64,000 bases of DNA from an uncultured Bacteroidales bacterium (lineage in GTDB: Bacteria > Bacteroidota > Bacteroidia > Bacteroidales > P3): contig ONBK01000001.1 in assembly GCA_900316055.1 (NCBI GenBank), forward strand, positions 62,001 through 126,000, in the 5' to 3' direction. Position numbers and translations under genes: made by a program. Shown here piece by piece: positions 1 to 64,000 of the stretch. A model generated the notes under the pieces. The model was not told where the DNA came from. It did not search any database and saw only the letters and a list, made by a program, of their open reading frames with translations. Positions within the stretch are counted from its first letter, which is position 1. Each line of letters starts with the position of its first letter.

Positions 1-1059
1 TCCATTCTCAGCGATGACGAACCCGAAGCTTATGTAAACTTCATGCGCATCAAGAACGGCGCCGTCATCTATAGCTTCAGCAACGAAATCAAAAAACAAC
101 TCGACGAGAGCAATGCCGAGATTCTCGCCACCATTCTGCCAGCACTCCACGAACAAACCTCCAGCACTGCCCGCGAAGTAGTGCTTCCATTCCACATAGA
201 CGACATACCCGAAGAATACCTCCAGCAGAATGCCGACCCCAAAGGTGACCGACGCAAACTCCTCGAACTCTCGCTGCGCAACGTGGAGAGCTACCGAAAA
301 CAATGCCGTCACCAACGCGCTCTGACAAAAGGTGAGGCAGCTCCGAAAGCCCTCAAACTCCTGGAAAAGCTTCAAAAAGCACTCCAGCTACCTTCTCTGC
401 CAATGGAAATCGAATGCTTTGACAATTCGAACATCCAGGGAGCCTACCCTGTAGCAGGCATGGTACGCTTCACCGCAGGCAAACCCAACCGAAAAGAATA
501 CAAGAAATTCAATATTAAGAATGTAGAAGGTCCCGACGACTATGCCTCCATGTCCGAGGTCGTCGAACGACGATACAATCGTCTGAAGAATGAAGGCGGT
601 CGTATGCCCGACCTGCTGATTGTCGATGGCGGCGAGGGACAGATGCATGTGGCACGGAATATCATCCACAATAAGCTGAACCTTGATATCCCCATCGCCG
701 GTCTCGCCAAAGACAATCGCCACCGTACCAACGAGCTCCTAACCTTCGCCGAGTTCGGCGAAGTTAAAACCGTCCAACTCAAGCCCACCGATCCTCTCTT
801 CCATTTTCTCGAGCAGATACAGAACGAAGTACATCGCTTCGCCATCACATACCACCGCAACAAACGCTCCCAAGGTACCTTCCGCACCTCCCTCACCGAC
901 ATTCCCGGTATAGGTCCCAAGACCGCCCGCGACCTGCTCCTCCGTTTCGGCTCTGTCAAACAAATACAGCTTCAGGCACTCGCCGACCTCGTCGATGCCA
1001 TCGGTCCTAGTAAAGCCAACACCGTTTACAATTATATTCATCAAGAAAATAATAAGTAA
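1..1059 (+). CDS. uvrC: UvrABC excinuclease subunit C, C-terminal part (5' end outside window)
   Basis: The reading frame is open from base 1, so the N-terminal GIY-YIG nuclease and UvrB-binding regions lie upstream of the window. What remains is the UvrC RNase H-like 5'-incision domain, with IECFDNSNIQG and the following VRFTAGKPNRKEYKKF stretch containing the family's acidic residues, then LLIVDGGEGQ. A helix-hairpin-helix pair, with the motif DIPGIGPKTARDLLLRFGS, lies near the C-terminus. UvrC makes both incisions during nucleotide excision repair together with UvrB in the cytoplasm. The stop is followed one base later by the start of a lipoprotein gene, so the two are probably co-transcribed. 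The family assignment is secure; only the missing 5' part is uncertain. Confidence 0.95.
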   Translation, partial: SILSDDEPEAYVNFMRIKNGAVIYSFSNEIKKQLDESNAEILATILPALHEQTSSTAREVVLPFHIDDIPEEYLQQNADPKGDRRKLLELSLRNVESYRKQCRHQRALTKGEAAPKALKLLEKLQKALQLPSLPMEIECFDNSNIQGAYPVAGMVRFTAGKPNRKEYKKFNIKNVEGPDDYASMSEVVERRYNRLKNEGGRMPDLLIVDGGEGQMHVARNIIHNKLNLDIPIAGLAKDNRHRTNELLTFAEFGEVKTVQLKPTDPLFHFLEQIQNEVHRFAITYHRNKRSQGTFRTSLTDIPGIGPKTARDLLLRFGSVKQIQLQALADLVDAIGPSKANTVYNYIHQENNK

Positions 1060-1060
1060 T

Positions 1061-1639
1061 ATGATACACTCAAACATTCAAACAATTAAACATTCAAGCA
1101 TTTTCGCACTCCCTCTTGTCCTTCTCCTCTTCGTCGCCTGCAGCGGTAGTGGCAACACTGCCAACGACGGCACCGTTGAGTTCCGCTCACCCAAAGGCGA
1201 CATCGTTGCTATCCGCACTATCCTAAAGGGCGATACCACCTGGACTTTCAACAACGCCCTTGGCGAGCCTCTAGTCCCCGGATGCGATTCCCTCTGGGTC
1301 ACCCTCGACACCACCTCAGGCCAACCCAAAGAGGTCCTTTTCCACTGCAAAAACCGCATAATCTTGCTTTCCTTCTGGGACAATATGGAACGTATGGCCG
1401 AAGGCGACCTCGTTGACGGTCTCCGCAACGGTCATTGGACTGGCTATGAGCGCAACACTGGCAAAAAGCAGTCCGAGACCGACTACCTTGCTGGTGTCGA
1501 GAATGGTTCCTATACCGTCTACAACTACAACGGCACTCCACGCATCGTCGGACAGTACAACAACGGCCAACCCATTGGCGAATGGACCTTCTATGACCAA
1601 GACGGCAACCTCGCCGGCACCAAGAATTATGATAACTGA
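1061..1639 (+). CDS. MORN-variant repeat lipoprotein
   Basis: The protein is 192 residues. I start it at the ATG at 1061, because an upstream in-frame ATG lies inside uvrC and this start gives a proper signal sequence. A hydrophobic stretch (ALPLVLLLFVAC) ends in a lipobox cysteine, which predicts an outer-membrane-directed lipoprotein. The C-terminal half contains MORN-like repeats (GLRNGHWTGYERNTGKK, NNGQPIGEWTFYDQDG). This type is often annotated as a YwqK-family 'antitoxin', a label that says little about function. It overlaps the next gene by 11 bases, which suggests coupled translation. The first codons (bases 1071-1102) are made of the same CAAACATTCAA-type repeat found between genes elsewhere in this window, so part of the signal peptide may derive from such an element. 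Confidence 0.75.
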   Translation: MIHSNIQTIKHSSIFALPLVLLLFVACSGSGNTANDGTVEFRSPKGDIVAIRTILKGDTTWTFNNALGEPLVPGCDSLWVTLDTTSGQPKEVLFHCKNRIILLSFWDNMERMAEGDLVDGLRNGHWTGYERNTGKKQSETDYLAGVENGSYTVYNYNGTPRIVGQYNNGQPIGEWTFYDQDGNLAGTKNYDN

Positions 1640-3137
1640 CCTCTATCCCGAACTCGGCCGTATCATTGGTGCCGAAGCCGACCGGCTGGGCATTGACGCC
1701 TATTTCGTGGGCGGCGTAGTGCGCGACCATTTCTTACAGCGTCCCTGCACCGACATCGATGTCGTCTGTATCTCGCCTAATTCCAGCTCCTCCATTGATA
1801 TTGGAGAAGCACTGCAAAGCGACGGAGGAGTACCTTCTATCGGTATTGAACTGGCAAAGGCTGTTTCCAATGCCCTCGGCGGAAGTAAGGTCTCTGTCTT
1901 TAAAACCTTCGGCACTGCCTCTTTCCGCCATAATGACCTCGAGCTCGAATTTGTGGGTGCACGAAGAGAGAGCTATTCTCACGATAGCCGCAAACCCATT
2001 GTGGAGAACGGAACCCTTGAAGACGACCAGCGACGTCGCGACTTCACTGTCAACGCCCTCGCCGTCTGTCTCAATGCCGACCGTTTCGGTGAACTCATGG
2101 ACCCCTTCGGCGGCATACAAGACCTCAACCTCGGCATACTCCGAACCCCTCTTGACCCCGACATCACCTTCTCCGACGATCCCCTGCGTATGATGCGCGC
2201 CATTCGTTTCGCCTCACAGTTAGGCTTCCGCATCGACGATTCCACCTTCGAGGCCATCTCCCGCAACGCCAAACGCATAGAAATAGTCTCCGCCGAGCGC
2301 ATCACCACCGAGCTCAACAAAATCATACTCTCCCCCAACCCATCACTGGGGCTCAAACTCCTTCAAAAAAGCGGCCTCATGCAACTCATCCTCCCAGAAA
2401 TTGCTGCCCTCGCAGGAGTGGAAACAGTAGACGGCCGTGGACATAAGGACATCTTCTTCCACACCATGCAGGTACTCGACAACGTCGTGGAAGGTGAAAG
2501 GTTAAAGGTGAAAGGTGAAGTAGAAGACGCTCAACTTTCACCTCTCTGGCTCCGCTGGGCCGCCCTGCTCCACGACGTGGGCAAGCCCGGCGTCAAACGC
2601 TATGACGCCAAGCAGGGCTGGACCTTCCATGGACATGAGGCTCGCGGCGCCCACATGGTGAAGCGCATCTTCAAACGCCTGCGCCTGCCACTGGGCGAAG
2701 AACTGCGCTACGTCGAGAAACTTGTCATGCTCCACATGCGTCCCATCATTCTGGCCGAAGACATCGTCACCGACAGTGCCGTGCGCCGCCTCCTCTTCGA
2801 GGCTGGCGACGACATCGACGACCTCATGCTCCTCTGCCACGCCGACATCACCACGCGCAACCTCGACAAGCAACGCCGCCACCGCGAGAACTTCGAGCTG
2901 GTGAAGCGCAAACTCGTGGAACTCGAAGAGCGCGACCGCATTCGCAACTTCCAGCCCCCCATCAGCGGCGAAGACATCATGACAACCTTCGGCATCGGTC
3001 CCTGCCGCGAGATAGGCACCATCAAGGATGCCATCAAGGATGCCATCCTCGACGGACAAATTCCTAATGAGCGGGGCGCCGCGGAGCAGATGATGCTCCG
3101 CCTCGGTGAGGAACTAGGTTTGCACAAATCACTTTGA
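1629..3137 (+). CDS. cca: CCA tRNA nucleotidyltransferase / poly(A) polymerase family with HD domain
   Basis: The protein is 502 residues, starting at the ATG at 1629, which overlaps the preceding lipoprotein gene by 11 bases. The N-terminal class II nucleotidyltransferase head shows YFVGGVVRDHFL and the metal-binding TDIDVV. RRRDFTVNALA and the DDPLRMMRAIRFA motif follow, then an HD phosphohydrolase domain with LLHDVGKPG and FHGHEARGA. Enzymes of this type add or repair the CCA end of tRNA in the cytoplasm. A polyadenylating role cannot be excluded from sequence. Residues about 289-306 (ERLKVKGEVEDAQLSP) are an in-frame repeat element sitting between the HTMQVLDNV helix and the HD motif, where homologues have a short loop. 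All catalytic motifs are intact, so the gene is probably functional. Confidence 0.9.
   Translation: MITDLYPELGRIIGAEADRLGIDAYFVGGVVRDHFLQRPCTDIDVVCISPNSSSSIDIGEALQSDGGVPSIGIELAKAVSNALGGSKVSVFKTFGTASFRHNDLELEFVGARRESYSHDSRKPIVENGTLEDDQRRRDFTVNALAVCLNADRFGELMDPFGGIQDLNLGILRTPLDPDITFSDDPLRMMRAIRFASQLGFRIDDSTFEAISRNAKRIEIVSAERITTELNKIILSPNPSLGLKLLQKSGLMQLILPEIAALAGVETVDGRGHKDIFFHTMQVLDNVVEGERLKVKGEVEDAQLSPLWLRWAALLHDVGKPGVKRYDAKQGWTFHGHEARGAHMVKRIFKRLRLPLGEELRYVEKLVMLHMRPIILAEDIVTDSAVRRLLFEAGDDIDDLMLLCHADITTRNLDKQRRHRENFELVKRKLVELEERDRIRNFQPPISGEDIMTTFGIGPCREIGTIKDAIKDAILDGQIPNERGAAEQMMLRLGEELGLHKSL
2493..2546 (+). repeat. In-frame ERLKVKGE-type element inside cca
   Basis: A purine-rich left arm of degenerate GGTGAAA/GGTTAAA units is followed by a short spacer and the beginning of a pyrimidine-rich arm (CTTTCACCTCTC). 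The left arm matches nearly base for base the elements at 57890 and 63738 on this strand and at 16241-16322 on the other. It is inserted without breaking the frame. Confidence 0.8.
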
Positions 3138-3163
3138 TATTTATAAAAAAAAATGTATCTTTG
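3133..3163 (+). promoter_or_regulatory. Bacteroidota-type promoter for the T9SS surface protein operon
   Basis: TTTG at 3133-3136 and TATCTTTG at 3156-3163 are separated by exactly 19 bases, which matches the TTTG/TAnnTTTG consensus of Bacteroidota primary sigma factors. The -33 element overlaps the last codons of cca. The predicted transcript would start near base 3170, about 100 bases before the ATG at 3271. Confidence 0.75.
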
Positions 3164-3166
3164 CAT

Positions 3167-3199
3167 CCGTGTTTTTCCAAAGGATAACACGGTTTTTTT
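3167..3199 (+). terminator. Rho-independent terminator of the uvrC-cca unit, or leader hairpin
   Basis: Arms CCGTGTT (3167-3173) and AACACGG (3186-3192) are followed by seven T residues. It lies only a few bases after the -7 box of the downstream promoter. It could therefore end transcription from cca, or it could sit at the very 5' end of the 3271 transcript as an attenuator. Sequence alone does not decide between these. Confidence 0.6.
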
Positions 3200-3270
3200 C
3201 TGCCACCAACCTGATAAACAAAGAAAAACTAACATGACTATAATGATTATATACTATAAAAATACTACAA

Positions 3271-6200
3271 ATGAACAAAAAGTTTATCATTTTGGCAGTG
3301 TTGCCACTATTCTTTTTTAGTTGTTTTAATTCAAGCCGAGCGCAGACCACCCATCGTCTCGATAGCATCCCTTTGAGCTGGACGGTGACCGTCAATGGTA
3401 CTGCCGTCACGGTAACGCCTTATACCGGTTATGACAATCAGTTAGGCTATGTCAATATCCTCGAGGGCGCCACTGTCGGCGTTATGCCGAACGATAGCGC
3501 GCAGGTGTGCGGTGTGAAGGTTCGCCGCCGAGTGTATGTAAACGGCCACGAGTGCGTGCCTATGAACGACAGTGTGCTATTTGCACTCACCAATATCGGC
3601 GCCACCAGCGAGACCCAAATCGGCGACTACTTTGCATGGGGAGAGACGACAGGAAACAAATCTACTTACTCATGGAGTAATTACCAATGGGGAAATATTC
3701 CCACCGGTTCTTGTACCCGCTATACGGGCAACGACTATTCCGTGTTGCTCCCGAATGACGACGCAGCGCATGTGAACTGGGGCGGCCTGTGGCGCATGCC
3801 TAAGGACAATGAGTGGATGATGCTTTACGACACGACGAACTACGTCCGTACGATAACAACCAACTATAAGGGCACTGGAGTAAAAGGAATGATATACACC
3901 AGAATGACAGGTGCCCACAAAGGAAATACATTCTTCCTGCCTGCTACAGGATATTATGACAACGAAAACTTGATGATACCGGATAGCGGTGAGTATTGGT
4001 CGTCGACCCTCGGAACGAGGGTTTCCATAGGTACCACACAGGGTGCCATTGCGATGGAGTTTTCCACGGGTGGATCTCCAAACATCTATTGTAGAAACGT
4101 TATTGCCCGTGCCGCAGGTATTCCGGTTCGCGCCCTTGTGATGAGCGAATCGCTGGCGCAGCAGAGTCTCGTCAGCGTGGCCTATGGGGATAACGGCATG
4201 TGGACTTTCGTCATGCCCGACGAGGGGACGGTGTTGAAGGCTGTAGGCTGCGGGAGCCCCAACTTGGCATGGAGCAGTGCGGAGGGATTCGTGTATCTCG
4301 GCATAGAAAGGGGTACGGTGCCGGAGCTGAGTGTTTCGGCGAATGTGGCTTTTCACTATGGGAGCAGCGATACTTCCGTGGCGACGGTGAATTCGGTGGG
4401 ACATATCACCCCGAAGCAAGTGGGCACGACGACGATTTATGCCGTACACTACTGGAACGAGGGGGACGGTTATGCCTACGACAGTGCTTATTTTACATTT
4501 CGTGTGCTGGCGCCCGACACTTTGACGTTGTTGGCCGAGCCGACCACGAGGGGTATGGTGAGGGCCATCTGGGCCAATAACTATGTGAATGATTTGGGGG
4601 GTGGGAGATACGGTGTTATACCGGGGACACGGATGGTGGTGAAGGCGTATCCCTATGCGCACTGCCATCTGACCGGGTGGAGCGACGGAGCCGGGGTGTA
4701 TGAGGGGGGGACGGACACGATAGTTGTGGGCGGGAGCATGACGCTGAGGGCGTACTTTGGTTCTGACGGTCTTCTGGTGAGGGCTGCAGTTTACGGCGGA
4801 CTTGAAACGGGCAGCGTAAACGACGGCAGGAGCGACACCACCTTCGTCGTGCAGGAGGGGGGTAGTGTGCAACTGACTGCCACAGCGGCCCCGTGCTACC
4901 ACTTTTCCTATTGGACTGACGGAGTGAGTGTTTTCACTTCGAATCCTCTGACCGTGAGTGCCACGAGGGACACGATTTTCGTTGCTGTATTCCAGAAAGA
5001 CAATCCGGCCAGGGGTGACACTACGGCCATTGGGGAGGGCAGCTACAGTTGGCATGGTACCGACTATACCGAATCGGGTACGTATTACGATACACTGACT
5101 ACAGCTGGCGGGTGCGACAGTATCGTGGCCGCCCACCTCATCATCTTACCCCCGGATGCGGGGGTGCCACGACTGGACAGCATTCCTGTGGGCTGGACAG
5201 TGAGGGTCAACGGAGCACCTGTAGTCGTAACGCCCTACACGCAGTTTGACACGCATCTGGGTTATGTGGACGTGGCTGCGGGCGCGACGGTGGTTGTCAC
5301 GCCTGACGACACGGTGAATGTGTGCGGTGTGAAGGCGCGCCGGCGTGTCTATGTAAACGGGCACGAGTGTCTGCCGATGGGCGACAGTGTGCTGTGGGCC
5401 ACGACGAATATGGGGGCCGACAGTGTGTACCAGGGGGGCGACTACTATGCGTGGGGAGATCCGGTGGTGAACGGGAGCTATGGATGGGAGACATACCGGT
5501 TTGGTTCCATTCCATCGGGCAACTGCAGCCGCTATGCGGGGAGCGACACCTTGACCCTTATTCCCGAAGACGACGCGGCACATGTGGGGTGGGGAGGCCT
5601 GTGGCGTATGCCGACGGAGGAGGATCTGGAGAGGCTCTATGCGTGGGGAGAATATTCCCGGAGCTTGGTGACGGACTATAAGGGTACGGGCGCCAAGGGG
5701 GTGATTTATACGCGGAGAGGGGGAGCGTTTGAGGGCAACAGTCTGTTCCTGCCTGCGGCGGGTGTGCAAGACCACACGAGCATCACGCATGCGGACACGG
5801 GATACTATTGGTCGTCGACGCTTCACAGAGAAGCCAACACGACGCGACATGCGAGGGTGATGGTTTTCTTCACGCAGACGGATGAATATCTGAACAGCTG
5901 TATTACCTCGTATGCCGACCGATGCGCGGGGTTGTCGATCCGACCGATGTTGGTGAGCGACTCATTGGCGCAGCTGAGCCTTGTAGCGGTGACGGCTATG
6001 GGTAACGGCAGTTGGAGTTTCGCGATGCCCAACGGGGGTGTGGTGGTGAGAGTCGAGGGCTGCGGGGACCCCGCGTTGGCGTGGAGCCGAGAGGAGGACA
6101 GTATCTATATGGGTTCGGACTGGTCGCAGCCTATGTTGGATAATCCTGCGGGACTGACAGTGCATTATGGCAGCAGCGACACCACAGTGGCGACGATTGA

Positions 6201-9200
6201 CGGCAGTGGCACCATAACCATCGTGGGGGCTGGAAGCGCAACCCTTTATGCCGTCCATTACAGGGCGCAGGGCGACGGGTACAGCTATGACAGTGTCGCC
6301 TATACACTCACGCTGATGCCCGTCGACACCCTAACAGTGATGGTGAACGACGCCCGGATGGGCACTGCAGGACTGCAAGGCGGCTATCTGACGGAGATTG
6401 GCGGCGGTAGCTATCGGGTGCCACATGGTGCCACGGTGGTGGCCGAGGCCACACCGAGGAGCTGCCACTCCTTTGCTGGATGGTCGAACGGTCATACCGG
6501 AGTCACCAACACCCTAACAGTCAGCTATAATGACACCCTCATTGCGTCCTTTGTGCAGGATACCGTCATACAGAACGAGGTCACGGATAGCGTCTACGGC
6601 CAGCTCTACTGGCACGGTCACAACTATGACAGCACGGGTACCTATATCGATACCGTCCAGACCACCGAAGGCTGCGACAGCATTGTTGTGCTGCACCTTA
6701 CGGTCTACCCCAAGAGCTACCGGTTGGACAGCATTCCCATGGGCTGGACGGTGACTGTCGACGGCGAAAGTGTGGCGGTGACCCTCTACAGTGCCCCCAG
6801 CGACACGCTGGGCTATGCGATGGTACATGAGAGGTCGCAGGTGGTGCTGACGCCCATTTATCCCGACAGGGTAGACAGCGTGAGTTTAGAGACCTCCCCC
6901 ACCAACGGGCACGAATATGTCGACCTTGGTAACGGACTGTGGTGGGCCACCTGCAATGTGGGCGCCAACAGTGTGTACCAAGCCGGCGACTATTTTGCCT
7001 GGGGCGAGGTGGAAACCCACTACAGCAGCATCGACCCCCTTGTCTGGAAAGAGGGGTTTGATGATGGCTATTCCGAGTGGAACTATCGCTTAGGTCGCGT
7101 TGCATATTATGACGTATATTATGACGATGAATACTATGAAACAGATAGCTTTATGGTATTTACGAAATATTGCGACTCCAATATTTTTGGTTACAATGGC
7201 TACACCGACACCTTTACCGTGCTGGAACCTATGGACGACGCAGCGCATGTGTACTGGGGAGGGGCGTGGAGAATGCCGACTGTGGCAGAGTTCGACTCGC
7301 TGATGGCCAACCCGTCTACTTACCACTGGGCCGACAATTATCAGGGTTCCGGAGTGTCGGGATTGGTCTTCCTCGGCAACGGCGACAGTATCTTCCTACC
7401 CGCTGGCGGAGGAATGTTTAGCGATGGCGTCGGTGTGAAATATGATAGTACTGACTGTCGTTACTGGACAGCATCGTTCTTCAAGGATTTCACCTATCCT
7501 TTTTATGCATTCGCCTTGGATTACAGTCCTTGGCATCAAGGCACTACCGGATCCTACAGGGAATGGGGTTACAATATCCGTCCTGTGATGGATGCCATTC
7601 CCAATGTCTCGATTGCCGCTCACCGTAGCAGTGACGGCAGCTGGAGCTTCACGATGCCTAGTTCCAATACAATCATCAAGGGCACGCTGGCCTACGACAC
7701 ACTGACGCTGGGAGTGAACAATTCTGCGATGGGCAGTGTGACGATGCAGGCAAACAGCAGCGTGACCAACCTCGGAGATGGAATCTACCGTATGCCGCGT
7801 GGCACACAAACGGTCATTACGGCCTCCGCCACCACATGCAACCATCTCGCAGCCTGGTCTACCGGCAACAGCCAGTTGACCAGCAACACATACACCCTGA
7901 CTGTGAACCAGAGCACCACTCTCACTGCCTTCTTTGAACGCAATGCTGCTCTACAAGAAGACACCTCCGCCACAACTTGCGATAGTTTCAACTGGCGCGG
8001 ACAGACCTACACCTCTTCCGGTAACTATACAGACAGTCTTCTCACCTCACAGGGCTGCGATAGTATCCTCACGCTACAGTTGACTGTGAATCACAACACT
8101 GAGGGCGACACTACCGCGGCGGTATGCGACAGCATGAGGTGGTACGGTACGCTGTATACTGCCACGCCGACCCAGGCTCCGACGCACTTCTTCCCAAATG
8201 GCAATGCAGCAGGTTGTGACAGTACGACAACGCTCCACCTGACCGTTTACCACCCGAGCGTAGGCGACACCACAGCAGAAGCCTGTGACCAGTTCGTCTG
8301 GCACGGCTATAACCTCACCGCCAGTGTCGACACAACCTACCTGATACAAAATGTGGCAGGCTGCGACAGCATAGTGACACTGCACCTCACGGTCCACTAC
8401 CAAAACATCGGTGACACCAGCGCTGTGGAATATGCTCCATTTAGCTGGTATGAACACGACGGCCTGGCGGCGACACAGGAGGTGACGCATGTTTTGGCGG
8501 GGGCGAACCGCTGGGGCTGTGACAGTACAGTGACGCTGCATCTGCGCTATCCGCTATATGCCGCTGTGTGGAACGGCGACACCACGGTAACCTACACCGC
8601 TCTACCACAATCTGGCTTTTCGGCCTCGTATGTGGACGACAATGGTGCCACTCTGGGAACAGTGCTTACCTTCACTCATGGCAGCGAAGTCTTTGTCTCG
8701 CCCAACTACCCCGTCAAAGCCGGTATCTATACCGTGACGGCACGACCTCTTGCGAACGCAGTACTCGACTCGCTAATTGAGGCGACCACCACTTTCTCCA
8801 TTCTTCCTGCACCGGTACAAGTGAACGGAGTTGAAGTGGAACAGGTGAAGTTTGAAGACGGCAACGCCATTGCCACTGTCACCAATCAAGGTATACTTGA
8901 TGGATTACTGGGTAACGATACGCTGGGGCACACCGCTATGGCTACCTATGCCCAAAGTACTCCCGGCACAGCCATTGATATCACTGTAAGTTATTCTCTG
9001 ACGGGAAACAGTCAGGGAAACTACCAGCTGAATCCAGCCAGCGAAGTGCTGCACAGCGGTGTGATATTGGAAAACTATGTGACGGATGGCGAGGGTATCA
9101 GCATCAACCCCTACGGTTATTGTTGGGGTAGCAACACTCTCGACTACGACCTTGTGAGCGGCAATCCCGACCAATACAAGGTCGACTTCGACAATCCCCT

Positions 9201-9873
9201 GTTCTCAGATATGGATTGGACCGACATAGCCACTCCCGGAAAACTGATTCTCAATGTGCCGGACGGAATAGCGACAGACGACTATAGCGCGACGCTGCAG
9301 CTAAGGAACCACATCTATCCCTCGTTCCTGAGCGACCCAATAACGATAACCTTCCATGTGGACCTTCCTCAAGCTTATGTGCAGCCTTTGTTCTATGACA
9401 TCATCACGCTGATAGACACCTGCCACTGTATGACCGACATTCAATGGTACCATCGAGCCCCGGGTGCGAGCATCTGGTATATGATACCGGGCGCGAACGA
9501 CTATATATACCACGAAGAAGGCGGATTGACGGGAGAATACATGGTGAGGGTAAAAATAAACGGCGTGGAGACCTACACGTGCCCTCAAGATAACCTACAT
9601 CACCTGCTGGACGGAATAGAGGCTGTGGAGGAATGCGGCAAAGCAACACTGACGGTTTATCCCAACCCGACAACAGATGCTGTGACAGTGATTTTCAAAA
9701 ATGAGAAAACAAAAGGAGAAGGTCATACGCTACGCGTGATGAACATGGTGGGTGCCGAGATGGAACACCGCACTTTCCAAGGTGAGAGAACGATGATTGA
9801 ATTGTCGGAATACCCGAGCGGTCAGTATATGGTGAGCGTGGACGGTGTGGTTGTGAAACTTATCAAGAAATAA
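3271..9873 (+). CDS. Giant T9SS-secreted surface protein with three FISUMP modules
   Basis: The protein is 2200 residues with an N-terminal signal peptide (hydrophobic run then SSRAQ). Three homologous blocks each begin RLDSIP.GWTV. and continue into a FISUMP domain (GDYFAWGE, GGLWRMP, YWSST). These cover about residues 30-290, 640-890 and 1140-1450. The first two blocks are followed by a Big_2-like bacterial Ig segment (HYGSSDTSVATV) and InlB-B-like repeats (GWSDG, GWSNGH). A repeat ending GCDSI...LHLTV occurs six times, at about 590, 1100 and four in a row at 1565-1755. An MBG-like domain follows near 1765-1850. The last 75 residues form a T9SS type A sorting domain (VYPNPTTDAV to VDGVVVKLIKK). 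It is therefore predicted to be exported by the Sec and T9SS systems and anchored on the cell surface or released. The ligand is unknown; adhesion is an inference. Base composition changes along the gene, with a G-rich part at about 4.2-6.1 kb and a C-rich part later. Confidence 0.85.
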   Translation: MNKKFIILAVLPLFFFSCFNSSRAQTTHRLDSIPLSWTVTVNGTAVTVTPYTGYDNQLGYVNILEGATVGVMPNDSAQVCGVKVRRRVYVNGHECVPMNDSVLFALTNIGATSETQIGDYFAWGETTGNKSTYSWSNYQWGNIPTGSCTRYTGNDYSVLLPNDDAAHVNWGGLWRMPKDNEWMMLYDTTNYVRTITTNYKGTGVKGMIYTRMTGAHKGNTFFLPATGYYDNENLMIPDSGEYWSSTLGTRVSIGTTQGAIAMEFSTGGSPNIYCRNVIARAAGIPVRALVMSESLAQQSLVSVAYGDNGMWTFVMPDEGTVLKAVGCGSPNLAWSSAEGFVYLGIERGTVPELSVSANVAFHYGSSDTSVATVNSVGHITPKQVGTTTIYAVHYWNEGDGYAYDSAYFTFRVLAPDTLTLLAEPTTRGMVRAIWANNYVNDLGGGRYGVIPGTRMVVKAYPYAHCHLTGWSDGAGVYEGGTDTIVVGGSMTLRAYFGSDGLLVRAAVYGGLETGSVNDGRSDTTFVVQEGGSVQLTATAAPCYHFSYWTDGVSVFTSNPLTVSATRDTIFVAVFQKDNPARGDTTAIGEGSYSWHGTDYTESGTYYDTLTTAGGCDSIVAAHLIILPPDAGVPRLDSIPVGWTVRVNGAPVVVTPYTQFDTHLGYVDVAAGATVVVTPDDTVNVCGVKARRRVYVNGHECLPMGDSVLWATTNMGADSVYQGGDYYAWGDPVVNGSYGWETYRFGSIPSGNCSRYAGSDTLTLIPEDDAAHVGWGGLWRMPTEEDLERLYAWGEYSRSLVTDYKGTGAKGVIYTRRGGAFEGNSLFLPAAGVQDHTSITHADTGYYWSSTLHREANTTRHARVMVFFTQTDEYLNSCITSYADRCAGLSIRPMLVSDSLAQLSLVAVTAMGNGSWSFAMPNGGVVVRVEGCGDPALAWSREEDSIYMGSDWSQPMLDNPAGLTVHYGSSDTTVATIDGSGTITIVGAGSATLYAVHYRAQGDGYSYDSVAYTLTLMPVDTLTVMVNDARMGTAGLQGGYLTEIGGGSYRVPHGATVVAEATPRSCHSFAGWSNGHTGVTNTLTVSYNDTLIASFVQDTVIQNEVTDSVYGQLYWHGHNYDSTGTYIDTVQTTEGCDSIVVLHLTVYPKSYRLDSIPMGWTVTVDGESVAVTLYSAPSDTLGYAMVHERSQVVLTPIYPDRVDSVSLETSPTNGHEYVDLGNGLWWATCNVGANSVYQAGDYFAWGEVETHYSSIDPLVWKEGFDDGYSEWNYRLGRVAYYDVYYDDEYYETDSFMVFTKYCDSNIFGYNGYTDTFTVLEPMDDAAHVYWGGAWRMPTVAEFDSLMANPSTYHWADNYQGSGVSGLVFLGNGDSIFLPAGGGMFSDGVGVKYDSTDCRYWTASFFKDFTYPFYAFALDYSPWHQGTTGSYREWGYNIRPVMDAIPNVSIAAHRSSDGSWSFTMPSSNTIIKGTLAYDTLTLGVNNSAMGSVTMQANSSVTNLGDGIYRMPRGTQTVITASATTCNHLAAWSTGNSQLTSNTYTLTVNQSTTLTAFFERNAALQEDTSATTCDSFNWRGQTYTSSGNYTDSLLTSQGCDSILTLQLTVNHNTEGDTTAAVCDSMRWYGTLYTATPTQAPTHFFPNGNAAGCDSTTTLHLTVYHPSVGDTTAEACDQFVWHGYNLTASVDTTYLIQNVAGCDSIVTLHLTVHYQNIGDTSAVEYAPFSWYEHDGLAATQEVTHVLAGANRWGCDSTVTLHLRYPLYAAVWNGDTTVTYTALPQSGFSASYVDDNGATLGTVLTFTHGSEVFVSPNYPVKAGIYTVTARPLANAVLDSLIEATTTFSILPAPVQVNGVEVEQVKFEDGNAIATVTNQGILDGLLGNDTLGHTAMATYAQSTPGTAIDITVSYSLTGNSQGNYQLNPASEVLHSGVILENYVTDGEGISINPYGYCWGSNTLDYDLVSGNPDQYKVDFDNPLFSDMDWTDIATPGKLILNVPDGIATDDYSATLQLRNHIYPSFLSDPITITFHVDLPQAYVQPLFYDIITLIDTCHCMTDIQWYHRAPGASIWYMIPGANDYIYHEEGGLTGEYMVRVKINGVETYTCPQDNLHHLLDGIEAVEECGKATLTVYPNPTTDAVTVIFKNEKTKGEGHTLRVMNMVGAEMEHRTFQGERTMIELSEYPSGQYMVSVDGVVVKLIKK

Positions 9874-9888
9874 GAATAGAATAACGGT

Positions 9889-10836
9889 ATGAATAAGAAG
9901 AGAATGACATGGCGCTGTTGGGCGCTTGCCCTCTGTGTTTGCAGTTTCGGCCTTCGGTTTTCTCCCTGCGAGGCACAGCCAAGGGGGTATAACAACTATT
10001 TTGGAATCGGTGTCGTGGGAGGACCAAACTCGTTGGTTTACACTCCGGAGCATGGAAACGGCTCGTCGCGACTTGGATTCGGAGGCGGGCTACACTATGC
10101 CCATTTTGTCGACAGCGAGTACGGTTTCGGTATCGGAGTAGGCTACAGTTTTGCACAATCGACTGCGGTCTACGACTTTACCGAGACAACCGAGGGACTA
10201 ATCCATCCCGACAATCCAGGCGTGACCTACGACCTAAGCACCTCTTTCGACAACTGGAAAGAGTACCAGACAGTAGGGTTCCTCAATATCCCTGTGAAAT
10301 TCCTGTGGCGCAGCCCACTGAGTAGGAAATGCATTCTAATTGGAGGCGTGGGGGCACAATTAGACCTGCCATTACACAGCCATTATGCTGCAAACGAAGG
10401 CGCCTACCGCACCACCGGTTATTTCCCCGCCACAGGGCACAGCGTGAGCGACCAGCCCCAGCACGGTTTCGGGAGCTACAAGGCCGATATGGAAGGAGAA
10501 ATCGAGGGACTCAAAGGCAGTGTGAGTCTATTGGCCGACCTCGGCATCCGGCTGGCGATGAATAACAACTGGGGCATTTATTTAGGTGGCTATGTCAACT
10601 TCGGGTTGACGAGTTGCATCGACGGCAAAAACAAGGCTCCGCTGCTGACTATCGATGCCCGTGACGCTTCGCAGATTGTTTACAACGGCACATTCTCGTC
10701 CAACGAGGTGGATGGCGTCCGTCTGTTCTGTGCCGGCATCAAAGTGGGGCTGGATGTGGGGTGGAACCGATGGAAGAAAAGAGGCGGAGTGCACCGCTAT
10801 CCGTGGTCGCGTGTAAGAATGGAATGCTCTCGGTAA
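9889..10836 (+). CDS. Outer membrane beta-barrel protein (PorT/OmpA-barrel type)
   Basis: The protein is 315 residues with a signal peptide (LALCVCSFGLRFSPCEAQ). The mature part alternates short glycine- and aromatic-rich strands such as GIGVVGGPNS, LGFGGGLHYAHF and GFGIGVGYSF, and carries a DLGIRLAMNNNWGIYLGGYVNFGL strand pair near the C-terminus. This is typical of the eight- to ten-strand outer membrane barrels common in Bacteroidota. It starts 15 bases after the giant surface protein and is surely in the same operon. It may therefore help export or anchor that protein, but this is inference. I cannot assign a more specific family. Confidence 0.65.
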   Translation: MNKKRMTWRCWALALCVCSFGLRFSPCEAQPRGYNNYFGIGVVGGPNSLVYTPEHGNGSSRLGFGGGLHYAHFVDSEYGFGIGVGYSFAQSTAVYDFTETTEGLIHPDNPGVTYDLSTSFDNWKEYQTVGFLNIPVKFLWRSPLSRKCILIGGVGAQLDLPLHSHYAANEGAYRTTGYFPATGHSVSDQPQHGFGSYKADMEGEIEGLKGSVSLLADLGIRLAMNNNWGIYLGGYVNFGLTSCIDGKNKAPLLTIDARDASQIVYNGTFSSNEVDGVRLFCAGIKVGLDVGWNRWKKRGGVHRYPWSRVRMECSR

Positions 10837-10845
10837 AACATTTTT

Positions 10846-10876
10846 TTTGTCAGAAAGATTTTTTTCCGTATCTTTG
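10846..10876 (+). promoter_or_regulatory. Promoter of the crt-hbd operon
   Basis: TTTG (10846-10849) and TATCTTTG (10869-10876) are separated by 19 bases. The predicted start of transcription is near 10883, giving a leader of about 100 bases that ends in a CAAACATTCAA/CAATCAAG repeat (10951-10980). Confidence 0.75.
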
Positions 10877-10985
10877 CAGCCTCAACTCAAGCCTGCCCGA
10901 CCGCAGGGAGCGGCCTTGAACTCCGATGAAATAAATCAAATTAGTGAAAAATCAAACATTCAAACAATCAAGCAATTAATTGGAT

Positions 10986-11762
10986 ATGTACGAGCATCTG
11001 AAAATAGAAGAGAAGGGACAGATTGTCGTGATGACCATCAGTGCCCCGAAAAGTCTCAATGCACTGAATAGCACCATTCTGGAGGAGATTGACGAATACC
11101 TTGACGAGTTTGAGGGCGGCAACTACCGCTGCCTTATCATTACCGGCGAGGGTGAGAAGAGTTTCGTGGCCGGTGCCGACATTAGCGAAATGGCGACCCT
11201 CGGTCAGCAGCAAGGCGAGACCTTCGGTCGCAAAGGCGCCAATGTCTTCCGCCGCATCGAGACCCTCCCCTCCCCTGTCATTGCTGCCGTCAACGGCTTT
11301 GCCCTCGGCGGAGGCTGCGAACTGGCCATGGCCTGCGACATCCGACTGTGCAGCGACAACGCCAAATTCGGCCAACCCGAGGTAGGGCTCGGTATCATTC
11401 CCGGATTCAGCGGTACGGTGCGCCTCGCCCGTCTCGTGGGCATGGGGATGGCCAAGCAACTCATCTACACCGGCAAAGTCATCAAGGCCGACGAGGCCCT
11501 GAGGATAGGTCTCGTAAACGAAGTGCTGCCCCAGAGCGAACTGATGAACCGCGCTATAGAACTTGCCGGCCAGATTGCCGCCAACGCCCCACTGGCCGTG
11601 AGTGCCGCCAAACTCTGCATCAACACCGAGTACGACCAGGAAGCCGAGGATGCCATCGCCTTCGAGAACCGCGCCTTCGGTCTCTGCTTCAACACCGAAG
11701 ACCAGAAGGGGGGCATGAAAGCTTTCCTCGAAAAAGGAAAATACGAATTCCAAGGTAAATAA
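10986..11762 (+). CDS. crt: Enoyl-CoA hydratase / crotonase
   Basis: The protein is 258 residues from the ATG at 10986; a TTG two codons earlier is a less likely start. It has a complete crotonase fold: APKSLNALNS, the oxyanion-hole region AGADISEM, then LGGGCELAMACDIR with the first catalytic Glu and FGQPEVGLGIIPG with the second. It hydrates crotonyl-CoA to 3-hydroxybutyryl-CoA or the reverse. It sits 49 bases upstream of the 3-hydroxyacyl-CoA dehydrogenase gene, which completes two steps of the butyrate route. Codon use is strongly biased to C-ending codons, as in hbd, bcd and etfAB, which suggests high expression. Substrate preference for C4 is inferred from the neighbour rather than from a specific residue. 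Confidence 0.9.
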   Translation: MYEHLKIEEKGQIVVMTISAPKSLNALNSTILEEIDEYLDEFEGGNYRCLIITGEGEKSFVAGADISEMATLGQQQGETFGRKGANVFRRIETLPSPVIAAVNGFALGGGCELAMACDIRLCSDNAKFGQPEVGLGIIPGFSGTVRLARLVGMGMAKQLIYTGKVIKADEALRIGLVNEVLPQSELMNRAIELAGQIAANAPLAVSAAKLCINTEYDQEAEDAIAFENRAFGLCFNTEDQKGGMKAFLEKGKYEFQGK

Positions 11763-11775
11763 ATCTGTAAAAAAT

Positions 11776-11811
11776 ATTAAATTTTAATTATTAATTTTTA
11801 ATTTTAACCAT
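11776..11811 (+). repeat. TTTTAATTATTAA-type intergenic repeat between crt and hbd
   Basis: Almost the whole spacer is built from degenerate TTTTAAT/TAATTTT units and ends right before the hbd ATG. It belongs to the same general class of low-complexity fillers seen throughout the window. Confidence 0.6.
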
Positions 11812-12648
11812 ATGAAAATCTGTGTTATCGGAACCGGCACCATGGCCAAAGGCATTGTCAAAGCCTTCGCCGTGAAGATGCCCGTCGTCATGAAGAGCCG
11901 CACCCAGGCCAGCCTCGACAAGGCCATGGCCTCCATTGCCAAAGGCTACGGCAAACTCGTCGAGAAAGGCAAAATGACCCAGGAGGCCGTTGATGCCATC
12001 ATGAAAAACATCGTCACCACCACCGACTACGCCACCTTCGCCGACGCCGACCTCGTCATCGAGGCCGCCGTGGAAGAGATGCAGCTCAAGAAAGATGTCT
12101 TCACCGAGCTCGATGGCATCTGCAAACCCGAAACCATCTTCGCCACCAACAGCTCCAGCCTCTCCATCACCGAGATCGCTGCCTGCACCAAGCGTCCTGC
12201 CCAGTTCATCGGCATGCACTTCTTCAACCCCGCCGACCGCATGGCCCTCGTCGAGGTCATCCGCGGACAGCTCACCAGCGACGAGGTCACCAAGTGCGTC
12301 GTCGACCTCGCCACCTCCATCGGCAAGCAGCCCGTCGAGGTGAAAGAAGCCCCTGGCTTTGTGGTCAACCGCATCCTCATCCCCATGATCAACGAGGCTG
12401 TCGGCATCCTCGCCGACGGTATCGCCTCCGCCGAGGACATCGACAAGTGCATGATGCTCGGTGCCAACCACCCCATGGGTCCCCTCGCCCTGGCCGACCT
12501 CATCGGCAACGACGTCAACCTGGCCATCATGGAGGTGCTCTACAAAGAGTTCGGCGATCCCAAGTATCGTCCCCACCCCCTGCTCCGCAAGATGGTCCGC
12601 GCCGGCCTCCTCGGCCGCAAGACCGGCGAAGGTTTCTACAAATATTGA
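11812..12648 (+). CDS. hbd: 3-hydroxybutyryl-CoA dehydrogenase
   Basis: The protein is 278 residues, the usual length for this family. The Rossmann motif near the N-terminus reads GTGTMAKGI rather than the commoner GAGTMGxGI. The acidic [13 protein letters not shown] follows, then [11 protein letters not shown], the catalytic [14 protein letters not shown] and the C-terminal [16 protein letters not shown] dimer region with [13 protein letters not shown]. It interconverts acetoacetyl-CoA and 3-hydroxybutyryl-CoA with NAD(P)H in the cytoplasm. It is co-transcribed with crt and followed directly by a strong terminator. Thiolase, the preceding enzyme in butyrate synthesis, is not nearby. Codon bias is extreme, giving long meaningless open frames on the opposite strand. 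Confidence 0.93.
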
Positions 12649-12672
12649 TTCCTGCGCAAACCACAAATAATT

Positions 12673-12713
12673 AAAGCATTGGAACCTACCAAATGTAGGT
12701 CCCAATGCTTTTT
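12673..12713. terminator. Bidirectional terminator between hbd and the efflux remnant
   Basis: Arms AAAGCATTGG (12673-12682) and CCAATGCTTT (12702-12711), extended inside by CCTAC/GTAGG, are followed by a T-run on the plus strand and by A-derived T residues on the minus strand. It serves hbd on the plus strand and the remnant reading toward it on the minus strand. Confidence 0.85.
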
Positions 12714-13053
12714 CACTCCCTCGCCCAGCTGCCAAGAGTGGAGAGGTAGCGGCGGTAGGCGCGATAGGTCCAACTGTCTTCCAGCAGGGTCCAGAGCCGA
12801 GGGTTCTCATCGCATCGGGGAACCGTGCTGCATCGGTCTGCCAGGTGGCCTGTGCCGACAGGCGCACCTGCGGCAGCCATGCACGCGAAGCATTCACCAC
12901 ACTGTATTCCGCACTCTGTGCCACCAACCCATACTGCTCCACAAGCGGGTAATGGCTCCGTGCCCAGCTGCGGCAACTGTCGAGCGTCACGCCTTGAGCC
13001 CCCACTACCGCCGGCACCATCGCCAACCACAAAAAAAGTATAACTCGTTTCAT
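12713..13053 (-). pseudogene. Collapsed efflux-operon remnant: TolC-like N-terminus joined to an unrelated C-terminus
   Basis: Reading from 13053, the first 75 or so codons encode a signal peptide (FLWLAMVPAVVGAQG) and the start of a TolC/outer-membrane-factor protein (VTLDSCRSWARSHYPLVEQY, ASRAWLPQVRLSAQATWQ). The TolC reading then stops making sense. In another frame a plausible C-terminus appears (ENPRLWTLLEDS, then YLSTLGSWARE) that ends in TGA at 12713-12715, right against the terminator. The simplest reading is a deletion that removed the rest of tolC and the genes after it, leaving only the final codons of the last gene. It lies 5 bases downstream of the tetR gene, the usual arrangement for RND efflux operons in this phylum. 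Confidence 0.7.
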
Positions 13054-13058
13054 ATTCT

Positions 13059-13676
13059 TTATTTTATATCCGGATTAATCCTGTTCAAAATCAGCTGCAC
13101 ATTCTCCTGGCAACGAGCATGGTAGTAGGCTTGGAAGTCCATGTCCGGTTTGACCGAGGATAATATCGGCGCAACGATAAACGAAAAAAGGTTCACCGAG
13201 ACAATGTCCATCAGCAGCGTGGCGGCATCCATCGTCCGCACCTCCCCTTCTTTCGCCGCAGCGTCCAAATCGCGCTGCAACCGGTCCACGACATCCTTCA
13301 GTAACGGAAGTGCTTCCCGTTTCATCATCTCTGCATATTCCGGACGCACTATCACTTCGTTGATGATGAACCGCGGCAAGTCCGGATTTTCACTAAGGAA
13401 CTCGAAATGGCGCACAACCAACTCCACAACCTTCTCCACCACAGGCATATCCTCAATCATAAAGACCGTTGACACCGATTCCTTCAACTGCTGCAGCTTC
13501 TCGCCCATCACATGCTCGAAAAGTTGTTCCTTCGTTTTGTAATAGTAGTGCAACATGGAATGGCTCACACCCGCCTTCTGCGCAATCTCAACAGTCCTGG
13601 CTCCGGCAAAACCTTTCATCAAGAACTCTTCTTCGGCCACTTCCAAAATCTTCTTCTGTTTTTTATTATCTTTCAT
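13059..13676 (-). CDS. TetR/AcrR-family transcriptional regulator
   Basis: The protein is 205 residues. The N-terminal TetR DNA-binding domain spans about residues 1-60 (ILEVAEEEFLMKGFAG, then a turn-helix GVSHSMLHYYYKTKEQLFEHV). The rest is helical ligand-binding domain with no residues that reveal the ligand. Its downstream partner, an outer membrane efflux gene, is reduced to a remnant. The regulator may therefore be an orphan that now controls itself or genes elsewhere. Palindromes in front of the gene are good candidate operators for autoregulation. Confidence 0.9.
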   Translation of the reverse strand: MKDNKKQKKILEVAEEEFLMKGFAGARTVEIAQKAGVSHSMLHYYYKTKEQLFEHVMGEKLQQLKESVSTVFMIEDMPVVEKVVELVVRHFEFLSENPDLPRFIINEVIVRPEYAEMMKREALPLLKDVVDRLQRDLDAAAKEGEVRTMDAATLLMDIVSVNLFSFIVAPILSSVKPDMDFQAYYHARCQENVQLILNRINPDIK

Positions 13677-13700
13677 ACCAACAACTTATATAAGTTTTTA

Positions 13701-13788
13701 GACAATTTTGTCGAATAATTTCTGCTGCAAAAATACATACTTTTTTAATTCGACATAATTGTTTAACATTTTTGTTCAACAAAAATGT
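13701..13788 (-). promoter_or_regulatory. tetR promoter region with two palindromic operator candidates
   Basis: GACAA/TTGTC arms (13701-13712) lie just before the tetR start. A -7-like TATTTTTG on the minus strand is at 13728-13735. Farther upstream, 13766-13788 is a perfect 23-base palindrome with 11-base arms (ACATTTTTGTT) around a single C. TetR proteins bind such inverted repeats and usually repress their own gene. No clear -33 TTTG is visible. Confidence 0.55.
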
Positions 13789-13837
13789 CTATCAAGAACA
13801 TCAAGAGAATGAACAAAAACACTAAAAACCAAAGTAT

Positions 13838-13958
13838 TAACTAACCCCACCGAAGTATTATCACTTTATCAAATCCGTATCAACACCGTACCAACTCCGT
13901 ACCAACTCCTACCATGGTAGGAGTTGATAGGTCCATGATAACACTTTGGTAGGGGTTA
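13838..13958. repeat. CCATGG-centred palindromic element at the miaA 3' end
   Basis: A perfect 22-base palindrome (13904-13925) with core ACCATGGT is flanked by degenerate decamers (ATCAACACCGT, ACCAACTCCGT). The outer parts, TTAACTAACCCC and AGGGGTTAA, also pair, so the whole stretch could fold into one long imperfect hairpin. The miaA stop codon (13956-13958) lies at its right edge. Related elements occur at 33095-33175 and 61665-61745. Confidence 0.75.
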
Positions 13959-14783
13959 AATGTATCGGCGGCACCAGGTCATCTGCTTGCGGGCGTAGTG
14001 CCAGGTATTCAGCTTGATTTCAGCCACGGCGTCGGCGAGATTTTTTGTGCCGTCGAGGACGGGGAAGAGTTCCCGGTAGCCAACGGTGCGGAGGGTGGAA
14101 AGGTGGCGGTGAGGGAGAAGGCTACGGACTTCGTCGAGGAGACCGTCAGCCACCATCTGGTCGACGCGGTGGTCGATGCGGGCGCGTAGTTCTTCTTTAG
14201 GTATCTGGACGACACGGATCTCGATGTCGAAGGGGCGCAGTGTAGGTCGGTGGTCGGCGAGGACATGGCTGTAGGGGAGTCCTGTCATGTAGCACACTTC
14301 GAGGGCACGCTGCAGGCGCACGGGGTTGCAGAGGTCGACGCGGGCATAGTAGTCGGGGTCGAGCAACTGCAACTGGGCCCGTTTTTCTTCGATAGGCATC
14401 TGTTGGAGGCGACTTCGGATTTCGGGCGTGGGATCGGGCATGGAACTGACACCCTGACGTAAGGCATCGACATAGAGTCCACTGCCGCCAACGGCAATGA
14501 CGGTGTCATGTCCCTCAGAGAAGAGTTTATTGATAACGACCATGGCATCACGCTCATAATCAGAGATGTTGTAGGGCTCGGTAACGGAGCGGCAGGCAAT
14601 AAAGTGGTGCGTGGCTGCAGCAAGCTCCTCCTCTGTAGGACGTGCCACACCGATGCGCAGCTCGCGATAGAACTGGCGCGAATCGCAAGAAAGAATTTCG
14701 GTGCCCATCTCACGGGCCAAACGAATGGCTTCGGCAGTTTTTCCCGAGGCCGTAGGACCGGTGAGGATGAGAAGTTTTTTCAT
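13956..14783 (-). CDS. miaA: tRNA dimethylallyltransferase
   Basis: The protein is 275 residues. It contains the P-loop GPTASGKT, the SCDSRQFYRELRIGVARPT segment that contacts substrate, VGGSGLYVDAL and the C-terminal GYRELFPVLDG and KQMTWCRRYI. It transfers a dimethylallyl group to A37 of tRNAs that read codons starting with U. The family is usually near 300 residues; here the protein ends right after the TW.RR motif, and its stop codon falls in the palindromic element. A short C-terminal tail may therefore have been lost. It is the last gene of the minus-strand cluster dnaG, activator, aroA, miaA, 41 bases after aroA. Confidence 0.93.
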   Translation of the reverse strand: MKKLLILTGPTASGKTAEAIRLAREMGTEILSCDSRQFYRELRIGVARPTEEELAAATHHFIACRSVTEPYNISDYERDAMVVINKLFSEGHDTVIAVGGSGLYVDALRQGVSSMPDPTPEIRSRLQQMPIEEKRAQLQLLDPDYYARVDLCNPVRLQRALEVCYMTGLPYSHVLADHRPTLRPFDIEIRVVQIPKEELRARIDHRVDQMVADGLLDEVRSLLPHRHLSTLRTVGYRELFPVLDGTKNLADAVAEIKLNTWHYARKQMTWCRRYI

Positions 14784-14824
14784 TGAGGCGATAGGAACTA
14801 TTGCGACTATAGAAGCTATAGAAA

Positions 14825-16060
14825 CTATAGTTTATTATTGAGAACGAGGTCAAATTGTTCCCAGAACTCGGGAAATGATTTGTCGACCACGCCTGGGTTG
14901 TCGATTTGAAGGTCGGGGAAGCGGAGTTTGAGGGGGGCGAAAGCCATGGCAATGCGGTGGTCATTATAGGTTTGGACGGGTTCGACAGGACGGAGTTCGG
15001 AGGGGTAGATAATCATCTCCTCTTCAGTGCAGGTGACTTTACCGCCCATGCGGCGGAGCTCGTTGCCGATGGCCTGCATGCGGTCACTCTCCTTGAGTGC
15101 TATATTACTGACTCCCTTAAGAGTAGCTCTGACTTTGGCAGCCGCAGCGGCCACGGCAAAAGTGGGCACTAGGTCGGGGCAGTCGATGCAGTTGAACTGT
15201 ATGTTTCTGGAACATTCACCACCCCCTTGGATGGTGATAGAGCGTCCGGCTGCACGATAGGGTGAGCGCACCTCGGTGGAAGTGACACCGAGGAGGTGGA
15301 AGAAACGGTCGGTGGCACTATCTCCCTGGCAGGATTCGAGTTGCAGTCCCAAAAGGCGGATGCGAAGCTCGGGACGCAGGAGCGCCATGGTGTAGAAATA
15401 GGAGGCCGAAGACCAGTCGCGCTCGATGGCTACGGCGGCAGACTTGAGTCTGGTGGGCATATGCTGCACATAATAGGTACGTCCATTGGAAGAGCGGCGC
15501 ACCTCAATGCCGGCCTGACGAAGAATGTCGCAAGTCATCTCGATATAGGGACGCGAGGTGGGACGCTGAGTCATGGTGAGCGAAATGCCCTCGGGCATGC
15601 GGGGGGCAATGAGGAGTAGTGAACTGACAAACTGACTACTGAGTAACGGATCGACAGAGACAGTACGTCGTGTAGGCACACTGCCTTGAATCTGAACCGG
15701 GAGAAAACCTTCCTGTTCGGTACATTCCACACGCAAACCCATCTGGCGGAGGGCTTCAATCAGAGGCGCCATGGGCCGCTGACAGAGGCGGTCGTCGCCG
15801 GTGAGGATATGATGGCCAGGGGTGATGGCCAGCAGCGGCATGAGGAAGCGTGCCACAGAGCCTGCATTATTGCAGTAGTAGACGTGCGAAGAGTTTTCGC
15901 TTGTTATTTGGGCAAGCAGGCGACGAAGCAGACGAGTGTCACCCGAGGTAGAAGGTTTGGTGATACGGAAACAACTGCCTGTGAGGTGATTAATCATCAA
16001 CCACCGATTGCTCATGCTCTTGGAGGCAGGCAGAGAGATACGTATGTCGTTAGTCTTCAT
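14825..16060 (-). CDS. aroA: 3-phosphoshikimate 1-carboxyvinyltransferase (EPSP synthase)
   Basis: The protein is 411 residues, the length usual in Bacteroidota. It has the N-terminal LPASKSMSNRWLMI phosphate-binding motif, NNAGSVARFLMPLLAI in place of the common GNSGTAMRL signature, and the C-terminal ALKESDRMQAIGNELRRMGG and DHRIAMAFA. It makes EPSP from shikimate 3-phosphate and PEP in aromatic amino acid synthesis. The start overlaps the end of the upstream activator gene by 11 bases, so translation may be coupled. The altered GNSGTA motif is worth noting, but the remaining substrate-binding motifs are in place. Confidence 0.92.
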   Translation of the reverse strand: MKTNDIRISLPASKSMSNRWLMINHLTGSCFRITKPSTSGDTRLLRRLLAQITSENSSHVYYCNNAGSVARFLMPLLAITPGHHILTGDDRLCQRPMAPLIEALRQMGLRVECTEQEGFLPVQIQGSVPTRRTVSVDPLLSSQFVSSLLLIAPRMPEGISLTMTQRPTSRPYIEMTCDILRQAGIEVRRSSNGRTYYVQHMPTRLKSAAVAIERDWSSASYFYTMALLRPELRIRLLGLQLESCQGDSATDRFFHLLGVTSTEVRSPYRAAGRSITIQGGGECSRNIQFNCIDCPDLVPTFAVAAAAAKVRATLKGVSNIALKESDRMQAIGNELRRMGGKVTCTEEEMIIYPSELRPVEPVQTYNDHRIAMAFAPLKLRFPDLQIDNPGVVDKSFPEFWEQFDLVLNNKL

Positions 16061-17285
16061 TGATGTTGTATTCCTTGAGTTTTCGATAGAGTGTACGTTC
16101 GGAGATGTGGAGGTCGGCGGCAGCCTGCTTACGGTTGCCCTGATTGTGCTCTAAGGCGCGGAGGATGGCACGTCGTTCCCGATCCTCGAGTCCCAAGGCC
16201 TCCTCCTCGATGATTTCGGGAGTGACAAATTCCTCGTCATGAGAGGTGAATGGTGAGAGGTGAGAGGAGAAAGGAGCAAGATTGTCGGCCGTTTCTCCTT
16301 TCACTTTTAACCTTTCTCCTCCATGAATGGCAAGTTGGGAAACCATCTGGCGGAGTTCGTTGATTTCGCCTCGCATCTCGTTGATCATCTGCCCCATGGA
16401 GAGTGCTTTGAGGAGCAACTCACGGTCGGTAATTTGGTTGGTAGGTGCCGGTGCGGGAGACTCGGGAATGAGGGCAGGCATGCGCTCGGCAGGAATATAG
16501 GAGAGGTAGTTCTGCAGGATGTCGGGAGTGATGCTGCGGGCAGTCTCGACAACAGCAATCTGCTCGGTGATATTTTTGAGCTCGCGCACGTTACCGTACC
16601 AGGGATAGTTCATGAGCATGGTCCGGGCATCCTCGGTGAGGACGATGGGAGGCATGTGATATTTCTCGGCCACATCGGAAGAGAACTTACGGAAAAGCAA
16701 CGGGATGTCCTCCTTGCGTTCACGCAGAGGAGGCAGATAAATGGAGAGTTGGTTGAGACGGTAATAGAGGTCTTCACGGAAACGGCCTTCGCGCACGGCA
16801 CGAACAATGTCGACATTGGTGGCAGCAACAACACGGACATCTATCTTCAAGGGCGTGGATGAACCCACAGGGATTATCTCGCCGTTCTCGAGGACTCGGA
16901 GGAGCTTGACTTGCATGGCGAGGGGCAACTCGCCAATTTCGTCGAGAAAGATGGTACCGCCGTCAGCCTCCTCGAAATAGCCCTTACGGGTGCGATCAGC
17001 ACCAGTAAAGGCTCCTTTGACGTGACCGAAGAGTTCACTCTCGATGGTGCCTTCGGGGATGGCTCCGCAGTTGACAGAGATGAGGCCTCGCCCCTGACGA
17101 ACGTGCTTACGGGTACTGTTCTCATGGATGATGCGCGAGAAGACATCCTTACCCACACCACTCTCGCCAGTGATGAGAATGGAGAGATTGGTAGGTGCAA
17201 CCTGAATGGCCTTGTTGAGAGCCATAAGGAGTTTGGGGTCGTTGCCGATGATATCGTATCGTTGTTTGAGGGTTTGAATATCCAT
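16050..17285 (-). CDS. Sigma-54-dependent Fis-family transcriptional activator without receiver domain
   Basis: The protein is 411 residues. The AAA+ domain starts almost at the N-terminus: Walker A GESGVGKDVFS near residue 38, the sigma-54 contact loop GAFTGADRTRKG near 92, Walker B GGTIFLDEIGELPL, and the RFREDLYYRLNQ sensor region. A Fis-type helix-turn-helix ends the protein (NQGNRKQAAADLHISERTLYR). There is no response-regulator domain, so activity must be controlled by expression or by partners. Residues about 322-348 (GERLKVKGETADN, then LAPFSSHLSPFTSH) are an in-frame repeat element in the linker between the AAA+ and Fis parts. The target genes are unknown. In Bacteroidota this activator is often next to general housekeeping genes, as here. 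Confidence 0.88.
   Translation of the reverse strand: MDIQTLKQRYDIIGNDPKLLMALNKAIQVAPTNLSILITGESGVGKDVFSRIIHENSTRKHVRQGRGLISVNCGAIPEGTIESELFGHVKGAFTGADRTRKGYFEEADGGTIFLDEIGELPLAMQVKLLRVLENGEIIPVGSSTPLKIDVRVVAATNVDIVRAVREGRFREDLYYRLNQLSIYLPPLRERKEDIPLLFRKFSSDVAEKYHMPPIVLTEDARTMLMNYPWYGNVRELKNITEQIAVVETARSITPDILQNYLSYIPAERMPALIPESPAPAPTNQITDRELLLKALSMGQMINEMRGEINELRQMVSQLAIHGGERLKVKGETADNLAPFSSHLSPFTSHDEEFVTPEIIEEEALGLEDRERRAILRALEHNQGNRKQAAADLHISERTLYRKLKEYNINED
16241..16322 (-). repeat. In-frame ERLKVKGE/LSPFTSH element in the sigma-54 activator
   Basis: On the minus strand a left arm of GGAGAAAGGTTAAAAGTG-type units encodes GERLKVKGE. A spacer encodes TADN, and a complementary right arm of TCACCTCTCACC-type units encodes the SSHLSPFTSH tail. 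The arms are largely reverse complements of each other, so the element could fold back on itself. It has the same design as the element at 63738-63813. Confidence 0.8.
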
Positions 17286-17297
17286 GGTTTCTATTAT

Positions 17298-17342
17298 AGT
17301 TTTTCTAGTTCAACTAGTTTAACTATCATTTCTAGTTTATTA
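17298..17342 (-). repeat. ACTAGTT-type repeat at the dnaG 3' end
   Basis: The spacer between dnaG and the activator is filled with CTAGTTCAACTAGTTTAACT-like units. The dnaG stop codon and last codons lie in it. The same ACTAGT units appear in frame inside hemW at 30001-30040. Confidence 0.55.
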
Positions 17343-19335
17343 CTCTATGTAATGCTAAGCCGAGTTGGCGGCGGAGGTCGACAAGTTGTTTCTTCTCGGC
17401 GAGGAGTTTGTCGAGGTCCTCTTTGCTCTTGGCTTCACGGAAACGGCGGGCGTTGTCAGCAATGCGGTTGTCAATACACCTCATCTTGAATCCAAGGAGG
17501 GTTTCCGTGAGGTCTTCCTGAAGGTGATCCTCTAGGGTGGGCACAAAGACCTGTTTCTGACGCCAGGTGTCGCTGATACGGTAGGTGTCGAGCATGAGGG
17601 AGATAGCAAAGGAGCGAAGAGCCTCATCATCGTCGGTAATGAAGCGTGAAGCATCGGGTTCTTCTCCACGGGCAAGAGTGTCGCAATAGTAGAGATAGAT
17701 ACGCAGGCAGAGAGGGTCGCTGAAAGAGAGTTCGTCGGCCTGAAGGTCGTTGACGACAAGTTCGGCAAGAGTGTAGGTGGCATACTGAGGAGTACCGTCT
17801 TCGGCAGTCACCTGGAGTTCGATGGAATTGTGACCATAGTTGAGGAGGAGCTGGATGAGATGACGCTCGAAGGGATCTACGGAAGAAGGGGCAAGTGTGT
17901 TCTGAATGTTCTGAGTGTTCTGAATGTTCTGAGTGTTCTGATTATTCTGAACACTCTGATCATTCTCTTTTTCTTTTTCCGCGTAGGCTTTCTGGCGGTT
18001 CTGATTGATAGCCTTGGAAAGCTCCGATGCCAAGGCCTCCTCGGGGACATCCAGTAGGTGTGCACATTGAGCTATATACTCAGTGCGTTCGATGAGATCG
18101 GGCACAAGGGCGATGGTATTCACCGTATCCCTGACGAGTTCGGCCTTGCGGATGGGATCGTCCTTGACCCCGTCAAGAAGCACACGAGTCTTGAAAATAA
18201 GGAAATTATCCTCGTGAGTGGCCAAGTATTCTTGGAGAGCCGTAGAGCCGTATTTCTGAGCATAACTGTCTGGGTCTTCCCCGTCGGGGAAGAGGACACA
18301 GCGAACATGCATGCCCTCGGCGAAAAGAAGGTTGACGGCGCGAAGGGCGGCCTTGATGCCGGCAGAGTCGCCATCGTAAAGAACGGTAACATTGGGTGTA
18401 TAGCGCTTGATAAGGCGTATCTGCTCGGTGGTGAGAGAGGTGCCACAAGAAGCTACGGTGTTTTCCACTCCCGACTGGTGCATGGAGATGACATCGATGT
18501 TACCCTCTACAAGATAGCACTTATTAGCCTTGGAAATAGCCGTGCGAGCCTGGAAAAGGCCGTAGAGGATGCGCGACTTGTTGTAGATGTCGGAGTCGGG
18601 GGAGTTAACATATTTGGCAGCCTGCTTCTCGGAACTGAGGACGCGGCCGGAGAAGCCGAGGACACGACCAGAGATGCTGTAGATAGGGAACATAACGCGT
18701 CCACGGAATCGGTCGTAGGCGCGACGGCGCTCCTCCCTATCCCCGGCCTCCTTTTCTCCTGCCTCCTTAAAAATTGTCAGGCCGGTCTTTTCCAGGACTG
18801 CATCGCTGTAGCCGTTCTTTCGGGCGTGGTCCGTGAAGTTAGTCCACTCATCAAGACAGTAACCAAGTCCGAAACTCTTGATGATGTCGTCGCTGAGACC
18901 ACGACCATGAAAATAGCTTAGTCCCACTGCACGACCCATCTCGTCGTTGTAGAGGAGGTCAGCGAAATACTGCTGGGCGAACTCGGAAAGGTGGAAGAGG
19001 GCATCACGTTCATTCTGACGCTCCTTCTGCTCCTCGGTCTGTTCCTCCTCCTGAATCTCGATATTATATTTCCGGGCCAACCAGCGGAGAGCCTCGGGAT
19101 AGGTGAAGTGTTCGTGTTTCTTGAGGAAGGAGACCACATCGCCAGCCTCGCCGCAGCCAAAGCATTTGAAGATGCCTTTGGAGGGCGAGACATAGAAGGA
19201 GGGTGTCTTTTCGTTATGGAAGGGGCAGCAACCTATATGGTTGGCTCCACGCTTCTTAAGCGATACAAAGTCACCTATCACCTCCTCTATACGGGCGGCA
19301 TCCATGATACGTTGTATGGTCTCTTGGTCAATCAT
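17332..19335 (-). CDS. dnaG: DNA primase
   Basis: The protein is 667 residues from the ATG at 19335. A longer frame begins upstream, but the family start (IDQETIQRIMDAARIEEV) and the promoter both favour 19335. It has a CHC2 zinc finger (CPFHNEKTPSF, then FKCFGCGEAGDVVSF), the catalytic core with RVMFPIY.ISGRVLGFSGR, and the TOPRIM motifs VEGNIDVISMHQSG and VLYDGDSAGIKAA. The C-terminal helicase-binding region follows. It makes RNA primers for DNA replication. Residues about 457-480 are a low-complexity run of QNTQN/IQNTQ units encoded by an in-frame repeat. They lie in the linker before the DnaB-interaction domain, which explains why they are tolerated. Confidence 0.95.
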   Translation of the reverse strand: MIDQETIQRIMDAARIEEVIGDFVSLKKRGANHIGCCPFHNEKTPSFYVSPSKGIFKCFGCGEAGDVVSFLKKHEHFTYPEALRWLARKYNIEIQEEEQTEEQKERQNERDALFHLSEFAQQYFADLLYNDEMGRAVGLSYFHGRGLSDDIIKSFGLGYCLDEWTNFTDHARKNGYSDAVLEKTGLTIFKEAGEKEAGDREERRRAYDRFRGRVMFPIYSISGRVLGFSGRVLSSEKQAAKYVNSPDSDIYNKSRILYGLFQARTAISKANKCYLVEGNIDVISMHQSGVENTVASCGTSLTTEQIRLIKRYTPNVTVLYDGDSAGIKAALRAVNLLFAEGMHVRCVLFPDGEDPDSYAQKYGSTALQEYLATHEDNFLIFKTRVLLDGVKDDPIRKAELVRDTVNTIALVPDLIERTEYIAQCAHLLDVPEEALASELSKAINQNRQKAYAEKEKENDQSVQNNQNTQNIQNTQNIQNTLAPSSVDPFERHLIQLLLNYGHNSIELQVTAEDGTPQYATYTLAELVVNDLQADELSFSDPLCLRIYLYYCDTLARGEEPDASRFITDDDEALRSFAISLMLDTYRISDTWRQKQVFVPTLEDHLQEDLTETLLGFKMRCIDNRIADNARRFREAKSKEDLDKLLAEKKQLVDLRRQLGLALHRVIN
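17896..17967 (-). repeat. In-frame QNTQN repeat in dnaG
   Basis: Degenerate nine-base units CAGAATACT/CAGAACATT (seen as TGTTCTGAG/TGTTCTGAA on the plus strand) encode alternating Gln-Asn-Thr and Gln-Asn-Ile. The same units form the N-terminus of the four-helix-bundle gene at 37090. Confidence 0.75.
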
Positions 19336-19347
19336 AGAAACAAATTG

Positions 19348-19380
19348 CAAAAATACGATTTTTTTTTGATATGGTGGCAA
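19348..19380 (-). promoter_or_regulatory. Probable dnaG promoter
   Basis: TATTTTTG on the minus strand at 19348-19355 matches the -7 consensus. A TTGC at 19377-19380 could serve as the -33 element with 21-base spacing. It lies 12 bases before the dnaG ATG, so the leader would be very short. Confidence 0.5.
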
Positions 19381-19389
19381 GAAAATATG

Positions 19390-19420
19390 AAAAAGGCTGG
19401 CGACATCGCCAGCCTTTTTT
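19390..19420. terminator. Bidirectional terminator after the CHU_C protein gene
   Basis: A 13-base stem, AAAAAGGCTGGCG with its complement and a four-base ACAT loop, has T-runs on both sides. It lies 22 bases after the stop of the minus-strand gene ending at 19443 and next to the dnaG promoter, so it insulates dnaG. Confidence 0.88.
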
Positions 19421-19442
19421 CAATATTCAGTAACCAATACCG

Positions 19443-22400
19443 TTACTTTATCACTTCGATAGCTCCGTTATGCTCGATATTGCCATTGTAGCCCTGAGCG
19501 GAGAAACGGTAGAAGTAGGTTCCGGCGGGCAGTCCTGCGGGATCCCAGAAGTCGGCATCGGAAGAGATATTCTCTTTATGGAAGACGCGAGTGCCCCACT
19601 TGTTGTAGATGTCGAGGGAATTGATGGGATAGCCCATACCTTCGAGGAGGTTAATGATAACGAAGCGGTCGTTGATGCCATCACCATTCGGGGTGACCAC
19701 ATTGGGGAACTGGAGGAAGTCGTTGATGACGAGGATGGAGTTGGCGGCAGTATCGGCGCAGTAAATCATATTGCCCGACGGTGCCAAGTTGTCAGTGCGG
19801 GCGATGAGACGCACACCATAGGTTCCCGAGACCTCTCCTTCGTTAGCATACTGGGAGAAGTTGAAGGTGGCATCATGGGAAGTCAACGTCTCAACAGAAA
19901 GCGGGTTGTCACGATTGTACTGAACCTCCCAGAAATACTTGTTGGTACGTTGATCGGGCTCCGTATTGTTGATGAAGTGGACCACGGGGTTGAGTACAGA
20001 GGGATAGACCGGTTCCCATGAGAAGGCTGCTTTGGGTGTGGGATAGACGACAACACCTGCCTGGGAAACGATGGAGTCGACACAACCGTCGTCGGAATAG
20101 GCATAATACTTCAACGTGTATATGCCCTCAGCATAAGTATGTGTGGGACTTTCAAGTTCGGAAGTTACACCGTCACCGAAGACCCAGAGGTACTTGGTGG
20201 CATCGGTGGATTTATTATCGAAGGTGAGCGTCAATGGATCACAACCCTCGAAGGTGAAGGGGATGGGGGCGAAGTTGGGGAGAGGCTGAGTGCGGAGAGA
20301 GACATCAATGGTGTCACGGCTTTCGCAAACCATCTGAGCCTGTGAGTTCATCACGCTTACAACATAGCGGACATCTCCACCGGGTTCATAGTGGGTCTCG
20401 ATGAGGGGTGTGTTCTGGCCATAGGGTTCCCAAATATAAGTGTAGTTCTGAGAAGCCGTGTGGCGGTCGGTGGCATCGAGGATGGCTTGGTCGACACCAC
20501 AGAGTGAAAAGTCTTCTCCCAGATTGGGCTGGGGAGTCCAATAAGTAGTGATGCGGGTATTGGTATCCCAGACACAGCCAAACTCATCATACACGAGCAC
20601 GTCGATTGGGAAAGTGCCGGCGGTGTCGGGAGAGAGGATATAGGAGACGGTGGGTGCAGCCTTGCGGACCTCGAGGCCACGATAATGACCAAGGTCGTAG
20701 TCGTGGTACTGGGGAGCAGGATTGGGACGCCAGACAAGGGAGTCGATGCCAACGGTGTATTTGCAGTCGTCATCCTGACTGACACCACAGATATCCATCG
20801 ACCAGTTGAAAATCCAGCCGTTGTCACCACCCCATGTGTCGTACACACGCACTTTCCATGTTCCATTGAGGGGGCAACCAACCAATTCAGAGAAGTCGCT
20901 AAAAGGCAGATAGTAGTCTTCTTTATCTATGTGTTTGCTGGGTCTACGTGTGTTTTCACCGTCGACAGTGTAATTACCATCCGGGAATGGGTGACTTATA
21001 CCAGAGGCATCCACATAGTCAGGGCAATGTGGCAAATTAGTGGCTCCTGGACCCAACAAAGCCTCAAGTCCATACTCCGGGTCGTTGGTAGTGATGGTAT
21101 TTTGATTATTTGCTAAAGTAACGATATAGAAGTCTCCTGAAGGATGGAGATTCAGGGGCGACCACACGGAGCCGGCAGACTGACCGGTAATAAGAGTATA
21201 GGCGCTGTTACGGCTGAAGCAGTAATCAAGGCCGATACCATAGGGACTACCCCAGGGTTCGTAAGCCGGGCAGCGTGAACCATCGTTGTGTGTAGGCCAA
21301 CCGAGGTTGATGTTGCTACCGTGATTACCGCCGTGGTCTTCGCCAGGAATGGTGTCTCGAGCCGGCAATCCCGAGGGGCTGCAGCTACTGGGGTTACCAA
21401 ATTTGATCATTGATTCCTGCCCTGTAGGACAAACAATAGTGATGTAGATATCACCAATCCAGGTATGCTCCATGTTGATGCATATAGAGCAGACGTCGGA
21501 AGCGCTGTTGATATGAGCTGCATTTGAGAACTCAGTGAATTCGACAGGGGCCTCGAAGTATTGTGGAATGCAGCCACAATCGTCTGGAATAAAAGTAACA
21601 CACTCGTAGGTCTTCGACACCGATTCATTGGTCACAATCTCACGCAATGTCAAGGTAGCGTTCTCGCCAGAGTAACCCATGTTGACCATCAATGAGTCTC
21701 GGTTACAGATGTCGGCCAACGTGAAGATGGTCTTGATGGGGTTTGTTGAGGTTCGCACCTTAATGGAGGTCAGCATGTTGGTTCCACAGCCAAAGGCGTC
21801 GACAATGTCAAGCACCATGTCATAGCATCCAGTTTTCTGATAGTCGGCATAGGAAGCACTTGTCATGCCTACACCTTGGATAGTATCGCCATCGTTGGCC
21901 ATATCCCAAGTGAAATAGCTGGTAGCATCGCTGGGAGTATAATAGCCATAACGATAGGTGTATTCACCATGGCCTTTGAAAATCACGCCGTCACCTATAC
22001 AGAGGTGAGCACCTAAGAAACTGAAGGTATCAATAGAAGTGTAGCCCTGTGAATGGTCTTCGTTATCGACCCAGTTGGTGTCAGGGAGATGCACTTCATG
22101 GATGTAGGCAGAATCGTAAACGACACCGTTACGAGTACGATAGAATTTAGTCTCGATAACAGGCCTCACCTCCTCGCACGGTTTTCTACAAGACACTGCG
22201 AATTGGAAACCTCTTCCCACATTTCCACGATTTGCGTAGCAGGAAAGGTTTGTACGTTCGGTGTTCGTAAGGTCGTCGGTAACCAAACGGATGGTGAACG
22301 TGCCACTTGTGTTGTTGGGCGAGACAAAGATATAGTCGCCCTGATGGACACCACCGAATTCATTATTAAACTTCTTCAGCAACGGCGACGAGGTGGAAGG

Positions 22401-22712
22401 ACCATCATAGATATATAGGGTATCCAAGCAATGAAGAGAGAGCTCGGACACATAAATACAGAGATGGGTATCAGCACCCGAACACGTACCCTGAACAGTC
22501 ATGGAATAGTCGATACCGCGTTGCGGAGCACCGGCATCGGGGGCACCAGCTCCTTGCGAGTCGTCGTCACGGATTGTCAGAGAGCCACCATAAACCTCCA
22601 TTGACACTGTAGTGCCATTGGTCGTGGCATCCAGTCGGACCAAGTCCGCCTGCGCCCAAAGCCCTTGTCCAAAGAGCAGAGCTAAAGTAAATAATGTGAA
22701 TATCTTTTTCAT
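19443..22712 (-). CDS. Large T9SS-secreted protein with CUB-like, P-type, PKD and CHU_C domains
   Basis: The protein is 1089 residues with a signal peptide (LFTLALLFGQGLWAQ). A CUB-like region lies at about 30-170 (DTLYIYDGPSTSSPLLKKF). Two stretches resemble the proprotein-convertase P domain (AAHINSASDVCSICINMEHT near 400 and LVGCPLNGTWKVRVYDTWGG near 620). A PKD domain is near 820-920 (WVFGDGVTSELESPTHTYAE). The last 85 residues form the gliding-motility-associated C-terminal domain (NVVTPNGDGINDRF, YNKWGTRVF, LPAGTYFYRF), which is a type B T9SS signal. It is predicted to be exported and surface-attached. No catalytic protease domain is visible despite the P domains, so it is probably an adhesin or scaffold. 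It starts 12 bases after a small secreted protein gene and is co-transcribed with it. Confidence 0.85.
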   Translation of the reverse strand: MKKIFTLFTLALLFGQGLWAQADLVRLDATTNGTTVSMEVYGGSLTIRDDDSQGAGAPDAGAPQRGIDYSMTVQGTCSGADTHLCIYVSELSLHCLDTLYIYDGPSTSSPLLKKFNNEFGGVHQGDYIFVSPNNTSGTFTIRLVTDDLTNTERTNLSCYANRGNVGRGFQFAVSCRKPCEEVRPVIETKFYRTRNGVVYDSAYIHEVHLPDTNWVDNEDHSQGYTSIDTFSFLGAHLCIGDGVIFKGHGEYTYRYGYYTPSDATSYFTWDMANDGDTIQGVGMTSASYADYQKTGCYDMVLDIVDAFGCGTNMLTSIKVRTSTNPIKTIFTLADICNRDSLMVNMGYSGENATLTLREIVTNESVSKTYECVTFIPDDCGCIPQYFEAPVEFTEFSNAAHINSASDVCSICINMEHTWIGDIYITIVCPTGQESMIKFGNPSSCSPSGLPARDTIPGEDHGGNHGSNINLGWPTHNDGSRCPAYEPWGSPYGIGLDYCFSRNSAYTLITGQSAGSVWSPLNLHPSGDFYIVTLANNQNTITTNDPEYGLEALLGPGATNLPHCPDYVDASGISHPFPDGNYTVDGENTRRPSKHIDKEDYYLPFSDFSELVGCPLNGTWKVRVYDTWGGDNGWIFNWSMDICGVSQDDDCKYTVGIDSLVWRPNPAPQYHDYDLGHYRGLEVRKAAPTVSYILSPDTAGTFPIDVLVYDEFGCVWDTNTRITTYWTPQPNLGEDFSLCGVDQAILDATDRHTASQNYTYIWEPYGQNTPLIETHYEPGGDVRYVVSVMNSQAQMVCESRDTIDVSLRTQPLPNFAPIPFTFEGCDPLTLTFDNKSTDATKYLWVFGDGVTSELESPTHTYAEGIYTLKYYAYSDDGCVDSIVSQAGVVVYPTPKAAFSWEPVYPSVLNPVVHFINNTEPDQRTNKYFWEVQYNRDNPLSVETLTSHDATFNFSQYANEGEVSGTYGVRLIARTDNLAPSGNMIYCADTAANSILVINDFLQFPNVVTPNGDGINDRFVIINLLEGMGYPINSLDIYNKWGTRVFHKENISSDADFWDPAGLPAGTYFYRFSAQGYNGNIEHNGAIEVIK

Positions 22713-22724
22713 ATGGGCACCTCC

Positions 22725-23183
22725 TTATTCTTTATTATATTCTCTATAATTTCTGTCGGCCACCGCTTGCATATCCTTTATCGAACGAAGCACCAAATAG
22801 GGATGCTGCGAACCTGGAGTGGTAAAACACACGCCTTCTTCAATGGAATTATTGCGCACCTGGAACGAACCGAAATTGTAAGCATAGTAACTCAACGTGT
22901 TTAAGTCGACGACAAAATCATTAGGCAAGGCAACACCTGTGGTTTTGTTGACCACTGTTGAGATACTGAAAACATCCATACCTGCCGGCACTGTGTCGGA
23001 CTCATAAAAAGCAGCCTGCGCATAAAGACAACGGAACATGAACTTCTCTGGTGCGACAGTATAATAACTTTCCATTTTCTCCACATTGCCTTTAAAATAG
23101 GGCAACATAATAGCCTCGCAATCTTGTGCATACACTCCAAAAGCAGCCATGAAGAGGGCAGCGATGACGATTATTTTTTTCAT
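22725..23183 (-). CDS. Small secreted protein of unknown function
   Basis: The protein is 152 residues with a clear signal peptide (IIVIAALFMAAFGVYAQD). The mature part has only two cysteines (in the QDCEA and RCLYAQ segments) besides one near the end, no membrane segment and no motif I recognise. The composition is typical of a periplasmic or secreted globular protein, with many aromatic residues (YFKGNVEKMESYYTVAPEKF). It is followed after 12 bases by the gene for the large CHU_C protein, which suggests a shared function, perhaps as a secretion partner. It is preceded by rnfE with a 90-base gap, in the place where rnfA is usually found. Confidence 0.6.
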   Translation of the reverse strand: MKKIIVIAALFMAAFGVYAQDCEAIMLPYFKGNVEKMESYYTVAPEKFMFRCLYAQAAFYESDTVPAGMDVFSISTVVNKTTGVALPNDFVVDLNTLSYYAYNFGSFQVRNNSIEEGVCFTTPGSQHPYLVLRSIKDMQAVADRNYREYNKE

Positions 23184-23273
23184 ATCAATTCCTTTCCTTT
23201 TTGATTCAACTATTTTTTCCCTTCACTATTAAGACGGCGAGGTGCCGTTTTTGGGTCACAATTTTAACACTTT

Positions 23274-23873
23274 TTAAGCCTTTTTAACATTTCGCTTGCG
23301 CAACTGGTTGATTCCAGCCATCAGAAAACCGAGTGCCAGGAAGCCTCCTGGAGGCAGAATCATCATCAGCATACCGTCGGCCCCGCCGATGAGGCTATAG
23401 CCGAAGATGCAGCCAGTACCGAGAAGCTCACGCACCATACCCAGCAAGGTCAGTGCCCAAGTGAATCCGAGACCCATGAAGAGGCCGTCGAGGAATGAGA
23501 ACCAAACACCGTTTTTCGAGGCAAAGGCTTCAGCACGACCGAGGACAATGCAGTTCACCACAATGAGGGGGATGAAGAGGCCAAGGCTATCATAGAGGGC
23601 CGGAAGGTAGGCCTGCATGACCATCTGAACCATGGTCACAAAGGTGGCGATGACAACGATAAATGCCGGAATGCGCACCTTGTCGGGGATGACACTCTTG
23701 AGCAGCGAGATGACAATATTGGACATCATCAGCACGAAAGCGGTGGCCAATCCCATGCTCAAACCATTGACAGCCGAAGTGGTAGTGGCCAACGTGGGGC
23801 ACATACCGAGGATGAGTACCCAAGTGGGGTTCTCCTTGATAAGACCGTTTTTGATAATATCTTTTGCGTTCAT
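23274..23873 (-). CDS. rnfE: Rnf electron transport complex subunit E
   Basis: The protein is 199 residues with about six membrane segments. NPTWVLILGMCPTLATTTSA near the N-terminus carries the conserved cysteine region of RnfE. The homologous RnfA family has a different signature (NNVVLSQFLGICPFLG) that is not seen here. RnfE is an integral inner-membrane part of the ion-pumping ferredoxin:NAD+ oxidoreductase. The gene is the last of the rnfBCDGE run. It lies 18 bases after rnfG. Confidence 0.92.
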   Translation of the reverse strand: MNAKDIIKNGLIKENPTWVLILGMCPTLATTTSAVNGLSMGLATAFVLMMSNIVISLLKSVIPDKVRIPAFIVVIATFVTMVQMVMQAYLPALYDSLGLFIPLIVVNCIVLGRAEAFASKNGVWFSFLDGLFMGLGFTWALTLLGMVRELLGTGCIFGYSLIGGADGMLMMILPPGGFLALGFLMAGINQLRKRNVKKA

Positions 23874-23891
23874 ATCTGTATCTCTTTAAGG

Positions 23892-24452
23892 TTACTGGAT
23901 TTTTTTGAATACTGCATAGGCATCGTTCACGGCGAGGAGGAAGGCGCGCGATGTGATGGTGGAACCGCTGATGGCATCAATATCGCCACCATCTTTCTTG
24001 ACGGTCATATTCACCAAAGAAGGATTCTTCTCGATAACACATCCCTTGCCGTCCTTCTGGAACCACTGGTCGGCTTTGGCGCCGAGACCCGGAGTCTCAT
24101 GAGTTTCGAGCATACGATAACCATAGACGTTGCCGTCCTTGTCAAATCCGACCATCACCTGAAGGTGACCGCCGAAACCCTTGTCGTTTCCTACTTCGAT
24201 GGCAGCGCCCACCATATTGCCTTCTGCATCTAAGGCAACATTGCATTTGGCACCATCGATATCGCGAGCTTCCAGTTTGTCATATGTGGGAAGAACGGCG
24301 CTGATGGCCTCATCGACCTTGGCCTGCTGGGCCTGGGCGATAGGTTCTTCTGTGACACCGTTGAGAGCCGCCAACGCTGCAGCGGCCACAAGGGCAATCG
24401 CAGTCAGCGAGAGAAGCATATTAACTAATGTTGATTGAGCTTTCTTTGCCAT
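23892..24452 (-). CDS. rnfG: Rnf electron transport complex subunit G
   Basis: The protein is 186 residues from the ATG at 24452; an alternative ATG six codons upstream lies in a repeat-rich spacer. One N-terminal membrane helix (LVNMLLSLTAIALVAAAALAA) is followed by a periplasmic FMN-binding domain. GAKADQWFQKDGKG and the flavin-attachment motif SGSTITS lie near the C-terminus, where the threonine is expected to carry covalent FMN. It passes electrons within the Rnf complex. The spacer in front of it (24463-24484) contains TTTTCAATTTTCAATTCTCAA repeats. Confidence 0.92.
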   Translation of the reverse strand: MAKKAQSTLVNMLLSLTAIALVAAAALAALNGVTEEPIAQAQQAKVDEAISAVLPTYDKLEARDIDGAKCNVALDAEGNMVGAAIEVGNDKGFGGHLQVMVGFDKDGNVYGYRMLETHETPGLGAKADQWFQKDGKGCVIEKNPSLVNMTVKKDGGDIDAISGSTITSRAFLLAVNDAYAVFKKIQ

Positions 24453-24480
24453 AATCTTTTCAATTTTCAATTCTCAATTT

Positions 24481-25485
24481 TCATTTTGCGAAACGTGCAG
24501 GTTTGCACCAGCGATTGATAAGCGGGGTGACACTGTTCATCAACAAGATGGCGAAGCTGACACCCTCGGGGTAGGCTCCCCATGTACGGATGATTACCGT
24601 CAGCAGGCCACAACCCACACCAAAGATAAGCTGACCGCTCTTGGACATGGGAGAAGTGACCATATCGGTAGCCATGAAGCAGGCACCCAGCATGATGCCA
24701 CCCGTGAGGATAGTGGTCAAAGGATCGATATAACCCACAAGTTGCTTAACACCATCGACAGCCTCCACATGCACGGGGTTCACTAACCAGAGGATAGCAC
24801 TGAAAACAAAGGCTGTGCCAATAAAAGTGACGGGGATGTGCCAAGAGATGATTTTCTTCCAGCAGAGATAGGCAGCGCCAAGGAGGATAGCCAATGCCGA
24901 CACCTCGCCGAACGAACCACCGATGTGGCCGATGAACATATCCCAAGCCTGGGGCAGTTGGTCAAGAGCCTCGGCACCACGTTCCTTCAGGAGACCCAGC
25001 GGAGTGGGACCCGTCACCGTGTCGAGTCCAAAGAACTGAACCTTCGACACATCAGGCCATGTGGTCATCTGCACAGGGAAAGAGATAAGCAGGAAGACAC
25101 GACCCACCAAGGCGGGGTTGAATGGATTCTTGCCAAGACCACCGAAGGCCATCTTGCCGACACCAATAGCCACAAGGGCACCGATGACGACAATCCACAG
25201 CATGCTGGCCGTAGCCGGCACATTGAAAGCCAGCAAAAGACCCGTGACAATGGCGGAACCATCGCAGATGGTGCTGGGCACTTTCATGATATATTTCTCA
25301 ATCAGCCACTGGAAGAGCACACAGCTCAACACCGAGATAACACTGATGAGCAGGGCAGTCACTCCAAAATAGGCGATGGCCACCAGCAAAGCCGGAATCA
25401 ACGCCATATTGACGCGCCACATGATTCTTTTTGTCGACTCGTCGCTATGCACGTGGGGCGAGCCCGAAATATTTAATAGATTCAT
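24481..25485 (-). CDS. rnfD: Rnf electron transport complex subunit D
   Basis: The protein is 334 residues from the ATG at 25485, whose sequence MNLLNISGSPHVHSDEST matches the family start. The frame stays open farther upstream only because it runs through a repeat element. It has several membrane helices and the FMN-attachment motif TVTGPTPLGL (usually TGATPL), with TGGIMLGACFMATDMVTSP near the end. It is an inner-membrane subunit carrying covalent FMN in the ferredoxin:NAD+ ion pump. It is co-transcribed with rnfC and rnfG. Confidence 0.93.
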   Translation of the reverse strand: MNLLNISGSPHVHSDESTKRIMWRVNMALIPALLVAIAYFGVTALLISVISVLSCVLFQWLIEKYIMKVPSTICDGSAIVTGLLLAFNVPATASMLWIVVIGALVAIGVGKMAFGGLGKNPFNPALVGRVFLLISFPVQMTTWPDVSKVQFFGLDTVTGPTPLGLLKERGAEALDQLPQAWDMFIGHIGGSFGEVSALAILLGAAYLCWKKIISWHIPVTFIGTAFVFSAILWLVNPVHVEAVDGVKQLVGYIDPLTTILTGGIMLGACFMATDMVTSPMSKSGQLIFGVGCGLLTVIIRTWGAYPEGVSFAILLMNSVTPLINRWCKPARFAK

Positions 25486-25496
25486 ATATAATATAA

Positions 25497-25597
25497 TGTT
25501 TGATTGCTTGAATGTTTGATTGTTTGAGTTTTTCTGCCCGATTGTTTGATTGCGTAGCCACTCAAGCATTTATGCAATCAAGCAATCAAGCATTTAC
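25497..25597. repeat. Fold-back repeat element between rnfC and rnfD
   Basis: The left arm is made of TTTGATTG/TTGAATG units and the right arm of CAAGCATT/CAATCAAG units, with a GC-richer centre (TTTTTCTGCCCG). The two arms are approximate reverse complements. Single-arm versions of the same motif lie at 1071-1102 and 10951-10980. Confidence 0.75.
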
Positions 25598-25598
25598 A

Positions 25599-26927
25599 TC
25601 ATTTCTTAGCGGCCATCATGGCACGGACTTTGTTCTTGCCGAGACGAATCTCGTCGGTCAGCGGTTTGTTGGCCGGACAGCTGAAGAAGCAGCATCCGCA
25701 TTCGATGCAATCAAGGATGTTGTGCTCCTTGGCCTCTTCGATGCGGTTGTTACGCACCAGTACCGAGAACATGTAAGGCTCAAGTCCCATGGGGCAGGCA
25801 TGCATACACTTGCCGCAACGGATACAGGCCGTCTCGGGATTGCGACGAGCCTCGTTCTCATCCATCACTAAGACACTCGAGTTACCTTTCACGGTGGGGG
25901 CATCGAGGTTCACCACGGCCTTGCCCATCATCGTACCGCCACTGATAACCTTTCCAGTAGTGGCGGGCAGTTCGCCGATGGAGTGTTTGATGATGTCGTT
26001 ATAGGTGGTACCGATACGAACGATATAGTTGTGCTGTGAGGGCAGTTTCTTGCCCGTTACAGTAAGGATATTCTCGATAAGGGGTTTGTTCTTCTGGATA
26101 GCCTCGTAGACCGAGAATGCAGTACCGAGATTGGAAACCACACAGCCCACATCGATGGGCAGTTTGCCACTGGGCACCTTGCGTCCAGTGACGGCATTGA
26201 TGAGCTGTTTCTCGGCACCCTGCGGATATTTCACCTTCAGAGGTTCGACGATAATGCCTTCGAACTGGCGAGCCATCTCGGTCATCTTGGCAATAGCCTG
26301 GGGCTTGTTGCTCTCGATGCCAATGTAAGCGTTGGGCACACCCAAGGCTTTGCGGAGGATGCTCACACCGATACAAACCTCTTCGGCATGCTCCATCATC
26401 ACACGGTAGTCGGAAGTGAGGTAAGGCTCACACTCGGCGGCATTGATGATGAGGTATTCAGCCTTTTTGCCTTCGGGGACATTATACTTGATATGGGCGG
26501 GGAACGTGGCGCCACCAAGGCCCACAATGCCCATCTCTTTCAGCTTGTCGACAATCTGCTTCGGTTCAAGAGTGCATTCACGCTTGATGTCGGGTGTGCG
26601 GTCAATGGTCTCCATCCACTCGTCTCCCTCGACATTAATATATACAGCAGGCTTAGCCATGCCAAAAGCATCCTTGCAGGGCTCCACCTTGACGACCGTG
26701 CCGCTCACAGGGGAATGAACGTTGGCGCACATGAAAGCCTGAGCTTCGCCGATAAGCTGACCCACCTTCACCTTGTCGCCTTTCTGCACTATCGGAGTGG
26801 CGGGGGCACCGAGGTGCTGGTTCATCAGCACCACCATCTGCGCCGGTACCGGCATAATCTCGATAGCAGCATCGTTTGATATCTTGTTTTCTTCGGGGTG
26901 AACACCACCCATTTTGAAAGTCTTCAT
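25599..26927 (-). CDS. rnfC: Rnf electron transport complex subunit C
   Basis: The protein is 442 residues. The N-terminal barrel-sandwich (biotinyl-like) region is followed by the NADH/FMN-binding domain (GLGGATFPAHIKY, INAAECEPYLTSDYRVM). Two 4Fe-4S motifs lie near the C-terminus: CIRCGKCMHACPMG at about residue 367 and CIECGCCFFSCPANKP at about residue 409. It is the NADH-interacting peripheral subunit of Rnf. It is the second gene of the cluster, 32 bases after rnfB, and that spacer is made of ATTAAGA repeats. Confidence 0.95.
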   Translation of the reverse strand: MKTFKMGGVHPEENKISNDAAIEIMPVPAQMVVLMNQHLGAPATPIVQKGDKVKVGQLIGEAQAFMCANVHSPVSGTVVKVEPCKDAFGMAKPAVYINVEGDEWMETIDRTPDIKRECTLEPKQIVDKLKEMGIVGLGGATFPAHIKYNVPEGKKAEYLIINAAECEPYLTSDYRVMMEHAEEVCIGVSILRKALGVPNAYIGIESNKPQAIAKMTEMARQFEGIIVEPLKVKYPQGAEKQLINAVTGRKVPSGKLPIDVGCVVSNLGTAFSVYEAIQKNKPLIENILTVTGKKLPSQHNYIVRIGTTYNDIIKHSIGELPATTGKVISGGTMMGKAVVNLDAPTVKGNSSVLVMDENEARRNPETACIRCGKCMHACPMGLEPYMFSVLVRNNRIEEAKEHNILDCIECGCCFFSCPANKPLTDEIRLGKNKVRAMMAAKK

Positions 26928-26935
26928 CTCTTACA

Positions 26936-26967
26936 AAATTAAGAATTAAGAGTTAAGAATTAAGAAT
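26936..26967. repeat. TTAAGAATTAAGAGTT repeat covering the rnfB stop
   Basis: Degenerate heptamers AATTAAG/AGTTAAG fill the rnfB-rnfC spacer and supply the rnfB stop codon (26960-26962) and its last Asn-Ser codons. Similar units are at 31900-31940 and 54346-54370. Confidence 0.6.
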
Positions 26968-27862
26968 TAGCTTCCGCTGTAGGAGTTTGAGGAGCGGGAG
27001 CTCCGGGAGCCTCTGCCGGCTTCGGGGCTGGCTTTACGGCGGGAGCCGGGAAGTTAACATCCGTGATGGCATGCACGGGGCACTCGGTGACACACTTGCG
27101 GCAGGCCTTGCACTTGGTAAAGTCAATATAGGCCACATTATCGGTCACCGTGATGGCCTCGAAGGGACACACCTTGGCACACTTTCCACATCCAATACAA
27201 GCATTCTTGCAGGTCTTCATAGCCACAGCACCTTTCTCCTTGTTGATGCAGCGGACATAGACGCGACGACCCTTGTTGCCCTTGTTACGAAGCTCGATGA
27301 CACGACGCGGACAGGCCTTGGCGCAGGCACCGCAGGCCGTACATTTCTCTTCGTCGACCACCGGGGTACATGTCTCGGGATCCATGTGGATGGCATCAAA
27401 CTGACAGGCGGCCACGCAGTCGCCACATCCCAGACATCCGAAGGGGCAGCCGTTCTCACCGGTGTAGACCGTCGCCGCAAAGGCACAACTGCGGAGACCG
27501 TCGTAGTTCGAACGTCGATTCTCACCGCAGTTGGCGGGATGACAGCGTACCACTGCCACCTGAGGTTCGCCTTGCTCGACAGCGCAGCCGAGGAGTTCGG
27601 CAATCTTGGCCGCCACAGCGTCGCCACCGGGGGCGCAACGCAAACCCTCCAGGCTATGTTGGGCCACGCAGGCCTCAGCAAAAGCGCGACAGCCAGCCTT
27701 GCCACAGCCGCCGCAGTTGGCGCCGGGGAGAACCTCGGCCACTTCATCAATCAGTGGGTCTTCGACCACCTTGAATTTTTGGGCTACAAAATAGAGCACC
27801 ACGGCAAAGAAGGCGCCTATCACGCCTAAAACGATTACCGCAATCAAGATTTGTTGAGTCAT
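26960..27862 (-). CDS. rnfB: Rnf electron transport complex subunit B
   Basis: The protein is 300 residues. An N-terminal membrane helix (VIVLGVIGAFFAVVLYFVA) is followed by the Fe-S motif with Cys50, Cys53, Cys58 and Cys75. Then come several 4Fe-4S ferredoxin motifs, for example CGDCVAACQFDAIHMD, CTACGACAKACPR, CIGCGKCAKVCPF and CKACRKCVTECPV. It accepts electrons from reduced ferredoxin. The C-terminal tail is alanine/proline-rich. It is the first gene of the operon and has a strong promoter upstream. Its final codons and stop lie in a low-complexity repeat. Confidence 0.95.
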   Translation of the reverse strand: MTQQILIAVIVLGVIGAFFAVVLYFVAQKFKVVEDPLIDEVAEVLPGANCGGCGKAGCRAFAEACVAQHSLEGLRCAPGGDAVAAKIAELLGCAVEQGEPQVAVVRCHPANCGENRRSNYDGLRSCAFAATVYTGENGCPFGCLGCGDCVAACQFDAIHMDPETCTPVVDEEKCTACGACAKACPRRVIELRNKGNKGRRVYVRCINKEKGAVAMKTCKNACIGCGKCAKVCPFEAITVTDNVAYIDFTKCKACRKCVTECPVHAITDVNFPAPAVKPAPKPAEAPGAPAPQTPTAEANS

Positions 27863-27927
27863 GTTATTATTTTGTATTTTAGGTTTCTACTGCGTTTTTA
27901 TAATAAAAATATTCCAATAAGCGATTG

Positions 27928-27958
27928 CAAAAATACGCAAAATATATTGAACGGCAAA
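27928..27958 (-). promoter_or_regulatory. Promoter of the rnf operon
   Basis: On the minus strand TTTG (27955-27958) and TATTTTTG (27928-27935) are separated by exactly 19 bases. The leader to the rnfB start is about 60 bases. It stands back to back with the promoter of the usp gene, separated by under 70 bases of AT-rich DNA. Confidence 0.78.
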
Positions 27959-28026
27959 ATTTTTTTTTCCACAATTGTCAATAACGAGTTTTTCTCCTGT
28001 TATTTTTGCTTTTTTTGAAAAAAAAT

Positions 28027-28057
28027 TTTGCCAGTATTATTTTTTTTCGTAATTTTG
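28027..28057 (+). promoter_or_regulatory. Promoter of the universal stress protein gene
   Basis: TTTG (28027-28030) and TAATTTTG (28050-28057) with 19-base spacing place the transcript start near 28064, about 20 bases before the ATG at 28085. This rules out the earlier in-frame ATG at 28028 as the start. Confidence 0.78.
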
Positions 28058-28084
28058 TACCCCAAACAACTAATGCACTGTGTT

Positions 28085-28906
28085 ATGAACAAAGTAGTAG
28101 TAGGCTTTGATTTTTCCTCGGGTTCGGCCTATGCCGTTGACCTAGCTATCGACATCGCCAACCGTTGGCAAAACGACATTCGGCTGGTTTATGTGAAAGA
28201 AAAAAAGGAAGATGAGGCTCCCATCCGAGCCGAAATTGAGCGGCGCAACGCCGGCGTGGCCCATCTGCTCAAAGGAATCAAACTGGAGTATGTGTTGCGT
28301 CAGGGCAACCCCGCCGAAGAACTCACCAAACAGGCCGAAGAAGACGAAGCAAGTCTTCTCATTGTGGGTACCCACGGTATGAGCGGCCTCAAAAAGGGCA
28401 TTCTGGGGCGCAACAGCTACCGCACAGTGGAACTTTCTCCCGTGCCTGTATTACTTATTCGCGAGGACTTCAATTTCAATAAAGCCCTCGAAACCATCGT
28501 CGTACCCATCGACAGCAGTGACGACACACGCCAGAAAGCCGCACAGGCCGCCACTTTCGCCAAGACCTTTGGCTCCACCATCCACATTTTGGGTCTTTTC
28601 ACCTCCTCGGCCTCCAGTGTACGTCAAGTGGTGAAAAACTATGTCGGCATGGTGCAACGCTACTTTACAAAAAACAATGTCAACTTTATCACCGAGTTCA
28701 CCGAGGTGAAAGGCAATGTCACTACCGACACCATCGAATATGCCAACAAAGTGAATGCCGACATGATTGCCATCATGACCGAGCAGGAGAGTGCCCTCAC
28801 CTCGCTCATCATGGGTACCTACGCCCAGCAGATGCTCTCGCAGTCGTCCATTCCCGTCCTCACTGTGCGTCCTCGCAAAGTGCTTGCCGACACAGCGAAT
28901 TATTAA
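28085..28906 (+). CDS. Universal stress protein, tandem UspA domains
   Basis: The protein is 273 residues, two UspA folds in tandem. The first covers residues 1-145 (VVVGFDFSSGSAYAVDLAIDIA to VGTHGMSGLKKGILGRNS). The G-x2-G-x9-G-[ST] nucleotide-binding motif is recognisable as GMSGLKKGILGRNS. The second fold (TIVVPIDSSDDTRQKAAQAAT onward) has a less conserved version (TSLIMGTYAQQMLSQSSIPV). It is a cytoplasmic stress-related protein of unclear biochemical role. It starts at the ATG just after a strong promoter. A SPOR-domain gene follows after 18 bases. Confidence 0.88.
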   Translation: MNKVVVGFDFSSGSAYAVDLAIDIANRWQNDIRLVYVKEKKEDEAPIRAEIERRNAGVAHLLKGIKLEYVLRQGNPAEELTKQAEEDEASLLIVGTHGMSGLKKGILGRNSYRTVELSPVPVLLIREDFNFNKALETIVVPIDSSDDTRQKAAQAATFAKTFGSTIHILGLFTSSASSVRQVVKNYVGMVQRYFTKNNVNFITEFTEVKGNVTTDTIEYANKVNADMIAIMTEQESALTSLIMGTYAQQMLSQSSIPVLTVRPRKVLADTANY

Positions 28907-28924
28907 ATCGAAAGGTATAATTAA

Positions 28925-29395
28925 ATGAATAACCGAAAACTATTGAGAATGATGCTCTATGTCAGCATCATTTTCATTTTTCAATTCTCGATTTTCGATT
29001 CGGCGACGGCTCAGAATAGCCGTTTCACCATCAAGGGCGACGTTGCTGTCAACGCCATGGTGGAACGCCATGTGGAATTCAACAACCGAGTGAAGACCAT
29101 CCCCGGATTTCGTGTACAGATAGCCTCTTTTTCGGGTGCCAACTCAAAGAATAGCGCCTTCGGCCTGCGCGACCGTTTTGTTCTCGATTACCCTGCCACC
29201 CAAGCCTATATCGTCTTTGACGAGCCCAACTTCAAAGTGAAGGTCGGAGACTTCCGCACCCGCCTCGAAGCTTATGCTTTCTTACAGCAAATCAAGGACG
29301 TATACAAAGGATACATCATCAAAGACAACATCAACCCTGAACCTCCCGTCGTCGATGACTATGCCCCCGACGACTTGGAGAACGAGATGGAATAA
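28925..29395 (+). CDS. Exported SPOR-domain protein
   Basis: The protein is 156 residues. A signal peptide (MMLYVSIIFIFQFSIFDSATAQ) has a hydrophobic part partly encoded by TTTTCATTTTTCAATTCTCGATTTTC units resembling the intergenic repeats. The mature protein contains a SPOR domain (GFRVQIASFSG, then NFKVKVGDFRTRLEAYAFLQQI), which binds denuded peptidoglycan glycans. It probably acts in the periplasm at sites of wall remodelling. It follows the usp gene by 18 bases, in the same transcript. The acidic C-terminal tail has no recognisable function. Confidence 0.82.
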   Translation: MNNRKLLRMMLYVSIIFIFQFSIFDSATAQNSRFTIKGDVAVNAMVERHVEFNNRVKTIPGFRVQIASFSGANSKNSAFGLRDRFVLDYPATQAYIVFDEPNFKVKVGDFRTRLEAYAFLQQIKDVYKGYIIKDNINPEPPVVDDYAPDDLENEME

Positions 29396-29447
29396 ATCCT
29401 TAATTCAGACGAATCGTGGGCAACTCCGAAGGTCGGCGCCCCACACA

Positions 29448-30524
29448 TCAGACAAACAAAGCGGCGGCGATTCCGTCGGCGTGGAGGAGACCTTCGGGCG
29501 TGGGCTCATACCTCCAACCTCCAACCTCCGACCTGACAACAATCCAGCCACTATCGACATACGGTTGCATCTCACGATGCAGCCTTTCTTTATATTGTTC
29601 TGGCACTTGCGCCAGTGACACTCCGCGCGTGGTGCGGAGGGCGGTCATCAGGAGTTCATTGTAAGCATCGGCTTCGGTCAGGGTTTCCTGTTCGAAAGTG
29701 CCATCCGGCTTGTTCCACCTCCGGCGAAATCCGTCGAAGCTGTGGGCACCGGGGCCAAGGCCCAGGTAAGGGGTGCGGTTCCAATAGCGGCTGTTATGGC
29801 GTGATTCGAATCCCGGCCGGGCAAAATTGCTCACTTCATACTGCAGGAATCCGGCATCGGAAAACTGCTGACACAAAGAATGATACTGCCGCACCACCTC
29901 CTCTTCGTCGGGCAGCTCCACCCTCCCCTGCTCCACCTGCACTGCCAACGCGGTACCGGATTCGACGGTGAGGGCGTAAGCTGAAAGATGAGAGACCTTA
30001 CTAGCCAAACTAGTCATACTAGTTAAACTAGTCATACTAGGAAGCCCATAGATGAAATCCACGCTGATATTGTCAAAGCCAGCCTTGTGGGCATTCTCCA
30101 CAGCGTCTATCGCCTGCCGTGCAGTATGCCGACGGTTGAGCAGCCTCAGCATCTCGTCGTCGAGACTTTGGATGCCGATGCTCAAACGGTTGACAAGACC
30201 TAATTTCTTGAGCCCCTGCAGATAACCGATAGTCAAATCCTCGGGGTTGGCCTCGAGGGTCACCTCTTCGACTTGCGAAAGGTCGAAGTTGTCGTGCAGG
30301 GCCTTCACAATACGTTCCAACTGTTCGATGGGCAGAATACTGGGAGTTCCACCTCCGAAATATACCGTCTTAATGGGATGCGCCTGCTCGTCACGTCGCT
30401 GCCGCATCTCTTCGATGAGTGCGTCGACATAACTATCCATTCTCCACTTTCCACCTTCCACTTTGGAGAAGAAAGCGCAGTAGGTACACTTGCGGTGACA
30501 GAAGGGGACGTGAATGTATATCAT
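29448..30524 (-). CDS. hemW: Radical SAM heme chaperone HemW (coproporphyrinogen III oxidase-like)
   Basis: The protein is 358 residues. The radical SAM cluster motif near the N-terminus reads CHRKCTYCAF with Cys9, Cys13 and Cys16. GGGTPSIL, NPEDLT, SIGIQSLDDEMLRLLNRRHT, YGLP and GLGPGAHSF follow. The Cys at the start of the motif (FCHRKC) is typical of HemW rather than true HemN. It probably delivers heme to proteins. Two low-complexity stretches interrupt it: KVEGGKWRMD at about residues 20-30 and SMTSLTSMTSLASK at about 162-175, both encoded by repeat units. The second replaces a surface helix of the family. It overlaps meaB by 4 bases. Confidence 0.88.
   Translation of the reverse strand: MIYIHVPFCHRKCTYCAFFSKVEGGKWRMDSYVDALIEEMRQRRDEQAHPIKTVYFGGGTPSILPIEQLERIVKALHDNFDLSQVEEVTLEANPEDLTIGYLQGLKKLGLVNRLSIGIQSLDDEMLRLLNRRHTARQAIDAVENAHKAGFDNISVDFIYGLPSMTSLTSMTSLASKVSHLSAYALTVESGTALAVQVEQGRVELPDEEEVVRQYHSLCQQFSDAGFLQYEVSNFARPGFESRHNSRYWNRTPYLGLGPGAHSFDGFRRRWNKPDGTFEQETLTEADAYNELLMTALRTTRGVSLAQVPEQYKERLHREMQPYVDSGWIVVRSEVGGWRYEPTPEGLLHADGIAAALFV
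30001..30040 (-). repeat. In-frame ACTAGT repeat in hemW
   Basis: Units CTAGTCATACTAGTTAAACT encode SMTSLTSMTSL. The same ACTAGTT units lie next to dnaG at 17298-17342. ACTAGT is itself palindromic. Confidence 0.65.
30438..30466 (-). repeat. In-frame GGAAAGTGGA repeat in hemW
   Basis: Units of CCACTTTCCACCTTCCACTTT type on the plus strand encode KVEGGKWRM in hemW. The same units encode VESGKWKVEST in the GNAT-HD gene at 57434-57464. Confidence 0.65.
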
Positions 30525-31606
30525 CCGAGGAGTTGGTCTGCTGCGGCGTAGGGGCTAATCTTGTTCTCGAGGATATCCTTACTCAGCTGCTCGATGCGTT
30601 CCTCGATGCCGGGGGCGCTGTAGAAACGCTCGCGGAGGCCATTCTCTATGGCCTCGGTCATGATGCGGAGGTTCTGCTGCTGGCGTTTCTGATAGAAATA
30701 GCCGTTGCCCTTGGTGAAGGTGACATAATCCATCACCGAGTTCCAAAGTTCCTCGACACCCTCCTTGGTATAGGCCGAACAGAGGGTCACCTTGACCGTC
30801 CATCCGCTTTCGGGCATGGGGAAGAGGTGCAGGGCGTTGCGGAACTGACCTGCTGAGAGTTCGGAGCGCTGCTTGTCGAGCTCGCACTTGTTGATGGCAA
30901 TCATGTCGGCCATCTCCATGATGCCACGCTTGATACCCTGAAGCTCGTCACCGGTATTGGCCAGCTGTAGCAGCAGGAAGAAGTCGACCATCGAATGCGC
31001 CGCCACCTCGCTCTGTCCAACACCCACAGTTTCAACAATCACCACGTCAAATCCTGCCGCCTCACAGAGGGTGATAATCTCGCGCGTCTTGCGCGCCACG
31101 CCACCCAGCGAACCTGCCGAGGGGGAAGGACGGATGAAGGCATTGGGGTCGACCGAGAGCTCTTCCATGCGGGTCTTGTCGCCAAGGATGGAACCTTTCG
31201 ATCGCTCGCTACTGGGGTCGATAGCAAGGACAGCCACCTTGTGGTTATGGGCGGTAAGCATCTTTCCGAGAGCTTCGATGAGGGTGCTCTTACCGGCACC
31301 GGGGACACCGGTGATACCCAAGCGCACACTCTTGCCGCTGTAGGGCAGGCAGCGCTCGATAACCTCTTGGGCCTTCCTTTGGTGCTCAAAGCGCGAGCTC
31401 TCCACAAGGGTGATGGCGCGGCTGAGGAGGGTGCGGTCACCGTGAAGGATACCGCTCACGAGTTCCTCAACGGTAGGTTCTTGACGCTTGCGGGCGCGCA
31501 TGCGCTCAAGGTAGATGTTGCTTACCTGCTCGGGTTGCTTGACGCCTTCCATAACGTTCAGTGCCGAGTCGTATTCGAAATTACTATATAGGTGTTTATC
31601 ATCCAT
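30521..31606 (-). CDS. meaB: Methylmalonyl-CoA mutase-associated GTPase MeaB
   Basis: The protein is 361 residues. It has the G3E-type P-loop GVPGAGKSTLIEALG, AVLAIDPSSERSKGSILGDKTRM, VETVGVGQSEVAAHSMVDFF and AINKCELDK, which is the NKxD-like base-recognition motif. MeaB loads and protects the adenosylcobalamin-dependent methylmalonyl-CoA mutase, a step of the succinate-propionate route common in Bacteroidales. The mutase itself is not in the window. The stop overlaps the start of hemW by 4 bases, so the two are translationally coupled. Confidence 0.93.
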   Translation of the reverse strand: MDDKHLYSNFEYDSALNVMEGVKQPEQVSNIYLERMRARKRQEPTVEELVSGILHGDRTLLSRAITLVESSRFEHQRKAQEVIERCLPYSGKSVRLGITGVPGAGKSTLIEALGKMLTAHNHKVAVLAIDPSSERSKGSILGDKTRMEELSVDPNAFIRPSPSAGSLGGVARKTREIITLCEAAGFDVVIVETVGVGQSEVAAHSMVDFFLLLQLANTGDELQGIKRGIMEMADMIAINKCELDKQRSELSAGQFRNALHLFPMPESGWTVKVTLCSAYTKEGVEELWNSVMDYVTFTKGNGYFYQKRQQQNLRIMTEAIENGLRERFYSAPGIEERIEQLSKDILENKISPYAAADQLLG

Positions 31607-31671
31607 AATTACGATAATAACGTAAAATGTGCCTATAGCCTCATGCCTCTTACCTCACACCTCCTACCTAA

Positions 31672-31704
31672 ATCAAAAAGCGGTCTTTTTGACCGCTTTT
31701 TGAT
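31672..31704. terminator. Terminator after tRNA-Met
   Basis: A 14-base perfect stem (ATCAAAAAGCGGTC and its complement) with a TTTTT loop and T-runs on both sides lies 4 bases from the tRNA 3' end. It separates the tRNA from meaB. The spacer between it and meaB (31638-31671) holds CCTCTTACCTCACACCTCC-like repeats. Confidence 0.85.
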
Positions 31705-31707
31705 GTA

Positions 31708-31784
31708 TGGTAGCGGGAATCAGACTTGAACTGATGACCTCCGGGTTATGAATCCAGCGCTCTAACCAGCTGAGCTATCCCGCC
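31708..31784 (-). tRNA. tRNA-Met (anticodon CAT)
   Basis: On the minus strand a complete cloverleaf can be drawn: acceptor GGCGGGA with TCCCGCT, D-arm GCTCAGCTGGTTAGAGC, anticodon loop TTCATAA, T-arm with GTTCAAGTC, and an encoded CCA end (31708-31710). The G1-U72 wobble and loop resemble elongator tRNA-Met of Bacteroidota. A CAT anticodon could also belong to a tRNA-Ile modified by lysidine synthase, which I think less likely. Confidence 0.9.
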
Positions 31785-31807
31785 ATTTCACTTTTTGAAA
31801 ACGGGTG

Positions 31808-31838
31808 CAAAAGTACTAACATTTTCCGATATGGCAAA
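31808..31838 (-). promoter_or_regulatory. Promoter of tRNA-Met
   Basis: On the minus strand TTTG (31835-31838) and TACTTTTG (31808-31815) are separated by 19 bases, about 24 bases upstream of the mature tRNA 5' end. Confidence 0.75.
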
Positions 31839-31847
31839 ATTATTTTT

Positions 31848-31940
31848 AGTTTAAAGTTCAAAGTTTAAAGTTTAAAGCTAATTATCAATAATATACAATA
31901 TCAAAAATTCTTAATCCTTAATTCCTAATTCTTAATTAAT
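31848..31940. repeat. Repeat block between tRNA-Met promoter and anmK, covering the anmK stop
   Basis: AGTTTAAAGTTCAAAG units are followed by a short unique AT stretch and then TTCTTAATCCTTAATTCCTAA units. The anmK stop (31925-31927) is inside the last units, so the final codons (IKN) come from the repeat. Confidence 0.6.
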
Positions 31941-33004
31941 CCAGCGATATTTCCGCCTATCGAGTCGAATTTTGCCCCTGTGACGGAAGCCAAAGTATTG
32001 ACCTTTTCCGTAAGTCGCAGATAACCAAGCAGGGCGAAAATAAGAGCTTCCTTGTAGTTGACAATCCCCGGGTCGGGGACAGTCATCTGCACCTCGGTGC
32101 AGTATTTACCAATCATCTCAAGCAAATAACTGTTCCAAGCGCCGCCTCCCGTCACCAGGAGTGTCTTTATCTGCTGCCGTTCAACCACCCGGGCAATCTG
32201 TATGGCAATGTGAGAGGTGACGGTGGCCAGCGCGTCGCGCGTATGCGACAACGAGGGGACAACCCCGAGAAAATCTTTCACCAACGGCCAGAACTGGCCG
32301 ACGAACCATTCCTTGCCAAGCGATTTGGGCCCTTCGGCGGCATAGTATTCCAGCGCATCGAGGTCGTGCAGCAGACAGGTGTGCACCTCACCGCTGCGAG
32401 CATTGGAGCCCCCTTTATCGAAAGGATAGCCAAGGATAGCAGCCAAGCGGTTGAGCGCCATATTACAAGGGCAGATATCAAACGCTACGCGTTCAGACCT
32501 CCTACCTCCTGCCTCATACCTAAAAGAGATGTTCGCAATTCCGCCGAGGTTCAAACAGGCATCATACTCGCCAAACAGCAATTCGTCGCCGATAGGCACC
32601 AGCGGTGCCCCCTGACCACCAAGGGCCACGTCGAGGGTGCGGAAGTTGAAAACCACCGGCAGGCCCGTTTCAGCGGCAATGGCGTCGCCGTCACCGATTT
32701 GTGTTGTCAGACCTAAATGCGGCTGGTGAAATATCGTATGGCCATGCGAGGCGATAGCCTCAGGGCGTTCCTTGCCCTCGAGGAAGCGGTTGATGGTGCG
32801 ACCGAAGAGGTGTCCCAACTCCACATTGGCGAGGGCATATTCGTAGGCAGAAGCCTTCTCGAGTGTCGACAGCCGCTGCTTCCACTCGGCCAAGTAAGGC
32901 ACCGTCTCTGCCGCCAACACCTTGTATCCCTGCTCGTTGATATTACAAAGTGCCAAATCAATTCCATCGAGCGACGTACCCGACATCAAACCCAGAATCT
33001 TCAT
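31925..33004 (-). CDS. anmK: Anhydro-N-acetylmuramic acid kinase
   Basis: The protein is 359 residues from the ATG at 33004; a longer frame extends upstream but would overlap the promoter. LGLMSGTSLDGIDLALC at the N-terminus is the ATP/phosphate loop. ASHGHTIFHQP, IGDGDAIAAETGLPVV and GGQGAPLVPIGD follow, with LLVTGGGAWNSYL near the C-terminus. It phosphorylates and opens anhydro-MurNAc during recycling of cell wall sugars. Residues about 162-169 (RYEAGGRR) are encoded by AGGAGGTAGGAGGT units matching an intergenic repeat at 31638-31671. The last codons lie in another repeat. Confidence 0.92.
   Translation of the reverse strand: MKILGLMSGTSLDGIDLALCNINEQGYKVLAAETVPYLAEWKQRLSTLEKASAYEYALANVELGHLFGRTINRFLEGKERPEAIASHGHTIFHQPHLGLTTQIGDGDAIAAETGLPVVFNFRTLDVALGGQGAPLVPIGDELLFGEYDACLNLGGIANISFRYEAGGRRSERVAFDICPCNMALNRLAAILGYPFDKGGSNARSGEVHTCLLHDLDALEYYAAEGPKSLGKEWFVGQFWPLVKDFLGVVPSLSHTRDALATVTSHIAIQIARVVERQQIKTLLVTGGGAWNSYLLEMIGKYCTEVQMTVPDPGIVNYKEALIFALLGYLRLTEKVNTLASVTGAKFDSIGGNIAGLIKN
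32497..32521 (-). repeat. In-frame CCTCCTACCT repeat in anmK
   Basis: A 25-base run of ACCTCCTACCTCCTGCCTCA-type units encodes YEAGGRR. An almost identical run lies in the meaB-tRNA spacer (31638-31671), which argues for movement or shared origin rather than chance. Confidence 0.6.
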
Positions 33005-33027
33005 CTTTCCTGTATTAAAAATCGCTG

Positions 33028-33058
33028 CAAAAATACTAAAAATAATCAAAACACCAAA
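33028..33058 (-). promoter_or_regulatory. Promoter of anmK
   Basis: On the minus strand TTTG (33055-33058) and TATTTTTG (33028-33035) are separated by 19 bases, about 24 bases before the ATG at 33004. This supports the shorter start. Confidence 0.75.
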
Positions 33059-33094
33059 GCGGGATAAAATATCCACCACCCCCCTACCCTCGCC

Positions 33095-33175
33095 CCATCA
33101 TCTCCTACCATGGTAGGAGTTAGGTAGGAGTTGGTAAGGAGTTGGGTAGGAGTTGGTAAGGAGATGGTGTTCTGT
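33095..33175. repeat. CCATGG-centred palindromic element upstream of ridA
   Basis: An 18-base perfect palindrome with core TACCATGGTA (33102-33119) is followed by repeated TAGGAGTTGG/TAAGGAGTTGG units. It is the second of three related elements in the window. The remaining gap between anmK and ridA (to 33365) is AT-rich and holds only the two promoters. Confidence 0.7.
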
Positions 33176-33324
33176 ATCAATCACTTATAAATATTAAAAA
33201 ATTGGCAAAAACAGCATTGAGTTCGATTCTCACAAACAAAACTATAACAACCTGATAACAAGCTCAATATACAAATTTACAGACATTTTTACAAGAAAAA
33301 CAATACTAATTCAAAAAAAGTGTG

Positions 33325-33332
33325 TAACTTTG
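33325..33332 (+). promoter_or_regulatory. -7 element of the ridA promoter
   Basis: TAACTTTG lies 33 bases before the ridA ATG and matches the -7 consensus. No TTTG is seen at the expected distance upstream, so the -33 element is weak or absent. Confidence 0.5.
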
Positions 33333-33365
33333 CACCCTCAGAAATTTATATAAATACAAAATAAC

Positions 33366-33740
33366 ATGAAGAAAATCATCAACACTCCCAACGCCCCTGC
33401 GGCCATCGGACCTTACAGTCAGGCTGTCCAAGCCGGCAACACGCTCTACATCTCGGGCCAGATTCCCATCAACCCCGCCACGAAGACTGTCCCTGAGGGT
33501 ATCACCGCCCAAACCGAACAGGTGATGCAGAACATCAAGGCCATCCTCGACGAGGCCGGCTACACCTTCCAGGATGTGGTCAAATCGACCTGCCTGCTGG
33601 CCGACATGGAGTATTTCAAGCCCATGAACGAGGTCTACGCCAAGTATTACAACACCGACTGTCCCGCCCGCGCCGCCTTCGCCGTGAAGGGTCTGCCCAT
33701 GGGCGTCCTCGTCGAGATTGAAACGATTGCAGTAAAATAA
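33366..33740 (+). CDS. ridA: RidA family reactive intermediate/imine deaminase
   Basis: The protein is 124 residues, the standard length. It shows IGPYSQAVQAGNTLYISGQIP near the N-terminus and the conserved substrate-binding arginine in CPARAAFAVKGLPMGVLVEIE at the C-terminus. It hydrolyses reactive enamine/imine products of PLP enzymes such as threonine dehydratase. The bcd gene follows after a 112-base repeat-rich spacer. Co-transcription is possible but not certain. Codon use is of the high-expression C-ending type. Confidence 0.93.
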   Translation: MKKIINTPNAPAAIGPYSQAVQAGNTLYISGQIPINPATKTVPEGITAQTEQVMQNIKAILDEAGYTFQDVVKSTCLLADMEYFKPMNEVYAKYYNTDCPARAAFAVKGLPMGVLVEIETIAVK

Positions 33741-33741
33741 T

Positions 33742-33843
33742 TTAATGTTTATAGGTTAGGGGTTAGAGGTTATAGAAGCCACGCAGCCGAGTACTTTCTG
33801 TCGTCAAATTCAATAACCAATGACCAATAACCAATAACCTTTC
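33742..33843. repeat. GGTTAGAGG/ATAACCA fold-back element between ridA and bcd
   Basis: The left arm is TTTATAGGTTAGGGGTTAGAGG, the centre is GC-containing (ACGCAGCCGAGTACTTTCTG), and the right arm is AATAACCAATGACCAATAACC. The left arm plus its first centre bases recur almost exactly at 35904-36004 before etfA. The two arms can pair through GGTTAT/ATAACC units. Confidence 0.75.
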
Positions 33844-33852
33844 AAAGAGAAT

Positions 33853-34992
33853 ATGGATTTTAGCTTCACCAAACAAGAAGAACTCTTCCTGCAGATGATT
33901 CGCGAGTTTGCAGAGAAGGAGGTCAAGCCCCTCGCCGCCGAAGTCGACGAGGAGGAGCGTTTCCCCATGGAGACCGTTGAGAAGATGGCCAAGATCGGCC
34001 TGATGGGCATCCCCATCCCCACGCAGTACGGCGGTGCCGGCGGCACCAACGTCATGTACGGCATGGCCGTTGAGGAGCTCAGCCGCGTCTGCGCCACCAC
34101 CGGCGTCATCCTCTCCGCCCACACCAGCCTCTGCGCCGCCCCCATCCTTGAGGCCGGCACCGAGGAGCAGAAAATGAAATACCTGCCCAAGCTCGCCAGC
34201 GGCGAGTGGATCGGCGCCTTCGGCCTCACCGAGCCCAATGCCGGTACCGACGCCGCCGGCCAGCAGACCACCGCTGTCCTTGACGGCGACGAGTGGGTGC
34301 TCAACGGCAGCAAGATTTTCATCACCAACGGCAGCTACGCCCACGTGTTCATCATCATCGCCATGACCGACAAGAGCCTCGGCACCAAGGGCATCAGCGC
34401 CTTCATCGTCGAGAAGACCGACCCGGGCTTCAGCATCGGCAAGAAGGAGAAGAAGATGGGTATCCGCGGTAGCGCCACCACCGAGCTTATCTTCGAGGAC
34501 TGCCGCATTCCGAAGGACCGTCAGCTGGGTCAGCTGGGCAAAGGCTTCGGCCTCGCCATGAAGACCCTCGACGGTGGCCGTATCGGTATCGCCTGCCAGG
34601 CCCTCGGCATCGCCCAGGGAGCCATGGACGAGACCGTCAAGTACACCAAGGAGCGCAAACAGTTCGGCCGCAGCATCGCCCAGTTCCAGAACACCCAGTT
34701 CCAGATGGCCGACCTCGAGACCAAGGTGCAGGCCGCGCGTCTACTCTGCCGCTCGGCTCACTACAAGAAAGACCACGGCATGCCCTACAGCGCCGACGCC
34801 GCCATGGCCAAGCTCTTCAGCGCCGAGACCGCTATGGAGGTGACCACCAAGGCCGTCCAGTTCCACGGCGGCTACGGCTACACCCGCGAGTACCCCGTGG
34901 AGCGCATGATGCGCGACGCCAAGATCACCGAGATTTACGAAGGCACCAGCGAAGTGCAGCGCATGGTGATTGCCGGTAAACTGTTTAAATAA
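33853..34992 (+). CDS. bcd: Acyl-CoA dehydrogenase (butyryl-CoA dehydrogenase type)
   Basis: The protein is 379 residues, typical of short-chain acyl-CoA dehydrogenases. FGLTEPNAGTDA and FITNGSYAHVF bind FAD and substrate, GIRGSATTELIFEDCRIP follows, and the C-terminal QFHGGYGYTREYPVERMMRD with IYEGTSEVQRMVI contains the catalytic Glu. It sits directly upstream of etfB and etfA, the arrangement of the Bcd-EtfAB complex that reduces crotonyl-CoA and can bifurcate electrons to ferredoxin. The butyryl specificity is inferred from this context. Codon bias suggests high expression. Confidence 0.9.
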   Translation: MDFSFTKQEELFLQMIREFAEKEVKPLAAEVDEEERFPMETVEKMAKIGLMGIPIPTQYGGAGGTNVMYGMAVEELSRVCATTGVILSAHTSLCAAPILEAGTEEQKMKYLPKLASGEWIGAFGLTEPNAGTDAAGQQTTAVLDGDEWVLNGSKIFITNGSYAHVFIIIAMTDKSLGTKGISAFIVEKTDPGFSIGKKEKKMGIRGSATTELIFEDCRIPKDRQLGQLGKGFGLAMKTLDGGRIGIACQALGIAQGAMDETVKYTKERKQFGRSIAQFQNTQFQMADLETKVQAARLLCRSAHYKKDHGMPYSADAAMAKLFSAETAMEVTTKAVQFHGGYGYTREYPVERMMRDAKITEIYEGTSEVQRMVIAGKLFK

Positions 34993-35108
34993 TAGTTAAA
35001 AAGGTTGAAAAGGTTGCGCTCCCTTCGGTCGCTGAAAGGTTAAAAAGGTTCGAGGCCATCGACCTGTCACCTTTAAAACCTTTTAAACCCTTTAACCCCC
35101 TTAAACCC
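34993..35108. repeat. AAAGGTT fold-back element between bcd and etfB
   Basis: The left arm TTAAAAAGGTTGAAAAGGTT and the right arm of CCTTTAAAACCTTTTAAACC type are approximate reverse complements. Between them lies a GC-rich centre with its own small hairpin (CTCCCTTCGGTCGCTG). It fills the gap almost completely and ends 10 bases before the etfB ATG. Confidence 0.7.
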
Positions 35109-35117
35109 AAAGAAAGA

Positions 35118-35903
35118 ATGAACATAGTAGTTTGCATAAAGCAAGTGCCGGACACCACCGAGGTGAAAATCAACCCGCAGACCGGTACGCTCATCCGCGA
35201 GGGAGTGCCCTCGATTATGAACCCCGACGACAAGGGCGGCCTTGAGTACGCCCTGCAACTGAAGGACAAATATGGTGCCCACGTCACCGTCATCACCATG
35301 GGTCTTCCCCAGGCCGAGGCCATCCTCCGCGAGGCCCTCGCCATGGGTGTCGACCGCGCCATCCTGCTCACCGACCGTAAGCTCGGCGGCGCCGATACGC
35401 TGGCCACCTCCAGCGCCATCGCCGGTGCCCTCCGCACCATGGACTTCGACCTCATCATCACCGGCCGTCAGGCCATCGACGGCGACACCGCCCAGGTGGG
35501 ACCCCAGATTGCCGAGCACCTCGACCTGCCGCAGGTCTCCTACATGGAAGACCTCCAGTACAATGAGGCCACCAAGACCTTCACCATTAAGAAACAGCTC
35601 GAGGACGGCTACCAGGTGCTCGAGATGCAGGCCCCCTGCGTCGTCACCGCCCTGGCCTCCAGCGTGCAGCCGCGCTACATGACCGTCAGCGGCATCGTCA
35701 CCGCCTTCGACAAGGAAGTCGAAGTGTGGGGTGCCGACCGCATCAACGTGCCCGAAGAGCACATCGGCAAGGCCGGCTCGCCCACGAGCGTCTTCAAGTC
35801 GTTCCCCAAGCAGCTCAAGCCCGCCGGTCAGACCTTCGAGGTCACCCCCGAAGAGGCCGTCGACCTGATTGTCAACAAGCTCAAAGAAAAGCACATTATT
35901 TAA
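35118..35903 (+). CDS. etfB: Electron transfer flavoprotein subunit beta
   Basis: The protein is 261 residues, close to clostridial EtfB. It has the N-terminal MNIVVCIKQVPDTTEVKI, MNPDDKGGLEYALQLKD, the nucleotide-binding GADTLATSSAIAGAL and GRQAIDGDTAQVGPQIAEHL. It forms the heterodimer with EtfA and exchanges electrons between NADH, ferredoxin and the dehydrogenase encoded upstream. Whether the bound nucleotide is AMP or a second FAD, which would mean bifurcation, cannot be settled by eye. The neighbour and the Rnf genes make bifurcation likely. Confidence 0.93.
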   Translation: MNIVVCIKQVPDTTEVKINPQTGTLIREGVPSIMNPDDKGGLEYALQLKDKYGAHVTVITMGLPQAEAILREALAMGVDRAILLTDRKLGGADTLATSSAIAGALRTMDFDLIITGRQAIDGDTAQVGPQIAEHLDLPQVSYMEDLQYNEATKTFTIKKQLEDGYQVLEMQAPCVVTALASSVQPRYMTVSGIVTAFDKEVEVWGADRINVPEEHIGKAGSPTSVFKSFPKQLKPAGQTFEVTPEEAVDLIVNKLKEKHII

Positions 35904-36004
35904 ATTTAATGTTTATAGGTTAGGGGTTAGAGGTTATAGAGGCTACGCAGTACGTTTTTTGGCAGCAATGCTCCATAACCAATAACCAATAACCAATAAC
36001 CTTT
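35904..36004. repeat. GGTTAGAGG/ATAACCA fold-back element between etfB and etfA
   Basis: It is the second copy of the ridA-bcd element. TTTAATGTTTATAGGTTAGG and the following GGTTAGAGGTTATAGA with CACGCAG-like centre are shared, and the right arm has three ATAACCA units. It starts immediately after the etfB stop and ends 7 bases before the etfA ATG. Confidence 0.75.
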
Positions 36005-36011
36005 CAAGAAT

Positions 36012-37022
36012 ATGGATTTAGCAGAATATAAAGACGTTTACGTGTTTGCCGAGCAGCGCGACGGCAAACTGCAGAATGTGGCTCTTGAGCTGTTGGGTAA
36101 GGCTCGCGAGCTCGCCGACGCCAATAACGAGAAAGTCGTTGCCATGCTCCTCGGCAAGGACATCAAGCCCCTCGCCAACACCCTCATCGAGCACGGTGCC
36201 GACAAGGTCATGGTCGTCGACCACGACCTCCTGAAGGACTACATGACCGAGCCCTACACCGAGGCCATCACCGCCATCATCGAGAGTGAGAAGCCCAGCA
36301 TCATGCTCATCGGCGCCACCACCATCGGCCGCGACCTCGGTCCCCGCGTCTCCGCCCGCAACCGCACCGGCCTCACCGCTGACGCCACCAAGCTGGAAAT
36401 CTCCGACGACGAAGCCCACGAGTTCCGCATGACGCGTCCCGCCTTCGGTGGCAACCTCATGGCCACCATCCTCTGCAAGAACAACCGCCCGCAGATGTCC
36501 ACCGTCCGCCCCGGCGTCATGCAGAAGATGGCCGCCGACAAGAGCCGCAAAGGCGAGGTCGTCGACTTCAAGGTCACCTTCGACGAGAAGAAGATCGCCC
36601 GCGTGAAGCTGGTGAAGACCGTCAAGGAAGAGAAGACCATCACCGACATCAGCCAGGCCAAGGTGCTCGTCAGCGGTGGCCGCGGCGTAGGCACCAAGGA
36701 CGGCTTCAGCAAGCTCGAGGCCCTCGCCGGCGTACTCGGCGGCGAAGTCTCCAGCAGCCGTGCTATGGTCGACGCCGGCGTCATGGACGCCAGCCGTCAG
36801 GTCGGACAGACCGGTAAGACCGTCCGTCCCGCCCTCTACATGGCCTGCGGTATCAGCGGCGCCATCCAGCACCTCGCCGGCATGGAAGAGAGCGAGCTCA
36901 TCATCGCCATCAACAAGGACAAGTTCGCCCCCATCTTCCAAGTCGCCGACCTCGGCATCGTGGGCGACCTCCACAAGATCGTCCCGATGCTCACGGAGCG
37001 TTTGAAGACCATGCAGAAATAA
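36012..37022 (+). CDS. etfA: Electron transfer flavoprotein subunit alpha
   Basis: The protein is 336 residues. The N-terminal domain ([36 protein letters not shown]) is followed by the FAD-binding C-terminal domain. That domain carries [60 protein letters not shown] and [20 protein letters not shown]. These are the canonical FAD contacts of EtfA. It is the last gene of the bcd-etfB-etfA group and is followed by a strong terminator. Heavy C-ending codon bias creates a long but meaningless reverse-strand frame. Confidence 0.95.
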
Positions 37023-37042
37023 GCAATTCCTGCATCATTTCA

Positions 37043-37076
37043 GGGAGGCTGCCGTCACTGGCAGCCTCCCTTTCTC
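37043..37076 (+). terminator. Terminator of bcd-etfBA
   Basis: A 12-base stem, AGGGAGGCTGCC with its complement and a six-base loop, ends in CTTTCTC. It lies 20 bases after the etfA stop. Confidence 0.85.
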
Positions 37077-37089
37077 AAAACAACCGCCC

Positions 37090-37752
37090 ATGAACAATCC
37101 GAATAATCAAAATACTCAGAATAATCAGAATACTCAGAATAATCAGAATATTCAGAATACTCAGAATACTCAGAGTAATCAGAATTACAAGACCCCTCCC
37201 ATCACCTTCCTACCACAGCATGGGCACTACCGCCACCTCCGCGTTTACCAAGTCACAGAGATCATCTACGACATCACCTACTACTTCACCCAGCACTATC
37301 TGAGCAAGGGTGACCGCACCGTCGACCAGATGGTGCAAGCCGCACGCAGCGGCAAACAAAACATCGCCGAGGGCAACCAGGCAGCAGCCACCTCCAGCGA
37401 GACAGAAATCAAGCTCACCAATGTCGCTAAAGCAAGCCTCGAAGAACTGCTCGACGACTACGAGGACTACCTACGGGTGCGCAACCTGCAGCAGTGGGGC
37501 AACCTCCATCCCCGCTACGAGAAGATGCGGCAGTATGCCCGCAGCGAGCAAATCAAGAAAGACTATGCCGACAAGATACGGCAGATGAACGATGAAGAGA
37601 TTGCCAATCTTTGCATCACCCTCATCCACCAAGCCATGTACATGCTTCACAAGCTCTTGGTGACAATGCAAAACCGCTTCGTCACCGAAGGCGGCATCAA
37701 AGAGCGCATGTACCAAAGCCGTACCAGCTATCGCAACGCTAGCGACAAATAA
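37090..37752 (+). CDS. Four-helix-bundle protein with suffix domain (S23/IVS-related)
   Basis: The protein is 220 residues. The first 35 residues are a low-complexity NNQNTQN/IQNTQ run encoded by an in-frame repeat. The folded part begins at about residue 50 (HYRHLRVYQVTEIIYDITYY). It shows the four-helix-bundle signature of the 23S rRNA intervening-sequence family (DRTVDQMVQAARSGKQNIAEG, SETEIKLTNVAKASLEELLDDYEDYL), followed by a helical suffix. Such proteins form homopentamer-like helical assemblies, and their role is unknown. It has no obvious own promoter and lies 68 bases after the etfA terminator. It marks the last housekeeping-type gene before the defence island. Confidence 0.75.
   Translation: MNNPNNQNTQNNQNTQNNQNIQNTQNTQSNQNYKTPPITFLPQHGHYRHLRVYQVTEIIYDITYYFTQHYLSKGDRTVDQMVQAARSGKQNIAEGNQAAATSSETEIKLTNVAKASLEELLDDYEDYLRVRNLQQWGNLHPRYEKMRQYARSEQIKKDYADKIRQMNDEEIANLCITLIHQAMYMLHKLLVTMQNRFVTEGGIKERMYQSRTSYRNASDK
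37092..37186 (+). repeat. In-frame QNTQN repeat at the start of the four-helix-bundle gene
   Basis: About ten nine-base units (AATCAGAAT/ACTCAGAAT) encode the N-terminal Asn/Gln-rich run. The same units occur in dnaG at 17896-17967. Confidence 0.75.
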
Positions 37753-37770
37753 GTACTAAAATCGGGACCA

Positions 37771-37802
37771 TACTCCCGAATTTCATAGAAAAATCGGGAG
37801 TA
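37771..37802. other. Short inverted repeat at the left edge of the defence island
   Basis: TACTCCCGA (37771-37779) and TCGGGAGTA (37794-37802) are perfect 9-base inverted repeats separated by 14 bases. A partial third copy (ATCGGGACCAT) lies just before them. They may form a hairpin or mark a boundary. No T-run follows, so this is not a normal terminator. Confidence 0.45.
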
Positions 37803-37818
37803 CAGATATCAATTTTAG

Positions 37819-37917
37819 GAAGTCTCGCTCGACCCGATTACCCGCAAATCCGGAGATATTGAACTCGTTTACGTACTGGACTTCCTGAAGATGCTGTGGA
37901 ATGGCGAAATATTTTGA
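37819..37917 (+). pseudogene. Possible C-terminal gene remnant
   Basis: A frame of 32 codons plus stop begins right after a TAG and reads EVSLDPITRKSGDIELVYVL, then DFLKMLWNGEIF. The amphipathic, protein-like composition in a stretch with no start codon suggests the tail of a lost gene. I do not recognise the family, and it could be chance. Confidence 0.3.
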
Positions 37918-37945
37918 TCCCCCACGCGCGTCGCGCGAATTATAT

Positions 37946-37976
37946 TTTGCTGTTTTAAATAATATTCGTATCTTTG
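37946..37976 (+). promoter_or_regulatory. Promoter of the TcmP/Gp37/HsdMSR operon
   Basis: TTTG (37946-37949) and TATCTTTG (37969-37976) with 19-base spacing predict a transcript start near 37983, about 40 bases before the tcmP ATG at 38022. No other strong promoter is visible before 47.5 kb. Confidence 0.75.
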
Positions 37977-38021
37977 CAGATTAAATATACTTTTATCTGA
38001 ATTAGACAAACTCAACATTGT

Positions 38022-38963
38022 ATGGCATCAAGACTTGATTTGAATAGGGATAATAATTCTTTGTGTATCAAGAATTGCAACAAGGAAGCTCGGCAAAAAA
38101 TGTCGGAAAACGATTTGTGTTTGACTGTAAAGTCTGTCAACGACAATCTGCCCGTTAGGTGTGTCGGAGAGTGGGCGGAAGAGAAAATATATCTCCTGTA
38201 TCAGTATTTTGGAATTTTTGCAGGGGGAATGAAAAATAAATGGAAATTAAACTACATTGAAATATGTAGTGGACCAGGACGGTGCATCAATCGTTCCAGT
38301 GGTCAAGAATTTGATGGGACAGCAATCTCCATTTTACAGCACAAAGCATTCGACAATATAAACAAAGCATTGTTCTACGATTATAGTGATACTGTTGTAG
38401 AAACCCTAAACCAAAGAATATCCGATTTAGGACTTTCCACAAGAGCTGAAGCAAAACATGGCGACTATAACAACCCCATATCAATATGCAATGACTTAAA
38501 GAAACTCGATGAAAACAGCTTAAACTTGGTGCTGATAGATCCAACCGATTGCAGTGTGCCATTTTCTTTATTGAAAGAGATATCATCATGTCTATCAAGA
38601 TTTGACTTGATAATAAACGTAGCCACAAATACGGATTTTAACAGGAACATCCCAATGGCTTTTTCTGACCAAAATCGAGCAGAAAAATACATTCGATTCC
38701 TTGGCAATCGTGATTTTTTTGATTCAAGACATAATCAGGCATTATGTGATATGAAAGATTATTCCACACTTCGACAATACTTCCGCGAATCATACAAGCG
38801 ATCTTTACAAAAGATTGGTTTTAACCATTTTGATTATACACCAATACGTAATTTCTATGATATTTTATTTGCCACGTCCAGTAGCAAAGGAATTGAATTT
38901 TGGCAAAAAGCGACAAAAGTCATAGATTCAACAGGTCAACGTAGTTTATTTTTTGACATATGA
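38022..38963 (+). CDS. tcmP: Three-Cys-motif partner protein TcmP
   Basis: The protein is 313 residues. GEWAEEKIYLLYQYFGIFAG followed by WKLNYIEICSGPGRC matches the TcmP family, a methyltransferase-like fold with a CSGPG loop in the place of the SAM-binding FAGPG. LNLVLIDPTDCSVPF later resembles the DPxG-type motif. TcmP proteins are known mainly by genome context: they occur beside Gp37/Gp68-type three-Cys proteins. That is the case here, where it overlaps that gene by four bases (ATGA). The function is unknown, and nucleic acid modification or sensing is an inference. The gene is clearly AT-richer than the upstream housekeeping genes. Confidence 0.8.
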   Translation: MASRLDLNRDNNSLCIKNCNKEARQKMSENDLCLTVKSVNDNLPVRCVGEWAEEKIYLLYQYFGIFAGGMKNKWKLNYIEICSGPGRCINRSSGQEFDGTAISILQHKAFDNINKALFYDYSDTVVETLNQRISDLGLSTRAEAKHGDYNNPISICNDLKKLDENSLNLVLIDPTDCSVPFSLLKEISSCLSRFDLIINVATNTDFNRNIPMAFSDQNRAEKYIRFLGNRDFFDSRHNQALCDMKDYSTLRQYFRESYKRSLQKIGFNHFDYTPIRNFYDILFATSSSKGIEFWQKATKVIDSTGQRSLFFDI

Positions 38964-39697
38964 AAACCACTAAAATAGAATGGACTGACAAGACCTGGAA
39001 TCCTATCACGGGATGCACCAAACGATCCACTGGCTGCGCCCATTGCTATGCCGAGGTTATGTCTCGTCGCCTGAAGGCAATGGGGCTGGAGAAATACCGC
39101 AACGGATTCCATTTAACGCTGCACGAAGACGACCTCGAGGAACCGCTGCAATGGAAGAAACCCCATAACATCTTTGTCTGCTCCATGAGCGACATCTTCC
39201 ACGAAGAGGTACCGTTCGAGTTTGTCGACCGCATTATGGAGACCATCCGCCGCACGCCCCAACACCGCTACCAGATCCTTACCAAACGGGCTGAGCGTAT
39301 GGCCGAGTACTTCAGCACCCGCCTCATCCCACAGAATGTATGGCTGGGTGTCACGGTGGAATGCCAGGCAACCAAATCGCGCATTGACCATCTCCGCAAG
39401 CTCAACGCCAGCATCAAATTTCTCTCCTGCGAGCCATTGGTTGAAGATTTAGGTGAGCTAGACCTTCGTGGCATCGACTGGATTATCGTAGGTGGCGAAA
39501 GTGGACCTCAAGCCCGTCCCATGCTGTTGGAGTGGGTAGTAAACATTAAACAACAAGTCGAACAGCATGGTGCCGCTTTCTTCTTCAAGCAATGGGGTAC
39601 CTGGGGTAGCGACGGCGTCAAGCGCAACAAACACGCCAACGGCAAACTGCTTTTTGGTGAAGTCATCCAGCAGATGCCGGAGAAGATGGCGGTATGA
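38960..39697 (+). CDS. Phage Gp37/Gp68-type three-Cys protein (DUF5131)
   Basis: The protein is 245 residues. The N-terminus WTDKTWNPITGCTKRSTGC followed by AHCYAE carries Cys19, Cys26 and Cys29, the C-x6-C-x2-C signature of this family. NIFVCSMSDIFHEEVPFEF, YQILTKRAERM, NVWLGVTVE, IKFLSCEPLVEDLG and WIIVGGESGPQARPM are all family motifs. The cysteine arrangement resembles radical SAM proteins, and an Fe-S cluster is likely. The enzymatic reaction is not established to my knowledge. It is translationally coupled to tcmP and upstream of an unknown gene and hsdM. Base composition is closer to the chromosome average than that of tcmP. Confidence 0.88.
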   Translation: MKTTKIEWTDKTWNPITGCTKRSTGCAHCYAEVMSRRLKAMGLEKYRNGFHLTLHEDDLEEPLQWKKPHNIFVCSMSDIFHEEVPFEFVDRIMETIRRTPQHRYQILTKRAERMAEYFSTRLIPQNVWLGVTVECQATKSRIDHLRKLNASIKFLSCEPLVEDLGELDLRGIDWIIVGGESGPQARPMLLEWVVNIKQQVEQHGAAFFFKQWGTWGSDGVKRNKHANGKLLFGEVIQQMPEKMAV

Positions 39698-39713
39698 TGT
39701 GTATGCATGAAGA

Positions 39714-40451
39714 ATGATGAACGAATTAGATAATATCCAGTATTCGCCGATACGGAACCACCCATATAAACGGTGGTTTCGGGACGTGCAGTTTAATGGA
39801 AAGATTCTCAATACGACAGAACGCAAAGAATTTATTGCCATTGCAGATGAAACCATTTCCGGCTATTATGAAGGGCTACCCATGATATCATCCGAGCTTG
39901 AGCGTATAAAAGACCTGCACGACGAGTATCATGAGATGTATCGGACCTTGCTTTCGGTCATGTTATTTGTCATGATAACAATGATTGACAGCATGGCCAT
40001 TAGTAAATACTTTATTCTTGCCGACAAAGACTATGATCGACGTTTCATGCGAGGAAAAATGAAGGTCATCCTCAATGAAGGATTCAAGAGACTTTATGGT
40101 TTTAAGGAAGGAAAAGATTCTAAATGGGATGAACTTGGCAGTATTCTAAAATACTTCCCTGAGGAAATCAAAAAACAATACCAAGAGTTATCATCTTTGC
40201 TCGAAGAGCAAGCAAAATATTATTCGTGGTGGAAAGATGAACGTGATTCGGAGACACACCTTGATGCAGAGAAACTATATGCTTCAAGATGTGAGGATGT
40301 AATAGAGAGTAAGGTAATGATGGATTCTTTGAAGTTGTTTAATGCACACTATGCCGTAGATGGTTTTCTAATTAACATGCATGTATGCATCAACAACTTT
40401 CTTATTAACAAATATCAGCGTGGAGAACTGAAAGAGGAACAATTCAAATGA
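39714..40451 (+). CDS. Unknown helical protein within the defence operon
   Basis: The protein is 245 residues; the start could also be one codon later. I do not recognise a family. The sequence is mostly helical with a hydrophobic stretch near residues 80-100 (LLSVMLFVMITMIDSMAISKY), which may be a buried helix rather than a true membrane span. Many charged residues follow (DRRFMRGKMKVILNEGFKRL). There is no signal peptide. It sits 16 bases after the Gp37/Gp68 gene and 10 bases before hsdM, so it belongs to the same transcript. It may be a structural or sensor component of the system. Confidence 0.6.
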   Translation: MMNELDNIQYSPIRNHPYKRWFRDVQFNGKILNTTERKEFIAIADETISGYYEGLPMISSELERIKDLHDEYHEMYRTLLSVMLFVMITMIDSMAISKYFILADKDYDRRFMRGKMKVILNEGFKRLYGFKEGKDSKWDELGSILKYFPEEIKKQYQELSSLLEEQAKYYSWWKDERDSETHLDAEKLYASRCEDVIESKVMMDSLKLFNAHYAVDGFLINMHVCINNFLINKYQRGELKEEQFK

Positions 40452-40461
40452 CTATTAATTT

Positions 40462-42042
40462 ATGGCTAAGAAATCAATTAAACCCACTAAAGAAGAAACT
40501 CTGGAAACCATCCTCTTCAATTGTCGCAACAGTTTGAGGGGACGGGCGGCAATGACCGATAAGCGCGACTTGCTGCTTACGTTGGTGTTTTTGAAATTCA
40601 TTGGCTATCGTTTCAAAACACAGCAGGGGAAAATCCGGGAGGAACTGAAAGAAAAGGGACTTGACGATAATTTCATTGAATTACAGCTAAAGAAAGCCAA
40701 CCAATACCAAAAGGATGGCGTCTTCTTCCTGACGGATGAAACCTATTGGGACAAGTTGATAGAGGTGGCACCCACCAAGATGGCTCTGGCCTTTGATGCT
40801 GCCATTAAATCGCTCGACGACAACGAGCCCAAGTTGAAGAACGCCCTTCCGCAACAGATTTTCACCAATACGCAGTTGGAACCTGGGGTATTGAAAGGAG
40901 TGGTGAACGAGATTGAGAAGATTGACCCCGAACGATTCAAGGAACATGACTTGATTGGTCGAGTGTATGAATACTTCCTGCAGGCTTTCTCTATCAATGC
41001 AGACAAGGAAGAGGGCGAGTTCTACACGCCTCATAGCATCGTAGAACTGATTGCCTCGTTGATTGAGCCTTATGACGGAACGGTATATGACCCTTGCTGT
41101 GGTTCGGGAGGAATGTTCGTGCAGGCCACCAAGTTCATCGAGGCTCATGGGGGCAACACAAAGGCCGTGAATGTGTACGGCCAGGAATCGGAGCCTTCTA
41201 CTTATCGTTTGGCCAAGATGAACCTTGCTATTCGTGGCATCAGCTATCATCTGGGCGACCGCGCCGTATCCACCTTCAGCAACGACCAGCACAAGGATAA
41301 GAAGTTTGACTACATTATGGCCAATCCGCCTTTTAACCTGAAGAAGTATGCGGAGTACGGCGATTTTGAGACCGACCCTCGTTGGAAAGGATATGCTGTT
41401 CCTCCAACGAGCAATGCCAACTATGCTTGGATTCTGCACATGCTGAACAAGCTGAACGTGGTGAATGGCGTGGCAGGATTCCTATTGGCAAATGGTGCTT
41501 TAGATGATGACGATACCAAGGCGATTCGCCAAAAACTGATAGAAAACGATAAGGTGGAAGCCATTATCGTGCTGCCACGAAACATGTTCTATTCCACAGA
41601 CATTAGCGTGACGCTTTGGATTTTAAACAACAACAAGAAAGGTGGTCCACGACACGAACGGCAGCTTCGAAATCGCGAGGGTGAAATCCTGTTTGTGGAC
41701 TTGCGCACTTGGAATGAAAATGTCTATGAAAAGAAATATGTGAAGCTTTCAGAAGAGCAAATATCTGAAGTATGCAAGATCTATTTCGACTGGCAAACTA
41801 CCAAGGTGAAGAACTATGCAAAACCGGAACTATTCTATGCAGCCCATCTCGATGAGATTCGAGAAAAGGGCTTCTCGTTAGTGCCCAGCCGCTATATAGA
41901 GTTTGTTGATCGCGATACCGAGATGGATTACCAAGCTGCTCTTACGCAGATGAGCCAACAGTTTGATGCGCTCAAAAAGCGTTGGGATGAGAATGAATCT
42001 ACACTGGTAAATGCTTTTAAAGTGTTGGGGTATGGAAATTAA
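40462..42042 (+). CDS. hsdM: Type I restriction-modification system, DNA methyltransferase subunit
   Basis: The protein is 526 residues. The HsdM N-terminal helical domain (ETILFNCRNSLRGR, TLVFLKFIGYRF) precedes the N6-adenine methyltransferase core. EGEFYTPHSIVELIASLIEP, the SAM-binding DPCCGSGGMF at about residue 210 and the catalytic NPPF at about 288 are all intact. It methylates adenine at the site chosen by HsdS and is needed for both modification and restriction. It overlaps hsdS by 11 bases. The start codon was chosen because it lies 10 bases after the preceding gene and gives the family N-terminus. Confidence 0.95.
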   Translation: MAKKSIKPTKEETLETILFNCRNSLRGRAAMTDKRDLLLTLVFLKFIGYRFKTQQGKIREELKEKGLDDNFIELQLKKANQYQKDGVFFLTDETYWDKLIEVAPTKMALAFDAAIKSLDDNEPKLKNALPQQIFTNTQLEPGVLKGVVNEIEKIDPERFKEHDLIGRVYEYFLQAFSINADKEEGEFYTPHSIVELIASLIEPYDGTVYDPCCGSGGMFVQATKFIEAHGGNTKAVNVYGQESEPSTYRLAKMNLAIRGISYHLGDRAVSTFSNDQHKDKKFDYIMANPPFNLKKYAEYGDFETDPRWKGYAVPPTSNANYAWILHMLNKLNVVNGVAGFLLANGALDDDDTKAIRQKLIENDKVEAIIVLPRNMFYSTDISVTLWILNNNKKGGPRHERQLRNREGEILFVDLRTWNENVYEKKYVKLSEEQISEVCKIYFDWQTTKVKNYAKPELFYAAHLDEIREKGFSLVPSRYIEFVDRDTEMDYQAALTQMSQQFDALKKRWDENESTLVNAFKVLGYGN

Positions 42043-43135
42043 GGAGAGAATAGGAAATTTTATTTCTCTCTACGAGTTGAAAAACTCTGAGAAGAAAGAC
42101 TATCCTGTTGTTGGAATCAATAGGGATAAGACTTTTATGCCTACTGTCGCAAACTTGGATGGAGTTGACACTGCTAAATATAAGGTAATTTCAAAGGGTG
42201 TATTTGTGTTTAGCGGTATGCAGACAGGTAGGGATATATGTATACGTATTGGCTTATATACCAATGATGCCCCTGCCTTAGTGTCACCAGCATACACGAC
42301 ATTCACGATTGACACGGATAGAGTATTGCCCGAATACTTTTTTATGTATTTCAATCGAGATGAAAGTGATAGATATGGTTGGTTTATTAGTGATTCAAGT
42401 GTTCGTGCTAATTTGGATTGGCCTCGTTTCCTTGATATAGAAATTCCTCTCCCTTCACCTGAAGAACAACAAAAAGTAGTGAATGCCTGGAAGGCTTGTA
42501 GAGAAATAAAAGAGCAGAATGAGGCAAAGGTGGCTCCTCTGATGCAACTCTGCCAAAGCTATATTCAGGAGTTGAAACATAAATATCCTGCACAAGAGAT
42601 TGGGCCGTATATTGAGGAATGTAACGAGAGAAACGCTGACGGACGATGCGGAGTTGATGAGTTAAGGGGTGTAACAAGTGAGGGTATCTTTGATATCAGC
42701 AAAGCGAAAACAGATGGTTTAAACTTTCTTCCATATAAAGTAGTTTACAAAGGTGATTTCGCTTATAATCCATCGCGTATAAATCTTGGCTCTATTGCCA
42801 TGTTGGATTCAAGAACCTGTATTATATCACCCATGTATGTTGTCTTTAGACTGAATAAAGACATTATAATACCAGAGTATTTATCATTGTGGTTCAGACG
42901 TAAGGAATTCCAAAGGAGTACTTTGTTCTATGCATCAGGCTCTGTAAGGGACACATTTGACTTTAAGGAGATGAAGAATGTCAAGATACCTCTTCCTCCC
43001 ATCGACGTTCAACGTGCCATTGTAAACATCTATAAATGTGCCAATGAAGCAAAACAAATAGCAGCAGAGGCCGACAAACTCAGCCGCGCTGTCTGCCCAG
43101 CATTGTTACAACATGTAATTCATAATATGAATTGA
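42032..43135 (+). CDS. hsdS: Type I restriction-modification system, specificity subunit
   Basis: The protein is 367 residues from the ATG at 42032, which overlaps hsdM by 11 bases; another in-frame ATG lies at 42011. Two target recognition domains are seen at about residues 1-150 and 190-350. Each ends in the typical conserved segment, FLDIEIPLPSPEEQQKVVNAW for the first (spanning just over one helix turn) and KNVKIPLPPIDVQRAIVNIY for the second. Each is followed by a helical dimer spacer (KEQNEAKVAPLMQLCQSYIQ and AKQIAAEADKLSRAVCPALL). The DNA sequence recognised cannot be predicted by eye. There is no second hsdS copy or recombinase nearby, so shuffling is not indicated. Confidence 0.9.
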   Translation: MEIKERIGNFISLYELKNSEKKDYPVVGINRDKTFMPTVANLDGVDTAKYKVISKGVFVFSGMQTGRDICIRIGLYTNDAPALVSPAYTTFTIDTDRVLPEYFFMYFNRDESDRYGWFISDSSVRANLDWPRFLDIEIPLPSPEEQQKVVNAWKACREIKEQNEAKVAPLMQLCQSYIQELKHKYPAQEIGPYIEECNERNADGRCGVDELRGVTSEGIFDISKAKTDGLNFLPYKVVYKGDFAYNPSRINLGSIAMLDSRTCIISPMYVVFRLNKDIIIPEYLSLWFRRKEFQRSTLFYASGSVRDTFDFKEMKNVKIPLPPIDVQRAIVNIYKCANEAKQIAAEADKLSRAVCPALLQHVIHNMN

Positions 43136-43136
43136 A

Positions 43137-43703
43137 ATGGAATGGAATTTTTTGGACATATTCAAAAAAGCAGAGTTTAACACATTGATGGTTTCTGCCG
43201 CAATAACCGGCTGGTTATTGTATTTCTTTTACCCAAACAGCAATTACGCAATTATATTTATTGGTATTGCCATTTTGTGTTCTATTTATTCCATAATCCG
43301 AATCATCAAACTACTTGCCGAAAAGACTAAAGCTCTTTTAAAACGGAGAAAAGAAAAAAAGGAAAAAGAGATACAGATAAAACTTGCTGCAGAAAATGAC
43401 GAAAGAAAGAAAAAAGGCCAAGAAGCTTCTGCTCAATTTGTCTATGACAGATTAAGCCCATACAGTCAAGTTGTTTTACAAAAGATTGTAGCATACGGTG
43501 AAAAAAGCACTTATCAGAATGCTTATATATTAAGAAAAAATGAAAAGAATGACAAAATAATCTTATCATTAAAAAACATATTATTTGATGACAAATTCTT
43601 CACAAATTGGGTGAATATCGATGAAACTTACGATATGGTATGTGTTTATTTTAAGCCGCCATTAAATGATATCGTTGAGAAACAAATAAACACAGACAAA
43701 TAA
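43137..43703 (+). CDS. Small two-helix membrane protein, SieB-like, between hsdS and hsdR
   Basis: The protein is 188 residues. Two membrane helices lie near the N-terminus (MVSAAITGWLLYFFYP and YAIIFIGIAILCSIYSIIRI). A strongly basic coiled stretch (KTKALLKRRKEKKEKEIQIK) and a soluble C-terminal domain (YDRLSPYSQVVLQKIVAYGE) follow. This layout resembles the SieB family of superinfection-exclusion proteins, but I see no decisive motif, so the name is tentative. It starts 1 base after hsdS and ends 3 bases before hsdR, so it is part of the operon. It could add a membrane-based abortive response to the restriction system. Confidence 0.55.
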   Translation: MEWNFLDIFKKAEFNTLMVSAAITGWLLYFFYPNSNYAIIFIGIAILCSIYSIIRIIKLLAEKTKALLKRRKEKKEKEIQIKLAAENDERKKKGQEASAQFVYDRLSPYSQVVLQKIVAYGEKSTYQNAYILRKNEKNDKIILSLKNILFDDKFFTNWVNIDETYDMVCVYFKPPLNDIVEKQINTDK

Positions 43704-43706
43704 TAT

Positions 43707-46700
43707 ATGCCAAACAACGGAAAATACTACGAAAGTCAGTTTGAGGAGGCCACCATTGAGCTTCTGCAAGAGGTGCAATGGAAATACACCTTTGGTGATG
43801 AGTTGCACCGAAAGTACACCGACCCCCTGATTGAAGAGGATCTGCGGACTTTCCTCAATGCCCAATACGGTACAAAAGGGCTGACAGAGGCGGAGATGGA
43901 CACCATAGTGGCTAAACTGCGTAATGTGAGCGGACAGAACGACTACTATGCTGCACAAAACGCTTTCCTGCTGTATCGCGACGGTTACGACTTTACATAT
44001 AGCGATGGACGCGATGAGCCTTTCCGCATGGAGTATATCGACTTCGAGCATCCCGACCATAACATCTTTCGCTGTGTAAACCAGTTCGTAATGGAGCAGG
44101 GGAAAGAGAACCGTCGTCCCGACATTATGCTTTTCATCAACGGTATCCCTGTCTGCATTATCGAATTGAAAAATCCGACCAAGATAAATGCCACCATCAG
44201 AGACGCACACACACAGGTATGCACCCGCTATATGCGGGACATACCCTCGTTGCTTAAGTATTGTGCATTGGCCGTTATCAGCGACAGCGCCAAGAACGAG
44301 CTGGGTACGCCCTTCACCCCATTCGAATTCTTCTATGAGTGGAAAAAAGTGGAGAACGAGGACAAAACAGGAAAAGGGTTGGATACCTTGCGTACATTGG
44401 TTCGTGGAGCCTTGTCGCCCGAGAGAATCATCGAGATTCTTCGCGACTATGTCTATTTTCCCGACCCTTCGAAGAGTGACGACACCACGGAGATTGTCTG
44501 CCGCTACCCCCAATTCTTCGGCACCCGCAAACTGAGAGACCATATCCTTGCCCATCTTCGTTCGGAAGGAGGCGATGGTAAAGGTGGCACCTACTTCGGT
44601 GCCACAGGTTGCGGGAAGACATATACAATGTTGTTCCTTGCCCGTCAGTTAGTGCTGCGTTGCCGATCGAAACTGGGCAGTCCCACCATCTTGATTATCG
44701 TCGACCGAGAGGACTTGGAGACTCAAAGCGGAAAGTTGTTCTGTCGCTCAAAAAAGTATCTGGAGGACGAAGCCGTGAAAGTGTTCGAGAGCCGTCAGGA
44801 ATTGGCTACGGAGATGAGCACCCGCAAGACAGGCGGCATCTATATCACCACCATCCAGAAGTTTGCCGAAACGACAGGCCTGCTGACCGAACGCGCCAAT
44901 GTGATATGCATGAGCGATGAAGCACACCGGACACAGAACAACATAGGAAGTAAGCTTTCTATCAATGATGGCAGTAACGGCAAAGAGAAATTAGGGGCAA
45001 GAGTGACCTACGGTTTTGCCAAATATTTGCGCGATGCCCTGCCCAACGCGACATACGTTGGTTTTACCGGAACCCCTATTGACGAGACGGTGAGGGTGTT
45101 CGGTGATGTGGTTGACCAATACACAATGAAGCAGTCGGAGGAGGATGAGATTACCGTTCCCATCAAGTATGACCCACGACTGGCACGCGTATTTCTCAAC
45201 AAAGAACAGGCTGAGAAGGTGGAAGCCTACTACAAACTTTGTGCCGATGAAGGGGCGACGGAGGAAGATATAGCCAAAAGCAAAGCGGCAATGTCAAGTA
45301 TGCAAGTCATTATCGGCGACGAGGATGTTTTGCGCAGGGTAGCCAGAGATATTATTCAGGATTACCAAACGCGAACTTCGAACACGGACCGATTGCAGAA
45401 AGCCATGATTACCTGCATCGACCGCCCCACGGCATACAAGCTATACAAAATCATGCGGGAGTTGAAACCCGAATGGTTTGAGAAGAAGAAAGCGTTGAAT
45501 GAGTTGACATTAACAGCTGACGAGAAAGAACGACTATCCGATGTGGCATTTGTGAATATGGTAATGACACGCGACCAAAATGATGAGAAGGAACTCTATC
45601 ATCTTTTGGGAGACAAAGAATATCGCAAATTCCTCGACACAGAATTCAAGTCGGAGAAATCAAACTTCCATATAGCCATTGTGGTAGACATGTGGATTAC
45701 AGGATTTGACGTCCCTTGCCTAACGATGCTTTATAATGACAAGCCTCTATCGAAACACACTTTGATACAAACTATCTCCCGTGTCAACAGGCGTTACAAA
45801 ACCAAAGAATTTGGTTTTGTCATTGACTATATTGGCATACGAGAAGAGATGAAGAAGGCTCTGAAGAAATACGGGGGCGAAATAATGGCACAGGAAGACA
45901 TGGATATCGCCCATCAGATTCTACAAAACGAATTGAAGATTCTTCAGGAGCTGTTGGACAAGCTGGACTTCGCTCCCTTCTTTAATGGTAGCGATTTGTC
46001 CCGTCTGCAATTCATCCAGGAGGCTGCCGAATACATATTGGCCAATACAGTGGAGAAGAAGGGCGAAGTGTCTTTCAAAAAACAGATATTCGAGCATGTA
46101 AAACGTCTGCGTTCCGCTTACAATATCTGTAGTCCTGCGGGTATTCTCAGCGACGAGGAGATAATATGGAGCCAATGTCTCATGGGAATTAGCTCTTACG
46201 TCAAAAAGATGACAGCCACCGGCCATGATGAAGAGGCGATGAACAAACATGTAGAGCAGATGGTGAAGGAAGCCATCATCGCCAGTGGTGTGGAGCGTTT
46301 ATTTGAGTCTTCGGAAGAAGAAAACATCTTCAGCGACAAGTTCGCCAAAGAGCTGGATGAGGTAAAAATGCCGTATACCAAATTTCAGATACTTTGTAAA
46401 ATGGTGGCGCACGCTATAAAGGCTTACAAAAAGACCAACAAAATACAGGCTGAGAAGTTTGAGAAAATGCTTGAAGATACTATCGAAGCCTATAACACTC
46501 GCGACAAACTGACATTTACAAATGAGGTGACGAAAGGGGTGGTAACTGGTGTTGTCGGGATCGTAGAAGACAAAGTAAACGAACTATCCGATAGATTACT
46601 CCAAATTCTCAAAGACCTGAAAACCGACAGCGAGAAGTTCAAGGAACTAGGCATTTCTTTTGAAGAAAAAGCATTTTTTGATGTATTGACCGAAGTCCGT

Positions 46701-47486
46701 GACACGCATCATTTCGAATATTCGGATGAACGATGTATAGAATTAGCCAAGAAAATCAAATTGCTGATAGACGATACCGCTGTCTATTCCGATTGGTTGA
46801 ACAATGACAACCTGAAGAGCGAACTTGCATCTGAGTTGACTGTGCTTATCTATAAAGAAGGGTATCCGCCAGAATGGGATGAAGAAGTTTTTGAAAAGGT
46901 ATTGGAACAGGTGGAGAATTACAAGACATACAAAAGGGTAGACAAACAAGCGGATAATGACATTCCCCACCATACAAACGTAATTCCATACATGGTGAAC
47001 GAAGAAGAAAACAAGATGCCGATGGCCGCAGAAGACTATGAGTGTTACAAATGGGATAGACCAGACTCCGGTTTTATTGATTTCTTTGGTGATAGAAAAA
47101 CCGTCCTATTGGGATGCTATAAGGACAATAAACATCTGAATTGGATTCAGGAGCAGAATATCTATAACATCAGATTGGGCACAAGAAAGGGCTCAATGAG
47201 TGGCGAAGCTGCTTTGTTTGAAAAGACATCACTCCTTGTCCTTTACGACCTCAAACACCCAGACAAGATGATGACCTATGAGATTGTGTCCTGCCGTGAA
47301 ATGTCTGGCCAGCAACTGAAAGAAACCGGCTATCCTAAAGATAAACCCGGCAAAACCTATATGACATTCAAACTCGTAAAGTCTACTTTGGGTGTCCAGC
47401 AACTCAATAGCCTGAAACTAATTGAAAGAATCACCGAAGACCATCCTGAACACGTAAAAGGCACACCCATATTTCTGGAACCATAG
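43707..47486 (+). CDS. hsdR: Type I restriction-modification system, endonuclease/helicase subunit
   Basis: The protein is 1259 residues, longer than the usual 1000-1100. The N-terminal PD-(D/E)xK nuclease is seen near residues 138-160 (RPDIMLFINGIPVCIIELKN). Walker A GATGCGKT lies near 298 and the DEAH box near 404, with VGFTGTPI after it. The second RecA lobe shows VDMWITGFDVPCLTMLY and LIQTISRVNRRYK. The C-terminal extension after about residue 1080 (DNDIPHHTNVIPYMVNEEEN onward) carries a region that looks like an added domain with a conserved DFFGDRKTVLLGCYKDNKHL stretch. HsdR translocates and cuts unmodified DNA. All catalytic motifs appear intact. Confidence 0.95.
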   Translation: MPNNGKYYESQFEEATIELLQEVQWKYTFGDELHRKYTDPLIEEDLRTFLNAQYGTKGLTEAEMDTIVAKLRNVSGQNDYYAAQNAFLLYRDGYDFTYSDGRDEPFRMEYIDFEHPDHNIFRCVNQFVMEQGKENRRPDIMLFINGIPVCIIELKNPTKINATIRDAHTQVCTRYMRDIPSLLKYCALAVISDSAKNELGTPFTPFEFFYEWKKVENEDKTGKGLDTLRTLVRGALSPERIIEILRDYVYFPDPSKSDDTTEIVCRYPQFFGTRKLRDHILAHLRSEGGDGKGGTYFGATGCGKTYTMLFLARQLVLRCRSKLGSPTILIIVDREDLETQSGKLFCRSKKYLEDEAVKVFESRQELATEMSTRKTGGIYITTIQKFAETTGLLTERANVICMSDEAHRTQNNIGSKLSINDGSNGKEKLGARVTYGFAKYLRDALPNATYVGFTGTPIDETVRVFGDVVDQYTMKQSEEDEITVPIKYDPRLARVFLNKEQAEKVEAYYKLCADEGATEEDIAKSKAAMSSMQVIIGDEDVLRRVARDIIQDYQTRTSNTDRLQKAMITCIDRPTAYKLYKIMRELKPEWFEKKKALNELTLTADEKERLSDVAFVNMVMTRDQNDEKELYHLLGDKEYRKFLDTEFKSEKSNFHIAIVVDMWITGFDVPCLTMLYNDKPLSKHTLIQTISRVNRRYKTKEFGFVIDYIGIREEMKKALKKYGGEIMAQEDMDIAHQILQNELKILQELLDKLDFAPFFNGSDLSRLQFIQEAAEYILANTVEKKGEVSFKKQIFEHVKRLRSAYNICSPAGILSDEEIIWSQCLMGISSYVKKMTATGHDEEAMNKHVEQMVKEAIIASGVERLFESSEEENIFSDKFAKELDEVKMPYTKFQILCKMVAHAIKAYKKTNKIQAEKFEKMLEDTIEAYNTRDKLTFTNEVTKGVVTGVVGIVEDKVNELSDRLLQILKDLKTDSEKFKELGISFEEKAFFDVLTEVRDTHHFEYSDERCIELAKKIKLLIDDTAVYSDWLNNDNLKSELASELTVLIYKEGYPPEWDEEVFEKVLEQVENYKTYKRVDKQADNDIPHHTNVIPYMVNEEENKMPMAAEDYECYKWDRPDSGFIDFFGDRKTVLLGCYKDNKHLNWIQEQNIYNIRLGTRKGSMSGEAALFEKTSLLVLYDLKHPDKMMTYEIVSCREMSGQQLKETGYPKDKPGKTYMTFKLVKSTLGVQQLNSLKLIERITEDHPEHVKGTPIFLEP

Positions 47487-47624
47487 ACAGGTTTGAAAGC
47501 GAAGATCGGCAGATGAAAAGATGTGTGAATTGATTTAATGCTAATTAGGGAGAACCAAAAAAGATATAATAATAGAATTACATTTTTCGCTTAGCGAAGA
47601 TGGGGTAATAAAACAGAGAGTATC

Positions 47625-49589
47625 ATGGCATTTTTTTTAGAAAAAGCAATATTTGTTAATCGTGCTCCATTTGAGCACCTTGAACTTAACTTCAAGAAAA
47701 AAAATATCTCTATATTAACTGCTATAAATGGCAAAGGGAAGACAACTATACTATCTCATTTAGTTGATGCTTTCTATGAATTAGCAAAGTCCCATTACAC
47801 AAATGAATTTGAAGGGAAAGAGAATAAATACTATAGAATATCCTCTTCTGCTTATTCGATAGAATCAGGGCAACCATCAATCGTCTACTTTCGTTTTAAA
47901 AATAACGACGAACAACTTGATTACATTGACATTAGAGAAAAATGCAGCTCGACTGATTATGACAAATTAATAACACTTAATAAGAAAATATTGTTTTCCG
48001 ATTTTTCGAGACAATTAAAAAATCAACCGAATGTCAAATATTGGAAACTAGATTCTGACAAAAAAGATATTATTAAATCAATCTTTGATAATAACGTTGT
48101 TACGTATTTCCCATCATACCGATATGAAATGCCATCATATTTAAACGATCCATTCCAATTCAAAATAGGATATAGGATGACCGCAGGTTTTTCTGGATAT
48201 TTATCGAATCCCATTGAAGTAATAACAGGAATACATCAGATTGCAAATTGGCTAATGGATGTTGTTTTGGATTGGGAAGTGTATAAAGAAACACAACAAA
48301 TACAATTACCTAATGGCACACAGCAAACGGTTGATATTACTCCAGAATATACTCTATGGAATAACATCAATCACATATTAAAAGAAACTCTTTCATCAAA
48401 AAAAATTGAAGGAAATATTAGATTTGGTATTGGAAAACGGAACAATGCGGGTTCTCGTTTGGCTATTGTTTCTGAAATCAGCAAAGATAAACAAACTACA
48501 GTATCTCCTAATATTTTTTGCCTTTCTTCTGGAGAATCTGCCATATTATGTTGCTTTGGAGAATTGCTTAGACAGGCAGATAAATTAAAATCAAACATTC
48601 CTCTTAATGAAATCCAGGGCATTGTACTTATTGATGAGGTGGACAAACATCTGCATATTACCCTTCAAAAAGAAGTTCTGCCCAAATTATTTAACTTATT
48701 CCCTAATGTTCAATTTATTGTAAGTTCACACTCACCATTTCTAAATATGGGTCTTGCTGATGAAGCGATGAATAGAACCCAAGTAATTGATTTGGACAAT
48801 ATGGGACTTATTTGCGAGCCAACCAATAATGATTTATATAAGGAAGTTTACGAAATGATGATTAATGAAAATCAGCGTTTCGCAGACAAATACAACAAAT
48901 TGGTTGATCAAATAAAGAGCAATTCTAAACCTATAATAATAACTGAAGGTAAGACAGATTACAAACACATAAAAAAGGCCATTGAAATTCTTGAAAAAAA
49001 AGATATTGATATTGACTTTTACCAAATGCCCGAAAAATGGGGTTCTTCTGAATTGAGAGGGATGTTGGAATCCTTGTCTAGAATCAAACAACATAGAATT
49101 GTTATTGGGATATTTGATAGAGATGAGCCAAATCATTTATCCTATTTGGACTCGGAGAACTTACAATACAAGACTTATGGCGATAGTAATGTCTATGCTT
49201 TTGCCATTCCGTTGGTTAATGAAAAAAACTATGGCAACTCTATATCAATTGAGCATTATTACAATAGGACCAATTTGCTAAAAGAAGATCCAATTAATCA
49301 TCGTAGACTATTCCTTGGTGATGAATTTTACCCAAGTGGCAATAGTAAAGACGGTAAATATCAAACAAAAATATCAAATATCAAGCATAAAGTTGAGGCA
49401 AATGGGGTTATTGATGAAAAGGTTTATGAGTCAAACGATTTAGAGCAATTACATTCAATAGCATTAACAAAAGACGCATTCGCGACTTTGATTGAAACAA
49501 ATGATATGTATATCAATGATTTCGATTTCAGCAACTTCGACAAGATACTTAATATCATTCAGGAAATAATAAGATTGCCATTGAAATAA
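47625..49589 (+). CDS. OLD-like ATPase with C-terminal TOPRIM domain
   Basis: The protein is 654 residues. An ABC/SMC-type ATPase forms the N-terminal two thirds: Walker A INGKGKTTI near residue 35, the signature-like LSSGESAIL near 300, Walker B VLIDEVDKHLH near 335 and the H-loop FIVSSHSPFLNMG. A TOPRIM nuclease-like domain follows, with IIITEGKTDYKHIKKAIE near 440 and IGIFDRDEP near 495. Overcoming-lysogenization-defect (OLD) family nucleases have this plan and include defence proteins such as GajA. It is the most AT-rich gene in the window. No helicase partner like GajB lies next to it; its neighbours are hsdR and an AlbA_2 protein. A stand-alone anti-phage nuclease is likely but not proven. 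Confidence 0.85.
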   Translation: MAFFLEKAIFVNRAPFEHLELNFKKKNISILTAINGKGKTTILSHLVDAFYELAKSHYTNEFEGKENKYYRISSSAYSIESGQPSIVYFRFKNNDEQLDYIDIREKCSSTDYDKLITLNKKILFSDFSRQLKNQPNVKYWKLDSDKKDIIKSIFDNNVVTYFPSYRYEMPSYLNDPFQFKIGYRMTAGFSGYLSNPIEVITGIHQIANWLMDVVLDWEVYKETQQIQLPNGTQQTVDITPEYTLWNNINHILKETLSSKKIEGNIRFGIGKRNNAGSRLAIVSEISKDKQTTVSPNIFCLSSGESAILCCFGELLRQADKLKSNIPLNEIQGIVLIDEVDKHLHITLQKEVLPKLFNLFPNVQFIVSSHSPFLNMGLADEAMNRTQVIDLDNMGLICEPTNNDLYKEVYEMMINENQRFADKYNKLVDQIKSNSKPIIITEGKTDYKHIKKAIEILEKKDIDIDFYQMPEKWGSSELRGMLESLSRIKQHRIVIGIFDRDEPNHLSYLDSENLQYKTYGDSNVYAFAIPLVNEKNYGNSISIEHYYNRTNLLKEDPINHRRLFLGDEFYPSGNSKDGKYQTKISNIKHKVEANGVIDEKVYESNDLEQLHSIALTKDAFATLIETNDMYINDFDFSNFDKILNIIQEIIRLPLK

Positions 49590-49622
49590 CCTTATGCAAT
49601 ACCAGAATATGTGAGAACCGTG

Positions 49623-49630
49623 TAACTTTG
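49623..49630 (+). promoter_or_regulatory. -7 element before the AlbA_2 gene
   Basis: TAACTTTG lies 14 bases before the ATG at 49645. No TTTG is visible at the normal distance upstream, so the promoter is only partly supported. The gene could also be transcribed from upstream. Confidence 0.45.
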
Positions 49631-49644
49631 CAAAAAATAACAAT

Positions 49645-51153
49645 ATGGCACTACCAATAAACATAGAAGACCTGCTAAACAAGCATAAGGTTGAAAGCAA
49701 CCGTATTGAGTTTAAAAAAGGATGGAACCCAACCAAAATTTACCATAGCATTTGTGCTTTCGCAAATGATTTTGACAATATTGGCGGTGGATACATCCTT
49801 GTCGGTGTCGAGGAAAAGGACGGTGTTGCTGTACGTCCGGTAACAGGGATTCCCGTAGAACAACTTGATAAAATACAGCGTGAAATGGTTAACTTCAATA
49901 ATATGATGGATCCTTTTTACGCTCCTCGCATATCAGTTGAAGAAGTTGACGAGGTCTATATCCTTGTTATCTGGGCTCCAAGCGGAATAAATAGGCCCTA
50001 TGCAGTGCCAACAGACGTGAAATCAAAACACAACAAACAATATGCCTACTATATACGCTACGGAACCACATCAATAGAGGCAAAAGGGGAAAGACTTGAT
50101 GAACTTCGAGAAATGGCCAACCGAGTGCCTTTCGACGATAGGGGCAATCCAGATATCCAACCAGCAGATATTTCCACGACGCTGTTGCGTGATTACCTTG
50201 TGACTGTCAACAGCCGTTTGGCCAATGAAGATTTAACAGGAAATCTACTGGGCATCTTGGAACAAATGAACTTACTGGATGGCCCCACGGAAAAACGCAT
50301 GATCAAGAATGTCGCAGCAATGATGTTCAGCGATCAACCCACAAAGTTTTTCCCCGTTTCCCAAGTAGAAATTGTGACTTTCCCAGAAGGCCGGGAGAAC
50401 AATCCAAACAACTTTATCGAAGCCCCACCCATCAAAGGCCCTATTCCATACCTAATCAAAGAAGCCCTGAACTATTTGCGCATAAACGTCATTAAAGAGC
50501 AAATATCCAAACCACGGAATGATGAACGGTCTATACGTTTCTTCAACTACCCATATCAAGCATTGGAAGAAGCTGTTGTCAATGCCCTATATCACCGCGA
50601 CTATCAATTGCGCGAACCCGTAGAAATCACTATTGAGCCCGAACGAATCTCAATACTTAGTCACTCTGGCCCAGATAGGTCTATCAGCATGGCAGCAATC
50701 AAGGAAGCTAAAATTTTACGATCCAGAAGATACCGGAATCGCCGACTTGGCGAGTTCCTCAAAGAACTAGATTTGACTGAAGGGAGAGCAACAGGTATCC
50801 CTACCATACAGGATGAATTAAGAAAAAATGGATCGTCAAAAGCCACAATTGAGACTGACGATGACAGAACGTATTTCTTGATAGATATCCCTTGTCACCC
50901 TTATTGGCACCAGTCGGTAGAACTTGACGTTTTAAATGAGTTGGTAAATAAGAAAGTGATAAGTTCAAGACAATTCCAAATCATAAAACTTATTCAAGAG
51001 ACTCCTCATTTAACACAAATAGAGATTTCCAGCCTGATTGGTGTTAGTCGTCAGACCATATATAAAGATATATCTCATTTAACCGATTTAGCAATTATTA
51101 AACGTAACGGCTCACGTAAAAGCGGATACTGGATAATTTCAACTTTACAATAA
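49645..51153 (+). CDS. AlbA_2 (Schlafen-type) domain protein with GHKL ATPase and HTH
   Basis: The protein is 502 residues. The N-terminal AlbA_2/Schlafen domain (residues 10-140) shows ESNRIEFKKGWNP, ICAFANDFDNIGGGYILVGV and YYIRYGTTSIEAKGERLDEL. A GHKL/HATPase_c_4 region near 300-390 carries ALEEAVVNALYHRDYQLREP and the following SHSGPDRSI. A C-terminal winged helix-turn-helix (LTQIEISSLIGVSRQTIYKD) ends the protein. Such proteins are usually called transcriptional regulators or divergent-AAA-4 proteins, and many occur in defence islands. The last codons (STLQ) run into a tandem repeat array. A link to the adjacent OLD-like gene is plausible from position only. Confidence 0.85.
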   Translation: MALPINIEDLLNKHKVESNRIEFKKGWNPTKIYHSICAFANDFDNIGGGYILVGVEEKDGVAVRPVTGIPVEQLDKIQREMVNFNNMMDPFYAPRISVEEVDEVYILVIWAPSGINRPYAVPTDVKSKHNKQYAYYIRYGTTSIEAKGERLDELREMANRVPFDDRGNPDIQPADISTTLLRDYLVTVNSRLANEDLTGNLLGILEQMNLLDGPTEKRMIKNVAAMMFSDQPTKFFPVSQVEIVTFPEGRENNPNNFIEAPPIKGPIPYLIKEALNYLRINVIKEQISKPRNDERSIRFFNYPYQALEEAVVNALYHRDYQLREPVEITIEPERISILSHSGPDRSISMAAIKEAKILRSRRYRNRRLGEFLKELDLTEGRATGIPTIQDELRKNGSSKATIETDDDRTYFLIDIPCHPYWHQSVELDVLNELVNKKVISSRQFQIIKLIQETPHLTQIEISSLIGVSRQTIYKDISHLTDLAIIKRNGSRKSGYWIISTLQ

Positions 51154-51390
51154 AGTTTACAATAAAGTTTACAATAAAGTTTACATTACAAATCCTGCAA
51201 CAAAGTTTACATTACGAATCCTGCAATAAAGTTTACAATAAAGTTTACATTACAAATCCTGCAATAAAGTTTACAATAAAGTTTACATTACAAATCCTGC
51301 AACAAAGTTTACAATAAAGTTTACATTACGAATCCTGCAACAAAGTTTACAATAAAGTTTACATTACGAATCCTGCAACAAAGTTTACAA
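51141..51390. repeat. Tandem repeat array of AAAGTTTACA and AATCCTGCAA units
   Basis: About 250 bases are built from two alternating modules: AAAGTTTAC(A/C)A in twelve or so copies and TTACRAATCCTGCAA in six copies. The larger period varies between about 27 and 50 bases because the first module is present once or twice per unit. Copies are nearly identical, and no unique spacers are present. The AlbA_2 gene stop lies in the first unit. Confidence 0.85.
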
Positions 51391-51613
51391 TCCGTAAAGC
51401 AGGCAGGAAAATTGGAAATCCGCAGAGAGACTCAATCAAGACTACTGCATACAACCCATGATTCCTCCACTCCGCCACCAGAACAGGCGAGAACTATGTA
51501 CTTTGCAAAAGAATAAAAACCTTAACGATAACCTTAACTTTAACGATAACCTTAACCTTGACCTTCACTTTTTTGTATACTATAAGGAGAATGGCGGTTT
51601 GAATTTAAAAAAA
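51391..51613. other. Non-coding gap with TTAACGATAACC repeats
   Basis: Apart from the tandem array before it, the gap between 51154 and the promoter at 51614 holds no convincing gene. At 51516-51570 there is a run of AACCTTAACGATAACC-like units. The same units return between the metallophosphoesterase and cupin genes at 53937-53967. Confidence 0.55.
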
Positions 51614-51645
51614 TTTGCGTAGTTTATTTATTTTGTGTATTTTTG
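51614..51645 (+). promoter_or_regulatory. Promoter of the AbiE-like operon
   Basis: TTTG (51614-51617) and TATTTTTG (51638-51645) are 20 bases apart. The transcript would start near 51652, so a frame start at 51635 is impossible and the gene must begin at 51671 or 51713. Confidence 0.7.
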
Positions 51646-51671
51646 CAGCATTGTTGTTCAAAATATTCACA

Positions 51672-51690
51672 TGTTCAAAATTTTTGAACA
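51672..51690 (+). promoter_or_regulatory. Palindromic operator candidate of the AbiE-like operon
   Basis: TGTTCAAAATTTTTGAACA is a perfect palindrome around one central T. Half-sites with the same TGTTCAAAA core occur just upstream (51656-51663) and, inverted as TGAACAAAA, just downstream (51703-51711). They lie right after the transcript start, where binding by the antitoxin would repress the operon, as known for AbiEi proteins. Confidence 0.6.
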
Positions 51691-51712
51691 ACAGGTAATT
51701 AATGAACAAAAC

Positions 51713-52288
51713 ATGCAAAAAACAGAGGCTCAAATCATCTTCTACCTGCTCCAAGACAAGGTAAATGTGGGCAAAACCATTCGCGAAATTGCCACCGCGA
51801 CGGGTGTTTCTGTGGGAGCGGTACATAGCACGCTGACCGACCTCGCCAATCACGGCTATATCGTCGACGACGGCAAGAGTCGCCTGCTCCGAAAACGCCA
51901 GTCGCTGATTGACCAATGGACACGTGTCTATTCCGAGACGCTGAAGCCTAAACTTTTCATCAGCCGTTTCACCTTCCTCTCGCCTGCGGCGCGTGAACAA
52001 TGGCAATCTATCCGACTGCCCGAAACGCTGTGCTGGGGAGGAGAGCCTGCAGCGACTCTGCATGATGGCCATCTGCAGCCCGAACGATGGGACATCTACA
52101 CCGCAGACAATGCCGACGCCTTGATTGCAACAGGCAGGATGATACCGAATCCGCAAGGCGAAATATACGTCTATAAACGTTTTTGGCAAAGCGAGGCCAC
52201 GCCGCTGCTGGTGATGTATGCTGACCTGCTGGCCACTAAAGATGACCGCTGCCGCGAAGCAGCTGAACGCATTAAACCTATGCTATAG
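51713..52288 (+). CDS. AbiEi-like antitoxin / transcriptional regulator
   Basis: The protein is 191 residues from the ATG at 51713; the ATG at 51671 would place the operator in the coding region. An N-terminal winged helix (residues 1-60, TIREIATATGVSVGAVHSTL, DLANHGYIVDDG) is followed by a C-terminal domain with LCWGGEPAATLHDGHLQPER, GEIYVYKRFW and LLVMYADLLATKDDRCREAA. These are typical of AbiEi-family proteins from this phylum. AbiEi antitoxins repress their own operon and neutralise a nucleotidyltransferase toxin. The next gene, 3 bases on, encodes such a nucleotidyltransferase. Base composition is nearer the host average than in the 38-51 kb island. Confidence 0.72.
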   Translation: MQKTEAQIIFYLLQDKVNVGKTIREIATATGVSVGAVHSTLTDLANHGYIVDDGKSRLLRKRQSLIDQWTRVYSETLKPKLFISRFTFLSPAAREQWQSIRLPETLCWGGEPAATLHDGHLQPERWDIYTADNADALIATGRMIPNPQGEIYVYKRFWQSEATPLLVMYADLLATKDDRCREAAERIKPML

Positions 52289-52291
52289 CTT

Positions 52292-53143
52292 ATGGAATAC
52301 AAGATTGGTAAAGAGGCGTTGCAGAACGACCTGTTGGCAGAGACGTTGCAGGCGCTGGACGGTTGCTATAGGCTGTTGGGTGCGGAGGTGTACGTGGTGG
52401 GGGCTGCGGCACGCGACATTGCATTGCGTCTGCTGAGGGTGAGCAACACACCACGACGCACGATGGACTTGGATGTAGCCGTGATGCTGCAAGACTGGAG
52501 CCAGTACGAACGGCTGACGGGTATCCTGCTGCAGAACCATTTCGAAAAGGCCCAGGAAAAACAACGTTTCTTCTATACAGGAAGCAATGGACACATCCGT
52601 TTCGAGGTGGACATCGTGCCGTTCGGCGCGATAGCGGAGGACAATCAGGTGGCTTGGCCTCCCGAGGGGTCACCAGTGATGTCGGTGCGTTGTTTTGAGG
52701 ATGTGATGCAGGCGGCCGACAAGGTGATGGTGGAGGGTGACTTTGCCTTCCGGCTGGCGTCGCTCAGCGGCCAGTTTCTCATCAAGCTCGACACCTGGAG
52801 CGACCGACGGATGAAGACCAAGAAGGACGCTGCCGATATGGCATTTCTGTTGCAGAACGTCTATATCGCCTATGCATTGGCAAGCGACGGGTTGCCGCCT
52901 GAGGTGGACACCAACGCGGAGCAGTTCGATGTCATCGTGGCCGGTGCGGAATGGATGGCCGCCGACCTCAAAGGGATGCTGAACGATGAGCACCGCACCT
53001 TCTATGCCGCGATGCTACGAGATGAGTTGGCCAAAAACGAGGAGAGTCCCTTGCTGAACGACCTGCTGGACGTCTCAGACAGCCGAAATTATAAATTATA
53101 CCACCGTGCGCTTGACCGTATGGTTCAGATATTTGAGCTATGA
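52292..53143 (+). CDS. Nucleotidyltransferase, AbiEii-like toxin
   Basis: The protein is 283 residues. The nucleotidyltransferase fold is indicated by YVVGAAARDIALRLL and RRTMDLDVAVML, with two Asp residues placed as in the metal-binding DxD of the AbiEii/MNT group. RFEVDIVPFGAI holds a likely third carboxylate. GDFAFRLASLSGQFLIKLD and RRMKTKKDAADMAFLL further match AbiEii-type proteins. In type IV toxin-antitoxin pairs these enzymes add nucleotides to tRNA and stop growth upon phage infection. This role is inferred from the family and the neighbour. It overlaps the next gene by four bases. Confidence 0.72.
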   Translation: MEYKIGKEALQNDLLAETLQALDGCYRLLGAEVYVVGAAARDIALRLLRVSNTPRRTMDLDVAVMLQDWSQYERLTGILLQNHFEKAQEKQRFFYTGSNGHIRFEVDIVPFGAIAEDNQVAWPPEGSPVMSVRCFEDVMQAADKVMVEGDFAFRLASLSGQFLIKLDTWSDRRMKTKKDAADMAFLLQNVYIAYALASDGLPPEVDTNAEQFDVIVAGAEWMAADLKGMLNDEHRTFYAAMLRDELAKNEESPLLNDLLDVSDSRNYKLYHRALDRMVQIFEL

Positions 53144-53922
53144 AGATACAGTTTGTCAGCGACCTGCACCTGGAATTCCCCGAGAACCGTGCTTATCTGG
53201 CGGAGCATCCGCTGGAAGTGACGGGCGATATACTGCTCATCGCGGGCGACACTGCCTATCTTGACCTTCCCGACTCGAAGGAGGATACCTATTCTCGGTA
53301 TGCCTTCTGGAATTGGGCTTCGGAGCACTACCGGAAGGTGATTGTATGCTTTGGAAACCACGATTTCTATGGACGCTACGACCTCTCCACCCTACCCGAC
53401 GGCTTCTGCAAGCAGATTCGGCCCAACGTGCATGCATACTATAATAGTGTGGTCGAGATGGGGGATGTCGACATCATTGTCTCCACTCTTTGGGCGTATA
53501 TCAAACCCGAGAACTCCTATATGACTGAGCGGGGCGTGAATGACTTCTACCAGATACGGTACAACGGCTACCGTCTTTCGTCCGACACCTTCAATCTTGA
53601 GCATGAGCGCTGCCTGAGGTTTGTGAAGAAGGCTGTTTCGGAGAGTAGAGCGAAGTCCAAAATTGTACTAACACATCATGTACCGACGGGGCTGTGCACA
53701 GCACCGGAGTTCCGCGGAAGTCTCATAAATGGAGCTTTTACGGTGGAATTGGGCAATTACATTGCAGAATCAGATATTGACTACTGGATTTACGGACACT
53801 CGCATAGAAATATCAACGCGCAGATTGGCAACACACGTATCCTCTCCAACCAGCTGGGCTATGTGTCGTATGCCGAGAATCGAGTGAACGGCTTTGACTC
53901 AAGGAGATACATTAATGTGTAA
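53140..53922 (+). CDS. Calcineurin-like metallophosphoesterase
   Basis: The protein is 260 residues. All five metal-binding motifs are visible: DLHLEF near the N-terminus, IAGDTAY, FGNHDFYG, LTHHVP and YGHSHRN. The enzyme cuts a phosphoester; the substrate is unknown. The start overlaps the stop of the AbiEii-like gene (ATGA), so the two are translated together. A three-gene unit of antitoxin, nucleotidyltransferase and phosphoesterase is uncommon and could include RNA or nucleotide repair or reversal activity, which is inference. The stop codon itself is part of the promoter of the following cupin gene. Confidence 0.88.
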   Translation: MKIQFVSDLHLEFPENRAYLAEHPLEVTGDILLIAGDTAYLDLPDSKEDTYSRYAFWNWASEHYRKVIVCFGNHDFYGRYDLSTLPDGFCKQIRPNVHAYYNSVVEMGDVDIIVSTLWAYIKPENSYMTERGVNDFYQIRYNGYRLSSDTFNLEHERCLRFVKKAVSESRAKSKIVLTHHVPTGLCTAPEFRGSLINGAFTVELGNYIAESDIDYWIYGHSHRNINAQIGNTRILSNQLGYVSYAENRVNGFDSRRYINV

Positions 53923-53927
53923 CTTTG
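53893..53927 (+). promoter_or_regulatory. Possible cupin promoter overlapping the phosphoesterase stop
   Basis: TAACTTTG (53920-53927) includes the TAA stop of the upstream gene. TTTG at 53893-53896 gives a spacing of 23, longer than the other promoters in the window. TTAACGATAAC repeats (53937-53967) separate it from the ATG at 53968. Confidence 0.45.
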
Positions 53928-53967
53928 CAGAATTAATACTTAACGATAACTTTAACGATAACCTTAC

Positions 53968-54345
53968 ATGAGCAACGATAAAGACGACAAGGGGGTGAGG
54001 ACCACGGAACTGATACGCACCGGACGGAGCTGGGACGGCGCGGAGCTGCCCGAATACCTACAGGGGCGGCCCGAGATAGTGGCCATAAAATACGACGTTC
54101 CCGTGGGCGAGAAGCTGGGTTGGCACCATCACCCGGTGATGAACTTCGGCATACTGGTGCAGGGCGAGCTGACCATCGTCAGCGAGGAGGGCACGGAGAA
54201 GGTGGTGCACGAGGGCGAGGCCGTCGTGGAGATGGTGGGCACCGTCCATCACGGCGAGAACCGCGGCACGAAACCCGTAATCCTCTACATGTTCTACCTC
54301 TCGCAGTCAGGAATGCCGCTGTCGATACAGCACCCAGAGCTTTGA
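53968..54345 (+). CDS. Cupin-domain protein
   Basis: The protein is 125 residues. A single cupin barrel is recognised from GWHHHPVMNFGILVQGELTI (motif 1, with metal-binding His residues and a Glu) and GTVHHGENRGTKPVILYMFY (motif 2). Small stand-alone cupins often bind a metal and a small organic acid or sugar, and the substrate cannot be read from sequence. A second cupin gene follows 26 bases downstream, spaced by a TTAAGAATTAAAAATTG repeat (54346-54370). Confidence 0.82.
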   Translation: MSNDKDDKGVRTTELIRTGRSWDGAELPEYLQGRPEIVAIKYDVPVGEKLGWHHHPVMNFGILVQGELTIVSEEGTEKVVHEGEAVVEMVGTVHHGENRGTKPVILYMFYLSQSGMPLSIQHPEL

Positions 54346-54371
54346 GTTAAGAATTAAAAATTGAAAATGAT

Positions 54372-54710
54372 ATGATTATAGATTTTAAGAATATAGAGGA
54401 GTCAGTGATGCCTCACTTCAAAGGGGGCGAGGGCGTGACGCGGACTCGCAGCTTCTTCGACGGGCTGAACAAGATTATGCAGGGGCACCTCGACGTGGGT
54501 TGCTCCATAGGCTACCACAAGCACGAAAGCAACAGCGAGGTCATCCTCATCACCTCCGGCGAGGCCCGCTGCCTGTATGACGACGGCGAGGAACGGCTCA
54601 CGGCCGGCGACTGCCACTACTGCCCACGAGGACACTCCCACAGCCTCATCAACGCCAGCTCCACCGAGCCGCTGGAATACTTCGCCATCGTGGCGGAACA
54701 TAATGTTTAA
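54372..54710 (+). CDS. Cupin-domain protein
   Basis: The protein is 112 residues. GCSIGYHKHESNSEVILITS and GEARCLYDDGEERLTAGDCH, followed by CPRGHSHSLIN, form the two cupin motifs with His-x-His and a Glu as likely metal ligands. It follows another cupin gene closely, but the two are not obvious recent duplicates. Such short cupins are common beside sugar or organic-acid enzymes. The function here is unknown. A repeat block follows directly after the stop. Confidence 0.82.
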   Translation: MIIDFKNIEESVMPHFKGGEGVTRTRSFFDGLNKIMQGHLDVGCSIGYHKHESNSEVILITSGEARCLYDDGEERLTAGDCHYCPRGHSHSLINASSTEPLEYFAIVAEHNV

Positions 54711-54779
54711 TGCTTGAATGCTGACGCATCTCATAACCGAACAAATGTCTATAACCCATAACCTATAACCCATAACCAT
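54708..54779. repeat. ATAACCC/ATAACCT repeat block before the acetyltransferase gene
   Basis: The block begins TTTAATGCTTGAATGCTG and ends with four TATAACCCATAACC-like units. It is a right-arm-only relative of the 33742-33843 and 35904-36004 elements and ends 9 bases before the next ATG. Confidence 0.6.
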
Positions 54780-54788
54780 TTACAAATC

Positions 54789-55073
54789 ATGGAATACATC
54801 ACAGAGAAACACAGGATATATGCTGTCGAGAATGGCGAGGAGGTCGGAGAAGTGACGTTCCCACAAAGGGACGGCGTCTATGTCATCAACCACACCTATG
54901 TCGACGACCGCCTGCGGGGACAAGGCATCGCCTCTGAACTGGTGCGCCGCGCGGTGGAAGAGATCGAACGTCGCGGTGGCCAAGTAAAAGCCACCTGCAG
55001 CTACGCCCAGCTGTGGCTCGCTCGCAACCGCGGTTGCGAGCTCACCAGCCCGTTGAGTTGCCCAATACGTTAA
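54789..55073 (+). CDS. GNAT-like N-acetyltransferase, YidJ/GtnA type
   Basis: The protein is 94 residues. It is one of the short acetyltransferase-like proteins with GEVTFPQRDGVYVINHTYVD, the acetyl-CoA loop DDRLRGQGIASELVRRAVEE and a C-terminal KATCSYAQLWLARN. The RGQGIA motif binds coenzyme A. The acceptor is unknown. It is 10 bases upstream of the deaminase gene and is likely in the same transcript. Confidence 0.85.
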   Translation: MEYITEKHRIYAVENGEEVGEVTFPQRDGVYVINHTYVDDRLRGQGIASELVRRAVEEIERRGGQVKATCSYAQLWLARNRGCELTSPLSCPIR

Positions 55074-55083
55074 CAATATTACA

Positions 55084-55551
55084 ATGGAAGAGCATCATAG
55101 ATTTATGCAGATGGCTATTGAGGAGGCTCGTGAGGGTATCCGGCAGGGGCATGGCGGACCTTTCGGGTGCGTCATCGTGAAAGACGGGGATGTGCTGGCC
55201 AAAGCCCACAACCGGGTGCTGAAAAACCACGACGCCACCGCCCACGGCGAGATTATGGCCATACGCCAGGCCGGCGAGGTGCTGGGGACCCACGACCTGA
55301 AGGGTTGCACGCTCTACACTACCGGCGAGCCCTGCCACATGTGTCTCTGCGCCATCCTCTGGGCCAACATCAGCAAGGTGTACTACGGCTGCAGCATCGC
55401 CGACAACGCTCGCATAGGCTTCCGCGACGAGCATTTCGACGACCTCTTCGGCGGCCGCGACCAGTTGGGCGACCTGATGACAGAGCTCGACCGCGAGGAA
55501 TGCCTACTCCTCTTCGACGAATATAACAATATGACCCACGAGAAATATTAA
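55084..55551 (+). CDS. Nucleoside/guanine deaminase (CDA fold)
   Basis: The protein is 155 residues. The zinc-binding deaminase signature is complete: THE first motif HGEIMAI (His and catalytic Glu) and the second EPCHMCLCAILWAN (two Cys). HGGPFGCVIVKDGDVLAKAHN near the N-terminus and the C-terminal ARIGFRDEHFDDLFGG are typical of guanine deaminases of the GuaD type rather than tRNA adenosine deaminase. It would convert guanine to xanthine in purine salvage. It converges with a DMT transporter gene 20 bases further on. Confidence 0.85.
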   Translation: MEEHHRFMQMAIEEAREGIRQGHGGPFGCVIVKDGDVLAKAHNRVLKNHDATAHGEIMAIRQAGEVLGTHDLKGCTLYTTGEPCHMCLCAILWANISKVYYGCSIADNARIGFRDEHFDDLFGGRDQLGDLMTELDREECLLLFDEYNNMTHEKY

Positions 55552-55571
55552 ACAACAGCACACTGAACCAC

Positions 55572-56585
55572 TTAGATAAAGAACAGGCAGACGCCTGCGA
55601 CGCTGATGACGGCACCGATGACCTCGCGTGCCGTCACTTTTTGATGGAAAAGCCAGGCGGCGGGGGCGATGATGAGGATAGGCGTGAGGGCGAAGAGGGT
55701 CTGGGCGATGCCCGTGGAGGTATACTGCGTGGCCAGCAGCGAGGCGCTGACGCCCACGAAGGGGCCGAAGACGGTGGCGCCCAGCAGGCACCACATGGCC
55801 TTGCGGTCGTGGGCAGCGTGGCTGAGCTTCTGCTTCCAATCCTTGTTGAAAACCACCAGCAACACAAAGAACCCTATGAGGCCTATCGAGGCGCGTATCA
55901 TCGTGGCGGAGAAAGGGACAGAGAACATCAGCGGCACAGGCAGCAGGGCGCCGTCGGGCGCCATCGAAGGGTCGACACCCGCCATCGACAACGCATGGTC
56001 ATATTTCTCCAAGCCCATCTTACTCAACACAAGGCCGAAACCTTGGCAGATACCCGCCACCGCAGCGAAGAAGACACCCTTTCGAGGAAGCTTCAACTGC
56101 GGTAGTTTTTCTATTGTCCTTTCACTCCCTTTTACTCCCTCTTCACTTCCTTTCTCTCCTTTAGAGAGAATCGACATAGCGATGCCACTGAGCGTCACCG
56201 CCATGCCGAGGATGGCCAGCCAAGTCATTCGTTCGCCTAACAGCAGGTAGCCGGTGAGGGCCGCCGTAGGGGCCGAAAGGGTCATGAAGAGCTGTCCGAA
56301 GCGCGAGCCGATATAGATGTAGCCCTGCATGAGGCAGTAGTCGCCGATGACGTATCCCACCACGCCCGAGAGGGCCAGCCAGAGCCAGGTGTCGCCATCG
56401 GCGAAGCGAGGATATGGCACGCCAAGCAACAGCCACAGCGTCGCCGCCAGCAGCAGGAGCGACATCGTCATGCGCAGCGTGTTCAGCGGCAGCGACCCCA
56501 TGCGCTTCGATGCCACCTCGGCAAAAAGCGCCGTCGCCGTCCACGACACCGCCACTCCTAATGCTATTGTCTCGCCTATGAGCAT
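55572..56585 (-). CDS. DMT-family (EamA) transporter
   Basis: The protein is 337 residues. Two EamA repeats give ten predicted membrane helices (IALGVAVSWTATALFAEVAS, LAILGMAVTLSGIAMSILSK, VIGAVISVAGVCLFF). It is likely an inner-membrane exporter or importer of small metabolites, with no residue revealing the substrate. Residues about 141-157 (KGEKGSEEGVKGSERT) are a charged low-complexity stretch encoded by repeat units. They lie exactly in the cytoplasmic loop between the two halves. A long repeat block lies before the start. Confidence 0.88.
   Translation of the reverse strand: MLIGETIALGVAVSWTATALFAEVASKRMGSLPLNTLRMTMSLLLLAATLWLLLGVPYPRFADGDTWLWLALSGVVGYVIGDYCLMQGYIYIGSRFGQLFMTLSAPTAALTGYLLLGERMTWLAILGMAVTLSGIAMSILSKGEKGSEEGVKGSERTIEKLPQLKLPRKGVFFAAVAGICQGFGLVLSKMGLEKYDHALSMAGVDPSMAPDGALLPVPLMFSVPFSATMIRASIGLIGFFVLLVVFNKDWKQKLSHAAHDRKAMWCLLGATVFGPFVGVSASLLATQYTSTGIAQTLFALTPILIIAPAAWLFHQKVTAREVIGAVISVAGVCLFFI
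56117..56162 (-). repeat. In-frame KGEKGSEEGVKGSE element in the DMT transporter
   Basis: GGAGAGAAAGGAAGTGAAGA-like units on the minus strand (seen as CTTTCACTCCC on the plus strand) encode a charged loop. It is a purine-rich left arm only, related to the ERLKVKGE elements. Confidence 0.6.
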
Positions 56586-56587
56586 GT

Positions 56588-56750
56588 TAAAGGGTTAAAG
56601 GGTTTGAGAGGTTAAAGAGGTTTAAGAGGGTTAAAGGGTTAAAGGGTTAAAGGGTTTAAAAGGTTTAAAAGGTTTAAGAGGGTTAAAGGGTTAAAGGGTT
56701 AAAGGGTTTGAGAGGTTAAAGAGGTTTGAGAGGTTTAAAGGGTTATAGGG
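56588..56750. repeat. Long GGGTTAAAG / GAGAGGTTAAAG repeat block
   Basis: About 160 bases consist of GTTAAAGGGTTAAAGGG and GTTTAAAAGG or GTTTGAGAGG units. A higher-order period of about 60 bases is visible in which the same sequence of units repeats. There is no complementary arm. It fills the gap between the transporter and YqaA genes. Confidence 0.8.
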
Positions 56751-56754
56751 GGAT

Positions 56755-57195
56755 TTAGAACCAACCGGTCATGCTTGCGCCGCCGACTGTAATAATAAAG
56801 CGGAGGGTTTTGCCGAGAAACATTACCAGCAGCGTTTTCCAAGGGCTGATGCGCATCAGACCCAAAGCGATGGCGATGAGGTCGCCCACCAGCGGCAACC
56901 ACGAGAAGAAGGCTGCCCACACGCCGTATTTATACACACGGTTGTGTACCTTCATCAGCTTCTCACGATTAATCTTGAAGTACTTCTCGAGCCATTCCCA
57001 CTTGCAGAGCCATCCCATGAAGAAACTGATCATGCCTCCAAGCGTGTTGCCCAGCGAAGCCACCAAGACGACAACCCATGGGTCGTAGTGCAATGCCAAC
57101 GCGCCGATGGCCAGCGTCTCCGACGAGAACGGGAGGATGGTGGCCGCCAGCATGCACCCCAAGAAGAGGCCGAAAAGTCCTAAATTAGTAAGCAT
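56755..57195 (-). CDS. YqaA/DedA-related membrane protein
   Basis: The protein is 146 residues with about four membrane helices. FSSETLAIGALALHYDPWVV, LVASLGNTLGGMISFFMGWL and WLPLVGDLIAIALGLMRIS match the small YqaA-type branch of the SNARE-associated/DedA family. Such proteins probably move lipids between membrane leaflets or support membrane homeostasis. It is transcribed on the minus strand. A repeat block separates it from the DMT transporter, and a 76-base gap separates it from the divergent GNAT-HD gene. Confidence 0.85.
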   Translation of the reverse strand: MLTNLGLFGLFLGCMLAATILPFSSETLAIGALALHYDPWVVVLVASLGNTLGGMISFFMGWLCKWEWLEKYFKINREKLMKVHNRVYKYGVWAAFFSWLPLVGDLIAIALGLMRISPWKTLLVMFLGKTLRFIITVGGASMTGWF

Positions 57196-57271
57196 TCCTT
57201 CCAGTAACGACCATCAACAGAATTTATTGTATCGGCGCAATAAAAAAGCGCGAACAGCGTTATCATGGCGT

Positions 57272-58411
57272 ATGAATATCCGAAAATCCACCCTCGAAGA
57301 CATCGATCCTATCTTGAGCATGTATGACCATTCGCGCAGCGTGATGCGTGCCGACGGCAATATGACCCAATGGGTGGGGTATCCGCAGAGGGAGGACATC
57401 CTGGAGGATATTGAGAGGGGGGTGTCATATATAGTGGAAAGTGGAAAGTGGAAAGTGGAAAGTACAGGTACCTTCGCTTTAGTGCCGGGTATCGAGCCCA
57501 CCTACGGCTATATCGACCATGGGCGCTGGATTGACGAACAGACGCCCTACGCCACCCTACACCGCCTGGCTGCGATGCCCAATAGCTGCGGCATCGCCGA
57601 CATCGCTTTCTGTTACGCCAAAGAGCACTTCTCCCACCTACGTGTGGACACCCATCACGACAACCGGCCGATGCGTCATATTCTCGAGAAGCAGGGCTTT
57701 GTCTACTGCGGAATCATCTACATGCCCGATGGAGCCCCACGCGACGCCTACGAATGGTGGCGCTACGACGAGGTACCCACCGACCTAAAGGAGTATGCGG
57801 AAAGCGTGATACTCCCACAACACGAACACTACGACGCTGCCCATCGGCCCAACCATATACGGAGGGTCATCGCAAGGGCGATATGTATAGGTGAAAGGTT
57901 AAAGGTGAAAGGTGAGACGGCTGTCGCATGCAATAACTCTCACCTGATTTACGCCGCGGCGGCGATGCACGACATCGGCATCTGCGAAGGTCGCGAGGTG
58001 CACCATCTGGCCTCCGGACGCATTATCCGTGCCGACCAAAACCTGCGCCGCTGGTTTACTGAAGAAGAGATTGAGATGATAGCCCAAGCCGCCGAGGATC
58101 ACCGCGCTTCCGCCACCACGAAGCCACGCTCCCTGCTGGGTTGTATCATTTCCGAAGCCGACCGCGACATCGAACCCGAGACCATTGTGCGCCGCACCGT
58201 GGAATACGGCCTCAGCCACTACCCCGAGCTCGACCTTGAGGGTCACTGGCAGCGTACCCTCGACCACCTGCATGAGAAATACGCCGAAGGCGGCTACCTG
58301 AAACTATGGATGGACGACTCTCCCAACGCAGCACCGCTGGCGGAACTTCGTGCGCTTATCAAAAACGAAAGAAGACTAAGAGAAATGTTTTTAGAAATAA
58401 TGGGCCGATAG
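57272..58411 (+). CDS. Fusion of GNAT acetyltransferase and HD phosphohydrolase-like domain
   Basis: The protein is 379 residues from the ATG at 57272 (MNIRKSTLEDIDPILSMY). Residues 1-170 are a GNAT domain (YGYIDHGRWI, LHRLAAMPNSCGIADIAFCY, LRVDTHHDNRPMRHILEKQG). Residues about 190-379 are an HD domain (HYDAAHRPNHIRRV, AAAMHDIGICEGRE, HHLASGRII, CIISEADRDI). The fusion is unusual and its substrates are unknown. Two in-frame low-complexity elements interrupt it: VESGKWKVEST at about 55-65 and GERLKVKGETAVACNNSHL at about 207-225. Each lies in a loop of its domain, and catalytic-type residues are intact. A terminator follows. Confidence 0.8.
   Translation: MNIRKSTLEDIDPILSMYDHSRSVMRADGNMTQWVGYPQREDILEDIERGVSYIVESGKWKVESTGTFALVPGIEPTYGYIDHGRWIDEQTPYATLHRLAAMPNSCGIADIAFCYAKEHFSHLRVDTHHDNRPMRHILEKQGFVYCGIIYMPDGAPRDAYEWWRYDEVPTDLKEYAESVILPQHEHYDAAHRPNHIRRVIARAICIGERLKVKGETAVACNNSHLIYAAAAMHDIGICEGREVHHLASGRIIRADQNLRRWFTEEEIEMIAQAAEDHRASATTKPRSLLGCIISEADRDIEPETIVRRTVEYGLSHYPELDLEGHWQRTLDHLHEKYAEGGYLKLWMDDSPNAAPLAELRALIKNERRLREMFLEIMGR
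57434..57464 (+). repeat. In-frame GTGGAAA repeat in the GNAT-HD gene
   Basis: Four perfect seven-base units (GTGGAAA) in a row encode VESGKWKVES. Matching units lie in hemW at 30438-30466. Confidence 0.7.
57890..57945 (+). repeat. In-frame ERLKVKGE element in the GNAT-HD gene
   Basis: The left arm is identical to that in cca at 2493. The spacer encodes TAVACNN, and a short right arm (CTCTCACCT) can pair with the left arm. Confidence 0.75.
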
Positions 58412-58490
58412 TTCTACATTTTTGGGGCCAATCAAAAAAAAGTCAAAGGTACCGCCGATATCGTGCAGTTTAAATAAGCACTTTCTTTAC

Positions 58491-58528
58491 AAAAAAGAGG
58501 GGGTTGCGTTTGCATCCCCCTCTTTTTT
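58491..58528. terminator. Bidirectional terminator between GNAT-HD and apt
   Basis: A 13-base stem of AAAAAAGAGGGGG with its complement and a 12-base loop has T-runs on both strands. It overlaps the apt stop codon (58527-58529) by two bases. It ends transcription from both sides. Confidence 0.85.
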
Positions 58529-59090
58529 ATTCCACTCCTTCGAGACTTAGAAGCGAGTGGACAGGTGCCGTACATTCAAGAATTTTGCGACCTCCCAGGG
58601 CCGGCAGTTCCACCAAGAAGATAAACTCCTTGATACGAATCCTGCGGCCGCCGATGACCTGCTGCTGTAGCGAGTCGACAATGCCTTTCACCGTTCCACC
58701 TGTAGCCAGCAAGTCATCGAAGAGCGTGATATCAATAAACTCTCCATTAGGCTCACACGCCGCGAAGTCGCTGAGACGGTAAAACAGCTCGTCGCTGCCG
58801 TATTCCTTCATAATCTCCACCTTCACCAAATCGCCCTCGGCATGGGGCAGTTTACCTTTTTTTCGGAAAGGAACTATATTCTTCACATGACCGCTCACCG
58901 ACAACAGCGGTGCAGCGAAGAGAAAGCCGCGAGCCTCGACGGTAGCCACATTGGATGCTGTCGTCAGGCGGTCAATCTCCTTGATGGCCTGTGAGAAAGC
59001 CTCCTTGTCCTGCAGGAACGGAAGCACATCGATGAAATCGATTCCCGGCTTCGGGAAATCCAGATAGTGTTTAATGACATTTTCGAACAT
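58527..59090 (-). CDS. apt: Adenine phosphoribosyltransferase
   Basis: The protein is 187 residues. The PRPP-binding motif ITLFDDLLATGGTVKGI, ATVEARGFLFAAPLL and PFRKKGKLPHAEGDLVKVEI match APT. The N-terminal YLDFPKPGIDFIDVLPFLQD is also typical. It salvages adenine to AMP using PRPP in the cytoplasm. It lies 67 bases downstream of the AtoE-type gene on the same strand. That spacer (59103-59157) contains GTTAATGCGTTAATGTG repeats. It is one of two purine salvage genes here, with the guanine deaminase at 55084. Confidence 0.93.
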   Translation of the reverse strand: MFENVIKHYLDFPKPGIDFIDVLPFLQDKEAFSQAIKEIDRLTTASNVATVEARGFLFAAPLLSVSGHVKNIVPFRKKGKLPHAEGDLVKVEIMKEYGSDELFYRLSDFAACEPNGEFIDITLFDDLLATGGTVKGIVDSLQQQVIGGRRIRIKEFIFLVELPALGGRKILECTAPVHSLLSLEGVE

Positions 59091-59157
59091 ATCTTTTTGG
59101 AATGTGTTAATGCGTTAATGTGTGAATATGTTAGTGATTAACGAATTAATTATTGCG

Positions 59158-60501
59158 TTATAGAGCCCAAATAACGAGGCCGCTGCAGATGATGACGCCA
59201 GTGATGAGCAGGTCGACAAGGCAATAACCCATAATGTCGCGGGCCGAGAGTTTGGCGATAGCCAGTGCCGGCAACGCCCAGAAGGGTTGTATGAGGTTGG
59301 TCCATGCATCGCCCCAAGCGATAGCCGTACCCGTGAGTCCGTCGGCCACCCCGAGGGCTGCTCCCGCAGGGAGCATAATGGGCGCCTGGATGGCCCAGTG
59401 ACCACCACCCGACGGCACAAACATATTCAGCAAAGCCGCGAAGAAGAAGGTAATCAGCGGATAGGTGACGGGGGTACTGACATTCACACAGAAGTCAGCA
59501 ATGACATTACCCATACTCACGCCACTTGCCCCCACACCGGTGATGATACCCATAATGCCCGCATAGAGCGGGAACTGCAGGATAATGCCTGCGGCACCTG
59601 TCGTAGCCTTACCGAAAGCGCGCACATAGGCCATCGGTGTGCCATGCAGCATCAAGCCCAACGAGAGGAATATCATAATGACAGTGCCCAGGTCGAGGCT
59701 GCCGCCCCGGAAGCCCAGCTTCACCACCACATAGGCAGCCAGCAGCAGCGCTATCATCCACGAGAGAATGGGGCTGCGCTCCAGACGCTGTGCGGGAGTC
59801 TTCTCTCCTGAATTATCCTGAGATTCCAGAATTTCCGAATCTGCCAACAGTCCCGGATCCACCGTCACGGCGCCTTTCTTGGGGTGCATCAAAGTGTTTG
59901 CCACAGTGATGGCCACGATGACCAAAAGCACCATCACAAGGTTGTGCACATCGAAAATGGTTTGCGACACCGGCACGGTGAGGGTCATCGCCCCGCCCGT
60001 CACTTTGCCTATCTCGCCCTCCGTAGCCATCGTCAGCGGGATGGAGCCCGACACACCGGCATGCCACACCACAAAGCCGCTATAGGCCGAAGCAATAAGC
60101 AGACGGTAGTCCACTCCCGCCAGCTGCCGCGCGATGGCTTTGGCGAAGACCACACCGATGATGAGTCCGAAGCCCCAGTTGAGCCAGCAAGCCAGCGCCG
60201 ACACCACCGTCACCAAGGCAATGGCCGCCGCCGGACTCTTGGGGATGCGCGCCAGCGCGTCGATGCCACGCTTGATGGAAGGGGCTGCCGCCAATGCGCT
60301 GCCGCACACCAGCACCAGCGCCATCTGCATGGCGAAAGCCAACAGATTCCACACTCCCCCACCCCAGTGCTCTACCACCTCAATAGGCGTTTGACGACAG
60401 ACAGGCATCGTTACCACCGCCGCCACGAAAGTCAACAGGATAGCGAAGATAAAAGGCTCAGGAAGCCAGCGTTGTACTAATCTGACACAGAACTTAATCA
60501 T
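59158..60501 (-). CDS. atoE: Short-chain fatty acid transporter (AtoE family)
   Basis: The protein is 447 residues with about twelve membrane segments. The N-terminus (RLVQRWLPEPFIFAILLTFV), NLLAFAMQMALVLVCGSALA, SGFVVWHAGVSGSIPLTMAT and the C-terminal FVPSGGGHWAIQAPIMLPAG match the AtoE/TIGR00366 family. It probably carries butyrate or other short-chain acids across the inner membrane, in keeping with the crt, hbd and bcd genes in this window. Direction and substrate are inferred. It overlaps the upstream alkaline phosphatase gene by four bases, which implies translational coupling between two functionally unlike proteins. Confidence 0.9.
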   Translation of the reverse strand: MIKFCVRLVQRWLPEPFIFAILLTFVAAVVTMPVCRQTPIEVVEHWGGGVWNLLAFAMQMALVLVCGSALAAAPSIKRGIDALARIPKSPAAAIALVTVVSALACWLNWGFGLIIGVVFAKAIARQLAGVDYRLLIASAYSGFVVWHAGVSGSIPLTMATEGEIGKVTGGAMTLTVPVSQTIFDVHNLVMVLLVIVAITVANTLMHPKKGAVTVDPGLLADSEILESQDNSGEKTPAQRLERSPILSWMIALLLAAYVVVKLGFRGGSLDLGTVIMIFLSLGLMLHGTPMAYVRAFGKATTGAAGIILQFPLYAGIMGIITGVGASGVSMGNVIADFCVNVSTPVTYPLITFFFAALLNMFVPSGGGHWAIQAPIMLPAGAALGVADGLTGTAIAWGDAWTNLIQPFWALPALAIAKLSARDIMGYCLVDLLITGVIICSGLVIWAL

Positions 60502-61589
60502 AATCCCATCAGTTTCCTAATCTTGTTCGGAATATCCACATTCTCCTGGATGCCGGAGAAGAGATGGGCCCCGGGACCATAGGCGAAGACCGGCACCATA
60601 CAGCCGGTATGGTTTCCCCAATAGAAATGCACCTCGTTCTCCCCTTTCTCAATGTCACCGGCAGGCAGTGTCACACCACCGGTCTCATGGTCGGCGGTGA
60701 CCACCACCAGCGTGTGGCCGTCCTTCTCCGCGAAGTCGAGCACGGCGTTGAGGACCGTCTCAAAATCGGCCATCTCGGCCCGCAGATATGCGGTGTCGTT
60801 ATTGTGGCAGGCCCAGTCAATCTGCGAGCCTTCAATCATCAGGGCAAAGCCCTTTTCGTTGCGACCCAGCATGGCGAGGGCCTTGCGGGTACCCAATTCC
60901 AGAACGTTTCCGCGGGCGGGAGCCGTCAACGGATCGCCCTCATAAAGCAGCGCCACCAAATTGTCACCATCGAAGGTCAGCATCTCACCCAGCGTATTCA
61001 CCACCGTATAGCCACGCTTGGCCAAGGTGTCGAGGGGTGCGAGTCCGTCTTTGCGGTTCCCGGTCTCGAAATACTTGCGGCCGCCGCCAATCATCACATT
61101 ATGCTGGCACTGAGCCATCTGCAGGCTCAGCGTATCGAACATCTTTCTATAGGGCACATGTCCGTAGGTGGAGGCAGGAGTGGCATCCAAAACACTGGAT
61201 GTCACCACGAAACCGGTACTCATTCCCTTGGCTTTGGCATCGTCGAAGAGGGTGTTGTATCGCGCCGAGTCGGGCCCCCAGTTCACATGGTAGTTGTCCA
61301 CTTTGTGGCCCGTAGTCAGCGCCGTGCCACCGGCCGACGAGTCGGTGCGGTACTTGTTGCGCGAATAGGTGCGCGAGAAACCGCTGAAGGGGAAGCGCAG
61401 AAAAGCAGAGTTGTTAGCACGCTCGACTACCACCGAGGAGTAGACCTGCGGCACTCCCATGCCGTCGCCAATGATGAGAATGACATTGTGAGGCTTTTCC
61501 TCCTTGGTCAATGCCGATGAGCCAGCGCAGCCTGCAAGCAACGACGGAACTGCCAAGAGCATTAAAAGAAGTATCTTCCTGATATTCAT
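60498..61589 (-). CDS. Alkaline phosphatase, lipoprotein form
   Basis: The protein is 363 residues. The signal peptide ends in a lipobox (LLAVPSLLAGC), so it is likely attached to a membrane in the periplasm or on the surface. VILIIGDGMGVPQVYSS holds the first metal ligand. RTDSSAGGTALTTGHKVDN has the serine nucleophile, and VVTADHETGGVTL holds later metal ligands. It removes phosphate from phosphomonoesters. It is shorter than E. coli PhoA. The gene begins a minus-strand operon with atoE and perhaps apt. Confidence 0.92.
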   Translation of the reverse strand: MNIRKILLLMLLAVPSLLAGCAGSSALTKEEKPHNVILIIGDGMGVPQVYSSVVVERANNSAFLRFPFSGFSRTYSRNKYRTDSSAGGTALTTGHKVDNYHVNWGPDSARYNTLFDDAKAKGMSTGFVVTSSVLDATPASTYGHVPYRKMFDTLSLQMAQCQHNVMIGGGRKYFETGNRKDGLAPLDTLAKRGYTVVNTLGEMLTFDGDNLVALLYEGDPLTAPARGNVLELGTRKALAMLGRNEKGFALMIEGSQIDWACHNNDTAYLRAEMADFETVLNAVLDFAEKDGHTLVVVTADHETGGVTLPAGDIEKGENEVHFYWGNHTGCMVPVFAYGPGAHLFSGIQENVDIPNKIRKLMGL

Positions 61590-61624
61590 AAAATAGATAT
61601 TATTTTAAGTATAAAAACAAACTG

Positions 61625-61656
61625 CAAATATATAAAAAAAAGTTGTTATCAACAAA
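61625..61656 (-). promoter_or_regulatory. Promoter of the alkaline phosphatase operon
   Basis: On the minus strand TTTG (61653-61656) and TATATTTG (61625-61632) are 20 bases apart, about 36 bases before the ATG at 61589. Confidence 0.72.
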
Positions 61657-61664
61657 TCATCGAC

Positions 61665-61745
61665 CTACCATCTCCGTCCATGGACGAAGATGGTATGGTG
61701 TTGATACGGTGTTGGGACGGTGTTGATACGGTGTTGATACTGATT
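61665..61745. repeat. CCATGG-centred palindromic element between divergent promoters
   Basis: A near-perfect 28-base palindrome (about 61666-61693) with centre GTCCATGGAC is followed by four or so GGTGTTGATAC units. It is the third member of the family with copies at 13838-13958 and 33095-33175. The rest of the 61590-61973 gap is AT-rich and holds only the two promoters. Confidence 0.7.
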
Positions 61746-61900
61746 ATCAGCATATTGTATATTCACATAAACAATAAAAAACACATACACAGAAGTTTAC
61801 ATGTATTTTTACGCTTGTAAGTTATTGATTTCCAATACAGGTTTTCGAAGGCTTTTTTTTAACAAAAAGTATCATTTATTCACATTTTGAAGAAACATTA

Positions 61901-61930
61901 TTTGCGTCTCGGAATTTTTTCGTACTTTTG
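61901..61930 (+). promoter_or_regulatory. Promoter of the FAD/Fe-S oxidoreductase gene
   Basis: TTTG (61901-61904) and TACTTTTG (61923-61930) are 18 bases apart, about 43 bases before the ATG at 61974. Confidence 0.7.
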
Positions 61931-61973
61931 CATTTTGAAAAATTATATAAAATAATTCAAATATTTTACCAAA

Positions 61974-64000
61974 ATGTACAAGATTGAACAGCATCCGATA
62001 CTTGACATTCCCGAGAGGGAGGTAGTTGAATTTATGTTTGACGGCCAAAAGGTCCAGGGTCGCAAAGGCTACACGATAGCGAAAGCGCTTCACGAGGCCG
62101 GCTTCCCCGTACACAGTCATTCTCTCGATGGCCGCAACCGCTCTTTGGAATGCGGCATCGGCAAGTGCGGTGCCTGCGAGATGCTGGTCGACGGCAAAGT
62201 GCGAAGAATCTGCATCACCCCCGTCGACGGGGTGAAAGAGGTGCGCATCATCGCCCACGAGGCTGACCTCCCGGGTGTCACCTTCGACGCCCCCGCCAAA
62301 GACGAGGCCGCAAAAGACGTCACCATCTACAAGACCACCGTGGCCATCATCGGTGCCGGTCCTGCAGGTCTCGCTTGCCGCGAGCAACTCAACGCTTTCG
62401 GTATCGACAATCTTGTCATCGACAACAACGGCCGCATCGGCGGTCAGTTCAATATGCAGACCCACCAGTTCTTCTTCTTCGAGAAAGAAAAGAAATACGG
62501 TGGTATGCGTGGCTTCGATATCGCCAAGACTTTGGCGGGTGACAGCCAGGAGGGCATTCTACTTAACAACACCGTGTGGGACCTCCTGGAAGGTCCGCGT
62601 ATCGCCATAAAGAATATCCTCACCAGCGAGATGGCTTACGTTGACGCCCAGTTCCTCGTTGTGGCCACGGGTGCAGTACCCTTCATGCCGGCCTTCGAGA
62701 ACGATGACGTGCCGGGCGTCTACACCGCCGCCGTGTTCCAGAAGATGATGAACCAAGAGCACACTCTACTCGGCAAGCGTGTGCTGACGGTGGGTGCCGG
62801 CAACATCGGCTACCTCACCTCCTACCAGGGCATGCAGGCCGGCGCCACCATCAAGGCCATCATCGAGGCCATGCCCCGCGAGGGCGGCTTCCCCGTCCAG
62901 GCCAACCGCGTGCGCCGCCTCGGCATCCCCATCATGACGGGTTACACTTTGGTGCGCGCCATCCCCAATGCCGACATGACCGGTATCACGGGCGCCGTCA
63001 TCGCCAAGTGCGAGAATTTCAAGCCCGTCCCCGGCACCGAACAACTCATCGACGATATCGACATCATCAATATCTGCACCGGCCTCGTGCCCGACAACCA
63101 GCTGCTCACCAAAGGTAAGGAGCTCTTCGGCCACCACGTCTACGGCGTGGGCGATGCCGTCCGCATCGGCGAGGGCACCAGCGCCGTGCTCCGTGGCCGC
63201 CAATCGGCCTACGAGATAGCACAGGAGCTGGCCATCCGCTTCAACTACGACGACTATCTCGACATCTCGCGCCAGTATATCGACTCGCAGCAGCACCCTG
63301 TGCGCATCCTCGAGAAACCCAACCTGCCCAGCGTGGAGCGCATGTCGGCAAAGCCGTTCGTCCAGCTCGACTGCCTCTACGGCTTCGCCTGCAACCCTTG
63401 CACCTTCAGCTGTCCTCAGGGCGCCATCTCCAAACCCACCACGAGCAGCACCCCGACGGTAGACTACGACAAATGCATCGGCTGCATGGCCTGTGTCAAC
63501 CACTGCCCGGGTCTGGCCATCTTCGGCTATGATATGGCCAAGAACTGGTGCTTCCTGCCTATCGAATACGAAGTAGCCGACGGCGCCGAAGTGTTCCTGG
63601 TGGACAACAACGGTAAAAAGATTGGCGAGGGCAAGGTCGAGAAAGTCCTCAAGAAAGACAACAAGACCAACGTGGCCCGTGTATTCGTGGCACAAGTCAA
63701 TGGGCAGATGACCGATGTGAAGGGCTTAATCGTCCAAGGTGAAAGGTTAAAGGTGAAAGGTGAAACTGAAGAGGCCACTAACCTTTCACCTCTCACCTCT
63801 CACCTTTCACCTACCTACATCTGCCATTGCGAGGACATCACCGAGGAGCATCTGCTTGAGGTGGTAGGCGACCGCAAGTACATCTCGGTCGACGAGCTCA
63901 AGCATATCACCCGTATGGGAATGGGCCCCTGCCGCGGCAAGCGCTGTATCGCCCGCGCCCGTGGCGTGCTCCGTGCCCACGGCATCGAGCTCACCGGCGA
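61974..64000 (+). CDS. Multidomain Fe-S/FAD oxidoreductase (3' end outside window)
   Basis: At least 675 residues are encoded, and the frame is still open at the end of the window. A 2Fe-2S domain (Fer2_4, LECGIGKCGACEMLVDGKVR) lies near residues 25-85. A pyridine nucleotide-disulphide oxidoreductase core follows (VAIIGAGPAGLACREQL near 122 and VLTVGAGNIGYLTSYQG near 268). A ferredoxin-like region with two Cys clusters (CLYGFACNPCTFSCPQG, CIGCMACVNHCPG) lies near 460-510. A BFD-like 2Fe-2S domain comes last (YICHCEDITEEHL, then GMGPCRGKRCIARARG). This domain set resembles the alpha subunit of sarcosine/opine/proline-type dehydrogenases. The substrate would be defined by partner genes downstream. 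Residues about 589-614 are an in-frame ERLKVKGE element between domains. Confidence 0.85.
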   Translation, partial: MYKIEQHPILDIPEREVVEFMFDGQKVQGRKGYTIAKALHEAGFPVHSHSLDGRNRSLECGIGKCGACEMLVDGKVRRICITPVDGVKEVRIIAHEADLPGVTFDAPAKDEAAKDVTIYKTTVAIIGAGPAGLACREQLNAFGIDNLVIDNNGRIGGQFNMQTHQFFFFEKEKKYGGMRGFDIAKTLAGDSQEGILLNNTVWDLLEGPRIAIKNILTSEMAYVDAQFLVVATGAVPFMPAFENDDVPGVYTAAVFQKMMNQEHTLLGKRVLTVGAGNIGYLTSYQGMQAGATIKAIIEAMPREGGFPVQANRVRRLGIPIMTGYTLVRAIPNADMTGITGAVIAKCENFKPVPGTEQLIDDIDIINICTGLVPDNQLLTKGKELFGHHVYGVGDAVRIGEGTSAVLRGRQSAYEIAQELAIRFNYDDYLDISRQYIDSQQHPVRILEKPNLPSVERMSAKPFVQLDCLYGFACNPCTFSCPQGAISKPTTSSTPTVDYDKCIGCMACVNHCPGLAIFGYDMAKNWCFLPIEYEVADGAEVFLVDNNGKKIGEGKVEKVLKKDNKTNVARVFVAQVNGQMTDVKGLIVQGERLKVKGETEEATNLSPLTSHLSPTYICHCEDITEEHLLEVVGDRKYISVDELKHITRMGMGPCRGKRCIARARGVLRAHGIELTG
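63738..63813 (+). repeat. In-frame ERLKVKGE/LSPLTSHLSP element in the oxidoreductase gene
   Basis: This is the most complete example. The left arm GGTGAAAGGTTAAAGGTGAA encodes GERLKVKGE, the spacer encodes TEEATN, and the right arm of ACCTTTCACCTCTCACC units encodes LSPLTSHLSPT. The arms are close to perfect reverse complements, so a long hairpin can form in DNA or mRNA. Confidence 0.85.

Follow-up and report, generated by a model that had tools for sequence, protein, structure and literature searches.

In-frame degenerate heptamer repeats in loops of unrelated proteins of a Bacteroidales genome

Related repeat systems

As far as the accessible parts of the published accounts go, heptamer repeats are known mainly from sequences between genes, and coding palindromes mainly from Rickettsia and a few mitochondria. 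The Rickettsia palindromic elements (Ogata et al. 2000, 2002) are about 150 bp long, and in R. conorii nearly half of them are localized within ORFs (PMC10969869). The inserts analyzed in this work, which encode the peptide GERLKVKGE, are similar to those elements (as summarized in that source) in being in-frame repeat DNA placed in unrelated genes, in forming several families, and in encoding a peptide tolerated by the host protein. In-frame insertion was found for 33/33 exact copies and 43/43 copies carrying TTA or TCA at the base deciding between stop and sense, and element-free orthologues were found for the Cca, TsaB, and GNAT-HD loops. In contrast to the ~150-bp palindromic unit of Rickettsia, the arm found here has 27–39 bases and a complement in 17/43 copies; moreover, the repeat unit here is a heptamer of degenerate sequence, stop codons set the limits of sense copies, many copies lack the second arm, different families take each other's place at a single loop, and the bacterium belongs to another phylum. 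The NCBIfam library includes RPE models, and none was among the matches listed for 10 proteins. The earlier note had proposed a likeness to the Rickettsia elements, with a different sequence and a heptamer build, and this is supported as a resemblance in how the inserts appear to work, without implying membership.

In their build, the inserts correspond to dispersed heptamer repeats, but localized within coding loops. Such repeats comprise the STRR-type repeats of cyanobacteria and GGGAATC of Xanthomonas and Nostoc (PMC4692102), as well as TAACTGA of Beggiatoaceae and a few Bacteroidetes (PMC4679880). According to the accessible text of these sources, they share with our arrays tandem units of seven bases, which are degenerate, dispersed, and sometimes inverted, but they lie mostly between genes or are depleted in coding regions, whereas the GGTGAAA-family arrays of our sample occupy coding loops and signal peptides. 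The heptamers found here also differ from the units quoted in PMC4692102.

Two further systems were compared. The coding palindromes of nematomorph mitochondria, for which template switching was proposed (PMC6649704), are likewise inverted repeats that species have gained and lost within protein genes, but they have near-perfect, conversion-maintained arms and conserved residues, in contrast to the degenerate arms and variable loops observed here. PARCEL repeats are also spreading palindromic repeat DNA encoding protein, but they form tandem domains of 25 residues in ORFs whose function is unknown, as opposed to the short inserts seen here in housekeeping-enzyme loops (PMC2996958).

Four inserts in the window and the genomic pool of arrays

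Within the analyzed window (the whole stretch of 64,000 nucleotides), the left, purine-rich arm was found in four unrelated genes, with GERLKVKGE read in frame within long ORFs at 4/4 sites; no matches were expected by chance (100 shuffles), which confirms the earlier note in this respect. In the tRNA nucleotidyltransferase gene cca (ORF 1413..3137, + strand; Pfam PolyA_pol and HD), the left arm (2493..2519, exact) consists of the units GGTGAAA, GGTTAAA, GGTGAAA, and GGTGAA, and a short right, pyrimidine arm is located at 2528..2547. The real start codon of cca falls within the listed ORF. In the sigma-54 activator gene (ORF 16050..17285, − strand), the insert lies in the linker joining the AAA+ lid and the Fis-type HTH; the array scan placed its left arm at 16290..16321 and a long right arm at 16239..16276. 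This copy had previously been reported at position 16241, which is in fact the low end of the right arm, the left arm being matched, with 3 mismatches, at 16319-16294 of the minus strand. The gene of the GNAT-HD protein (ORF 57107..58411, + strand) carries an exact left arm (57890..57916) and a weak right arm, CTCTCACCT (57937..57945; best 10/12 bases, read from the sequence), as well as a second array of the GTGGAAA type (57433-57463) encoding ESGKWKVES. Finally, the FAD/Fe-S oxidoreductase gene (ORF 61974..63998, + strand, continuing beyond the window) contains an exact left arm (63738..63764) and a long right arm (63775..63815); a fifth, weaker left-arm match (63786-63811, − strand) is the right arm of this copy. 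The three exact matches of the left arm cover 2493-2518, 57890-57915, and 63738-63763 on the plus strand. The Pfam search showed that the domains of all four hosts remain recognizable despite the inserts.

RNA folding of the inserts, computed as z against dinucleotide shuffles, gave −6.5 (FAD), −3.6 (sigma-54), −1.7 (GNAT-HD), and −1.2 (cca). Fold-back is clear in two of the four inserts, i.e., FAD and sigma-54, and the complementary arm ascribed earlier to all four is long in these two, short in cca, and weak in GNAT-HD.

The screening of 718 kb of the genome (including the window) indicated 135 period-7 arrays, compared with 0 in shuffled sequence, which bears out the degenerate heptamer build. 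Among these arrays, 63 are localized in predicted CDS and 72 between genes, but all of those of the AAAGGTG (15/15) and ACCTCTC (7/7) types are within CDS. Long intergenic GGTGAAA arrays exist outside this sample, and some long arrays are situated at contig ends. The earlier single-family view has to be amended: these genomes have many degenerate heptamer families, with GERLKVKGE as one example, and at a given loop one family can take the place of another.

Reading frame and turnover of the host loops

The search for the left arm in the genome and its relatives (all of them drafts, mostly metagenome-derived) revealed 8 copies of the exact 23-base arm genome-wide, 8/8 of them in sense, in a single frame, and encoding GERLKVKGE, and 34 copies in 13/190 family genomes, all from one genus. 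The GERLKVKGE frame was confirmed for 33/33 copies examined across the family genomes. Viral contigs contained 0 exact matches, and a viral origin of the arm was rejected.

A natural test of frame filtering is provided by the single base that decides between stop and sense. Copies with TTA (33/33) and TCA (10/10) are all in sense and in frame, compared with none of those with TAA (0/10) or TGA (0/35); this shows that the inserts are filtered by an open reading frame, as the earlier note had assumed. The remaining sense codons at this position are CTA, TCG, and TAT, one of each; CGA, AGA, GGA, and TGG would likewise be open, yet they were not seen in sense. So narrow a spectrum argues for the copying of two lineages, and independent in-place repair of each stop was rejected on this ground. 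Translational bypassing elements (byps), where the ribosome skips the insert and stops and frame are irrelevant, were also rejected, as stop-bearing variants are never in sense and open ones are. Because a pure sense (GGTGAAA)n array contains TGA every 21 bases, sense copies almost always carry GGTTAAA or GGTCAAA in register; one such unit leaves no more than about 39 bases readable (KVKGERLKVKGER), hence the uniformity of the arm.

The comparison of host proteins revealed relatives that are empty at the corresponding loops of Cca, GNAT-HD (3 of the 30 aligned rows, G041, G051, and G056, had a non-orthologous stretch and were ignored), and TsaB, and others with a different sequence, often other repeats. 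For the FAD protein and the sigma-54 activator, the alignments showed a linker of other sequence and no empty site; thus, clean empty sites were observed for three hosts and not for these two, and some variable linkers, e.g., that of the sigma-54 activator, may be ordinary fast-evolving linkers.

Loop A of Cca has at most 7 residues in 22/50 proteins and at least 14 in 23/50, and on the tree of these 50 proteins, the bootstrap of which had not settled, its state changes at least 26 times, which, together with the empty relatives, supports recurrent arrival in tolerant loops. The heptamer score was passed by 12/23 filled loops and 5/23 controls, the control being the best of up to 12 windows per gene. 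Other occupants of this loop are the longer palindromes LPASGG.. and LTPQPP.. (6/50 species) and the small form VVEGESSP, and a step between array stages is visible between G099 and G088. An AlphaFold2 model of Cca (query without the N-terminus) was too poor to use, with a mean pLDDT of 57. In TsaB, a single heptamer of G084 corresponds to a site exactly 21 bases longer in G000 and G094 and occupied by a different heptamer family in G091.

In a single enzyme loop, at least 26 gains, losses, or swaps can be counted across 50 species, alongside sister sites that are empty; the stop-codon test, in turn, distinguishes the variants supplied by the process from those retained by selection. Taken together, they open the conversion of repeat DNA into protein sequence to direct testing. 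As judged from these sequences, seven-base repeats, often folded back, repeatedly enter tolerant loops of unrelated proteins in this gut bacterium and its relatives, and frame-open copies become predicted protein sequence. Annotators should also be aware that, in these genomes, repeat DNA makes up many of the variable loops and some of the signal peptides.

Polarity and origin of the inserts

A complementary arm was found within 120 bases downstream in 17/43 copies and in none of the remaining 26/43, and 12/43 arms fold with the downstream sequence at z under −2; the fold-back attributed to these elements is therefore common but not general. The purine-first polarity is strong (17 and 0 reversed for a pyrimidine arm following among 43 arms; 20 and 0 among 26 heptamer-type inserts). 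Among all inverted repeats of the sample, 274/334 stems, terminator-like ones included, are of mixed composition, and there are 39 purine-first and 21 pyrimidine-first stems, so the strong polarity is limited to the heptamer type. Within 50 bases past the arm, GCTGACGC occurs in 5/43 copies (0.07 expected) and TGACGC in 7/43 (0.3 expected). A conserved hairpin core after the arm was rejected, as TGACGC is no more tied to stems (16/355) than four control words (11/247, 13/276, 9/284, and 8/231).

The pool of arrays, the exact copies in unrelated genes, the empty relatives, the replacement of loops, and the frame filter form the observed base on which we consider it fairly probable that the inserts represent coding-compatible portions of degenerate, dispersed heptamer repeats (GGTGAAA/TTTCACC), which have been copied time and again into loops, linkers, and signal peptides. 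We infer that new copies are made by a templated step using short homology, as may be exemplified by TsaB, where three heptamers (21 bases) would have been added to a resident GGTGAAA heptamer. Such a step would often yield a purine-first inverted repeat, as hairpin template switching would, and a dedicated transposase would not be needed; the encoded peptide is probably without conserved function. Several observations count against this reading. Neither a donor copy, nor a target duplication, nor a moving step was seen, and no mover was found; of the mobile or templated insertion proposed in the earlier note, it is the recurrent arrival that stands. Antisense TTA or TCA copies are absent (0/43), though an antisense copy would be open in two of its three frames, and 5/23 long cca loops neither pass the heptamer score nor belong to the two palindrome types, with no repeat seen in the loops of G058 and G077. 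The lack of a second arm in 26/43 copies points in the same direction, as do the arms of TsaB, which are split over two loops with host sequence between them, one relative having the first arm only.

A stronger version, which we put forward only tentatively, is that ongoing, strand-symmetric fold-back template switching, primed by a homology of about seven bases, continually overwrites permissive protein segments (loops, linkers, and signal peptides) genus-wide with changing families of heptamer hairpins. If so, tandem-repeat DNA would permanently supply new protein sequence, with stop codons as the only limit.

It is rather unlikely that the inserts constitute a genuinely mobile palindromic element (Rickettsia or REP/RAYT type), i.e., an enzyme-moved hairpin with arms that decay or change later. 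One palindromic unit on either strand would give the purine-first polarity, and the folding arms (12/43) and the two palindromes of the cca loop also fit, but the second arm is missing in many copies, the arms are sometimes in separate loops, and no viral contig carries the exact arm. REP elements with RAYT have a GTAG-type tag beside the hairpin. Y1 transposase domains are present in 73/120 genus genomes (two weak matches in the genome of the window) but absent from 5/13 exact-arm carriers, the PF01797 search giving no match in G014, G076, G096, G102, and G119, some of which are incomplete; the Y1 transposase was rejected as a mover, showing no association with exact-arm carriage.

Local growth only, by slippage from chance seeds in place and retention while the frame stays open, is improbable. 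The one-heptamer stage, the 21-base steps (TsaB, G084 to G000; cca, G099 to G088), and VVEGESSP are in line with it; it is at odds with the recurrence of an identical TTA or TCA unit at an identical place in unrelated genes, with the lack of further open codons among sense copies, and with exact 23-base identity over 13 genomes. Retention of the hairpin or the peptide for a function (mRNA structure, regulation, or a binding motif) would suit the strong predicted hairpins of some copies but is highly improbable, as close relatives are empty or have unrelated repeats at the same loop and the Rfam search of the window found tRNA only. Finally, misassembly, or a loop of ancient origin in each family, is barely credible: although the assemblies are drafts and some long arrays are situated at contig ends, relatives are empty or have other sequence at the loop, and several separately assembled species share an insert at an identical site, both in a helicase (L003, L054, and L055) and in TsaB.

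Reading frame and distribution of the arm

The left arm (GGTGAAAGGTTAAAGGTGAAAGGTGA), which consists of four degenerate heptamers, has three exact copies in the window and a fourth with three mismatches. One further match, likewise with three mismatches, corresponds to the right arm at 63786-63811, and shuffled windows yielded no matches. The exact 23-base word occurs eight times in the genome of the window, always in sense within an ORF (ORFs were taken by a simple greedy picker, without a gene finder) and reading GERLKVKGE, which bears out the claim of the earlier note that a near-identical arm is read in one frame in unrelated genes. Three of these copies are those in the window genes of Cca (2493), GNAT-HD (57890) and the FAD/Fe-S oxidoreductase (63738), the copy in the sigma-54 activator (16241 region) being inexact, while the other five lie in genes whose translations resemble LacZ, TsaB, a UvrD-type helicase, YigZ and RibD.

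The search of related genomes proposed in that note revealed the exact word at 34 places in 13 of 190 draft genomes of the same family, all 13 in one genus, and all 33 copies examined were sense and in frame. Some of them are orthologous (helicase, TsaB, RibD) and were counted separately, so the independent sites are fewer than the copies. In named genome contigs, at least 117 stretches carried the word, and it was absent from viral contigs. An automatic rule, applied among the matches listed to records sorted by title, placed copies in sense within a long frame in 90 of 99 cases for Bacteroidota except Mucilaginibacter (by title mostly rumen/gut Bacteroidales or Paludibacteraceae), one of five for Mucilaginibacter and three of 18 for other phyla, where several copies were visibly part of heptamer arrays.

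In the word GGT GAA AGG TNA AAG GTG AAA GG, N decides between a stop (A, G) and a sense codon (T, C). Among the copies read in context, all 33 with T and all ten with C were sense and in frame, versus none of ten with A and none of 35 with G (for G, part of the matches listed), which supports the proposed selection for an open frame. The ten A copies were all antisense in an open frame; for G, a script assigned 29 of the matches listed to antisense open frames and six to neither, and by eye some of the 29 are intergenic arrays (contig L081). Antisense copies frequently encode signal-peptide-like stretches, e.g., TFHLSPFTS..AQ. None of the 43 TTA/TCA copies was antisense, though two of the three antisense frames would be open; possibly, the charged peptide is better tolerated. 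Across 120 genomes of the genus, patterns with the first or third base of this codon changed occurred at seven and 12 places, respectively; in sense there were only CTA, TCG and TAT, once each, six others were antisense, and ten TGG places lie within arrays of C11 and C27. As a pure sense (GGTGAAA)n array is closed by a stop every 21 bases, the longest stretch readable with one TTA is KVKGERLKVKGER, and the uniformity of the arm thus follows from the genetic code.

Turnover of inserts in host loops

Cca was found in 117 of the 120 genomes, and 50 proteins were aligned. Loop A (DNV..LWLRW) has at most seven residues in 22 of them, eight or nine in five and 14 to 62 in 23. Long loops include the types GGTGAAA, GTGGAAA, GTGGAGA, CCCACTA, AACACTG and ATTCTCA (our labels), together with two longer palindromes, and a few (G058, G077, G019) have no clear repeat. 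On a tree of the 50 proteins with loops omitted, whose bootstrap has not settled, loop A must have changed state at least 26 times (26.9 for shuffled labels), and 17 times between filled and empty; filled/empty sisters stand on short branches (G095/G102, G059/G020, G049/G076). Among the best 120 of 8000 scored Cca proteins, loop A was empty in 62, small in 13, filled in 42 and unparsed in three, and one 93%-identical protein had loop A in common and a different loop B. The structure model was too poor for placing the loops.

One of the longer palindromic inserts, LPASGGNPGN..DFQDFAKRE, occupies loop A (96 to 186 bases) in G014 (L250), G042 (L247), G049 (L225), G079 (L251) and G115 (L249), with strong folds in most copies; G014 has a longer palindromic insert also in loop B. 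In loop B of G105 (L222) and P0055, NRAESGKW, HPEGELNTMEKKNNVVKK and VESGEVSI follow one another, relatives having NRAESGKWKVESGEVSI, and one insert is apparently nested in a heptamer insert.

Thirty orthologues of each remaining window host were also read. The empty sites sought were found in cca and in GNAT-HD, whose loop is short in most of 27 usable rows and longer in a few (a GTGGAAA-type fold-back in G074); the other two hosts keep different linkers. The FAD linkers differ in sequence, with NTQNTQ, KDLKDLRDLKDL or LTFNSQLSTFNSQ repeats in some species and the repeat family of the window in G096. The sigma-54 activator has a linker of at least ten residues in all orthologues read, with LPTTHYPLPT, HSPLSTIHSPL or LTPNPSPRGEG in some, and no clear empty form among the 30.

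TsaB, found in 118 of 120 genomes (30 read), displays intermediate states. Its site reads VNGEMEIL in G105, VKGEMEIL, with one GGTGAAA, in G084, and VKGERLKVKGEMEIL, exactly three heptamers longer than in G084, in G000 and G094. G075 has the TCA form, G091 a GAATGAA/GAATTAA array, once more with TTA in the position at which TGA would be a stop, and G045 and G059 fold-backs of different families. In a second loop about 45 bases on, G000, G084 and G059 carry a pyrimidine array and G055 carries another one. The second arm is missing from G094, where the first is present; the arms can thus be gained separately.

Fold-back, polarity and possible origin

The complementary arm announced in the earlier note held in part: a pyrimidine array lies within 120 bases downstream of 17 of 43 sense arms (upstream of none; 13 of 1500 random stretches), and the remaining arms have none within that distance. 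Compared with shuffles, arms folded with their downstream sequence gave a mean z of -1.56 (12/43 under -2), and with upstream sequence no gain (-0.10; 4/43). Cca loop A inserts averaged -1.69 (9/23 under -2) versus -0.22 for other windows of the gene. Of 78 inserts from five host genes, 29 have a 5' part whose purine content is higher by more than 0.2, and six a purine-poorer one; of 26 heptamer-type inserts, 23 leaned purine-first (20 v 0 at the 0.2 cut-off). Since a purine-loop-pyrimidine palindrome reads the same on both strands, we infer that this polarity reflects a DNA process rather than translation. GCTGACGC lies within 50 bases downstream of five of 43 sense arms (expected 0.07) and TGACGC after seven; no general link to stems was found.

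The data show a pool of heptamer arrays, permissive loops that are occupied again and again, a frame filter and turnover. The inserts presumably arise by templated copying that starts from short homology and passes through fold-back intermediates. Against a classical mobile element stand the separate and sometimes missing arms and the lack of a shared mover, Y1 transposase matches being spread over 73 of 120 genomes and absent from five of the 13 carriers; pure slippage is countered by TTA and TCA lineages shared between copies.

The closest systems are Rickettsia palindromic elements in behaviour (PMC10969869), and heptamer repeats of cyanobacteria, Xanthomonas (PMC4692102) and Beggiatoaceae (PMC4679880) in build, the latter reported there as mainly intergenic, whereas the AAAGGTG arrays sampled here all lie in CDS. 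Nematomorph mitochondrial genes also harbor inverted repeats, for which template switching was proposed (PMC6649704). Searches of the open literature (subscription papers largely fell outside their scope), by the encoded peptides and on repeats in Bacteroidales coding genes, gave no account of such inserts among the matches listed.

Heptamer arrays in the genome

In a 718 kb sample including the window (about 30% of the genome), period 7 was the commonest among periods 4 to 18, with 63 arrays in predicted CDS, 72 intergenic and none in a first-order shuffle. AAAGGTG (15/15) and ACCTCTC (7/7) arrays were within CDS, and GTTTAAA-type arrays, with stops in every frame, were intergenic (25/25). 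With looser scoring, the GGTGAAA family comprised 61 CDS and 24 intergenic segments versus 14 in shuffled sequence. Beyond the sample, intergenic regions of L081 (5400-5700, 6700-6900, 8150-8393) and the L082 end hold long (GGTGAAA)n arrays that contain GGTGGAA variants and are interrupted by GGTTATTTTAAGG; some long arrays are at contig ends, where assembly breaks.

Signal-peptide-like hydrophobic stretches near predicted N-termini are also composed of heptamers (window 28970-29000; L065 4677-4715; L069 15997-16031; L076 6208-6240; L077 3331-3366; L092 7203-7235), with ATTTTCA giving SIFNFQFSI, TTTCACC LLLFTLHLSPFTSQAQ and ATTCTTC LFFILHFSFFI. In rumen Bacteroidales contigs L125, L175, L178 and L205, several secreted-looking proteins have a common N-terminus, KVKGERLKVKG then FLSIFNFQFS, a repeated signal-peptide cassette joining two heptamer families with the charged part leading. 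Nine-base repeats encoding QNTQNIQNTQ, of the same habit and a different period, occur within a DnaG-like primase and N-terminally in a second ORF (window 17897-17959 and 37092-37185). Finally, a tandem array of about five 38-base units (97% matches) occupies 51144-51391, at the end of ORF 49645-51153; a gene set resembling type I restriction-modification lies upstream of the array.
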